In this document: positions 1 through 37,003 of the stretch, piece after piece
Layout: each line of letters opens with the position of its first letter
Numbering within the stretch: the stretch's first letter is position 1
Source: Oscillospiraceae bacterium
GTDB taxonomy: Bacteria; Bacillota; Clostridia; UBA1381; UBA9506
Assembly (NCBI GenBank): GCA_015068865.1
Contig: SVJT01000003.1
Location: 1-37,003 of the forward strand
Length of the DNA stretch: 37,003 nt
Reading direction: 5' to 3'
The notes under the pieces: model-generated
The model's database searches: none
Seen by the model: the letters and a program-made list of their open reading frames with translations, nothing else
Told to the model about the DNA's origin: nothing
Position numbers and translations under genes: made by a program

Positions 1-1514
1 GATGCTTTGGGAGGTGATATTTCACTATCTAAATCAAGCACTTCAAAGGTAGCGCTCTTTTCTTCCAGAATGCTATCGCCCTCATATACACAATATTTCG
101 CACGATAAACACCCATCGGGAGCTTGCCAAATTCACTTTTAAAGCAAACAACTGAAAAGCCTAAAGAATCAACTGATTCCTGCTTTTCCACAGTAGCTTC
201 CCGTATGACATCGCCAAACACATCGCACAGCTGAGCCTTTGCCGTTAAAAAGGCTGTGTTACGCTTAGTCATCATTTTAAGGGCTATTTCAGCCTCTTCA
301 TTAACTGTGTAGTAATGATTGATGCTGAGATGCTCCAGCACTTTTTCCCGTTCAAAAAGTGTTGCCGGAACCTTTGCCGCTAGTTCACCGCTTACAGGGG
401 ATGTAAAAGAATAAATATCATCCTTTTCCAGGCTCTCACCCTTATAAAGCAGGTTGCCATTAACATCAAAGGCATACTCTGTGGGGCCGCCTGATTCGGC
501 GCTGTAGCCACCGGCGCCAAAATGTTTATAACCGAAAATAATTTTTATGTTTTCCTGTGCAAATTCTTTGTCTATTGCACATTCGCCCGAAAACGGAACA
601 TTTTCTGTCTTATGATAAGCAAGTAAATATTTCCAATAAACATTGGGATCAATGAAGCAAAGAATGCCGTTTTTCAGGTAACGCTTAAAGGATTGACCCT
701 CCTCATTTTCAAGTCTTACATAGGGGTCAGTAAATCTTTCCTGAGACACACCGTATCCGCAATGGCGCTGAACCTCTCTCGTTGCTGTTCCGCCATCTAA
801 AGCGTAAGAAAGATAATAGCAATCCTGAATCTTTTTGCAGGCAACGGAAAGATAATAAGGAAGGCCACCGCCGTTATAATCCGGCAGTTCTGCCCTTTTC
901 ATTTCGAAAAGTACTTCTTCCTCGAAATTATCTTCTGTTTCCAGTAAAATATCTTGAATATTTACAACACCGGGGAAAAATCCTCTTGAAATACCGACAA
1001 AACCGGTTTCAAAATCTGTTTTGAAACTGGTTGTCATGTCGTCAAATTTAATATCTACACTATCCTTATTTACATTAACTGTAAGGGTATAGTTTTTATC
1101 TCTTTCGGGTGAAAAATCGTATACAAACTCATTTTCAATGGTTTTTAAAATTCCGGAAAAGCTTACAAGCTGTAAATATATTTTCCCTTGGCAGGAAAAT
1201 TTTAAAGCAACAGCCTTTGAGGTACGCATTTTCTTATCATACCCAAAATGAAGCCTGATTTCCGGATCTGCCTCTTCTCCGCGCTTTTGTTCATCAGGAT
1301 GAAAACTCAGCTTTTTAAATTCAAAATTAAGCACACAATTAAAGTCATGAACCTGAGGTGTTTTTAATAGGTACATATTGCCGGCACATTCAAGATGAAA
1401 GCCGTCTTCATAAACTCTTGCGTGATTGTGCGGCAGTGCGCTGGAACGAACAATATCAATATTATATGGTGTACATTGGTCAGCTACATTAAAATTTTCA
1501 TAAAACCGAAACAT
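1..1514 (-). CDS. Large cytoplasmic protein of unknown family (C-terminus beyond window)
   Basis: An open minus-strand frame absent from the supplied ORF track runs from ATG at 1514 to the left edge without a stop (about 504 codons visible). The start MFRFYENFNVAD is preceded by AGAAAGGG seven to ten bases upstream. There is no signal peptide or membrane segment, so it is probably cytoplasmic. Residues about 20-200 look beta-rich, like a concanavalin-type jelly roll or glycosidase accessory domain, and contain alternating hydrophobic stretches. The middle has aromatic-rich text such as DPNVYWKYLLAYHK and a Gly-rich GYKHFGAGGYSAESGG. I do not recognise a named family. It lies directly downstream of the sugar-import operon but behind an intrinsic terminator, so it may be expressed by read-through or from a weak promoter I cannot see. 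A role in processing the imported sugar is inferred from position only. Confidence 0.8.
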   Translation of the reverse strand, partial: MFRFYENFNVADQCTPYNIDIVRSSALPHNHARVYEDGFHLECAGNMYLLKTPQVHDFNCVLNFEFKKLSFHPDEQKRGEEADPEIRLHFGYDKKMRTSKAVALKFSCQGKIYLQLVSFSGILKTIENEFVYDFSPERDKNYTLTVNVNKDSVDIKFDDMTTSFKTDFETGFVGISRGFFPGVVNIQDILLETEDNFEEEVLFEMKRAELPDYNGGGLPYYLSVACKKIQDCYYLSYALDGGTATREVQRHCGYGVSQERFTDPYVRLENEEGQSFKRYLKNGILCFIDPNVYWKYLLAYHKTENVPFSGECAIDKEFAQENIKIIFGYKHFGAGGYSAESGGPTEYAFDVNGNLLYKGESLEKDDIYSFTSPVSGELAAKVPATLFEREKVLEHLSINHYYTVNEEAEIALKMMTKRNTAFLTAKAQLCDVFGDVIREATVEKQESVDSLGFSVVCFKSEFGKLPMGVYRAKYCVYEGDSILEEKSATFEVLDLDSEISPPKA

Positions 1515-1550
1515 ATAATCTACCCTTTCTTACGGCACATAGTCTTGTAG

Positions 1551-1583
1551 AAAAAGGGAGTTTAAAAGAATTTAAACTCCCTT
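1551..1583 (-). terminator. Intrinsic terminator ending the large operon
   Basis: A 13-bp perfect stem (AAGGGAGTTTAAA / TTTAAACTCCCTT) with a four-base loop lies just after the stop of the 592-aa gene. Read on the minus strand it is followed by TTTTTC. It separates the secreted-protein operon from the gene starting at 1514. Confidence 0.8.
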
Positions 1584-1590
1584 AATTCAA

Positions 1591-3369
1591 TTACTTCTTC
1601 GATACAAACACTGTCTTGTAGGTATTTTTAAATTTCTTTCTGAATTCTTCTGCAAAAGCATCCTTAACGATCGCAGGTTCTTCCTCTTCTTCGCTGCCCA
1701 TCTCTGCAAGCAGTTCTTTCACTCTTGCATCAACTTCTTCTGCGCCGCCGAAGAGATAACCCGGTTCAGCTGCTTCATCCTGTGTGTCATCAATATATTC
1801 GGTGGGTTCTGTGCCTTCCGGTGTAATAACCCAGTAGCCTGCCTTTGAATAAGCAAATTCTCTTTCGCCACTGGGCTCATAGATATAGCTGCCTTCGGGG
1901 AATTCAACGGTCTGCTGACCAATGCGGAAGGTTAAGGGATTGTCAGAAACCTTAAAGCTTTCAATCGTCGGAACATCAGCTGTTGACATATCCGGTGTGA
2001 TTCTCCACACATTCTTGCCACCGGCGCTCATACCGGTTAAAATGTAGCGGGAATCCCAGGGGGTAAAGTCTTTAATAAGTGTTTTTCTGTCCTCAAAGCC
2101 AATCATATAATCCAAGTCTTTTAATAGTTCAGAGAAAACAAGGTTATCATCAATACCTTCATTACCTGCCTCATAGTTATAGAACAGGAACTGGTCAGAC
2201 TCTAAAAGACCTAAGTGGTAGATAAATTCCTTGTAATAATCGGTAGCTGCAGCAGGGCCTCTGTTGTTATAGGACCAGGTGTAAGAGCCTACCCAGGGGC
2301 GGAAATACCGCTGACCGGGCAAGTATAACACATTTGACTGTGCAGACACCAGGTTCAGCAGAATTGTGTTAAAGGGTGTTGAATAATAGGTAGCATAAGG
2401 GTAATCCGGCGGTGGTGCACCCTCTAAGCCTTTGTCAACTCGTAAGTAAAAGTTGGGAGAAACGTGGGTTCCGCCAACAATTTTACGTTCTTCCATGGGT
2501 GTAGCCTCTCTGTACAAGCCATACATATGTCCGGCAGCAGAAGAGGTTCTGCTGGGCTCAGCACTGACCCCTGAGCCATAGTCGGAGAAGCTAATGTCAG
2601 GATAGTGCTTTTTCCACACCTGATAAACCTTTTCCATACAATTTTCCATAAACCACTCGCCTGCCCAACCAATGCCATTATATACATGTTGTTTTACAGG
2701 AGAATTCAATTCACCGGTATTGGCATACGCATAGAGGTGATACAGTTCGGGGTGGTCATCACCCTCATAAATGGGAATACCGTAATCAATAACACTCTGT
2801 CTGAGTTCGGGGTATCTGGGGTCAGTTTCTGCCAGCGCATAGTACTGATCCATTGTCATGCCACGTTTACTTGCATTACTTTCCTGATACCACACATTAC
2901 ATGCTGACTCGTGGTCGCAAACAACGGCATCAATAGGTTTGCCGCCTAACCGTTTGTAATAATAAATGATTTCATCCATCAATGCTTCATATTTAGGAAT
3001 ACCATCATACCAGAAAGCATTGGTTTCCGCTCTGGTACCCTCTGAAAGGGAGTTAAAGGGGTTAACAGCACGCTTGCCGTCAGGAATAGTGTCAAAATAT
3101 GTTTTCATTTTGCGGGCAGTTTCAATGGCACCGTCTTTATAGTTTACACGGTTTGCAGCCGTTGTAGCCGTATTTCTGAGGGTAAAGGGCTGATAGAGGT
3201 TATCAGCGCCGGAGGTTTTCTCCCAAACCCACGCAAAAAACGTGCCGCTTTTGCCCGGTGTAAAGTCATTGTCAACTGTTGTTGCCACTTCTTCAGCAGA
3301 TACTGCACATAAAGAAGCTATGCATAGTACAGCGCACAACAGTGCAGTCAATTTTTTAACAAGCTTCAT
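1591..3369 (-). CDS. Exported protein, putative hydrolase-like, paralogue of the 735-aa protein
   Basis: 592 aa with a clear Sec signal peptide (MKLVKK, hydrophobic core, cleavage near AVSA-EE). It starts at ATG 3369 behind a GGAGGCC-type site. The family is not one I recognise. It shares ordered landmarks with the 735-aa protein at 14766-16973: a Trp-containing first strand (FFAWVWE), KxKxYF, IDAVVCDHE (D152, E154), a DPRYPE segment, ELYHLYA, SDYGSG, PWVGSY, an FIYHLGLL helix and ILTGMSAGGKNVWRITPD. The pattern of strands ending in acidic pairs (VVCD-x-E) suggests a TIM-barrel glycoside-hydrolase-like fold with D152/E154 as catalytic candidates; this is inference. The C-terminal ~60 residues are acidic (SEEEEEP) and end in a basic tail. 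It is the last gene before the operon terminator, 21 bp after the solute-binding protein gene. Confidence 0.9.
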   Translation of the reverse strand: MKLVKKLTALLCAVLCIASLCAVSAEEVATTVDNDFTPGKSGTFFAWVWEKTSGADNLYQPFTLRNTATTAANRVNYKDGAIETARKMKTYFDTIPDGKRAVNPFNSLSEGTRAETNAFWYDGIPKYEALMDEIIYYYKRLGGKPIDAVVCDHESACNVWYQESNASKRGMTMDQYYALAETDPRYPELRQSVIDYGIPIYEGDDHPELYHLYAYANTGELNSPVKQHVYNGIGWAGEWFMENCMEKVYQVWKKHYPDISFSDYGSGVSAEPSRTSSAAGHMYGLYREATPMEERKIVGGTHVSPNFYLRVDKGLEGAPPPDYPYATYYSTPFNTILLNLVSAQSNVLYLPGQRYFRPWVGSYTWSYNNRGPAAATDYYKEFIYHLGLLESDQFLFYNYEAGNEGIDDNLVFSELLKDLDYMIGFEDRKTLIKDFTPWDSRYILTGMSAGGKNVWRITPDMSTADVPTIESFKVSDNPLTFRIGQQTVEFPEGSYIYEPSGEREFAYSKAGYWVITPEGTEPTEYIDDTQDEAAEPGYLFGGAEEVDARVKELLAEMGSEEEEEPAIVKDAFAEEFRKKFKNTYKTVFVSKK

Positions 3370-3390
3370 ATTGTTGGCCTCCTTGTTTCA

Positions 3391-4857
3391 TTATTTGATT
3401 TTAAGCCATTCATCATACTGTTTCTGCATTTCTGCAAGGAGCTTATCAACGCCAGCGGCTTTCAGCTTCTCCATAGCCTTGGGCAGGGTTTCATCTGGAT
3501 CGGCAGTACCGGTCAGCAATGAAGGCATATATTCAGAAATAACGTTGGATACAGCTGAATATTCACTCTTAACATTAGCAGGGTCAAAGGCAAAGCCTAA
3601 TGCAGGAGATTTGATGGCATTTTCGTCAAATTCTTTATATTTATCATAAATATCGGCCGGTGTACCCTCTACCATTCTGGTAATGTACTTGTTACCCTGT
3701 GTGAATACATAGGTGTTGTAACCGGTTTCAGCCAGATTTTTGAATCCTTCGGGAATTTTATAGAAATCTTCGCCAACAGGTTCCCAGTGCTTGCCTTCAA
3801 TACCATAAGCAATTAAGTTTCTTAAATACTTATCAGTATTTAAAAGATTTAAAAATTCAACTGCTTTTTCAGGGTTCTTTGCTCTTCTGCCTAAAGACAT
3901 CATGGCACCGCGGGCATTTTGGGTACCCAGACGGGCTTCCCAGAGATGCAGAACTGAGTGCTTATATTTAGCTGTTACATTTCTCTGGTCTACCAAATAC
4001 GGCAACTCATCCTGCTGACGCATAAATTCATCGTTGATATCGTTGTTGTTATCAATGGTTGCAATTTCGGGACGCATAAAGCCCTGTTCATAGAAGCTAT
4101 GCATCATTTTGTAGTATTCCTTTGCTTTATCTGTATCAAAGGGATTTACAATTTTTGTGGGGTCGCCATCCATATCAATACAGCCTACGACACCGCCGGG
4201 AATTTTATCGAATCTTGTAATATCATAGAACGGTGTGTCGTTGTTGTTAAACACCAAAGGATAAATGGTGGGTTCGTTTTCCTTAATGGTTTTTAAGATA
4301 GGCTCTAAATCTTTAAATTCTTTTACTTTTGAAAAGTCAAGATTATATTTTTCTGCCAAATCGGTTCTGTAGTAGTAAACGGTTTCAGCTGCATAGTCCT
4401 TATAGAAAGGAATTGCATATAAAACTCCGTTGATTCTGGCAGCATCTAAAATATATTCGGGAACAAGTGTCTTTAAGTCTTTACCATATTCATCAAGATA
4501 GGGTTCTATGTCTAAAAAGCCCTTATTGGCTGAGTGAATTTCATACTGTGTTCCGGATGACATGAAGCAAAGGTCAAAAGGCTCACCGGAGGCAAGAAGG
4601 AGCTGAATTTTTTCGTTATATTCCGAACCTACAATGGGAACGTTTTTAACCGTTGCACCAATTTTTTCAGCCAGATATTTGTTTACTTCTTCATATACAA
4701 GCTTATGGTCCGGTGTTAATGCGCCTCTGTCGTGCCAAAAAATTTCAGGCAAGTTTCCATTAGCACCTTTTGATGTGTTACCGCCCCCAGCACAGGCTGT
4801 TAAAGAAAATACTAAAACAGCTGCTAAAAGACCGGCAATGAGTTTTTTCTTATTCAT
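3391..4857 (-). CDS. Extracellular sugar-binding lipoprotein, LplA/DUF3502 type
   Basis: 488 aa. The chosen start is the internal ATG at 4857 (MNKKKLIAG), because AAAGGAAG lies 5-8 bases upstream of it; the ORF-track start six codons earlier has no such site. The type II signal peptide ends in the lipobox LTAC (lipidated Cys22), so the mature protein is a membrane-anchored lipoprotein. The body fits family 1 extracellular solute-binding proteins that serve carbohydrate ABC importers. The C-terminal ~130 residues (ALGFAFDPANVKSEYSAV through the end) match the DUF3502 region typical of LplA-like oligosaccharide binders. Its partner permeases are encoded upstream in the same operon (13828-14739 and 8373-9326), and the ATPase is missing. 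The substrate cannot be read from sequence. Confidence 0.93.
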   Translation of the reverse strand: MNKKKLIAGLLAAVLVFSLTACAGGGNTSKGANGNLPEIFWHDRGALTPDHKLVYEEVNKYLAEKIGATVKNVPIVGSEYNEKIQLLLASGEPFDLCFMSSGTQYEIHSANKGFLDIEPYLDEYGKDLKTLVPEYILDAARINGVLYAIPFYKDYAAETVYYYRTDLAEKYNLDFSKVKEFKDLEPILKTIKENEPTIYPLVFNNNDTPFYDITRFDKIPGGVVGCIDMDGDPTKIVNPFDTDKAKEYYKMMHSFYEQGFMRPEIATIDNNNDINDEFMRQQDELPYLVDQRNVTAKYKHSVLHLWEARLGTQNARGAMMSLGRRAKNPEKAVEFLNLLNTDKYLRNLIAYGIEGKHWEPVGEDFYKIPEGFKNLAETGYNTYVFTQGNKYITRMVEGTPADIYDKYKEFDENAIKSPALGFAFDPANVKSEYSAVSNVISEYMPSLLTGTADPDETLPKAMEKLKAAGVDKLLAEMQKQYDEWLKIK

Positions 4858-4921
4858 AATATCTTCCTTTCTCATAAAGGTTCTGGGTTGATAAAGTTCT
4901 GGAGACTTCTCTCAAGGAGAA

Positions 4922-4960
4922 GGCTTTTCGGGACGGATGAATCCGTCCCTTACAAAAGCC
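4922..4960. repeat. Palindromic intergenic element (REP/MITE-like)
   Basis: In the 117-bp gap upstream of the binding-protein gene lies a two-tier hairpin. The outer arms are GGCTTTT / AAAAGCC, and the inner perfect 9-bp stem is GGGACGGAT / ATCCGTCCC with a GA loop. It lacks a T-run, so it is not a classical terminator. The form resembles short dispersed GGGACGGAT-type repeats I recall from Clostridia genomes. Only one copy is in this window, so repetitiveness is unproven. It could stabilise or partially segment the operon mRNA just before the abundant binding-protein cistron. Confidence 0.55.
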
Positions 4961-4974
4961 GAATAAATCAGTGT

Positions 4975-6645
4975 TTACTCAAAGGGTGTAGCCTCTGTAA
5001 GAGGTTGAATGTCTGCCCATGTATCCCAAACATAGATGCAAGCTGTCATATCATCACTTTCTACTGTAAGAGCATCGGTGATATAAGCCTTTTCAACAGC
5101 ATCAGTTTTACCTATTTTATAGATAATCTGTTCAAGCTGATTGCCTTTATAAAGAGCTAAGAAAATCACATAATCCTGAGCTTCACCGCTATTTGTCATG
5201 GTGACCTTAGCTTTTACTTTTGTGCCCTTTGTAATGGCATCAACGGAAGTTGCTTCATCGTCTCTTACAAACTCAACCTTATCGACACTAAAGGTCGGGC
5301 TTTGGATTGTGATATTGTACGTTTTCTCAATATTCTTGCCGACAGGGTTAGTAATATTATCAAAGGTTAATGTATACGGGCTACCTGCAGCAGGCAATGC
5401 GCTTAAGTCTGCCTGAATGGTGCTGCTGTTGATGAAGCTTACGGTGCCAACATTTTCATTGCTGCCGTTTGTAAGGGTAATCTTGTTCACATCACCGGGC
5501 ACAAAGTTGAAGTTTTGGGCTGTAAAGGTAAGAGGAGCATCGCCCTGACTCATTGTGATTGCGTTGTTGCTGTCAGCAGCAGCGCAATCAATGGAAGGAT
5601 CACTGATTTTATAAACCTTAAAATCATCAACCAGTACATAGTCTCCTTCTGCCATACCTATAGTTGAAAAGGCCAAGCTATAGATATCTCCTGTTCTACC
5701 AAAATCACGCATATCATCATGGCCGCCTATGCAGTCGCCCTGATCATCGAAAACATATACCTTACCTTCATAATGTGCAGTTTCAGAGGTAATATAAGCT
5801 TGGCTTGATGCATCATAAGCGCCACGGGTGCTATCATACTCAACAACTTTAACAAAAGTATACCATCTATCATTTTCAAGTTTTCCATCTACAATGGTAT
5901 CAGTCATATATGTTTTGCTATTGATATTATTTAAATTGTAGTCATATTTACCCGCCGGTAAAACAAACACATCACCGTTTTCAATACCGATGGTAGAAAC
6001 ATATACATCGTTACCACTGTTTCGACCACCAATATAGCTAGAGCTGTTATAATCTGCCTGGAACAATCTATATGAGCCGCTTGTTACATCAGAAAACTTC
6101 ACTTTGATTTCCCAAACAAACTTGGTGCCGGCTTTGGAAGCAATCGGTCTTAAAGGATGATTGCTACCTGCAGCTTGTGCATTATTAGCACCCATTGCAA
6201 CGCTTCTGGAAACCAGATCGTAGGTTGTTGTAACTGTTCCCGTTGCATCCTTAATGGGGCCACCGTAAATTTTTGCAACCATATTGTCGGTATCACCGTC
6301 AAATGATGCATAAGCATCTGCTGTACGCTTCTGATTCGTTCCTCTGTTAAAACCACGTACATTTGTGTTTGCCTTCTGAAAAGCTGTCAAATTATAATTA
6401 GCTGTCGGCAATGTTTTTTCTGTCACTTTACCATCTGCATCTCTTGTGGGCGTATAATCTTCCGTCATACCATGGTCATTATCAACAGTCAGTTGGTAAT
6501 GAGGTGTTAAGCCTGTCAGACCTAAATCACTGTATTTCGTGACCGAAGTTGTGGAATTTGCCGCAAAAGCGAAAGGAGCGAGTGTCACTACCAGTGACAA
6601 AACAATTAGCGTTGCTAAAACTTTTTTACCTAAAAATTTTACCAT
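4975..6645 (-). CDS. Exported surface protein, paralogue of the next gene (556 aa)
   Basis: Signal peptide MVKFLGKK...APFAFA-AN; AGGAGG lies nine bases before the ATG. Residues ~35-348 form a module shared with the adjacent 553-aa protein. Common markers are KYSDLGL at the N-terminus, VWEIKVKFSDV, YRLF, a GDVFVLPAGK strand, WYTFVKVV, HYEGKVYVFD, the hallmark GGHDDMRD (307-314) and a closing DDFKVYK. The alternating beta pattern suggests a jelly-roll/concanavalin-like carbohydrate-binding domain, with the acidic HDDMRD possibly binding metal; this is inference. Residues ~350-450 look like an Ig-like domain (ends TYNITIQ). The last ~100 residues form a second beta domain ending in ACIYVWDTWADIQPL, a tail seen in two other proteins of this operon. 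No wall anchor of its own is visible. Confidence 0.9.
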   Translation of the reverse strand: MVKFLGKKVLATLIVLSLVVTLAPFAFAANSTTSVTKYSDLGLTGLTPHYQLTVDNDHGMTEDYTPTRDADGKVTEKTLPTANYNLTAFQKANTNVRGFNRGTNQKRTADAYASFDGDTDNMVAKIYGGPIKDATGTVTTTYDLVSRSVAMGANNAQAAGSNHPLRPIASKAGTKFVWEIKVKFSDVTSGSYRLFQADYNSSSYIGGRNSGNDVYVSTIGIENGDVFVLPAGKYDYNLNNINSKTYMTDTIVDGKLENDRWYTFVKVVEYDSTRGAYDASSQAYITSETAHYEGKVYVFDDQGDCIGGHDDMRDFGRTGDIYSLAFSTIGMAEGDYVLVDDFKVYKISDPSIDCAAADSNNAITMSQGDAPLTFTAQNFNFVPGDVNKITLTNGSNENVGTVSFINSSTIQADLSALPAAGSPYTLTFDNITNPVGKNIEKTYNITIQSPTFSVDKVEFVRDDEATSVDAITKGTKVKAKVTMTNSGEAQDYVIFLALYKGNQLEQIIYKIGKTDAVEKAYITDALTVESDDMTACIYVWDTWADIQPLTEATPFE

Positions 6646-6677
6646 TTTTGTTTGCCTCCTGTTTTAATTTAAATAAT

Positions 6678-8339
6678 TTATTCACCTAAAACCGTAACGG
6701 CTTTAAGAGGAATTTTGTTTGTCCAGTCAGACCATACCGTTATATAGGCCTTGGCTGTGCCGCTAAGGGCCGGAACTGTGATTGCCTCTGTTGTGAGGGT
6801 AACCGGTGTTCCATCGTTTGCAATAGAATCAAAGCTGAGAGCTTTAACGCCAATCAATTTATTCCCATCATATAGTGTTAACAATGCAACCGCGCTACGA
6901 GTGGTCGCATCATTGTTGGTAAGCGTTACGCTTGCCTTTAAAACCGTGCCTTCTGTCAGCTGAGTAACCGGTGCCACCCCATCACTTCCAACGAAGCCCG
7001 CCACGCCCGCTGCAAGTTTATCTGCATCTTTGGTCAGGCTCAGGTTAACCGCTTGTGCACTAATACCCAAACCGTTTTGAAGACCACTGACTGACAGACT
7101 GTAGGTTACGCCGGGATACAGGTTTTCCTTCGGTGTAACTGTAATGCCGCCGGCAGCCTTTACAATGTTTACCGGAACATCATTTGCACCGTCTTTCAAT
7201 GTGATAGTCGGTGTTGCATTGCTTGCATCAAAGCTTGTTGCCAACGAAATAGCCGGTTTGGCAGCAGACACCGTAATGGCCCCTTCTGTGGGTGCTACAC
7301 TGTCAACAGTGGTTGTTACCGTGGGCGCTGCTAAGTTATATGCCTTGTAATCATCAAACATTGCGTAGTTGCCTTCTGTAAGACCCTTAACGGTAAAACC
7401 GTGTGAGGAAATGCCTTTGCCCTGATATCTGGCAATGTCACGCATATCATCGTGTCCGCCGAGGCAGTTGCCACTTTCATCAAACACGTATAATTTGCCT
7501 TCGTAGTGGCCGGTATCACTAGAAGATGTAATGCCAGTCGCCTTTTCACCTTCAACAAGCTGCACCACACGAACAAAGGTGTACCATTTGTTATTTTCCA
7601 GACCTGTTACAACCATATCGGTCATTTTACCGGTCTGATTTAAATAGCTGTCACTCAAAGATTTTCCTGCAGGATGGATGAAAACATTACCATTTTTCAC
7701 GCCAACAGCTGCCGTGTAAATGGAGATATCGCCGTTGTTACCACCAGTCATTTTATCACCGAATGAAGTGTTGAATAATCTGTATTCACCGTCATTTACA
7801 TTGGAAAACTTTGCTTTAATTTCCCAAACCTGCAAATCAGATGCTCTGGTTTTAAATTCATAGGAATTTGCTGATGTACCACCGTTGGTTTTACCGCCAC
7901 CAACGGAAAAACCGCGGGAAACATTGGCAGCCGCAATTGTTGTTTCACCGCTGAGAGCATCTCCACCGTTCAGCTTAACAACCATATTATCACCATCAAA
8001 GGATGATACAGCTAATTTTAAGCGTTTGTTGTTTGAACTGTCATTATTTGAGTTCAAGCCACGGCAGGATACCGATGAATTACCAAAGTATCTTTTGGAA
8101 TAATCAGTATCAGGGAGCAGAACCTCATTTACGGTACCATCAGGATTTTTTGTTGCTTTCTCAAACGTTTCGCCGTCAACATTCAGGTCGTAAAGCAAGG
8201 TTGCGGTGCCCAAGCCTAAGTCTGAGTATTGCGTAACATTAAGGGAAGTTTCTTCAGCAAAGGTGAGCGGTGTTACACTAACGAAAAGCGCAACTGAAAG
8301 CACAATGCCCAAAAGCTTTTTGAAATTCTTCATAACCAC
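6678..8339 (-). CDS. Exported surface protein with GGHDDMRD module (553 aa)
   Basis: Tandem paralogue of the 556-aa gene, 32 bp upstream of it. The signal peptide core LLGIVLSVALFVSV ends near LTFA-EE. The start is ambiguous: GGAGG is six bases from GTG (8339) and twelve from ATG (8333); the GTG spacing is better, and only two residues differ. Domain order matches its neighbour: QYSDLGL, VWEIKAKFSNV, YRLF, WYTFVRVV, HYEGKLYVFD, GGHDDMRD, DDYKAYN, then an Ig-like segment and a C-terminal domain ending AYITVWSDWTNKIPL. Sequence outside these landmarks has diverged widely, which suggests an old duplication and possibly different ligands. A role in binding polymer at the cell surface is inferred from fold pattern and operon context. 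Confidence 0.88.
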   Translation of the reverse strand: MVMKNFKKLLGIVLSVALFVSVTPLTFAEETSLNVTQYSDLGLGTATLLYDLNVDGETFEKATKNPDGTVNEVLLPDTDYSKRYFGNSSVSCRGLNSNNDSSNNKRLKLAVSSFDGDNMVVKLNGGDALSGETTIAAANVSRGFSVGGGKTNGGTSANSYEFKTRASDLQVWEIKAKFSNVNDGEYRLFNTSFGDKMTGGNNGDISIYTAAVGVKNGNVFIHPAGKSLSDSYLNQTGKMTDMVVTGLENNKWYTFVRVVQLVEGEKATGITSSSDTGHYEGKLYVFDESGNCLGGHDDMRDIARYQGKGISSHGFTVKGLTEGNYAMFDDYKAYNLAAPTVTTTVDSVAPTEGAITVSAAKPAISLATSFDASNATPTITLKDGANDVPVNIVKAAGGITVTPKENLYPGVTYSLSVSGLQNGLGISAQAVNLSLTKDADKLAAGVAGFVGSDGVAPVTQLTEGTVLKASVTLTNNDATTRSAVALLTLYDGNKLIGVKALSFDSIANDGTPVTLTTEAITVPALSGTAKAYITVWSDWTNKIPLKAVTVLGE

Positions 8340-8372
8340 TTTTTTCCTCCTTATTTGTATTTTTTATCTCTC

Positions 8373-9326
8373 TTAACCCTTAACTGCACCAACCGTAATT
8401 CCGTTTACGAAATACTGCTGGAAGAACGGATAGAAGATAAGGATTGGTGTTACAACAGTTACAACCAGACACATTTTAAAGGTTTCGGTGGGGATATCCT
8501 GTTGCATTGCACTGACTGAGCCACCGAAATCTGCTGCATTTTGCTGCAGGAACTTGGTTTCGGTTTCAAGTCGCTGCAGAAGGAGCTGAATGGGAATCAT
8601 CTTTGTGTTAGATACAATGTATAAGAACGCTCTGTACCAGTCGTTCCAGAACATGGTTACCGCAAACAGCGCCATGGTTGCAATAATGGGAATACTCATG
8701 GGGAGAACGATTCTGAAGTAGCACAGGAACTCCCCTGCGCCATCCATTCTGGCAGACTCTACAACCGCATTGGGTATTGCCGTTTGCATATATGTTCTCA
8801 TCATAATAATATGCATCGTTGTGCAAAGCCCCGGAAGAACCAGTGCCCAGAACGAATCCTGCAAACCCAGCATCTGGGTATTGATAATGTATTTGGGTAA
8901 CATACCGCCTGAGAACAGTGTTGTGAAAAAGATGAAAAATGTAAACTGACTTTTCCACGGGAAGGAAGGACGTGAAATTGTGTATGCATACAGCGATTTA
9001 ATAAACAAGCTCAGCGTCGTTCCGACCACGGTAACCATAATGGTGACACCGTACGACCATAAAATCTGACCTGCATTCTGCATGATGTATTTATATCCTT
9101 CTAAGCTGAATTTTTCCGGAATCAGCTGATATCCGTTTGCCAGAATTGCCTGCTCATCGCTGAAAGACACAGCTACAACAAGCAGAAAAGGATATAAACA
9201 AGCAAACGCAAACAGTGTTGTGATGGTATAGGCTAATGCTTTAACAAGCACAGGCACATCGTAGATGGAATCCTTTGATTTGGGTTCAACAACGACTTGC
9301 CTTTTTTTAGAAATTACTGCTTTCAT
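8373..9326 (-). CDS. Carbohydrate ABC transporter permease (LplC/YtcP type)
   Basis: 317 aa, about six membrane segments, starting at ATG 9326 behind AGAAAGGAAAT. The cytoplasmic EAA loop that docks the ATPase is visible at about residues 187-206 (AVVESARMDGAGEFLCYFRI), followed by LPMSIPIIATM. The N-terminus is cytoplasmic and basic. The C-terminus ends in FVNGITVGAVKG, a typical ending for this permease class (binding-protein-dependent transport system inner membrane component). It pairs with the LplB-like permease at 13828-14739, from which it is separated by two SLH-protein genes; these are normally adjacent. The ATPase is presumably a shared MsmX-like subunit encoded elsewhere, as is usual in Firmicutes. 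Confidence 0.95.
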   Translation of the reverse strand: MKAVISKKRQVVVEPKSKDSIYDVPVLVKALAYTITTLFAFACLYPFLLVVAVSFSDEQAILANGYQLIPEKFSLEGYKYIMQNAGQILWSYGVTIMVTVVGTTLSLFIKSLYAYTISRPSFPWKSQFTFFIFFTTLFSGGMLPKYIINTQMLGLQDSFWALVLPGLCTTMHIIMMRTYMQTAIPNAVVESARMDGAGEFLCYFRIVLPMSIPIIATMALFAVTMFWNDWYRAFLYIVSNTKMIPIQLLLQRLETETKFLQQNAADFGGSVSAMQQDIPTETFKMCLVVTVVTPILIFYPFFQQYFVNGITVGAVKG

Positions 9327-9369
9327 TCTTTTATTTCCTTTCTAAAAGCGCTTTCCTTTCGGAGGTGTT

Positions 9370-12081
9370 TTATTTATAGATAATCATTCTTCTCGGGTCA
9401 CCGTAACGACGCCAGATGATCCCCTTTGTATAATCCCCTCCGCAGGTGAGGTAATCACGGATCTGGTAAGCAGTCGCAGGAGATACTTCATTCTTCACAC
9501 TATCATAAACAATGGCCTTTTTAAACACACTGTTTCTTGACAGAAGAACTAAGAACATATCTTCAGCATTTGCCCAGCTTTCACAAGGAACCAACGTTGT
9601 TGTGATATAGCTTCCGTCATACTGATAAACATTTAATCTTGTAGCATACATGCTTTCATTGGGGTGCCACATCTTGTTAATGTCACCATCATCGTTTGTG
9701 CCTAAGAATGTATCCGTTGAATAGTCATAAACTGCTTCAATCTTGGAAATCTCACCTTTAGAGTTTGTTGCAAAGCGGAAAATATCACCCTGATCCAGGC
9801 TGTGTGTTGTTACGTCATCATTAGATACGCTAACTCTGGTTAAATCAACACTGGAGTCAAGTGCTTTTGTGAGCACAGTACCTGCATCGGAATAGCGAAT
9901 CATTGTTGTGGGCTCGCCTTCTAAATTCAGGCCAACAACTTGTTCTAAGAACAAGTGAATTTGTGTTTCTTCAGGAATGCTAATTTTCTCTTTGCCGTTT
10001 TCCATTGAAATTTGTTTCACAATGAATTCGAAAGCCATGGTATTGGGGTCTGTTTTATATGCTTTACCAAAAACACTGGTGTTGCCGGAGGTCGCCAATG
10101 TGAAAGAGCCATAGAGCTCGTGAGATGCAGATGCATCTAAAATACCTTGATTGTTATAAGGAGCCTGCATCAGAACTGATTTGCCCAATGCATACCGGGG
10201 AGTTGTGGAGGAACCCACACCAAAAGCTCTGAATGCCGGATTGTAAAGCAGTTTTGTTGTTGTACCGTCATAAGCAAGGTAAAGACCAATCTGACCTTCT
10301 CTCTTGGGACCAACCAGGTCGATCGTGGTAATTTCCGCTTTATCATTTGTTTTAAAGCGTAAGGGCTGAGGAATAAAGGTTCCGGTTGCAGGAACAACAC
10401 CCTCACCGTCTTTATAAAAATGCTTCAGCGCATCTTTCGGATTTTTACATCTGATGCCGTCAATCACACAGTTATCTGCAATGTCAAAGTATTCAACCAA
10501 GCCCAGCTGTGTGTAAACTTTCAGCGTAACATCATCGCCTAATGCCTTCTCTACTTTCTCAGCAATGGCAATACCAAAGGAGAAATCAGACATATAGTTG
10601 CTGTATGTTACTGCCCAGGCGATTTTGCCAAAATGATTGAGTTTGAATGTATAGGTGCCGCCAACTTCACAGGGGGTAATCTTTGTATTGGCTACATAAT
10701 CATTAAAGACTTTTGCATATTCATACTTTGTTTCGCCAACAGTTAAATAGGTCTTATTATCATTTTCAATGCCCTTTACCATACCTGTTTCTGATTTGTT
10801 ACTCCGGTAAATAACAGCCTTTTTGTTTGTTGCGTCTTTTAAAACTGTGATAACATCATCTGCTGAAATGTCAATGAGCTGGAGTTTTTCACCGGTAGCA
10901 CTGTCATAAAAATCAATGGCATCATATTTGCTGAAATCAAGTGCTGTATCATATTTAGGATAAATTTTATTGTTTTGAGTATCAACTGCAGCAACAACAT
11001 AATCAACATAATTCAAAATGCTGACAACGTCATATTTACCGTCGTTGTTATTGTCAACAAAGTTAACCTCGCCCTGGTCGGGAACGGAAACAAAGCTTGT
11101 GCCTTCTGCACTGACTCCGTTATACAGAACAATGGCACCTGAGGTAGAAATTGTCTCTGTATCACCATCCTCATCTAAATATGTATAAACTCTTTTTGAA
11201 TAGCTTACAATATCGTCTGACGGAATGGTGAGAACTTCGTTTCTGAAGGGAGCAATAAAGAGAGTTTCTCTGTCTGCGCTATCTCCTTTATAATAGGCCT
11301 TCACTCTGTAGCCAAGGTACTCAGTACCCTTGCTGCCGCTTACACTATAGCCAACCCGGTTTATATTAATTATATTGCCTGCTGTTGCATTATCGTTGCT
11401 CAGCGCACCATATTTTGTTGCTGTCACAACACCATCTGCAACATAAATATCATGATATTCAGCTAACAATGTGTCGCCCTTTTCGTATAACACACCGCCA
11501 TTATCGCCTACGCCGGCTTCTATGATAACATTTGTCTCTAAACTGTTATCAATTAAGCGGTACATCATTTCTCTGCTGATGGTTCCATCCTCATTTTTGC
11601 TGATTCCGGAAAGAATCTTCGCTCTTTGCGCTGCCTCCATAAATGCCGCATCGCTATTACCTTTCATCATGGCATCGTAGCCTAAAAGATTAACCATCGC
11701 TTTAACAGCTTCAACATATGTAAGTTCGTTTGTCGGAGCAAAAAGACCCTCTTCGTTTGACATGAAGCCTAAGATGATTGCTGCGTTAATATAACCTGCT
11801 TCATAATAATCAGAAGATACGTCATAGGAATAATCAGTGTCAAAGTAGCCATATGCCAAGGTGTCTGCATCTGCAAGTTTGACCAAAATTTCTGCATATT
11901 CAGCACGGCTTACTTTACCTGCCGGATCCTGATTGATAGATGCTTCATCTAAAATCCCGATTTCCGCGAGGAACTGTATACTTGCCGGTTGAGTACTGTT
12001 TTCTTTTGCCATCGCTACTCCCGATACCGGAATCAGCATTAATGCAAGCAAAAGAGCTATCAGTCGTCTACAATGTTTCAT
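9370..12081 (-). CDS. Large SLH-domain surface protein (N-terminal SLH, 903 aa)
   Basis: Signal peptide MKHCRRLIALLLALMLIPVSGVAMA. Residues ~30-190 hold SLH repeats (LAEIGILDE, VSRAEYAEILVKLA, GYINAAIILGFMS, ELTYVEAVKAMVNLLGY, ISREMMYRLID), which anchor proteins to secondary cell-wall polymer. The remaining ~700 residues are predicted beta-rich, with no enzyme motif that I recognise. A DNNNDGKYD stretch (~343-351) and DEDGD (~303) look like calcium-binding loops. The ATG overlaps the stop of the upstream SLH gene (TAATG), with AAAGGAG inside that gene's end, so the two are translationally coupled. Likely a structural or polymer-binding scaffold on the wall; inference. Confidence 0.9.
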   Translation of the reverse strand: MKHCRRLIALLLALMLIPVSGVAMAKENSTQPASIQFLAEIGILDEASINQDPAGKVSRAEYAEILVKLADADTLAYGYFDTDYSYDVSSDYYEAGYINAAIILGFMSNEEGLFAPTNELTYVEAVKAMVNLLGYDAMMKGNSDAAFMEAAQRAKILSGISKNEDGTISREMMYRLIDNSLETNVIIEAGVGDNGGVLYEKGDTLLAEYHDIYVADGVVTATKYGALSNDNATAGNIININRVGYSVSGSKGTEYLGYRVKAYYKGDSADRETLFIAPFRNEVLTIPSDDIVSYSKRVYTYLDEDGDTETISTSGAIVLYNGVSAEGTSFVSVPDQGEVNFVDNNNDGKYDVVSILNYVDYVVAAVDTQNNKIYPKYDTALDFSKYDAIDFYDSATGEKLQLIDISADDVITVLKDATNKKAVIYRSNKSETGMVKGIENDNKTYLTVGETKYEYAKVFNDYVANTKITPCEVGGTYTFKLNHFGKIAWAVTYSNYMSDFSFGIAIAEKVEKALGDDVTLKVYTQLGLVEYFDIADNCVIDGIRCKNPKDALKHFYKDGEGVVPATGTFIPQPLRFKTNDKAEITTIDLVGPKREGQIGLYLAYDGTTTKLLYNPAFRAFGVGSSTTPRYALGKSVLMQAPYNNQGILDASASHELYGSFTLATSGNTSVFGKAYKTDPNTMAFEFIVKQISMENGKEKISIPEETQIHLFLEQVVGLNLEGEPTTMIRYSDAGTVLTKALDSSVDLTRVSVSNDDVTTHSLDQGDIFRFATNSKGEISKIEAVYDYSTDTFLGTNDDGDINKMWHPNESMYATRLNVYQYDGSYITTTLVPCESWANAEDMFLVLLSRNSVFKKAIVYDSVKNEVSPATAYQIRDYLTCGGDYTKGIIWRRYGDPRRMIIYK

Positions 12082-13808
12082 TATACTTCTCCTTTCTGTA
12101 TAATCGCATAAATGATTTTAGCAAGTTCTGCTCTGGTTATGGTCTTTTTAGGAGCAAACTGGTTATCGCCAACGCCGCCTAAAATATTCAGTTTCTTAAG
12201 TGAATAGATAGCCTCTTTAGCATAGTCTGCCATTTCACCATCATCAGCAAACTCTTCTGCTTCCATTTCAGGCATTTCTACTGTATCCTTTATCAATCTG
12301 TATATCATTGTTGCTGCATCTTCACGTGTAACGGCAACGCCTACACCAAATGCATCGCCCATACCTTTAATGATACCGTTTGAATACATATTGTTAACAT
12401 ATGAATAATACCAGGCTTCTTTATCTACATCTGCAAATTCAGGCAACTGTTCTTCGCCGTTACCTACTTTGAAGCCAAGGCTCAAAACTTTTGCCAGTTC
12501 TTCTCTTTTGAGAACATCATTGGGATAAAACTTACCGGGTTCTTTTCCGCTGATGACCTTCATTTCTGCAAGCGCTTCAATCGCATCCTTTGCCCAAGAT
12601 ACATTTTCAATATCAGAAAAAGCTGATGTGAGTGGAACCGGAGTTACAGTTGTATCAGGTCTGATTGCCACTGTACCGCCGCCACCACCGCCGCCAATAT
12701 TCGGCACAACCGGCGGAGCGACTACCGCAAAGGAAATATTGCTGTTGATTCTCTGAACAAAGTCAGTAACTGTGGTGGCACCAGATGCCAGATTCCACAA
12801 AGCTTTCTGATTTGTCGCATTTTCATAGTTTGCATCTAAACCGTGATTCGTTTTTAAGTAGTTTATAACCTTTCCAATAATCTGACCAACTTCGCCGTCT
12901 GTTGAAGCATTGGAAATAACACTCATAAACATTGCATCTGAAAATTTGTCAGCCAGTGCATCTTTATCTACATTTGTCTGAATTGATGCATTGAAGCCGG
13001 TAATCATATCGCTGATATTGGTTGCTGTATTATAAGGTTCTTTTGCAAACAGCTCCGTGTAGCATTCCAAAGATGCAATGCCAAGTTCTGCTGCCTTTGT
13101 TTTCATTGTGTTAATCTGATCCGTTTCGCTCATGGATAAAAATGATTCTACGAAAGCTGTTTTATTAAAGATATTCCATACATCAGCTTTCGTCTCAGTG
13201 CCATCCATTGCACAGAATTTGTATGCAAGATAGTCATAAAAGATATCCTTCTGTGCTGGTGTCATCTGATTGTACACGCTGTAATTGTCTGCTGAAGAAA
13301 GTCCTAATACTTCTTCGCCTTTCAAACCATCAAACTCAGTATCCGTAAAGAGCTTCTTGGTTCTGGCTACTGCAGTATCGCCATAGGTCATACCGGACAG
13401 TTCAAGAATCAGATTATTAACTGATGTTGTGGGAGCAAAGGGAATAGATTTCTCAAACTTTTTGTTAGCACGGGGAACATCTGCCGTAAAGGTATAAAAG
13501 CCTGCTCCACCGGCAATTTCAAAGCTGAAAATCGCATTGCCGTCTGCACCAACAGTTTTCTGAGCTGCGCCTGCCAAAACACTCTCCAGTGAACCGCCGG
13601 CTAAATTTGATGCTGATTTGCCGGGTCTGTAGAGCATTGCCATTACATCATAGCCTGCGTAGCCGGTGCCAACATCTACTGTAAATGTTATAGTGTCTCC
13701 CACCGGAGAAATGGTGACTGCTTCTTCCGTGTTGGCAAATACAACAGCTGTTAAGGAGTTGACTGCAATCAGCACAGAAATCACTAAAATTGATATTAGT
13801 TTTTTCAT
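12081..13808 (-). CDS. SLH-domain surface protein with poly-Gly linker (C-terminal SLH, 575 aa)
   Basis: The ORF track starts 28 codons too early, inside the permease gene. The real start is MKKLISIL at 13808, with GAGGAGGG just upstream and a good signal peptide (ends VVFA-NT). Residues ~30-140 are beta-rich (Ig-like; TITFTVDVGTG). Residues ~150-375 are mostly helical, with repeated Asp-Lys-Phe type segments and no known motif. A run of seven glycines forms a linker, and residues ~396-575 carry three SLH repeats (AFSDIENVSWAKDAIEALA, FADVDKEAWYYSYVNNMYSNGIIKG, FADDGEMADYAKEAIYSL). The anchor is C-terminal, the reverse of its coupled neighbour. The protein probably presents its helical domain on the wall; the function of that domain is unknown. 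Confidence 0.92.
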   Translation of the reverse strand: MKKLISILVISVLIAVNSLTAVVFANTEEAVTISPVGDTITFTVDVGTGYAGYDVMAMLYRPGKSASNLAGGSLESVLAGAAQKTVGADGNAIFSFEIAGGAGFYTFTADVPRANKKFEKSIPFAPTTSVNNLILELSGMTYGDTAVARTKKLFTDTEFDGLKGEEVLGLSSADNYSVYNQMTPAQKDIFYDYLAYKFCAMDGTETKADVWNIFNKTAFVESFLSMSETDQINTMKTKAAELGIASLECYTELFAKEPYNTATNISDMITGFNASIQTNVDKDALADKFSDAMFMSVISNASTDGEVGQIIGKVINYLKTNHGLDANYENATNQKALWNLASGATTVTDFVQRINSNISFAVVAPPVVPNIGGGGGGGTVAIRPDTTVTPVPLTSAFSDIENVSWAKDAIEALAEMKVISGKEPGKFYPNDVLKREELAKVLSLGFKVGNGEEQLPEFADVDKEAWYYSYVNNMYSNGIIKGMGDAFGVGVAVTREDAATMIYRLIKDTVEMPEMEAEEFADDGEMADYAKEAIYSLKKLNILGGVGDNQFAPKKTITRAELAKIIYAIIQKGEV

Positions 13809-13827
13809 AAAAAACCCTCCTCTATTA

Positions 13828-14739
13828 TTAGAATAATGAAATTTCTTTTGATACTTTTTTAGATACCCAGTTGGTGAACATAACCATTGCAAAGCCGACT
13901 ATTGACTGATAAAAACCTGCAGCAGCCGTTGCACCCATATCACCGAGTCCCGTCATACCGTTATAGATATATGTATCAAGAGTACTCGTTACCGAGTATA
14001 ACATACCGGAGTTTTTCGTAATAATATAATGCAGACCAAAATCACTTCGGAGTACGGAACCCATATTCATAATAAAGAGGATAACCAATGTGGGTTTCAG
14101 CATAGGAATGGTGATTTTTGTAATTGTTTGCCACCAGGTAGCGCCATCAATTTTTGCCGCTTCATAATACTCTAAATCAAAGCCTCGTATGGTTGAATAA
14201 TAAATGATACTGTTAAAGCCAACATTTTTCCACATTGACAAAATAATCAATATGAATGGCCAGACTTTTGGCTCCGCATACCAGTTGACCGCCTCGCCAC
14301 CAAAGGATTTGATTATATTGTTGAATACACCTTTATCTACACTGAGCAATCCGAAAACAAAATAGGAAATGACAACCCAGGATAAAAAGTGAGGTAAAAG
14401 AACAATCGTCTGATTAACTCTGCTGACTTTCGTTTTACCAAGCATATCGAACACAATTGCAAGAGATACAGCCAAAATAATACCTAAGAAAATACCACCG
14501 ACACTGTATAAAATTGTGTTTCTTGTAATTATGTAAGCGTCTGAGGTGTTGAACAAATACTCAAAGTTTTTAAATCCGACCCACGGGCTGCCAAAAATAC
14601 CGTCAACATAATTATAATCTTTAAAAGCAATGATGACTCCGAACATAGGAAGATAATGGAAAATGATAAACCATATGAAGCATGGTGCTGCCATTATCAA
14701 AAGCGGAAAATTTGCTTTAACATCTTTTAAAAATTTCAT
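13828..14739 (-). CDS. Carbohydrate ABC transporter permease (LplB type)
   Basis: 303 aa, about six membrane segments. It starts at ATG 14739 behind AAAGGAGAAAATT. The EAA motif for ATPase docking lies at ~193-212 (EAAKIDGATWWQTITKITIP). N-terminal FHYLPMFGVIIAFKDYNY is characteristic of LplB/YtcP-type polysaccharide permeases in Firmicutes. It precedes the SLH gene by 19 bp and follows the 735-aa secreted-protein gene by 26 bp, so it is well inside the operon. With LplC and the lipoprotein it makes an importer for an oligosaccharide of unknown identity. Confidence 0.96.
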   Translation of the reverse strand: MKFLKDVKANFPLLIMAAPCFIWFIIFHYLPMFGVIIAFKDYNYVDGIFGSPWVGFKNFEYLFNTSDAYIITRNTILYSVGGIFLGIILAVSLAIVFDMLGKTKVSRVNQTIVLLPHFLSWVVISYFVFGLLSVDKGVFNNIIKSFGGEAVNWYAEPKVWPFILIILSMWKNVGFNSIIYYSTIRGFDLEYYEAAKIDGATWWQTITKITIPMLKPTLVILFIMNMGSVLRSDFGLHYIITKNSGMLYSVTSTLDTYIYNGMTGLGDMGATAAAGFYQSIVGFAMVMFTNWVSKKVSKEISLF

Positions 14740-14765
14740 ACCCTAATTTTCTCCTTTTATTAATA

Positions 14766-16973
14766 CTAATTTGCTTTTTCCAAATCTACCGAAGCCCCAA
14801 GAGGAACCAATCCATCACGATCATTCCATAAAAACAATTTGATGCTTTGAACCTTTTCGTCAATATCAGAAATTCTGTAGATTTTATAACCATCTTCACC
14901 GAAGGCTATACTGCCTTCAAATATGTTATGAACAAAGGCTAACCGTTTGCCGTCATCCGTATATCCGGCTGCAAAAACAACAGCATTTGCCATGTCGCCC
15001 GACAAGTTCTGATATGAAAATCTGACTGTTATATCTTCGCTGAACGCTTCACTATTCATCAAACCTGTCGTATTGTCAAACACATGAAAACTTGTAACAA
15101 AGTCACTCTCTATTTGTGTATAGTAATCATGGTCATAATTAATTTCAGGATAAACATTTACAGGCGTTTCTACCCAATAGCCGTTCTCTGCAATGCTCCA
15201 GTCATTTTCTATAATTTTACCTTGCGGGAAAGTTATTTCTGTTCCCGAAATTTCAAAAGTCGGTGTGCTTTTTTCTTTACAAAATGATTCAATTGTGTAA
15301 ACAGCTGCACCGTTTTCGTCAGTTAATTCTAAATTCGGCGTAATGCGCCAGATGTTTCTTCCATTGGCCTTCATACCGGTCAGGATGAAATCTGTATTCC
15401 AGGAATCCAGGCTTTCCGTCAGAATTTCTCTGTCAGGATATCCTGCCATAACATCCAGTTCTTCTAGACAAGCATTCAGCTTTTCCGCCTGCCCTATAAC
15501 ATAGTCATCCGCCTCATCATTATATCTTGGACCCCAGTAAAGAAAAACATCAGGATTCAAAAGACCAACATGGAAAACCATTTCATAATAATATGGCGTC
15601 CGTCCAAAATAGCTTTTTATTTTATAGGTATAACTTCCATCATCGTTTTGTTTCTCAATATCTCGGTAATCATAATTCGCAACCCATGGCATAAATCCGT
15701 TGTCCTCTGACAAGGTTATCCCTCTGGCACGGTTTACGTCATATTTTAACAGTGTATAGGCATCTCGTAAGTAATTCCCATCTGCATCCAGGTTTGCAAA
15801 CTGCAGATACTGTTTTTTAGAGTTGGCATTTAGCGTACCATATAAGGAAGAGGACGAATGGGTTCCTGCATAGGAGCCTTTTCCTGCTTTATAGCCATCA
15901 TGACCGTTGGAGGATATCATATGTGAACGTTCTCCCGCAGCATGACCATAAGCCGAGCTCTTTGCATCGGGATAATATTTTTTGACAACGTCAAACACGG
16001 CTTCATTCAAATAAGCTACTCTTTTATTGGTAATAACTGAATTCCACTTAAGTGAATTCACCGACCACGGTGATGCATAAAGATTATACAGCTCCGTCTC
16101 CGCATTATCAGAAAACTCAAAATTTCTTTCAACTAACTGAGGTCTTATCTCTGTAGCATATCGCGGATCGCTTTCAATGGCTTTAAACGGCTCGTATCGT
16201 TCTCCACCCGCATTTGTAATGTTGATTGACTTTGTTCTCAGATTGGAGGCATCCATCGGTGTAGGCTCAAAGTCACACACAACACCGTCCACCTGTCCGC
16301 CAATTTCCTTAAAGCTTGCAAAAAAGCTTTCCATATAACCTTTTAGCTCACTTACATCCCACCATAAGTAATTTTCGCTTTCATCATTAATAATACTGAT
16401 GAGTTTCTGCCAAACGATCATATATCGTCTGCCGACCGGGAAGTTTTCAAAATAAGCTTTTGCTTTTTCTGCCGATGCTTTAATTTTTTCTTCGTTGATT
16501 ACCCTTTTTGTGACATCGTTTTCCGTCACCTCATCACAGCAGTCAGAAAGCTTGATTCTATAGAACGGGAAAATATAGTCACTTTGATAATCGCCTGACC
16601 AGCTTGTTGCAAAAAACTGAGGATTAACCCTTGAAACATCATACGTTATATCATGACAGTTTGACATCCTGAGCGTATGATTCCCGGTACCCTCCGGAAT
16701 ATAGAAGCTTTCAGAAATTTCTCCGTTTTCATCCGCTGTAACTTGACCGATATAGCCTATGGAGCCTACATTAATATCATCATTTTCTCCGCTTCCGGGC
16801 TTAAAAAATAAAATAGCAACCTTAGCTCCTGAAACGGATTTCGCATTAACATTTACAATGACTCCATCGTCTTTTATCAGCACCGTGTTGTTTTGTGCAG
16901 CTTCTGTTTCAAACTGCATAAAACCCAGGGCGAGCAAAAATATACAGGTCATACACAAGATTTTTTTAAGCAT
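14766..16973 (-). CDS. Exported protein, putative hydrolase-like, paralogue of the 592-aa protein (735 aa)
   Basis: I place the start at ATG 16973 (MLKKILCMTC). GGAGGAGAAGG directly precedes it, and it overlaps the kinase stop by eight bases (ATGCTTAA). The ORF-track start nine codons earlier has no better site. Signal peptide ends near ETEA-AQ. Residues ~28-115 form an extra N-terminal beta domain missing from the 592-aa paralogue. Residues ~118-610 carry the shared core: FFATSW, KAKAYFENFP, VDGVVCDFE (D234, E236), ESDPRYATEIRP, ELYNLYAS, SSAYGHAAGE, MPWVANYDY, FHVGLL, ILTGMKANGRNIWRITPN. The C-terminal ~110 residues form a beta domain ending IKLFLWNDRDGLVPLG, like the tails of the 553- and 556-aa proteins. 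Enzymatic activity is inferred, not shown. Confidence 0.9.
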   Translation of the reverse strand: MLKKILCMTCIFLLALGFMQFETEAAQNNTVLIKDDGVIVNVNAKSVSGAKVAILFFKPGSGENDDINVGSIGYIGQVTADENGEISESFYIPEGTGNHTLRMSNCHDITYDVSRVNPQFFATSWSGDYQSDYIFPFYRIKLSDCCDEVTENDVTKRVINEEKIKASAEKAKAYFENFPVGRRYMIVWQKLISIINDESENYLWWDVSELKGYMESFFASFKEIGGQVDGVVCDFEPTPMDASNLRTKSINITNAGGERYEPFKAIESDPRYATEIRPQLVERNFEFSDNAETELYNLYASPWSVNSLKWNSVITNKRVAYLNEAVFDVVKKYYPDAKSSAYGHAAGERSHMISSNGHDGYKAGKGSYAGTHSSSSLYGTLNANSKKQYLQFANLDADGNYLRDAYTLLKYDVNRARGITLSEDNGFMPWVANYDYRDIEKQNDDGSYTYKIKSYFGRTPYYYEMVFHVGLLNPDVFLYWGPRYNDEADDYVIGQAEKLNACLEELDVMAGYPDREILTESLDSWNTDFILTGMKANGRNIWRITPNLELTDENGAAVYTIESFCKEKSTPTFEISGTEITFPQGKIIENDWSIAENGYWVETPVNVYPEINYDHDYYTQIESDFVTSFHVFDNTTGLMNSEAFSEDITVRFSYQNLSGDMANAVVFAAGYTDDGKRLAFVHNIFEGSIAFGEDGYKIYRISDIDEKVQSIKLFLWNDRDGLVPLGASVDLEKAN

Positions 16974-18759
16974 CCTTCTCCTCCATTCCTTCATCTTCAA
17001 TTACCGGAAGTTTAAGCACTGCCATTGTTCCTCCGCTTTCACTATCCTGATAACTCAATCCGTATTGTTCACCAAACTTTATCTTGATTCGTCCATTCAC
17101 ATTTTTAATTCCGATTTTTTCTTTAGAAAAAACGCTGCTATCGCCTGCAATATATCGGTTAAGCAATTCCGTGTCACAGCCGAAGCCATTATCCGATACA
17201 CAAATGACCAAATGCTCTTGTTTGATTACCGCATTGATTGTAAGCTGGTTTTGACCTTCCGGCTTAATCGCATGAATGATAAAATTTTCAACAAGAGGCT
17301 GAACAACAAATTTGGGAATCAGAAGATTTTGTATCTCATCATCCATTTCCATTTTAAAAACGAATTTATCTTTATGGCGCATTTCCTGTAGTTTCAAATA
17401 CCCCAAAATAAACTTCATTTCCTCACGCAGGCTGATTAAATCATCCGTTTGCTTTACACTATAGCGAAATCCGTTTGACAGCACATCAATCATCTCGGCT
17501 ATTTCATCTTCGCCTTTATCCAAAGCCATCCAGGAAATAGAATCAAGAGCATTATACAGAAAATGCGGATTAATCTGTGCGCCAAGAACCTTCATTTCCA
17601 TTTCTTTTTCTTTTTTCGCACTGTTTTCAGTTTCTTTTAAGAGATGATTTATCTTTCCAAGCATTAAAGAGAACCCTTTGTACAGTTCTTTTATTTCTAC
17701 CGTATTCCATCGGCTCCCCTTGGGCATTCTGTTTTTTTCGCCACCAAACTCTGCCATTGTTTTGCTTAATTCAACAATTGGGCAGGAAAGATAATTTGCC
17801 ATAATATTTGCAAAGAAGATTAAAACAGCCAGAGCTATAATGACAATTAAAAAAACGTATTGCAGCATATTAGAGAACTTTGCAGATACATATTGAGTTT
17901 CAACAAAGGAAAATATGTTTATACCAAAGTTCATCGGATACGAATTCGAAAGAAAACTTTCACCGTCAATCTTTATTTTCGTGAATTTTTTATGACTCAA
18001 AATCGTGTCCGTATAGTCTAAAAGCCTTGCATCTTCTATAAAATCGGCTCCGCAAATAACGTTTTTATCTTCATCAACGATTGCCAGATGCACAGCATCT
18101 TCCATGTTTTTGCTGTTATACTTCAAAAGCAATTCTTTAAGATTCAGTTCAATAATATTAATGCCTAAAATAGTTCGATCGTAAGAAACATTATCATAAA
18201 TCACCTGAGCAAAAAATATACTGTCAGGAAATGTTTCATCATAAAAAGAGACGATATTTTCTCCCAGATACTCTTGTTTGACATTTGTAATTTCCTCTAT
18301 AGTTTTAGAGCTTTTATACATATACGTCTCATATTTCTCAAATGCGTCTATATCTGTAAATTCTAAAACATATTTTGCAAAAGGAGCATTGGCGTTAACT
18401 AAAAATTTAGGAGTGACAATACTTGTTGAATCTGAAAAATATACATCAAAGAGTCTCTTATATTCCTGTTTTACCTCTTCTGCCGCAAAAACCAACTCCG
18501 TTGTTGACTGATAATCCTGTTTAATCTGCCTGACGATGTTTTCATCAAAGCTTATCTGATCGTTAAACCGCTGTATGTCAGACATTATATTCTCAATTTC
18601 TGTAGTACAGTTTTTTATATTAAAATCAATTTCATCAATGACAAACTCCGTCATTCTGCTATAAAAAAAGGTATACATAACAGAACCAATGATGATGGTT
18701 GATAAAAGCACAAAACAAACCAAAAAGATAAACAGTTGCTGTTTAATACTCAGTTTCAT
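16966..18759 (-). CDS. Sensor histidine kinase, YesM family (597 aa)
   Basis: The preferred start is ATG 18759 (MKLSIKQQLF); AAGGGG lies seven bases before it, while ORF-track starts further up sit on top of that site. Two membrane segments (about 9-32 and 299-322) flank an extracellular sensor domain of ~265 residues, and a HAMP-like stretch follows. The His_kinase domain has the phospho-acceptor in AQINPHFLYNALDS (H399), the N box PLVENFIIHAI (N492) and the G box DNGFG (523-527), typical of the LytS/YesM class. It overlaps the response regulator by 17 bases, so both are co-translated. Such pairs sense extracellular sugars or polymer fragments and control a nearby importer; the ligand is unknown. 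Confidence 0.96.
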   Translation of the reverse strand: MKLSIKQQLFIFLVCFVLLSTIIIGSVMYTFFYSRMTEFVIDEIDFNIKNCTTEIENIMSDIQRFNDQISFDENIVRQIKQDYQSTTELVFAAEEVKQEYKRLFDVYFSDSTSIVTPKFLVNANAPFAKYVLEFTDIDAFEKYETYMYKSSKTIEEITNVKQEYLGENIVSFYDETFPDSIFFAQVIYDNVSYDRTILGINIIELNLKELLLKYNSKNMEDAVHLAIVDEDKNVICGADFIEDARLLDYTDTILSHKKFTKIKIDGESFLSNSYPMNFGINIFSFVETQYVSAKFSNMLQYVFLIVIIALAVLIFFANIMANYLSCPIVELSKTMAEFGGEKNRMPKGSRWNTVEIKELYKGFSLMLGKINHLLKETENSAKKEKEMEMKVLGAQINPHFLYNALDSISWMALDKGEDEIAEMIDVLSNGFRYSVKQTDDLISLREEMKFILGYLKLQEMRHKDKFVFKMEMDDEIQNLLIPKFVVQPLVENFIIHAIKPEGQNQLTINAVIKQEHLVICVSDNGFGCDTELLNRYIAGDSSVFSKEKIGIKNVNGRIKIKFGEQYGLSYQDSESGGTMAVLKLPVIEDEGMEEKDA

Positions 18760-19777
18760 CCTCATGCCCCTTTTCATAAGACATTGTTCTGTACTGTGTT
18801 GGTGTTCTGCCCATGCGTTTTTTAAACACCCTCATAAAATAGCGTATATCACTGTATCCAACTTTGTTCGCTACCGCCGAAACATTCATATCAGTTTCCA
18901 GGAGAAGCTCAGCAGCTTTCATAATTCGATAACTGATAATCCACTCTGAAAGAGAGCTTCCATTTTCCGATTTAAAGAGCATCGATAGATATTCACGAGA
19001 CAGGTTAAAGCTATCTGCTATATGTTGAACATTTAAGTTGTTGTCACCATAATTCTCGTTAACATAGGCGATGATTCTTTTGGTCATTTCTGCTGATTTA
19101 GAACCCTGTACAGCAGAATGGCTGTTATATAAATTCTCCAGAAGCTTTTTTCTGCATTCTTCAACGCTCGAAGTAGCAACAACCTGTGCCATCAGAGCAT
19201 TTTTTTCATCCGTATTTGTGTTCGGAAGAAAATTAATCAACGTAATACAATATTGTTTATATAAAGTCAGATTGGAAAACCCCTCATCAGGCACTAAAAT
19301 ATTGGCAATTCTATTATAGTCATGAGATAAATAAGCATCTACAAAATTGCCCCTGAACTCATTTTTTATCATACCCGACATGATTTTTTCCGTCATATTT
19401 TTTTCGGTATTCAGTTTTTTTACAAAAGTCTCAATTTTAGAAAGCTTTTCTCTTGTAATCGGTTTTATAATATATTCTTTAACGCCTAAAGAAATTGCTT
19501 CCTGTGCATACTCAAATTCAGCATAGGCACTCAGCAAAATTGTATTGACGGCAATTCCCTTATTGTATAGATATCTAAGCAATTCAAAACCATCCATAAC
19601 CGGCATTCGAATATCAGAAATAATCAAATCAACATCTACTTCAGCCAGTTTATCTATTACCTCTTGTCCGTTTGCCGCAAGAAATATAACCTCAGCACCG
19701 AGTTCTTTCCAGTTAATATGATTCAGGAGACCACTGCGTACAGAATAATCATCATCAGCTATAATAACGCTTATCAT
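18743..19777 (-). CDS. Response regulator with AraC-type DNA-binding domain, YesN family
   Basis: 344 aa, first gene of the operon. GGAGGAG lies five bases before ATG 19777. The receiver domain (1-~120) has acidic residues D8-D10, phospho-acceptor D55 in IISDIRMPVMDG, S83 and K105 (IIKPI). A helical linker follows. The C-terminal ~100 residues form two helix-turn-helix units of the AraC/XylS family (VQHIADSFNLSREYLSMLFK and AVANKVGYSDIRYFMRVFKK). Phosphorylated by the overlapping YesM kinase, it would activate the importer operon, including itself. Direct binding sites are not obvious in the 270-bp upstream region. Confidence 0.97.
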   Translation of the reverse strand: MISVIIADDDYSVRSGLLNHINWKELGAEVIFLAANGQEVIDKLAEVDVDLIISDIRMPVMDGFELLRYLYNKGIAVNTILLSAYAEFEYAQEAISLGVKEYIIKPITREKLSKIETFVKKLNTEKNMTEKIMSGMIKNEFRGNFVDAYLSHDYNRIANILVPDEGFSNLTLYKQYCITLINFLPNTNTDEKNALMAQVVATSSVEECRKKLLENLYNSHSAVQGSKSAEMTKRIIAYVNENYGDNNLNVQHIADSFNLSREYLSMLFKSENGSSLSEWIISYRIMKAAELLLETDMNVSAVANKVGYSDIRYFMRVFKKRMGRTPTQYRTMSYEKGHEDETEY

Positions 19778-19834
19778 ATTACTCCTCCGTTTTGCACATT
19801 AGTCAATTATAGACATAGATACCTTTACAAAATA

Positions 19835-19863
19835 ATTATATCATCGTCAAAATTACCAAACAA
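19835..19863 (-). promoter_or_regulatory. Probable sigma-A promoter of the two-component/importer operon
   Basis: On the minus strand, TTGTTT and TATAAT are separated by 17 bases, about 58 bp before the response-regulator ATG. The -35 box is weak, consistent with a need for an activator. The rest of the 19778-20048 gap holds the terminator at 19958-19993 and no gene that I can see. Confidence 0.6.
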
Positions 19864-19957
19864 GTAGAAAATTTTAATATTTAGGTGGACTTTTATAATG
19901 TTATTACTTCATATATAATATATCTCGTTTTTTGAACAGTTTATTCTCTGAAATCCC

Positions 19958-19993
19958 AAAAAAGCAGCAACAGAGGCCTCTGTTGCTGCTTTT
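19958..19993 (-). terminator. Intrinsic terminator of the beta-helix/SLH/SGNH gene
   Basis: A perfect 17-bp inverted repeat, AAAAGCAGCAACAGAGG and its complement with no loop spacer, is followed on the minus strand by six T residues. It lies 56 bp after the stop of the 758-aa gene. It isolates the upstream gene from the response-regulator promoter. Confidence 0.85.
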
Positions 19994-20048
19994 CATCATT
20001 TTCTTAAAAATTCTTGCAGAAATACAATTTTATGTTTAACTCCACACT

Positions 20049-22325
20049 CTACTGAGCAAGGTACTGATCAGCCAGTTGTTGAATACCCTTCATATCTTCC
20101 TGTGATGCAAAGATTTGCGGAAAGTTTGTAGTGGCATTATCATAAACATAATAGTCTTTTACATACTTGTCAAAGTCAAACTCACTGCTCAGCGTCGTAT
20201 CACCACAGAAAGCATACTCCTGACCGACAGCACTTTCTCCCGTTGCCGCACAATAGGCCATAAGAGCAGTCACATAGCCTGTCAATAGATTGGGATGATG
20301 TCCGTCTGTTTCAGACAGAGCCACAATAAAGCTGTTTTTATTGTATTCTTCCTTTGCGCCAGGCACTTTTACATTGCCATTTGCAATATCCACAACCATC
20401 TTACCCCAGTTCACAACCTTAATATCCGTATCTTTAAAGGCATCAACATATGCGTCACCGTCTATATTAGAAAAATAATAAGAAGACGGGATTAGAATAA
20501 AGAATTTGGTATCAGGGTTGACTTCTTTGAATTTTTCAGCTAAATTCATCGCATTTTCCGGATTGGCATTTTTTAAAGAACCTTCTTGCATAAACACATA
20601 ATCAAAATCGTAGTCAGTAAAATGCGTCAGATGGTCTAAGCCCTTACATTCTCTGTCCGCTGTACAGGTATGAGAAAAAATATCTTTCAAAGCGTGTCCG
20701 CCCCATGTCCAGTTGGTAACAGCAGGCTCGGCACCATTTGTTTTGGCCAGTTGGTAGAAATAACCCATATCGTTCCGTCTGGTTGAAAGTTCTAAAACCG
20801 TTCTGGATTTTCTGAAAACAGTGTAGCCGTGAAACGTCATGGAATTACCGATAAAGAGAACTTTTTTACCGTCTAACGCATGTCTTTCATAGATCTTCGT
20901 TGCAACATTCTCCCCTGACTTCATATCGGCATATAAAGCATTATGGAGAATAATGGCAACATCGCCACGAGTCAGCTCTTCTTTGTTATCCTGCGCTTTA
21001 ACATTATCTGCCATTCTTAATTTTTTGGCTAAATTCACATAACCTTCCGGATAGGTTAATTCAGCATTTTCTTCATAGCCTAAGGCTCTTAAGCAAATGG
21101 TAAAGCAATCCTGAAAGGTAATGCCGCCTTTCGGATTAAATTCACTTTTTGAAACGCCTTTAATGATTCCCTTTTCGTTTGCCCAGGAAATCATACCATA
21201 GAATTCCGGTGTAGTAACATCTGTAAATGCAGAAGTGTTTTCACCGTTTTCTAAGGACTCCCCTTTATTCATAAAACGATAAATAAAGGCAGCCATCTGC
21301 TCACGGGTTACCGGTTCCTTTTCACCAAAATAGCCTTCTGCCATACCTTTGGCAATACCCAGAGTGTTCAGGCGGTCAATGGCTTTATCCAGTTCGGGAT
21401 TTTCTTCAACAAAAACACCGTCTAATGCTACTTCATCAGAAAGTGCATTGCCGTTTTCATCCAGCCAAACATTGCCGGATACATCCACGCGAGTTTTTAC
21501 ATAGCAGAGATAAGGCTGTTCTGCAATGCGCTTTTTCAGGGTGTTGTTTGCAAATGTTACCGGGCATTTTACGTTGTTTAAATTCACCATACCCTCATCA
21601 GCACCCACGCCGCTGATGTCATTGCCTGTAATCACAATCGCAGGATCATCATCAACATCGTTAACTGAGGTTTCATCTACATTCACAAGCTGAATGGCAT
21701 TCCAGGAAACATTTTTAATAATGTTATCGGAAATCGTGATACAGCCTGCAGCAGAACCAAGACGTACACCGGTGTTGAATCCACCGGAAACATTGTCTAT
21801 AATATTGTTGGTAAAGGTGAAATTTGTCATTTTTTCAAGAACGGCCTTTTGTGCATATTCAAAAGCAGGACGGTTCTTATCCGGTGTTAAAATATTCTTA
21901 AACTCGCAGTTTGTAACGGTCCAGTTTTTGAACACCGAATTACCTTTGCCGTTTGATTTCATTGCAATGTAGGTATTATCAAACACAATGCCGTCAATGG
22001 TGATGTCCGTATAGTTAATGATGTCACCGGTTGCCGAGGCAATAATGGAGTTTTTTAGAACTGTAGCCTTATCAGGAGCGCCTTGTAAGGTTACCTTGTG
22101 AAGTTCAGGAGGTAACACAACCTTGCCCTGTTCAAAAGTACCCTCTGAAAGCTCAATGGTGTCGCCTTCTTTGGCTGCCATCAAAGCATCTGCCAGGCTT
22201 GTATATTCTACCTCACCAATTGTTGCAAGCACCTGCAAATCCTCCTCAGCAAAAGCATTAAAACTTATAGAACAAAAGGACATAATCGCTACTAAAACAA
22301 CTGCAAAAAACCTATTTAATCTCAT
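20049..22325 (-). CDS. Secreted fusion: beta-helix domain, SLH repeats, SGNH-type hydrolase (758 aa)
   Basis: The signal peptide ends at NAFA-EE. Residues ~30-290 form a right-handed parallel beta-helix of the pectate-lyase-like/DUF1565 kind (YTSLADALMAAKEGDTIEL, GTFEQG, then runs of ITIDGIVFDN, FTNNIIDNVSGG, ITISDNIIKNVSWNAIQL). Residues ~300-470 are three SLH repeats (AIDRLNTLGIAKG, VTREQMAAFIYRFMN, FTDVTTPEFYGMISWANEKGIIKG). Residues 486-758 are an SGNH hydrolase: block I VLFIGNSMT (S495), GGHAL, and the Asp-x-x-His pair in TDGHHPN (D674, H677). This combination would place an esterase or deacetylase and a polysaccharide-binding or lyase-like helix on the wall through a central SLH anchor. 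It is transcribed alone. Confidence 0.9.
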   Translation of the reverse strand: MRLNRFFAVVLVAIMSFCSISFNAFAEEDLQVLATIGEVEYTSLADALMAAKEGDTIELSEGTFEQGKVVLPPELHKVTLQGAPDKATVLKNSIIASATGDIINYTDITIDGIVFDNTYIAMKSNGKGNSVFKNWTVTNCEFKNILTPDKNRPAFEYAQKAVLEKMTNFTFTNNIIDNVSGGFNTGVRLGSAAGCITISDNIIKNVSWNAIQLVNVDETSVNDVDDDPAIVITGNDISGVGADEGMVNLNNVKCPVTFANNTLKKRIAEQPYLCYVKTRVDVSGNVWLDENGNALSDEVALDGVFVEENPELDKAIDRLNTLGIAKGMAEGYFGEKEPVTREQMAAFIYRFMNKGESLENGENTSAFTDVTTPEFYGMISWANEKGIIKGVSKSEFNPKGGITFQDCFTICLRALGYEENAELTYPEGYVNLAKKLRMADNVKAQDNKEELTRGDVAIILHNALYADMKSGENVATKIYERHALDGKKVLFIGNSMTFHGYTVFRKSRTVLELSTRRNDMGYFYQLAKTNGAEPAVTNWTWGGHALKDIFSHTCTADRECKGLDHLTHFTDYDFDYVFMQEGSLKNANPENAMNLAEKFKEVNPDTKFFILIPSSYYFSNIDGDAYVDAFKDTDIKVVNWGKMVVDIANGNVKVPGAKEEYNKNSFIVALSETDGHHPNLLTGYVTALMAYCAATGESAVGQEYAFCGDTTLSSEFDFDKYVKDYYVYDNATTNFPQIFASQEDMKGIQQLADQYLAQ

Positions 22326-22360
22326 AGTCTTCCTCTTTTCTTAATTATTTTATTACATTA

Positions 22361-22389
22361 ATTGTATCATTCGCAAAAATTTGAGACAA
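22361..22389 (-). promoter_or_regulatory. Promoter of the beta-helix/SLH/SGNH gene
   Basis: Minus-strand TTGTCT-N17-TACAAT lies 36 bp upstream of the ATG at 22325. The 236-bp gap between this gene and the DUF896 gene holds two divergent promoters and no further gene. Confidence 0.65.
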
Positions 22390-22447
22390 GTGTTTTTTTG
22401 TAATATGAATGTGGATTTTTAATTGGGTTCTTTATTACTTTTTAACA

Positions 22448-22476
22448 TTGACACAAACACTTTTTTGAGATATAAT
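22448..22476 (+). promoter_or_regulatory. Promoter of the DUF896 gene
   Basis: Consensus TTGACA-N17-TATAAT, 86 bp before the ATG at 22562. Strong by consensus. Confidence 0.8.
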
Positions 22477-22561
22477 AAACCAAAATACTTCTTAAAAACA
22501 GTGGTTAAACTTATTTTTGAATAAAGCAAATTAAATTATATTTATATATGGAGAACTTATT

Positions 22562-22768
22562 ATGGAAATGGAAGAATTACTCAAAAAAATCAATGCCTTA
22601 GCGCGCAAATCAAGAGCTGAAGGATTAACCGACGAAGAAAAAGAAGAGCAAGCTAAACTGCGTCAGGAATATTTAAAGTTATTCCGCGCAGGTATGGAGA
22701 GCACTTTAAACACGGTGTATATTATGGATGAAAAGGGAAATAAGAAAAAAGTTACCAAAAAGCATTAA
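22562..22768 (+). CDS. DUF896 (YnzC-like, UPF0291) small protein
   Basis: 68 aa, highly charged. The sequence MEMEELLKKINALARKSR followed by EGLTDEEKEEQAKLRQEYL is the family signature: a helical hairpin around the LTxEE turn. The tail IMDEKGNKKKV is also typical. In Bacillus subtilis the family member YnzC is a small protein of unknown function in an SOS-linked locus. GGAGA lies seven bases before the ATG; a second in-frame ATG two codons later is possible. It is a single-gene unit with its own promoter and terminator. Confidence 0.9.
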   Translation: MEMEELLKKINALARKSRAEGLTDEEKEEQAKLRQEYLKLFRAGMESTLNTVYIMDEKGNKKKVTKKH

Positions 22769-22780
22769 TTGATAAACAGT

Positions 22781-22817
22781 AAAAGAAGGTGTCGCAAGTT
22801 TTGCGACACCTTCTTTT
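22781..22817. terminator. Bidirectional intrinsic terminator
   Basis: A 17-bp perfect stem, AAAAGAAGGTGTCGCAA / TTGCGACACCTTCTTTT, with a 3-base loop has A-runs on one side and T-runs on the other. It sits between the convergent DUF896 gene and the zinc-ribbon gene and can end both. Confidence 0.85.
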
Positions 22818-22899
22818 ACTTTGAGTAAAGGGGCACATGTATTTTGTGAGGTTACTATCAGTATGCCCCGATAAACGCTGATTATTCCTGTTTTTTAAA

Positions 22900-24681
22900 T
22901 TAATTTGCTGCCGGCAGCTGCAATTCCAATTCTTCAAAACCACTCTTATCTGCTTTGGTTTTCATTAAACGACCTTCACTGTCAAGATACAGGATATACC
23001 CGTCTTTTGCATTGAAAAGCTCGCTGCACTGTTCAGCGACTAAGGTTGTTTCAGAACCGGATTTTTTATATAAATCAACCGTACCGGTCTCCTGATTCGC
23101 TGCTAAATAATAAATATCTTCCCCATCAACAATAAAGTTTACAACCATTTTATCGTTGACTATATCTTCAATATATGTACCGTTCGTTTCAGCACGTACC
23201 AACACCAATTTGGGAACTTTTGTTGCTTCATCTGCCGTACCGTCAATATAGAATAAAGAATCATTTATAATCTCAAAGCCATAAATCGGACCGCTTGCAA
23301 TTTTCTTCTGATCCTTTCCTTGGCGGTCAAAGCTGTAAACTGCACCGTCTGCATCACTTAAATAGTAGAATCTGTCTTTGTAATATACCAGGTCTTTAAT
23401 ATCTTCTTTGAATACCAGCTTTGGTTTTTTGGAACCAACCGTTAACCGATACAAATGATAAGTATTGGGGTCCATCTGACCGGCAGCAATTAGTTCCTGT
23501 AAATCGGGTGTTAAATTCTTTTTAGGCTGGCTCTGAATATAATATATTTCATTACCAATTACAGAAACAGCTAAGATACTGTTGGTTGTTTCAACCACGA
23601 TTTCCTTCGTTGCACCGTCTGTACTGATGCGGCAAAGATTCCCGGTCGTGCCGTCTTTGTAGTATACCCAACCATCCATCACATTCAGCATAAGACCGGA
23701 GGCATCTCCCAATTTTGTTTTTTCGCCGGTTTGTCTATTTTCCTTATAAATATTAGCCATAGCGTCAACATAATATAAATGATCTGCATCCGAAGTCATA
23801 ATACCCATATTCCGCAGATTCATATTGCTGTTGCCCCGTAATTTTTCAGAAATTTCAGCAACTTTATCGCTGTTTCCTGCCTTAACATATTGCGTATATG
23901 CCCGTAAATAGTCTCCGGACTTGGCAGCACTGTCGCCTTGAGATGTTACAGAGGCAATATAGATAAAGTATCCAATCACGCAAATGATTGCCGCCACCAC
24001 GATAGCACCTGCACTATATAATGCTGTTTTTTTCCTTTTTACAATTTTTTCTGCTTTTTCCTTTTCTGCCTGTTGTTCGGCTTCCTGCTCAGCTTTTAAG
24101 CGTTCTTCCTCCATTAAGGCAAGTGTTTTGGTAATCGCCTCCCGGGAAGAATACTTCACCATAACCTCTTTTTTAGCACGACTACAACGGATGCACTCTT
24201 CAGCCTCATCCATATTCGGTCTGCCGCAAACACAAACCCAATAAGCCGCCGTATCTTTTGCATAACATACGGCATCCTCTCCGGCAGCACTGATTAAACG
24301 ATTTTTTTCATCTGTATCCGGTTCCTTTATATCGAGTTCAATCAGGTTTTCTTTGTTAACAATATAGGGGTCCCCTTCCTGAAAATGAATTTCAGAAAAC
24401 TCAACCATAATGTGTTTCGCCTCAGAAAATTCATCTAACGAAACTGCTTTATTGCTTGCAAAATAGCTTTTCGGTTCACCCTTTAAATCAGATAACTCAA
24501 TGGGCATTGAACCCAACTGATTTCCATATGTATCATACGCATGCAATGTAAAAACAACGCGCTGAACGGTCTTTTCGCTTAAGTTAAACAGCTTAAACAT
24601 TGCATATGGTATTCCTGTTTTTGAATTCGTTCTCACAATGACGCCCTGGTTTTCCACAGGACATAATAAATCAATTTGCAT
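22900..24681 (-). CDS. Membrane protein with zinc ribbon and DUF5050 beta-propeller (593 aa)
   Basis: ATG 24681 behind GGAGG, eight bases away. Residues 1-120 are a beta-rich cytoplasmic domain (IVRTNSKTGIPYAMFKLFNLSEK; perhaps an Ig-like fold). A zinc ribbon follows with C150/C152 and C163/C166 (CVCGRPN...CIRC). Residues ~185-215 are a Glu/Lys-rich coiled coil, ~219-243 one membrane helix. Residues ~285-593 are outside the membrane and repeat short blocks such as HLYYVDAMANIYKENRQTGE, GWVYYKDG and DIYYLAANQETGTVDLYKK, the DUF5050 propeller-like pattern. No catalytic motif is visible. A link from a cytoplasmic metal-binding domain to an extracellular propeller suggests sensing or scaffolding; unknown. 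Confidence 0.88.
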   Translation of the reverse strand: MQIDLLCPVENQGVIVRTNSKTGIPYAMFKLFNLSEKTVQRVVFTLHAYDTYGNQLGSMPIELSDLKGEPKSYFASNKAVSLDEFSEAKHIMVEFSEIHFQEGDPYIVNKENLIELDIKEPDTDEKNRLISAAGEDAVCYAKDTAAYWVCVCGRPNMDEAEECIRCSRAKKEVMVKYSSREAITKTLALMEEERLKAEQEAEQQAEKEKAEKIVKRKKTALYSAGAIVVAAIICVIGYFIYIASVTSQGDSAAKSGDYLRAYTQYVKAGNSDKVAEISEKLRGNSNMNLRNMGIMTSDADHLYYVDAMANIYKENRQTGEKTKLGDASGLMLNVMDGWVYYKDGTTGNLCRISTDGATKEIVVETTNSILAVSVIGNEIYYIQSQPKKNLTPDLQELIAAGQMDPNTYHLYRLTVGSKKPKLVFKEDIKDLVYYKDRFYYLSDADGAVYSFDRQGKDQKKIASGPIYGFEIINDSLFYIDGTADEATKVPKLVLVRAETNGTYIEDIVNDKMVVNFIVDGEDIYYLAANQETGTVDLYKKSGSETTLVAEQCSELFNAKDGYILYLDSEGRLMKTKADKSGFEELELQLPAAN

Positions 24682-24724
24682 TGGTGCGCCTCCTAAACAT
24701 ATAAGAAAAATAGTTTCCTTTTAT

Positions 24725-24753
24725 ATTCTAACACACCTTGATAAAAAATACAA
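24725..24753 (-). promoter_or_regulatory. Promoter of the zinc-ribbon/DUF5050 gene
   Basis: Minus-strand TTGTAT-N17-TAGAAT, 43 bp upstream of the ATG at 24681. It is divergent from the rpmH promoter 20 bp away. Confidence 0.6.
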
Positions 24754-24772
24754 CATTTTATTCATAAAATGC

Positions 24773-24801
24773 TTGACATTTTAGGTTTTGCAAGATATAA
24801 T
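24773..24801 (+). promoter_or_regulatory. Strong promoter of the rpmH-rnpA block
   Basis: Exact TTGACA-N17-TATAAT consensus, 46 bp before the rpmH start codon. Confidence 0.9.
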
Positions 24802-24847
24802 AATAGGGTATATGACAAGCTATAGGCAATTATAGGAGGTGGAGCAC

Positions 24848-24982
24848 TTGCTTAGAACATATCAGCCCAATAAAAGAAAACGGAAAAAAGATCACGGTTT
24901 CAGAAACAGAATGAGTTCTCGTTCCGGCAGAAAGGTATTGGCTAGAAGAAGACTAAAAGGCAGAAAGGTTCTGTCTGCATAG
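24848..24982 (+). CDS. rpmH: 50S ribosomal protein L34
   Basis: A 44-aa gene missing from the ORF track. The start is TTG at 24848 with AGGAGGT seven bases upstream. The protein reads [18 protein letters not shown] then [26 protein letters not shown], the full L34 signature (TYQPNxRKRxxxHGFRxRM, GRxVLxxRRxKGRxxLSA) at the standard length. It is the lysine/arginine-rich protein of the large ribosomal subunit. Followed by rnpA, as in nearly all bacteria. The TTG start matches the habit of rpmH in many Firmicutes. Confidence 0.98.
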
Positions 24983-24993
24983 TTATGAAAATC

Positions 24994-25023
24994 AGTCGCT
25001 GAGAGCTTTCGCTTTTAGCGACT
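24994..25023 (+). terminator. Hairpin between rpmH and rnpA (attenuator-like)
   Basis: AGTCGCT ... AGCGACT forms a 7-bp stem with a 16-base loop, followed by TTATTTC. It could cut transcription partly, lowering rnpA relative to rpmH. A second GCGACT copy at 25041 offers an alternative pairing. The stem is modest, so confidence is low. Confidence 0.4.
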
Positions 25024-25058
25024 TTATTTCATAATTAAAAGCGACTGCAGGTATTCTT

Positions 25059-25445
25059 ATGAAGCAGACCATCAGTTTAAAAAATAATGAGCGTTTTTTG
25101 CAGGTATATAAAAAAGGAAAGCGGGCATATCACAAAAATTTTATTTTGTATTCTCTGCCCAACAACCTTGACTGTAATCGTTTAGGTATTAAAACCGGTA
25201 AAAAGTTAGCCGGTGCCGTGCAACGGAACCGAATCCGAAGGCTCGTTAAAGAAAGCTATCGTTTACTGGAAGCCGACATTAAAGTGGGGTTTGACTTCAT
25301 TTTTGTTGCTAAAGACGGCGCTTTAACCGCAGACTCTTTAGAGGAAACAATGAAAGCAATGAAACATCTTTTAAAGTCTGCCCGACTGTTTCAACCTGCA
25401 GAACAAACTGCCACAAAAGAAACCAAAACAGAGCAGCCCCGGTAA
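25059..25445 (+). CDS. rnpA: Ribonuclease P protein component
   Basis: 128 aa, a usual length for RnpA. N-terminal [17 protein letters not shown] and the conserved [10 protein letters not shown] helix (56-65, the RNR motif that contacts RNase P RNA) identify it. It assists the RNase P ribozyme in maturing tRNA 5' ends. The C-terminus has a ~20-residue polar extension ([12 protein letters not shown]) not needed by the fold. The ribosome binding site is weak (CAGGT), suggesting low expression relative to rpmH. yidD follows 26 bp later. Confidence 0.97.
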
Positions 25446-25471
25446 ATACACATAGAAACGGATTATTTGTT

Positions 25472-25681
25472 ATGAAAAAGGTTTTAATTTTTCTCATCCG
25501 CTTGTATCAACGGTATATTTCACCGCTCAAAAAACCTTCTTGTCGCTTTTACCCCACCTGCTCGCAGTATGCCTTAGAGGCAATTACCAAAAAAGGTGCC
25601 TGGCGCGGCTCTTATCTCGCTATCCGGCGAGTGTTGAAATGTCATCCCTTTCACGAAGGCGGTTATGACCCTGTAGAATAA
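25472..25681 (+). CDS. yidD: Membrane protein insertion efficiency factor YidD
   Basis: 69 aa. An amphipathic N-terminal helix ([18 protein letters not shown]) is followed by the family signature [16 protein letters not shown] and [13 protein letters not shown], with conserved cysteines. YidD is a small membrane-associated protein encoded between rnpA and yidC and assists YidC-dependent insertion. The position is canonical. No strong Shine-Dalgarno is visible before the ATG. Confidence 0.96.
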
Positions 25682-25744
25682 TTCGCGTCAATATCACTGT
25701 TTATTGAATTGTACTGCCACTTAAAAGGAGGCAATTATTTAGGT

Positions 25745-26707
25745 ATGTTTAAGATTTTCGACTTAATCAATATCCCTCTGGGATATTTATTTCGCTTTTT
25801 GTACCAAATGTTAAACAATTACGGTTGGACTTTAGTTGCTTTTACCGTAATTACCAAATTGATTTTGTTGCCCTTAACCATTAAGCAACAGAAATCAATG
25901 TCAAAAATGCAAGCAATTCAGCCCCGATTACAGGAGCTGCAAAAAAAATATCAGTATGACCAGGAAAAACTCAATCAGGAAACCATGAAGCTTTATAAAG
26001 ACAACAACGTTAGCCCTATGGGCGGTTGTTTGCCCCTTTTGATTCAGTTTCCTCTTTTGATTGCGTTATACAACATCATTCGCAGTCCGTTAACATATGT
26101 AATGCAGTTGGGTCAGAACGGCGGTCCTTCCATTGCAGAGATTGCCGAAGTGATGAATGCTGCCGGTGCCAATGTATCGGTTAACGACCAGATTAATATC
26201 GCTTCCAAAATTGGCGAATTTATTCCCCAATTAACTCAAAAATTTGGCGAAATTAATATTTTGAACATTAATTTCTCATTTTTCGGATTAGACTTATCTC
26301 AAACCCCTAGTTTGACAGCATTAGCACCCTTGACGTTGATTCCGATTTTAGCCGGTTTGACAACCTTTTTATCCTCTTGGTTATCAAACAAAATGAGTGG
26401 TCAGAATGCATCTGCAGGTGCTGACAATAAGCAAAGCACCATGAAAATGATGACCTATTTATTCCCGCTGATGACAGTGTTCTTCGCTGTTTCTCTGCCG
26501 GCCGGTTTAGGTTTTTACTGGATTTTATCCAACATCATTCAAATTGCACAGCAATTTATTTTGCACCGTATGTTTCCCCCTGTTTCATCAGAAGGTTCTG
26601 TGCAAAAGCATTTTAGAGAACGGGAAGCAGAAAAAATTGAAAAGAAAAAAAGCATTTCAGGCAATAACATAAAGTCGAAAAGCCCGAAAGGAGAAAAACA
26701 TGAGTAA
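25745..26707 (+). CDS. yidC: Membrane protein insertase YidC/Oxa1
   Basis: 320 aa from ATG 25745 (MFKIFDLINIPLG). The track's TTG start lies before the AAAGGAGG site, so I reject it; the site-to-ATG gap of 13 bases is long. Gram-positive type: no large periplasmic domain, five membrane segments, and the cytoplasmic hairpin QQKSMSKMQAIQPRLQELQKKY after the first core segment. The charged residue in the first core helix is Lys (VITKLILLPL) where many homologues have Arg. PMGGCLPLLIQFPLLIALYNIIR is the conserved core. The C-terminal tail is strongly basic (ribosome contact). The stop overlaps the jag start by eight bases. Confidence 0.97.
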   Translation: MFKIFDLINIPLGYLFRFLYQMLNNYGWTLVAFTVITKLILLPLTIKQQKSMSKMQAIQPRLQELQKKYQYDQEKLNQETMKLYKDNNVSPMGGCLPLLIQFPLLIALYNIIRSPLTYVMQLGQNGGPSIAEIAEVMNAAGANVSVNDQINIASKIGEFIPQLTQKFGEINILNINFSFFGLDLSQTPSLTALAPLTLIPILAGLTTFLSSWLSNKMSGQNASAGADNKQSTMKMMTYLFPLMTVFFAVSLPAGLGFYWILSNIIQIAQQFILHRMFPPVSSEGSVQKHFREREAEKIEKKKSISGNNIKSKSPKGEKHE

Positions 26708-27323
26708 AACCGTTAAGAAAGCGGCAAAAACCGTAAAAGAAGCTATCCAACTCGCTTTGGCAGAATTAAAGCTGACCGAAGACGATGTTATTATTGATGT
26801 GATTGAAGAAGGTTCTAAAGGTCTGTTTGGTTTAGGTGCTAAGGATGCCGTGGTACAGGTGACTGCCAACGTTAACTCCGAAGATCGTGCCAGAGACTTT
26901 TTGGAAGATGTTTTCACTGCAATGGGTATGCGTGTAGATATTGACATTGAACGTCTTGAAAAAGTTATGAAAATCACACTGTCCGGCGAAAATATGGGTA
27001 TTATCATCGGCAAACACGGTGATACCTTAGATGCTTTAGAGCATCTGGTTAGCTTAACCGTTAACCGTGGCGACAGTGATTATGTTAAAGTTGTGTTAGA
27101 CACGGAGAATTACCGTGAAAAACGTCGTGCAACACTGGTTCGTTTAGCAGAAAACCTGGCTGCTTCTGCTGTGAAAAACAAAAAGAAAATCACATTAGAG
27201 CCTATGAGTGCCGGCGAACGCAGAATCATCCACTCCACTCTGCAGAACAATCCTGATGTTGATACCTACAGCATTGGCGAAGAACCTTACCGCAGATTGG
27301 TTATTGCTTTGAAAAAGAAATAA
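26700..27323 (+). CDS. khpB: RNA-binding protein KhpB/Jag
   Basis: 207 aa with three domains. Jag-N (1-~50; AKTVKEAIQLALAELKL, EEGSKGLFGLGAKDA) is followed by KH type II (~80-145; IIIGKHGDTLDALEHLVSL with the GxxG loop as GKHG) and R3H (~150-207; REKRRATLVRLAENLA, SAGERRIIHSTL). It binds RNA and is linked to cell-wall growth control in Firmicutes. ATGAGTAA overlaps the yidC stop, so the two are co-translated. mnmE, the usual next gene, is absent; a terminator follows. Confidence 0.96.
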   Translation: MSKTVKKAAKTVKEAIQLALAELKLTEDDVIIDVIEEGSKGLFGLGAKDAVVQVTANVNSEDRARDFLEDVFTAMGMRVDIDIERLEKVMKITLSGENMGIIIGKHGDTLDALEHLVSLTVNRGDSDYVKVVLDTENYREKRRATLVRLAENLAASAVKNKKKITLEPMSAGERRIIHSTLQNNPDVDTYSIGEEPYRRLVIALKKK

Positions 27324-27359
27324 ATCATCGTTAATTGCATACTGCCCGTGAGGGTTTGG

Positions 27360-27398
27360 AAGCTGTAAATAACCGTCCGGTTTTTTACAGCTTTTATT
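27360..27398 (+). terminator. Intrinsic terminator after khpB
   Basis: AAGCTGTAAA / TTTTACAGCTT with an inner CCG-TC-CGG forms a hairpin followed by TTATTTT. It separates the rpmH-khpB block from rarA. I see no good promoter for rarA between it and 27420. Confidence 0.7.
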
Positions 27399-27420
27399 TT
27401 ACAGAAAGGAGGAAAAGACT

Positions 27421-28695
27421 ATGGCCAGTCCCTTAGCAGACAGAATAAGACCCCAAAGTTTAGAAGAATGTGTTGGTCAGGCTCATCTTTTGTCTGAAGG
27501 TAAAATCCTCCATCGTCTGATTACCTCCGGCAACATCCCCAATATGATTTTTTACGGACCTTCCGGCATTGGCAAAACAACTGTTGCCAACATTGCGGCT
27601 AAGCTTTCCGGAAAAACCTTGTATAAACTCAATGCCACCAATGCTTCGGTGGCTGATATTAAAGCCATCACGGCAGGACTTGACAGCATGGGCAACTCTG
27701 AAGGTGTGCTCCTTTACTTAGACGAGATTCAGAACTTTAACAAAAAGCAGCAGCAATCCCTGTTGGAGTTTATTGAAAACGGCTCTATTACCCTGATTGC
27801 CAGCACAACGGAAAATCCTTATTTCTATATTTACAATGCTATTTTATCCCGCTCAACGGTGTTTGAATTTTTACCGGTCAGTGCTGAAGATATTCAAATC
27901 GCTCTCATTCGCGCGGTTTCGATTCTCGAAAAAGAAATGGATGTTTCCATCCACATTGAAAAGGACGCTCTTCTTCATTTAGCCGGTTCTTCTGCCGGCG
28001 ATGTACGCAAAGCCTTAAATTCTTTAGAACTTTGTGCACAATCTGCTCCGCTGGGCAAAAAAGGTTTAGAGGTAACACTTTCTTTAGCAGAGCAATGCAC
28101 CCAAAAGAAAGCCTTCCGTCACGATCGGGACGGGGACAGCCACTACGATGTGATCAGTGCTTTTCAGAAGTCCCTCCGTGGCAGCGACCCGGATGCGGCC
28201 ATTCACTATCTGGCGCGGCTTCTTTCCGGCGGTGATTTGCTCATTGCCTGCCGTCGTTTGATGGTCACTGCAGCTGAAGATATTGGTCTTGCCTATCCCC
28301 AGGCGATTTCCATTGTAAAATCCTGCGTTGACTGCGCTTTGCAGTTAGGTCTGCCGGAAGCCAGAATTCCTTTAGCAGAAGCTACAATTTTATTAGCTAC
28401 TGCTCCAAAGTCCAACTCTGCCATTTGCGCCATTGACGAGGCCATGCACGACATTCAAGAAGGTGACACCGGCGAAGTGCCTATCCATTTGAAAGATACC
28501 CATTATGGCGGTGCCAAAAAAATGGGACGGGGGCTCACCTATCAATACCCACACAGTTATCCCAACCATTATGTTCAGCAACAGTATCTGCCGGACGCCA
28601 TTAAAAACAAAGTTTATTACCATGGCGGTCAGAACAAAAATGAACAAGCAATACAGGCCTATTGGGAACAGATAAAAAAGGGAGACAAACAATGA
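27421..28695 (+). CDS. rarA: Replication-associated recombination protein A (RarA/MgsA ATPase)
   Basis: 424 aa, AAA+ ATPase. Starts at ATG with AAAGGAGG eight bases upstream. ADRIRPQSLEECVGQ and the Walker A GPSGIGKTT (46-54) are followed by Walker B LLYLDEIQNF, sensor 1 STTENPYF and the arginine finger region AILSRSTVFEF. The C-terminal oligomerisation domain contains the family signature LKDTHYGGAKKMGRGLTYQYPH. RarA acts at stalled or collapsed replication forks. The stop overlaps the following methyltransferase ATG (ATGA), starting a run of tightly packed genes up to the dTMP kinase. Confidence 0.97.
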   Translation: MASPLADRIRPQSLEECVGQAHLLSEGKILHRLITSGNIPNMIFYGPSGIGKTTVANIAAKLSGKTLYKLNATNASVADIKAITAGLDSMGNSEGVLLYLDEIQNFNKKQQQSLLEFIENGSITLIASTTENPYFYIYNAILSRSTVFEFLPVSAEDIQIALIRAVSILEKEMDVSIHIEKDALLHLAGSSAGDVRKALNSLELCAQSAPLGKKGLEVTLSLAEQCTQKKAFRHDRDGDSHYDVISAFQKSLRGSDPDAAIHYLARLLSGGDLLIACRRLMVTAAEDIGLAYPQAISIVKSCVDCALQLGLPEARIPLAEATILLATAPKSNSAICAIDEAMHDIQEGDTGEVPIHLKDTHYGGAKKMGRGLTYQYPHSYPNHYVQQQYLPDAIKNKVYYHGGQNKNEQAIQAYWEQIKKGDKQ

Positions 28696-29432
28696 GTAGC
28701 TATGAGGGCTTTGCCCGTTTATATGATGCCCTGACCTTTGACGTTAATTATGATAACATTGCCGATTTCCTTACACAGCGTTTGCAGGCAAACGGCATTA
28801 CAAACGGTCTGGTATTAGACCTTGCCTGCGGCACCGGTACGCTGACTCTTGCATTGGCGCAGAAGGGGTATGAAATGTTGGGGGCTGATGCCTCTGAGGA
28901 TATGCTCTCGGTAGCCCGACAAAAAGAGGGCGCCGAAAACATTTTATTTTTAAATCAACCCATGGAAGACTTTGAACTCTACGGCACTGTGAACGCTATC
29001 GTTTGCGTGTTAGACAGCATCAATTATCTCACCGAGCCCGGCGCATTGGAGAAAACCTTTGCTCTTTGTGCCAATTACTTAGACCCGGACGGAGTGCTGA
29101 TCTTTGATGTGAATTCTGAATATAAATTCCGTCAGGTGTTAGCACAAGAAACCTATACCTATGAAACGGATGATATTTTTTACGTTTGGGAAAATGATTT
29201 TGATGAAGAAACTGACCTTTGTCATTTATATTTAACTTTTTTTGAACAAGCAGAAAACGGCTTATACCGCCGTTTGGATGAAATGCACACACAGCGATTG
29301 TATACTGATGCTCATCTGCAAAAAGCATTGGATGCAAACGGACTGGTCATCACTGCACGTTACGACGGTTACACGCAAAACAAACCGTTACAGGATTCTG
29401 AACGTATTGTATATGAAGTGAAAAAAAGATAA
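28692..29432 (+). CDS. SAM-dependent methyltransferase, class I
   Basis: 246 aa from ATG 28692, which overlaps the rarA stop by four bases and has AAAGGGAG upstream; the track's start 10 codons earlier lies inside rarA. The Rossmann motif I VLDLACGTGTLTLALAQKG binds S-adenosylmethionine, with the acidic end of beta 2 at LGADASEDML, motif IV NAIVCVLDSINYL and a later DGVLIFDVNSEYKF. The opening YEGFARLYDALTFDVNYDN is common in small Firmicutes methyltransferases of unknown substrate. The methyl acceptor cannot be inferred. Confidence 0.93.
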   Translation: MSSYEGFARLYDALTFDVNYDNIADFLTQRLQANGITNGLVLDLACGTGTLTLALAQKGYEMLGADASEDMLSVARQKEGAENILFLNQPMEDFELYGTVNAIVCVLDSINYLTEPGALEKTFALCANYLDPDGVLIFDVNSEYKFRQVLAQETYTYETDDIFYVWENDFDEETDLCHLYLTFFEQAENGLYRRLDEMHTQRLYTDAHLQKALDANGLVITARYDGYTQNKPLQDSERIVYEVKKR

Positions 29433-29445
29433 CGGAGGCAAACCA

Positions 29446-30612
29446 TTGAAACAACTGATATTAATCAAATACGGAGAAATTATTTTAAAAGGTTTAAACC
29501 GTCCCTTCTTTGAAGAGGCGTTAGTGAAAAATATAAAAGCGGCCTTGCCTAAAGAGTTTAAAGGCACTGTTCACAAGGCACAGGCAACCATTTATGTGGA
29601 ACCTGATGACCCGGAAATCATTGATGAAATCATCCGCCGTTTAACTAAGGTGTTTGGTATCACCTCCTTAACCCGTGCATTTATGCTGCCCAAAGATATT
29701 GAGGCAATGCAAAAGGGTTCTGCCGAGGTGTTGGCTCCTGTTCTTTCCAATATAAAGACGTTTAAAGTAGAAGCCAAACGTGCCGATAAAAAATTCCCTA
29801 TGACTTCCCCGGAAATCTGCCGGGAAGTGGGTGGCTATCTTCACGATGCTTTCCCCAATCTGACGGTTGATGTAAACAACCCGGAAGAAACGGTTATGGT
29901 CGAAGTGCGCGAACAATATGCCTATGTGTATTGCGGACGTGTTAAGGGCGCCGGCGGTATGCCGGTTGGCTCTAACTCTAAAGCCACACTGCTCCTCTCC
30001 GGCGGTATTGACTCCCCCGTTGCCGGTTATATGACAGCCAAACGAGGCGTTAAATTAAATGCCGTTCACTTTTTCTCTTATCCTTATACCGGCGAGCGTG
30101 CCAAGGATAAGGTGATGACTTTGGCAAAAATTTTAGCTGAATATTCACCCCGTATGGATGTGCACATCGTTCCCTTTACCGAGGCACAGTTGGCCATCCG
30201 CAAGCATTGTCCCGAAGAACAGCTTACCATCATTATGCGCCGTATTATGATGCGCATAGCTGAAAAGGTTGCTGTCAATACAAATTCCAAAGCCTTAATC
30301 ACCGGCGAAAGCATTGGTCAGGTTGCCAGTCAGACCATGGAAGCCTTAGGGGTGACCAATCAGGTTGTTACAGAGGTTCCCGTCTTTCGTCCTGTCATTG
30401 GAATGGATAAAGAAGAAATTGTCACCATCGCAAGACAAATTGGTACTTTTGAGACATCTATTCTGCCTTATGAGGATTGCTGTACCATCTTTACACCAAA
30501 GCATCCCAATACCAAACCGAAGCTGGACAGAATCATAGAATCTGAACAGCGATTGGATATTGAAAAACTGGTTAACGATGCCGTAGCAGGTATCGAAATT
30601 ATTACTGTTTAA
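29446..30612 (+). CDS. thiI: tRNA 4-thiouridine synthase ThiI
   Basis: 388 aa from TTG 29446, with ACGGAGG seven bases before; ATG is not available at the conserved start MKQLILIKYGEIILKGLNR. Order: N-terminal ferredoxin-like domain, THUMP (~60-165), then the PP-loop ATP pyrophosphatase (LLLSGGIDSPVAGYM, ~183-195). The rhodanese domain of the E. coli enzyme is absent, as in many Firmicutes, so sulfur must pass differently. It makes s4U at tRNA position 8 and can feed thiazole synthesis. No partner cysteine desulfurase is in the window. Confidence 0.97.
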   Translation: MKQLILIKYGEIILKGLNRPFFEEALVKNIKAALPKEFKGTVHKAQATIYVEPDDPEIIDEIIRRLTKVFGITSLTRAFMLPKDIEAMQKGSAEVLAPVLSNIKTFKVEAKRADKKFPMTSPEICREVGGYLHDAFPNLTVDVNNPEETVMVEVREQYAYVYCGRVKGAGGMPVGSNSKATLLLSGGIDSPVAGYMTAKRGVKLNAVHFFSYPYTGERAKDKVMTLAKILAEYSPRMDVHIVPFTEAQLAIRKHCPEEQLTIIMRRIMMRIAEKVAVNTNSKALITGESIGQVASQTMEALGVTNQVVTEVPVFRPVIGMDKEEIVTIARQIGTFETSILPYEDCCTIFTPKHPNTKPKLDRIIESEQRLDIEKLVNDAVAGIEIITV

Positions 30613-30627
30613 TAAGGAGTTCACACT

Positions 30628-31125
30628 ATGTCAAATGCCGTTATCAGTTTTTTTCAGGGCTTAGGTTTATCTGACGATTTGGTTGTTTTTATTGTTTCTA
30701 TGTTGCCCATTATAGAGCTTCGCGGTGCCATCCCCTTGGGATTTGTAATGGGAATGAACCCTTGGGAACTGCTTGCCTTAACTGTTATAGGCAACATTTT
30801 ACCTATTCCTTTCATCATTTTATGTGCCCGCCACATTGTCAACTTTTTTCTGCGTACAAAGCTGCTGCGTCCTTTGGGAAACTGGTTGGAAGCAAAGGTC
30901 AGAAAAAATTCTCATAGAGTTGCTAAATATAAATTCTGGGGCTTATGTTTATTTGTAGCTATCCCTTTGCCGGGCACCGGTGGCTGGACAGGTGCACTGC
31001 TGGCCGCATTGATGGACCTGCGAATAAAAAGTGCGCTGCCTTCCATTGTCTTAGGCGTGCTAATCGCCGGACTCATTATGATTTTTGGCAGCAGTATTGT
31101 TTCTTTTGTTATTGGATTGTTTTAA
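30628..31125 (+). CDS. Small multi-drug export-like membrane protein (PF06695 type)
   Basis: 165 aa, four or five membrane segments. SMLPIIELRGAIPLGFVMGM is the family marker, with further marks at IGNILPIPFIILCARH and AIPLPGTGGWTGALLAALMDL. GGAG lies seven bases before the ATG. The family name is historical and the transport activity is poorly defined. It sits between thiI and thyX with 15- and 24-bp gaps, so it is co-transcribed; no functional link to those genes is evident. Confidence 0.92.
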   Translation: MSNAVISFFQGLGLSDDLVVFIVSMLPIIELRGAIPLGFVMGMNPWELLALTVIGNILPIPFIILCARHIVNFFLRTKLLRPLGNWLEAKVRKNSHRVAKYKFWGLCLFVAIPLPGTGGWTGALLAALMDLRIKSALPSIVLGVLIAGLIMIFGSSIVSFVIGLF

Positions 31126-31149
31126 TATATCAGAAAGAAGGTTTTTTAT

Positions 31150-31926
31150 ATGGCACTTCACGTTGAACTATTGCAACACACCGGCGAACCGGAAAAAATT
31201 ATTTCTGCTGCCGCTAAACTTTGTTACTCAAGCTCCGGCGTGGAAGATATTTTAAATGGTTTGGATCAGGAAGGTATTCATAAATTTTTAAAAATGCTGA
31301 TGGATTTAGGGCACGAAAGCCCTATCGAGCACGTGAGCTTTACCTTTGGCATTGAAGGTGTGAGCCGCAGTTTGCTTGCCCAGATTACCCGCCACAGAAT
31401 TGCCAGCTATTCTGTAAAATCTCAGCGCTATGTAAAAGAAGGACAGTTTGAGTTCATCACACCGCCGGCTATCAGCGAAAACGAAGAAGCCCATGAATTG
31501 TATCTTAAATCCATGCAGGACGCACAGGAAACCTATAACAAATTAGCCGATATGCTTTCAGAAAAATATTATACTGAATACATAGATGCCGGAGTACCGG
31601 AAAAGAAAGCTAAAAACCAGGCAGAAAAGAAAGCCATTGAAGATGCCCGTTTTGTGTTACCCAATGCCTGCGAAACCAAAATGATTGTCACAATGAATGC
31701 CAGAAGCTTAATGAACTTCTTCCACCATCGTTGTTGTAGCCGTGCACAATGGGAAATTCAGGCTCTTGCCAACGAAATGCTCCGTCTTGTTCGTCAGGTT
31801 GCCCCCACGCTCTTTTCTTTGGCTGGTCCTTCCTGTTTGCAAGGTCCTTGCCCGGAAGGTAAAATGAGCTGCGGCAAAGCATTGCAAATGCGCCGTCAGT
31901 ATCTTGGCGAAGGAGAGAATTTATAA
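31150..31926 (+). CDS. thyX: FAD-dependent thymidylate synthase
   Basis: 258 aa. The ThyX signature [14 protein letters not shown] starts at residue 81. The N-terminal region includes [16 protein letters not shown], and the C-terminal part includes [23 protein letters not shown]. It converts dUMP to dTMP using FAD, NADPH and methylenetetrahydrofolate, replacing ThyA. Its stop TAA shares one base with the following dTMP kinase start, so synthesis and phosphorylation of dTMP are translationally coupled. Confidence 0.98.
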
Positions 31927-32597
31927 TGGGCAAACTTATCGTGATTGAGGGTGTGGATGCCAGTGGCAAAGCCACCCAGACCGAAAGACTGTTTCAGCGT
32001 TTACAGGCAGAATATGAAAACATCCGTCAAATTTCTTTTCCTGACTACAACAGTGACTTTTCCCTGCCTATTAAACGGTATTTAGCCGGGGATTTAGGCA
32101 ATCAGGCAGACAGTGTCAGCCCTTATGCAGCTTCTTTATTCTATGCCATTGACCGCTATGCCAGTTTCAAACGAGATTGGGGTAATTTTTATCAGGACGG
32201 CGGCATTTTGATCGCCGACCGGTATGTAACCTCCAATCTGGTTCATCAGGCTGCTAAAATTGATGGAGATAAAACAGAATTTATTCACTGGCTCAGTGAT
32301 TTGGAATACGGTCGTTTAGAGCTTCCTCAGCCGGATTTGGTACTGTTTCTGGATATGCCTCCGGTCTGTGCAAGAAAACTTATGCAGGACAGAGCCAATA
32401 AAATCACAGGAGAGCAACAGAAGGACATTCATGAACGCGACCCCCATCATTTAGACCGAGCCTACGAAAATGCTATGGAGATTGCTTCCATTGCCAGCTG
32501 GCAAATTGTTCATTGTGCGAAAGGTGAAAATATTCGTTCCATTGAAGAAATCGGTGAAGAAATCTATCAAATTGTGAAAATGAAGTTAGAGCAATAA
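31926..32597 (+). CDS. tmk: dTMP kinase (thymidylate kinase)
   Basis: 223 aa starting at the TAATG overlap with thyX, with GGAGAG upstream. The Walker A-like loop is GVDASGKAT (9-17), with Ala where most Tmk have a second Thr. YAASLFYAIDRYASF and the DRY motif (98-100, ADRYVTSN) mark the nucleotide monophosphate kinase fold and the thymidylate clade. The lid region is KLMQDRANKITG. It phosphorylates dTMP to dTDP. Last gene of the rarA-to-tmk run; no strong terminator follows before the rplM promoter. Confidence 0.94.
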   Translation: MGKLIVIEGVDASGKATQTERLFQRLQAEYENIRQISFPDYNSDFSLPIKRYLAGDLGNQADSVSPYAASLFYAIDRYASFKRDWGNFYQDGGILIADRYVTSNLVHQAAKIDGDKTEFIHWLSDLEYGRLELPQPDLVLFLDMPPVCARKLMQDRANKITGEQQKDIHERDPHHLDRAYENAMEIASIASWQIVHCAKGENIRSIEEIGEEIYQIVKMKLEQ

Positions 32598-32667
32598 AGA
32601 GAAAACGAGAGAAAAACAAAGAAAATCGAACTTTGCAGAAAGTATTTTAAATTTTTTAAAAAAAGGC

Positions 32668-32696
32668 TTGACAAAAGCTTTTTCTTAGCTTATAAT
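32668..32696 (+). promoter_or_regulatory. Promoter of rplM-rpsI
   Basis: TTGACA-N17-TATAAT, consensus, leaving a leader of about 48 bases before the rplM ATG. A short ACAT/ATGT pairing in the leader is too weak for me to call an L13 leader element. Confidence 0.85.
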
Positions 32697-32750
32697 ATTA
32701 CATGTTGCATTTTGGAAATTATGTTTAAAAGATACAGGAGGTAAAGATTT

Positions 32751-33188
32751 ATGAGTACATTTATGGCTAAAGCTCATGAAATGGAAAAGAAATGGTATAT
32801 CATAGATGCTGCCGGCAAACCCTTAGGTCGTGTTGCAGCACAGGCAGCCGCAATTCTGCGCGGTAAGCATAAGCCTGAGTTCACCCCTCATTGCGATTGC
32901 GGTGACTTCGTGATTATCATCAACGCAGCAGATGCTGTTTTAACCGGCAAAAAGCTGCAGCAGAAGCATTATTACAGACACACCGGTTATGTTGGCGGCC
33001 TGAAGGCTGTTCGTTATGACAAGCTGATGAGCGAACGTCCGGAATTTGCTATGACCAAGGCTATCAAAGGTATGCTGCCCCACAATACCCTGGGTGCAAA
33101 AGCATTAACCAGACTGCGTGTATACGCAGCTGATGCTCACGAGCATGCAGCACAGAAGCCCGAAGCCTGGACACAGGAAATTAAATAA
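32751..33188 (+). CDS. rplM: 50S ribosomal protein L13
   Basis: 145 aa. AGGAGG lies eight bases before the [33 protein letters not shown] and [18 protein letters not shown] are the classic L13 blocks, with [18 protein letters not shown] near the C-terminus. It binds 23S rRNA early in large-subunit assembly. Paired with rpsI as in almost all bacteria; the intergenic gap is 14 bp. Confidence 0.98.
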
Positions 33189-33202
33189 GGAGGATCGTGA
33201 AA

Positions 33203-33595
33203 ATGGCAGAATTATTTTATGGTACCGGTAGAAGAAAAAAATCTATTGCTCGCGTTAGATTAGTTGCCGGTAAAGGTGATATTACTGTAAATAACCGTTC
33301 TTTGGATGACTACTTTGGTCTGGAAACCTTAAAGGTTATCGTTAAGCAGCCCTTAGTAGCTACTAAAACCGAAGGCAAATATGATGTTATCGTTTCCGTT
33401 GTTGGCGGTGGCTTCACCGGTCAGGCCGGCGCAATCCGTCACGGTATTGCTCGCGCACTCTTAGAAGTTGATGCTGAAACCTTCCGTCCTATTCTGAAGA
33501 AAGCCGGTTTCTTAACCCGCGACCCCAGAATGAAGGAAAGAAAGAAATACGGTTTGAAGGCTGCTCGTCGTGCACCTCAGTTCTCCAAACGTTAA
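33203..33595 (+). CDS. rpsI: 30S ribosomal protein S9
   Basis: 130 aa from ATG 33203, nine bases after AAGGAGG; the GTG two codons earlier in the track is only three bases from that site, so I reject it. [17 protein letters not shown] and the C-terminal [25 protein letters not shown] are diagnostic, with the terminal Lys-Arg tail that reaches the P-site t[23 protein letters not shown] is also conserved. Confidence 0.98.
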
Positions 33596-33609
33596 TCATT
33601 GCTTTTTAC

Positions 33610-33639
33610 AAAACCCACAACTATGGTTGTGGGTTTTTT
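33610..33639 (+). terminator. Intrinsic terminator of rplM-rpsI
   Basis: AAAACCCACAAC / GTTGTGGGTTTT, a 12-bp perfect stem with TATG loop, then TTTTTTG. Its tail overlaps the -35 box of the next promoter. Confidence 0.92.
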
Positions 33640-33666
33640 GCATTTTTATCATTGATGTGTTATAAT
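33638..33666 (+). promoter_or_regulatory. Promoter of the 107-aa membrane protein gene
   Basis: TTGCAT-N17-TATAAT, 38 bp before the ATG at 33705. The -35 overlaps the T-run of the rpsI terminator. Confidence 0.65.
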
Positions 33667-33704
33667 GAATATACAGGAGAATTGATTACGAAAGGAGACA
33701 ACGT

Positions 33705-34028
33705 ATGTTTTCTTTAAAAATGCTCAACATCGTGGCTACTCTAATGATATTGTCAATAGGATTCCTATTGGGAGAAATTTTTCGAAAAAAAACAAATGAA
33801 AATTATAAAAAATTTTTAAAGTATGCAAGCATTGTTTTCCTTGTTATCAGTGCTATTTTACTGATTTGGTTACCGGTTAATAAAGAGTTGTTCCATTGGC
33901 ATTATGATATTGCAACCGGAGAACCGGTAGACCATTACAGCACCTACGGCAAATGTATTACCTATACAGGTATTGCCCTTGTGAGCAGCGGTATTACATT
34001 TTTTGCTAATATAAAAAAGAAGTTGTAA
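33705..34028 (+). CDS. Small membrane protein, unknown function (107 aa)
   Basis: AAAGGAG lies nine bases before the ATG. Three hydrophobic helices are visible at about 7-26, 41-59 and 84-103. A loop between the second and third (KELFHWHYDIATGEPVDHYSTYGK) is rich in His and Tyr and may face outside. No signal peptide cleavage site, no known motif. It is monocistronic, with its own promoter and terminator, directly upstream of sdpR-sdpI. It is not similar by eye to SdpC, SdpA or SdpB. Confidence 0.8.
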   Translation: MFSLKMLNIVATLMILSIGFLLGEIFRKKTNENYKKFLKYASIVFLVISAILLIWLPVNKELFHWHYDIATGEPVDHYSTYGKCITYTGIALVSSGITFFANIKKKL

Positions 34029-34041
34029 TCTATAAATTTTG

Positions 34042-34070
34042 CCCCCCACAATTAACTTTGTGGGGGTTTT
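34042..34070 (+). terminator. Intrinsic terminator after the 107-aa gene
   Basis: CCCCCACAA / TTGTGGGGG, a 9-bp stem with 6-base loop, then TTTT. Confidence 0.85.
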
Positions 34071-34090
34071 ACATTACATAAATATGCAAC

Positions 34091-34114
34091 CTATTTAGAT
34101 TTTTTTCTAAATAG
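34091..34114. promoter_or_regulatory. Operator O1, inferred SdpR/ArsR-type site
   Basis: CTATTTAGA-N6-TCTAAATAG, a perfect 9-bp inverted repeat ending four bases upstream of the -35 box. Identical half-sites and spacing recur at 34147-34170. Confidence 0.8.
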
Positions 34115-34117
34115 ATG

Positions 34118-34146
34118 TTGACTTGCTGTTTTTGTTGTGTTATAAT
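34118..34146 (+). promoter_or_regulatory. Promoter of sdpR-sdpI
   Basis: TTGACT-N17-TATAAT, 45 bp before the sdpR ATG, bracketed by two identical operators. A repressor at O2 would block open-complex formation at the start site. Confidence 0.85.
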
Positions 34147-34170
34147 CTATTTAGAACAATTTCTAAATAG
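34147..34170. promoter_or_regulatory. Operator O2, inferred SdpR/ArsR-type site
   Basis: CTATTTAGA-N6-TCTAAATAG directly abuts the -10 box; the full perfect palindrome extends to 12-bp arms (34145-34172). Its start is 56 bp from the start of O1, about 5.3 DNA turns. Confidence 0.85.
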
Positions 34171-34191
34171 ATTATAAGGAGGTAGGAAGTT

Positions 34192-34461
34192 ATGGGCATG
34201 AACGAAACATTAAAAGCCATATCCGATTCTGTTCGACGGGATATTCTGCAAATGCTGAAAAGCGGCCAAAAATCTGCCGGAGAAATCGCCGAACATTTTA
34301 ATTTAACCGGTGCAACAGTTTCTTATCATTTGGCAAAACTAAAAAACGCAGATTTAATTACTGAACAAAAATACAAAAATTATGTTTATTACCAATTAAA
34401 TACTTCTGTTTTTGAAGAGGTGTTAACCTGGATTTATGCTTTAGGAGGTAAAGAAAAATGA
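34192..34461 (+). CDS. sdpR: ArsR-family autorepressor, SdpR-like
   Basis: 89 aa winged-helix protein. NETLKAISDSVRRDILQMLKSG, then recognition helix region GEIAEHFNLTGATVSYHLAKLKNADLI, then wing KYKNYVYYQLNTS. No metal-binding cysteines, matching SdpR rather than metal sensors. AAGGAGG lies nine bases from ATG 34192. ATGA overlap with sdpI means co-translation. Known SdpR represses its own operon until SdpI sequesters it at the membrane; the two operators at this promoter fit that. No sdpC toxin gene is nearby. Confidence 0.93.
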   Translation: MGMNETLKAISDSVRRDILQMLKSGQKSAGEIAEHFNLTGATVSYHLAKLKNADLITEQKYKNYVYYQLNTSVFEEVLTWIYALGGKEK

Positions 34462-35081
34462 AATATATTAAATGGAAAAGCTTGTGTATCACCGGTCTTG
34501 TTTGTCTCTCCCCTATTCTTTTGGGTATCGCTTTGTGGGACACATTGCCTGACACAATAGCCATTCACTTTAACATGTATAACGAACCTGATAACTTTGC
34601 ATCAAAAGAATTTGCTGTATTTGGACTCCCCCTTATGATGTTGGTTCCGCAAATAATTAGCTGCATGATTAATGATTTTAATACACACAAGCATGGTGAA
34701 CGAAAAAAATTTACGTTGGTCACTAAGTGGATTATTCCTATTATGTCTGTTATTTTGCAAGTCGTAACCTTAGGTTACAGCCTTGGTTGGAACTTAGACA
34801 TCAGAAAAGTAACGGCATTGATGGTCAGTATCATTTTTTTAGTCATTGGTAATTATTTACCGAAATTTGACTATATTAAAAATTATAATATTGATGCTGA
34901 AAAAGCAAAAAAAATCAACCGATTTATTGGATTTGAAACGGTTATTATGGGAATATTAGGACTCATCACAATCTTCATGCCGCCAGTAACCACTGTCATT
35001 TGGCTCTTTTTGTTAATTCCTTACGCAATTATAGCTGTTCTGTATGGACTGAAAATTGGTTATTTAAAAGATAAAAAGTAA
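34458..35081 (+). CDS. sdpI: SdpI-family membrane protein
   Basis: 207 aa, six predicted membrane helices. The N-terminal DUF1648 marker LPDTIAIHFNMYNEPDNFASK is clear, and IGNYLPKFDYIKN marks the SdpI part. In B. subtilis SdpI gives immunity to the SdpC peptide toxin and binds SdpR; most clostridial copies lack the toxin and their trigger is unknown. The start ATG overlaps the sdpR stop by four bases, with GGAGG nine bases before it. A 16-bp-stem terminator follows. Confidence 0.93.
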   Translation: MKYIKWKSLCITGLVCLSPILLGIALWDTLPDTIAIHFNMYNEPDNFASKEFAVFGLPLMMLVPQIISCMINDFNTHKHGERKKFTLVTKWIIPIMSVILQVVTLGYSLGWNLDIRKVTALMVSIIFLVIGNYLPKFDYIKNYNIDAEKAKKINRFIGFETVIMGILGLITIFMPPVTTVIWLFLLIPYAIIAVLYGLKIGYLKDKK

Positions 35082-35095
35082 ACTGATTCATTCTT

Positions 35096-35143
35096 AAGAG
35101 GCTTAAGCAAATCGAAATAATGTTTGCTTAAGCCTCTTTTTTA
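35096..35143 (+). terminator. Intrinsic terminator of sdpR-sdpI
   Basis: AAGAGGCTTAAGCAAA / TTTGCTTAAGCCTCTT, a 16-bp perfect stem with an 11-base loop, ending in TTTTTTATT. The rest of the gap to 35371 holds one weak 41-codon minus-strand frame (35141-35266, not called) and the next terminator. Confidence 0.9.
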
Positions 35144-35325
35144 TTCATATAAATTATTATTCAAGTTAAGAACTTGCTGAAGCCTGTAATCTTTCTCCCG
35201 GTTATATTTCTCAGTTAGAAGGTCCGAATTGCTTCTTTTGCCCATCTTTAAAAACTTTTTTTCCATTGGTGAGGTTTTAAACACGCCGGTTTCCAAGTTG
35301 GTTGACGTAGAAGATTAGCATTTAA

Positions 35326-35361
35326 AAAGGAGATGTAAAAAAATTTTTTTACATCTCCTTT
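35326..35361 (-). terminator. Intrinsic terminator of the tryptophanase-like gene
   Basis: A perfect 36-bp palindrome, AAAGGAGATGTAAAAAAA and its complement, with an A/T core; minus-strand transcription continues into TTTTTAAA. It lies 10 bp after the stop codon. Confidence 0.88.
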
Positions 35362-35371
35362 ACTTTTATTC

Positions 35372-36820
35372 TTATTGATCCTCGCCAAAATCAGCCGCAT
35401 AAGCTGCCGCCAGTTTTTCCGGCCAATCGGATACCGGCTCTAACCGACCGGTAAAGAAACGTAAGGTTTTAGGTTCATGCACAAAACGCAAACCGCCGAC
35501 TAAATGTCTGTGGTCATACAACCACTTCACTCTGTCAATGACATATTCCGTCTGCGACAAAGTAAATACACGTCTGGGGAACGCCAAACGAACCATTTCT
35601 ACTGATGCAATGCGTTCGCTGCCATCGGGATTACGTTCTTCTGACAACGTACCACGTTCCATACCGCGAATGCCGCCACAAATGTACAGTGCAGCAACCA
35701 AAGCACCGGAGGGATACTGTTCGGAAGGCACATGACTCAGCACCTCTCTGGCATTAATATGAGCGCCCAGACCGCCACCGGGGGTAATCATAGGCACACC
35801 GTATGCATCCAGAACATCTACACAGTGCTGAATAAACTGCGGGCCCTGAGAAATTACATCAAAATCCATCGTCTCTTCAAAACCAATGGTCATGGCTTCC
35901 ATTTCTTTAACAGACATACCACCATAGGTTAAAAAACCTTCATACATGGTGATGTAATCCTCCATATCATGGAACATTTGCTCATCACGAACCAAAATAC
36001 CGCCACCACGGCTAAAACCAAACTTTCTGGCTGAGAAGTAGATAATATCAAACAAATCAGCAATCATTCGGGTAATTTCACGAATGGACTTATCTTTCAT
36101 TGATTCTTCGCGAACCTTGATAAAATACAGATTATCCTGCAGCAGAGAAGCATCCAGTACTGTTACAATACCATGAGACTTTGCAAGTTCTGTTGCTTCT
36201 TTCATATTGGCATAAGAAATGGGCTGACCGCCGATTAAGTTGGTACCGGCCTCCAAACGCATATATGCAATGTTTTCGGCACCTTCTTTTTCGATACAGG
36301 CCTTGACTTTATTTAAATCAATATCCCCTTTAAAGGGCAAAGTACTCTTTTCAATCAAGCCTTCATCCTTAACAAGCTCTTCCACACGACCGCCTAAGGT
36401 GGTGACATGAGCCTTGGACGTTGTAAAGTGATAGTTCATAATGACACAACTGTCCGGCTTTACAAAATGACGGGCAATAATGTGTTCACAGGCACGACCC
36501 TGATGGGTAGGCAGCAAATTACCGATGCCGAAGATTTCTTCCAGCTTATCACGCATACGGTAAAAGGTTTCGCTACCGGCATAAGCATCGTCAGCACGAA
36601 GCATTGCTGACTGCATTTCGTCACTCATGGCATTGACACCGGAGTCCGTCAGCATATCCATAAAAATATCGCCGTTATGTAATAAGAAGGTATTAAAACC
36701 GGCTTCTGACATTTTAGCTAATCTGTCCTTGACCGGTAACAGATTCAATTTCTGCACAATCTTTACTTTATGCATCTCCATAGGGATTGGATCGTGTTTG
36801 TAAAACTTAATTTCTGGCAT
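35372..36820 (-). CDS. PLP-dependent beta-eliminating lyase (tryptophanase / tyrosine phenol-lyase family)
   Basis: 482 aa from ATG 36820 (MPEIKFYK); AAAAGGA is nine bases from it but touches the track's ATG at 36829, so the later ATG is better. Family blocks are clear: FLLHNGDIFMDMLTDSG, DDAYAGSETFY (Y80), LPTHQGRACEH, YFSARKF with the PLP-lysine K266, MERGTLSEERNPDG, EMVRLAFPRRVFT and EPKTLRFFTGRLEPV. The enzymes split tryptophan or tyrosine into indole or phenol plus pyruvate and ammonia. Unusually, the DATR that contacts PLP in tyrosine phenol-lyase is DASL here (L226), and the lysine loop reads SARKFGFSRGGG rather than the S[AG]KKD type. Substrate therefore uncertain. Divergent from a LysR-type regulator. 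Confidence 0.9.
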   Translation of the reverse strand: MPEIKFYKHDPIPMEMHKVKIVQKLNLLPVKDRLAKMSEAGFNTFLLHNGDIFMDMLTDSGVNAMSDEMQSAMLRADDAYAGSETFYRMRDKLEEIFGIGNLLPTHQGRACEHIIARHFVKPDSCVIMNYHFTTSKAHVTTLGGRVEELVKDEGLIEKSTLPFKGDIDLNKVKACIEKEGAENIAYMRLEAGTNLIGGQPISYANMKEATELAKSHGIVTVLDASLLQDNLYFIKVREESMKDKSIREITRMIADLFDIIYFSARKFGFSRGGGILVRDEQMFHDMEDYITMYEGFLTYGGMSVKEMEAMTIGFEETMDFDVISQGPQFIQHCVDVLDAYGVPMITPGGGLGAHINAREVLSHVPSEQYPSGALVAALYICGGIRGMERGTLSEERNPDGSERIASVEMVRLAFPRRVFTLSQTEYVIDRVKWLYDHRHLVGGLRFVHEPKTLRFFTGRLEPVSDWPEKLAAAYAADFGEDQ

Positions 36821-36851
36821 ATTAATCATTCCTTTTCTTTTCTATGCCCCT

Positions 36852-36880
36852 ATTATAAACCCGAAATAAGCATTTGTCAA
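36852..36880 (-). promoter_or_regulatory. Promoter of the tryptophanase-like gene
   Basis: Minus-strand TTGACA-N17-TATAAT, 31 bp before the ATG. The short leader has no room for a TnaC-like peptide. Confidence 0.85.
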
Positions 36881-36926
36881 ATTGATAATAAGAATAATAG
36901 TAATCGTTTTTTTTCGATAATAGCAC

Positions 36927-36954
36927 TTGCTTTTTCGACAATTTATGATATACT
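36927..36954 (+). promoter_or_regulatory. Promoter of the LysR-type regulator gene
   Basis: TTGCTT-N16-TATACT, 19 bp before the TTG start. The AT-rich 46 bp between the divergent promoters (AATAATAG, CGATAATAG) would be the natural place for the regulator to bind. Confidence 0.55.
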
Positions 36955-36973
36955 GAAATAAGGAGTGATTACA

Positions 36974-37003
36974 TTGGAATTACGGAATTTAAAAACTTTT
37001 ATT
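36974..37003 (+). CDS. LysR-family transcriptional regulator (first ten codons only)
   Basis: TTG 36974 with AAGGAGTG seven bases before it opens a frame MELRNLKTFI that runs to the window edge. MELRNLxTF is the standard N-terminus of LysR-type regulators. Divergent orientation to the lyase gene suggests it controls that gene. Only ten residues are visible, so the family call rests on this start and the context. Confidence 0.7.
   Translation, partial: MELRNLKTFI

Follow-up and report, generated by a model that had tools for sequence, protein, structure and literature searches.

How Gram-positive glycan degraders of the gut, if they have neither SusC/SusD nor cellulosomes, keep polymer and enzymes at their surface is an unsettled matter. 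It is raised by a locus in which a co-inherited gene set links a sugar importer of classic type with two wall-anchored proteins that recur as a pair across the order, with two families that have no known relative and with an exchanged domain of binding type. Are its eleven genes one working unit, and does the wall-anchored pair belong to that unit or just travel with it? The window, by which is meant the whole stretch of DNA analysed (37,003 bp), is an entire contig (C63) of a MAG from an uncultured member of the gut Clostridia, of 1.74 Mb in 161 contigs and 81% complete. The account favoured here, which we hold to be moderately probable, is that the eleven genes are one regulated transcription unit that captures a complex glycan outside the cell, processes it at the surface and imports it, a variant of the Gram-positive polysaccharide utilisation locus (gpPUL). 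What is newest about the locus is the SLH pair, which recurs throughout the order, and its two families not described before, rather than its split importer.

The genes and their transcription signals

Eleven minus-strand ORFs occupy 1591-19777 in tight array, at the place and with the roles claimed for them in a preliminary description of this DNA. In the direction of transcription, the features are:

19835..19843 (read 19843-19835), minus strand: extended -10 promoter element TGATATAAT, 57 bp before yesN
18743..19777, minus strand: YesN-type response regulator, receiver and AraC HTH (Pfam Response_reg 1.2e-23, HTH_18 7.5e-22)
16966..18777, minus strand: YesM-type sensor histidine kinase (Pfam His_kinase 7.5e-26)
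14766..17000, minus strand: VVCD_A, secreted, candidate glycoside hydrolase of an undescribed family, its C-terminal module common with GGHD
13828..14739, minus strand: LplB-type sugar ABC permease (BPD_transp_1 1.6e-19)
12081..13892, minus strand: SLH603, secreted, three C-terminal SLH domains (SLH x3, 5.8e-34); likely start ATG near 13808
9370..12081, minus strand: SLH903 (903 aa), diverged N-terminal SLH region and a beta-rich S-layer-like region of ~700 aa
8373..9326, minus strand: LplC-type sugar ABC permease (BPD_transp_1 2.8e-6)
6678..8339, minus strand: GGHD_B, secreted, N-terminal jelly-roll-like beta domain, Ig-like part and the shared C-terminal module
4975..6645, minus strand: GGHD_A, paralogous to GGHD_B, with an exchange of the N-terminal domain between it and the sister species' copy
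4922..4960 (core 4930-4949), minus strand: strong palindromic hairpin between GGHD_A and SBP
3391..4875, minus strand: LplA-like lipoprotein SBP (SBP_bac_1 4.1e-11, DUF3502 1.7e-31, lipobox LTAC)
1591..3369, minus strand: VVCD_B, paralogue of VVCD_A; in genus g4 its homologues have SLH domains at the C-terminus
~1549-1583, minus strand: intrinsic terminator at the operon end, 13-bp stem and T run, -23 kcal/mol

Intergenic distances run from -65 to +43 bp, with some of the negative values stemming from TTG starts (better ribosome sites suggest later starts for some of the genes), the exception being the 99 bp between GGHD_A and SBP; the 117 bp earlier given for that gap applies only if SBP begins at its second ATG. 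The single promoter and single end terminator that had been proposed are both to be found, and both are kept in a sister species (G088), the extended -10 element at the equal relative position. A simple signal scan of the window listed neither. Given the tight array, the kept promoter and terminator and a terminator belonging to the gene upstream, it is likely that the eleven genes are a single transcription unit. Transcription across the gap between GGHD_A and SBP may be non-uniform because of the strong hairpin there, which could process, attenuate or break the message. The hairpin has within it a perfect palindrome, GGGACGGATTCATCCGTCCC, and the equivalent gap in G088, 282 bp long, has additional palindromes and may hold a small repeat element.

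Past the terminator is one more minus-strand ORF (3-1514), cut short by the end of the contig. At its position in G088 (L015:335-4918 region) is a gene for a 1141-aa protein that has no significant match in Pfam (one to CATSPERE Ig-like, at 0.048, is below cut-off), then one for a GFO/IDH/MocA oxidoreductase; the genes here are possible downstream catabolic genes. On the other side, adjoining the operon in G088 also, 20049-22325 encodes a 758-aa SLH protein with its own terminator (~19959-19994), a possible beta-helix N-terminus and, by eye, an SGNH-hydrolase-like C-terminus (GNSMT...DGHHPN). A DUF5050 protein encoded at 22900-24681 begins with a region resembling a zinc ribbon (CVCGRPN...CIRCSR) and has a single membrane span and a part like a beta-propeller. 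The stretch 25059-30612, a short way upstream of the operon, holds rnpA, yidC and jag/khpB, then genes for a MgsA/RarA-type AAA ATPase and a methyltransferase, and thiI; this block points to a place close to the replication origin for the locus.

Sensor and importer

Two BPD_transp_1 permeases with a lipoprotein SBP and without an ATPase of their own have the makeup of an importer of the LplABC/YesOPQ type; LplC in addition has MalG/UgpE-like NCBIfam matches, below cut-off. That the importer borrows an ATPase, as had been supposed, fits with Pfam revealing no ABC ATPase among the locus genes and with one OB_MalK-bearing ATPase of 374 aa (MalK/MsmX-type) elsewhere in the genome, at G000:C10, though in an incomplete genome more ATPases are possible.

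The genes for LplB and LplC are parted by the two SLH genes, in the window and in G088. This had been called unusual, and rightly so: of 48 other loci of the order that were inspected, all 48 have LplC directly after LplB and none is split, and the two are adjacent at both g4 loci also, from which it follows that the split is a derived rearrangement in one genus. It was entertained as the mark of a special machine and set aside in favour of local rearrangement, since g4 has the set unsplit. By itself the split carries no functional message.

Two undescribed secreted families

VVCD_A and VVCD_B are paralogues (28% identity, 4e-45), as are GGHD_A and GGHD_B (35%, 4e-82). Neither VVCD protein has a significant Pfam match, nor has VVCD_A one among NCBIfam or PDB profiles; GGHD_A is without a significant Pfam match, and that of GGHD_B to Big_5 (0.00074) is sub-threshold. 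PDB profile searches with VVCD and GGHD gave nothing significant. The sequences 'VVCDxE' and 'GGHDDMRD', considered as functional signatures, were rejected as they are conserved only within the genus, with one G of the latter motif invariant family-wide. What is invariant in VVCD, across 25-30% identity, is D-x4-D-x-E (D238, D243 and E245 in the numbering of protein A), and many Trp, Tyr, His, Glu, Arg and Pro positions are also kept. The spacing of the acidic cluster resembles that of strand-4 motifs of TIM-barrel glycosidases, and is a lead only. A structure model of VVCD_B built from 3 sequences has a pLDDT of 41, too poor to show a fold.

At the other end of VVCD_B, the g4 homologues terminate in SLH repeats (2e-24 in L017:4337-6454, and matched also in its neighbour and in L018). 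This fusion is direct evidence that the g4 protein does its work at the wall; the VVCD_B of the window has either lost the repeats or never possessed them.

The GGHD_B model is beta-rich with an Ig-like part (pLDDT 63). Its matches among PDB structures are generic Ig/fibronectin-like ones, at TM below 0.22 over the query, and were discarded as uninformative. The C-terminal module of GGHD is widespread, being present in 47 of 95 genomes of the order. Divergence of GGHD_A from its G088 counterpart (L015:8547-10136) is most uneven: codons 1-45 are 93-98% identical, those from ~46 to 350 are ~40-60% identical and the remainder 44-87%, while all ten other proteins of the operon are 85-97% identical between the two species (YesM 86%). 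Such an exchange of the N-terminal domain is what diversifying pressure would be expected to bring about in a binding domain exposed at the surface.

Could VVCD and GGHD both be adhesins without catalytic activity, by which the cell stays attached to plant or mucus surfaces, with import secondary? The beta-rich, Ig-like character of GGHD would suit adhesins, as would the swap of an N-terminal domain between sister species, a frequent happening in surface binding domains. However, the invariant D-x4-D-x-E of VVCD and its invariant aromatic and His/Glu positions are more like those of an active site, which is suggestive only, and we regard the adhesin explanation as doubtful.

A co-inherited set

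VVCD is found in four of the 95 genomes of the order: that of the window, G088 of the same genus (thus 2 of its 10 species) and G077 and G078 of genus g4 (2 of 4 species). The same locus is present in 'Clostridia bacterium isolate RGIG1655' from goat cecum, apparently identical to G088. Profile scans of 391 sampled genomes of the class and of 339 of the phylum each found the family in one genome, that of the window, and a scan of viral contigs gave none. The 11 full-length relatives detected with a GGHD profile are all in the same four genomes and at such loci.

G088 has all eleven genes in identical order. In G078 the contiguous block reads YesN-YesM-LplB-LplC-SBP-SLH603-GGHD-VVCD_A-GGHD-SLH903-VVCD_B-VVCD_B, and the genes next to it encode a protein of metallo-beta-lactamase fold, an AraC regulator and, after that, a CitMHS transporter. 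In G077 the same gene set is divided among several contigs, and its surface part is present at least twice. Every VVCD locus on a long enough contig also has YesMN, LplBC, SBP, both SLH types and GGHD, and none of these orthologous loci retains LplABC while lacking the SLH and paired genes, which was the condition set in the preliminary description for the system idea to fail. Counting against the idea, an importer of 57% identity is present without SLH or other surface genes in G077 (G077:C90). Since the same set recurs in two gene orders with patchy presence, there is good evidence, of the comparative kind, for its being a working unit.

Patchiness also bears on whether the operon serves the upkeep of the bacterium's own wall or S-layer, with YesMN sensing wall polymer or envelope stress, the importer salvaging the cell's own wall fragments or peptides, and VVCD and GGHD modifying the secondary cell-wall polymer to which the SLH proteins are bound. 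SLH proteins do bind wall polymer (PMC6081394), and Pfam recognises none of the locus proteins as a catabolic glycosidase. Against this, VVCD and GGHD are in 4 of 95 genomes while SLH903 is in 83 of 95 with presumably the same wall, so patchy an accessory distribution suits a niche substrate better, and systems for sugar uptake are where SBP_bac_1, MalG/UgpE-like permeases and YesMN are typically met. Wall upkeep is, in our judgement, very unlikely to be what the operon is for.

The wall-anchored pair

That SLH proteins bind wall polymer is well established (PMC6081394); if the polymer is pyruvylated csaB is to be expected, and the genome has csaB (279.8 bits, cut-off 213.1). With its three SLH repeats and with csaB in the genome, SLH603 has these two characteristics of an SLH-anchored S-layer protein. 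SLH903 has just a weak Pfam SLH match (0.015), its region of ~700 aa is without a Pfam family, and a PDB profile search gave nothing significant.

Relatives of SLH903 are nonetheless in those 83 genomes of the order with many copies in each (example loci are L121-L140, L141, L151 and L152), and, when counted with a profile built on what follows the SLH region, in 104 of the 391 sampled genomes of the class, with no Pfam family beyond SLH. Twenty SLH903 loci of the order were chosen by rank and not by context. At 16 of these 20 a same-strand gene with C-terminal SLH repeats directly adjoins, upstream in 12 of the 16 as in the window, and with gaps mostly of less than 40 bp or overlaps; genes with such repeats were 7 of 324 in control windows. 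Outside the order SLH903 genes are mostly alone, 5 of 22 adjoining a C-terminal-SLH gene. Neighbours of the pair across the order include heparinase II/III-like lyases and F5/8 type C, CBM9, FIVAR and beta-helix proteins.

Is the pair then tied to the importer? An LplBC permease is near SLH903 at 4 of the 20 unselected loci and also at 4 of 20 in control windows, the linkage controls being partly biased in that contigs were picked for carrying related matches, in MAG data with short contigs and with kinship ignored. Among the matches listed, 17 of 150 SLH903 genes are within 10 kb of an LplB match as against at most 4.8 expected. Despite this modest enrichment, an order-wide tie between SLH903 and LplBC was rejected as a general rule. 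Viewed from the importer, an SLH gene is in view at 14 of 28 loci taken by LplB similarity, several of them on short contigs. The importer is thus one among several partners of the pair and, as the pair mostly occurs without LplBC in view, linkage alone does not show a connection with import. Of the wall-tethered apparatus working with the importer that had been envisaged, the tethering is supported by the SLH domains fused to VVCD_B in g4 and by csaB, and the dedication of the SLH proteins to the importer is not supported, the pair being order-wide.

The most serious challenge to the account favoured here comes from these same counts. The SLH pair may be a general S-layer module that is merely co-transcribed, having arrived by rearrangement to add anchoring or layer structure with no locus-specific role, in which case the working unit would be only YesMN, LplBC, SBP, VVCD and GGHD. 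The breadth of the SLH903 family in order and class, its usual occurrence without LplBC and its mostly solitary state outside the order all speak for this. Yet g1 and g4, although their gene orders are shuffled, both retain the two SLH types at the locus, the listed SLH903 genes are near LplB in excess of expectation and it is VVCD_B itself to which SLH domains are joined in g4. The co-transcribed module is unlikely to be the correct explanation, though it deserves to be taken seriously.

A bolder conception, offered tentatively and as a rather unlikely one, is that the SLH603-SLH903 tandem would be a general two-protein surface machine, copied once for each glycan locus across the order: a substrate-specific S-layer tile that would act as a SusC/SusD-like part in a Gram-positive wall. 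Such a tile might, with no greater assurance, present the glycan and the locus-specific enzymes to the importer or to some other uptake route.

What the unit may do

Returning to the eleven genes as one unit for capturing, processing and importing a glycan, YesM would sense a ligand and YesN would switch on the operon. SLH603 and SLH903 would together form a wall-bound patch of S-layer. At or near the wall the VVCD proteins, if enzymes, would cut or remodel the glycan and the GGHD proteins would presumably bind it, while the lipoprotein SBP would take up oligosaccharides, the probable cargo, and hand them to LplB and LplC, driven by a shared MsmX-type ATPase coded elsewhere. The preliminary description went further in speaking of plant glycans and a utilisation locus. 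No locus protein matches a known polysaccharide-degrading family in Pfam, NCBIfam or PDB profiles and, with no recognisable enzyme of this kind among the eleven genes, both terms are therefore things that one infers.

If the pair does prove to be locus-specific, many unannotated loci in Clostridia of the herbivore and human gut become readable as glycan systems, and VVCD, as a candidate enzyme family, and the SLH903 family become new targets.

Comparison with known systems

The gpPULs of Roseburia and Eubacterium rectale (PMC5320581) are alike in having an ABC importer with its SBP and a linked regulator and no SusC/SusD; the window locus differs from them in being without a recognised degrading enzyme, in LplB and LplC not being adjacent and in its addition of two SLH proteins and two undescribed secreted families. 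A limited body of literature, searched for SLH proteins in gpPULs, yielded no account of this arrangement, which is not proof of novelty. In Bacillus subtilis, the YesMN-YesOPQ and LplABC-YtcQP importers (PMC5730181) have the same two-component regulator, LplB/LplC-like permeases and SBP, and are energised by a shared ATPase, MsmX, that is coded elsewhere (PMC5730181), whereas in the window the permease genes are split by two SLH genes and the surface proteins have no recognised counterpart there.

SLH-anchored enzymes and S-layer proteins of Clostridia and Paenibacillus (Cel5I, PMC4976890; PMC6081394) share with the locus SLH anchoring, csaB and, in g4, the VVCD_B-SLH fusion. In contrast to these, SLH903 has its Pfam-less ~700 aa and is paired with SLH603, and in the window neither is fused to a known enzyme. 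As for a counterpart of a Bacteroidetes utilisation locus, which the preliminary description had seen here, no locus protein has a SusC/SusD-type Pfam match and the resemblance is one of analogy, not homology: as in a Sus-type PUL, a recurring surface pair stands beside variable glycan-related proteins and a regulator, but here with wall anchoring of monoderm type and import by an ABC transporter.

Follow-up and report, generated by a model that had tools for sequence, protein, structure and literature searches.

Several described systems provide points of comparison for the locus reported here. Endo-A, an enzyme of family GH85, acts by substrate-assisted catalysis, in which N171 orients the 2-acetamido group of the substrate and E173 serves as the acid (PMC2646837). 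The GH50 enzyme Aga50D uses an Asn533-Glu534 pair together with the nucleophile Glu695 (PMC11079163). In Streptococcus pneumoniae, the binding protein NgtS binds the Man5GlcNAc that is released by the GH85 enzyme EndoD (PMC5215778), and host-glycan use is governed by the two-component system TCS07 (PMC7075642).

The window analysed here, which comprises 37,003 nucleotides of contig SVJT01000003.1 from a gut bacterium of the Oscillospiraceae (GCA_015068865.1), resembles the pneumococcal N-glycan uptake system (NgtS, EndoD and TCS07) in encoding an ABC transporter together with a two-component system. From the response regulator, which begins at 19777, to the left window edge, all genes lie on the minus strand, and they include the YesN-like response regulator (18743..19777), whose DNA-binding part is of the AraC type; a YesM-like sensor histidine kinase with His_kinase and HATPase_c domains (16966..18777); the gene of a 735-aa exported protein (14766..16973), whose start overlaps the kinase gene by 8 bases; two sugar-type ABC permeases (13828..14739 and 8373..9326); an extracellular solute-binding protein with SBP_bac_1 and DUF3502 domains (3391..4875); and the gene of a 592-aa exported protein (1591..3369). 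The first-pass annotation, which named no strand, had placed the two exported proteins at opposite ends of the operon, which is a fair description, as the 735-aa gene comes third and the 592-aa gene is followed by only one more gene in the window. The nearest solved relative of the solute-binding protein is the pneumococcal N-glycan-binding NgtS (E 9e-69). However, with a residue offset of 23 derived from Trp81 and Trp386, which are mutually consistent, the alignment replaces Trp386 of NgtS, the residue that stacks on Man-GlcNAc, by Tyr and Trp81 by Gly, so that the same ligand is not implied. A further difference from the pneumococcal system is that GH85 was not found in the source genome, nor GH38 in any of the four genomes that carry the protein family described below; GH20 was found in two of these. 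The hypothesis of N-glycan use was set aside because of the changed NgtS contacts and this distribution of GH38 and GH20.

The open reading frame at 14766-16973 encodes 735 amino acids plus a stop codon and begins with a signal-peptide-like N-terminus, and its ATG, with AGGAATGGAGGAG just upstream, is likely the start of the gene. The protein comprises the signal peptide; an N-terminal, beta-sandwich-like accessory part (residues 28-115, 16629..16892), for which an Ig-like fold would be a guess; a core domain common to all homologues (residues 116-612, 15138..16628); and a C-terminal accessory part (residues 613-735, 14769..15137), all on the minus strand. The 735-aa and 592-aa proteins display 28% identity and 44% positives over 523 aa (BLASTP, E 6e-45), a similarity far beyond chance by which they are true paralogues. 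The same landmarks were observed in both proteins and in the same order, namely VVCDFE/VVCDHE, DPRY, ELYNLYA/ELYHLYA, PWVANY/PWVGSY and HVGLL/HLGLL, followed by ILTGMKANGRNIWRITP in the 735-aa protein and ILTGMSAGGKNVWRITP in the 592-aa protein. Paralogy, the ordered landmarks, the export of both proteins and the residue numbering D234/E236 and D152/E154 had all been put forward in the first-pass annotation, and the comparison bears them out, with the signal-peptide-like start of the 735-aa frame supporting export.

No credible Pfam, NCBIfam or PDB match was detected for either protein by sequence and profile searches, in agreement with the earlier statement that no named glycoside hydrolase family was recognisable, and the sole Pfam or NCBIfam matches in the family are the SLH anchors of some relatives. 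The family was found in four genomes, belonging to two genera of one taxonomic family, among several hundred sampled across Bacillota. Whole-genome searches exhibited orthologues of both the 735-aa and the 592-aa protein in a second genome of the source genus (G017). Two genomes from another genus of the taxonomic family (G006 and G007) contain several further, more divergent members. At the order level (95 genomes), only scraps in SLH regions were observed beyond the four carriers, and the class sample (391 genomes) and the phylum sample (399 genomes) gave, besides the source genome, only short matches with E values from 2e-4 to 0.01; the family is therefore rare in the sampled genomes. A contig scan with two exact peptide patterns drawn from a two-row alignment returned a single match, JAFQAZ010000028.1, a goat-caecum MAG record that is itself the G017 contig, and no relative was found among viral contigs or plasmids. 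The family is thus small, narrowly distributed and so far unnamed in Pfam, NCBIfam and PDB. Pfam models are lacking for many recent CAZy families, and the proteins may belong to one that is already described but has no Pfam or NCBIfam model, in which case the mechanism favoured below would be unaffected and the family would not be new. Such membership is considered unlikely, as homologues were detected in no more than four genomes among the several hundred sampled from Bacillota and no sequence-profile match to any PDB chain was obtained, a search that would miss families without solved structures.

Both types of protein were found in all four carrier genomes, and a maximum-likelihood tree divides the family into class A, which consists of the 735-aa protein and the G006 and G007 members that carry the N-terminal extra part found in this class only, and class B, which consists of the 592-aa protein and members mostly bearing C-terminal SLH repeats. 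In the class B relatives of the other genus, these repeats stand where the 735-aa protein has residues 613-735. The split between the classes is supported at 100/99 in a midpoint-rooted tree with flagged long branches, in which only this bipartition is firm, and the separation of the classes, as read from these sequences, predates the split of the two genera. Between the source genome and G017, the dN/dS ratios are 0.10 for class A and 0.22 for class B, and both classes are therefore under purifying selection. In G007, the set of response regulator, sensor kinase, two permeases and solute-binding protein accompanies members of the family, and the shorter contigs of G006 carry part of it. A third, incomplete family member was observed at a contig end of G006 (L019:15125-15755, plus strand), directly after an SLH-bearing member, indicating tandem copies in that genus.

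The candidate catalytic motif of the 735-aa protein is D229-G-V-V-C-D234-F-E236 (16266..16289, minus strand), the sole D-x4-D-x-E in its core, and its equivalent in the 592-aa protein is D147-A-V-V-C-D152-H-E154 (2908..2931, minus strand). Each of the ten full-length members has D-x4-D-x-E once, always at the same aligned position. Between D234 and E236 the residue can be F, H, L, N or D, a variability that points to the Asp and the Glu themselves as what is conserved. Further invariant core positions, either ionisable, polar or aromatic, are Y342, Y378, W430, Y461, E464, H468, D475 and R543. The invariance of the pair upholds the earlier choice of D234 and E236 as the best catalytic candidates, and the family probably cuts complex sugar chains by means of this conserved Asp-x-Glu pair.

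The context of the motif in the 735-aa protein, VDGVVCDFE, was set beside YDGVNIDFE and MDGVDLDWE from sampled GH18 sequences and FDGWFINQE from sampled GH85 sequences, all of which have the same layout. Like the GH18 chitinases and endo-beta-N-acetylglucosaminidases, the family has a helix immediately followed by D-G-V-x-x-D-[FW]-E and is suspected to form a (beta/alpha)8 barrel; unlike GH18, it lacks the first Asp of DxDxE, has a long insertion after the motif and ends in a different C-terminal beta domain. In terms of the GH18 signature DxxDxDxE, the position of that missing Asp is occupied by V, I or Y, while D229, D234 and E236 are kept, and no profile match above the curated cut-off places the proteins in GH18 (PF00704). 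The layout D-G-x-x-x-[N/D]-x-E is likewise shared with the GH85 endo-beta-N-acetylglucosaminidases. However, Asp-x-Glu stands in the family instead of the catalytic Asn-x-Glu, hhalign does not align the motif with GH85 or give a significant score, and no Pfam match to GH85 (PF03644) was obtained; GH25 (PF01183) also gave no profile match. In profile-profile comparisons by hhalign with shuffle controls against GH18, GH85, GH42 and GH25, GH18 was the only family whose best match fell on the motif and in register, with a score that is not significant, being reached by 1/60, 4/60, 6/60 and 13/60 column shuffles under four settings. HMMER searches with the GH18 and GH85 models gave nothing convincing at the motif. 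The motif layout of the family resembles GH18 and GH85 more closely than the Asn-Glu dyad of clan GH-A, but the profile comparison is not significant. No GH18, GH85 or GH25 was found at the cut-offs used in the source genome, which is 81% complete.

The structure prediction that had been suggested at the outset was carried out with AlphaFold from four-row alignments, and it yielded mean pLDDT values of 47.3 for the 735-aa core and 42.6 for the 592-aa core, too low to place the acids relative to a cleft. The low-confidence model of the 735-aa core displays an alternation of helices and strands followed by a beta domain, and its best-scored stretch (residues 91-110, pLDDT 71-89) is the helix that immediately precedes the motif strand. 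The strands proposed from model and sequence would be FFATSW, YIFPFYRIKL, RRYMIVW and DGVVCDFE for b1 to b4, and AKSSAYG, AGTHSSS, FMPWVANY and DVFLYWG for b5 to b8. In Foldseek searches against the PDB, the 735-aa core model (pLDDT 47) gave no match at E<=0.001; its E values were no better than 0.007, with a TM of about 0.2, and the matches were mostly TIM-barrel glycosidases, with GH50, GH30, GH5 and GH53 mostly in the top rows and GH18 chitinases lower, while those of the 592-aa core model (pLDDT 42.6) were near noise. A TIM barrel, as the first-pass annotation had proposed, is plausible for the family in that the order of helices and strands and the weak Foldseek neighbours fit it, but it cannot be proved from models with these pLDDT values.

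The Foldseek ranking would also suit a glycosidase of clan GH-A, similar to GH50, GH42 or GH30, in which E236 at strand 4 would be the acid/base and a further Glu the nucleophile. The best matches of the low-confidence model are the GH50 exo-beta-agarases (PDB 4bq2-4bq5, E 0.007), and some relatives have DNE at the motif, comparable to WQIDNE and WQTDNE of sampled GH42 sequences. However, the family has neither the conserved Asn-Glu dyad of GH50 nor another catalytic Glu where one would be expected: the residue before the acid/base Glu can be F, H, L, N or D and it is the Asp two positions before that is conserved, no invariant Glu lies near PWV on the proposed strand 7, and the sole other invariant Glu, E464, is 228 residues further on in a predicted helix. 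Moreover, hhalign to GH42 leaves the motif unaligned, and this assignment is considered unlikely. A barrel that is non-catalytic or degenerate, binding glycans at the cell surface and handing them to the transporter, would fit the SLH anchoring of several relatives, the retention of both paralogous types in one cluster and the lack of a Pfam or NCBIfam match to any known enzyme family, but it is improbable, as D229, D234, E236, E464, H468, D475 and R543 are invariant at about 25-35% identity, which is typical of an active site.

The family is probably enzymatic, and on balance we favour secreted glycosidases that are new to Pfam, NCBIfam and PDB and feed a glycan ABC transporter, with E236 as the acid/base and D234 assisting. 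In their most likely form, such enzymes would be (beta/alpha)8 glycoside hydrolases followed by a small beta domain, in which D229-x4-D234-x-E236 would end the fourth strand of the barrel. The general acid/base would then be E236, assisted by D234, in the manner of GH18 or of Asn171 and Glu173 in Endo-A, and the nucleophile, by analogy with Endo-A, would be the substrate's own 2-acetamido group. Outside the cell, the 735-aa and 592-aa types would attack one glycan at different bonds or chain positions, and import of the products would fall to the binding protein and the two permeases encoded alongside, controlled by the two-component regulator. A bolder and rather doubtful version is a new DGxxxDxE glycoside hydrolase family that supplies endo-acting N-acetylhexosaminidase activity to a genome in which GH18, GH85 and GH25 were not found; its two ancient subtypes would act together on a single glycan of host or dietary origin and feed an NgtS-like transporter. 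Should the proteins prove to be glycosidases, they would establish a new family of sequences among gut Clostridia, with two natural subtypes for the comparison of specificity, and in the case of an N-acetylated substrate they may be additions to the endo-glycosidases for trimming glycoproteins; as it stands, this is a good candidate family with a predicted activity.

Several other genes of the window were also observed. The minus-strand frame at 3-1514, cut by the window edge, encodes residues 1-504 of a 1141-aa protein that is complete at L023:1493-4918 (minus strand) and has no signal peptide and no credible Pfam or PDB match; the final third of this protein resembles the domain after the barrel in GH42 enzymes. 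Its NPDFKRADYGS resembles YPDAKSSAYGH of the 735-aa family, with a score reached by 1/150 shuffles, and the protein is possibly a distant relative of that family. The frames at 4975-6645 and 6678-8339 (minus strand) encode exported paralogues with 35% identity, only a weak Big_5 match and relatives in the G006 and G007 clusters. The copy at 4975 displays about 55% identity between the source genome and G017, as against 86-96% for its neighbours, indicating unusually fast evolution or replacement. Beside the transporter, SLH-repeat proteins, with weak repeats in the first, are encoded at 9370-12081 and 12081-13892 (minus strand) and are conserved in the clusters of the other genus. The 758-aa protein at 20049-22325 (minus strand), whose only Pfam match is SLH, exhibits a part that resembles a right-handed beta-helix, followed by the SLH repeats and then by an SGNH-hydrolase-like part (KVLFIGNSMTFHG).
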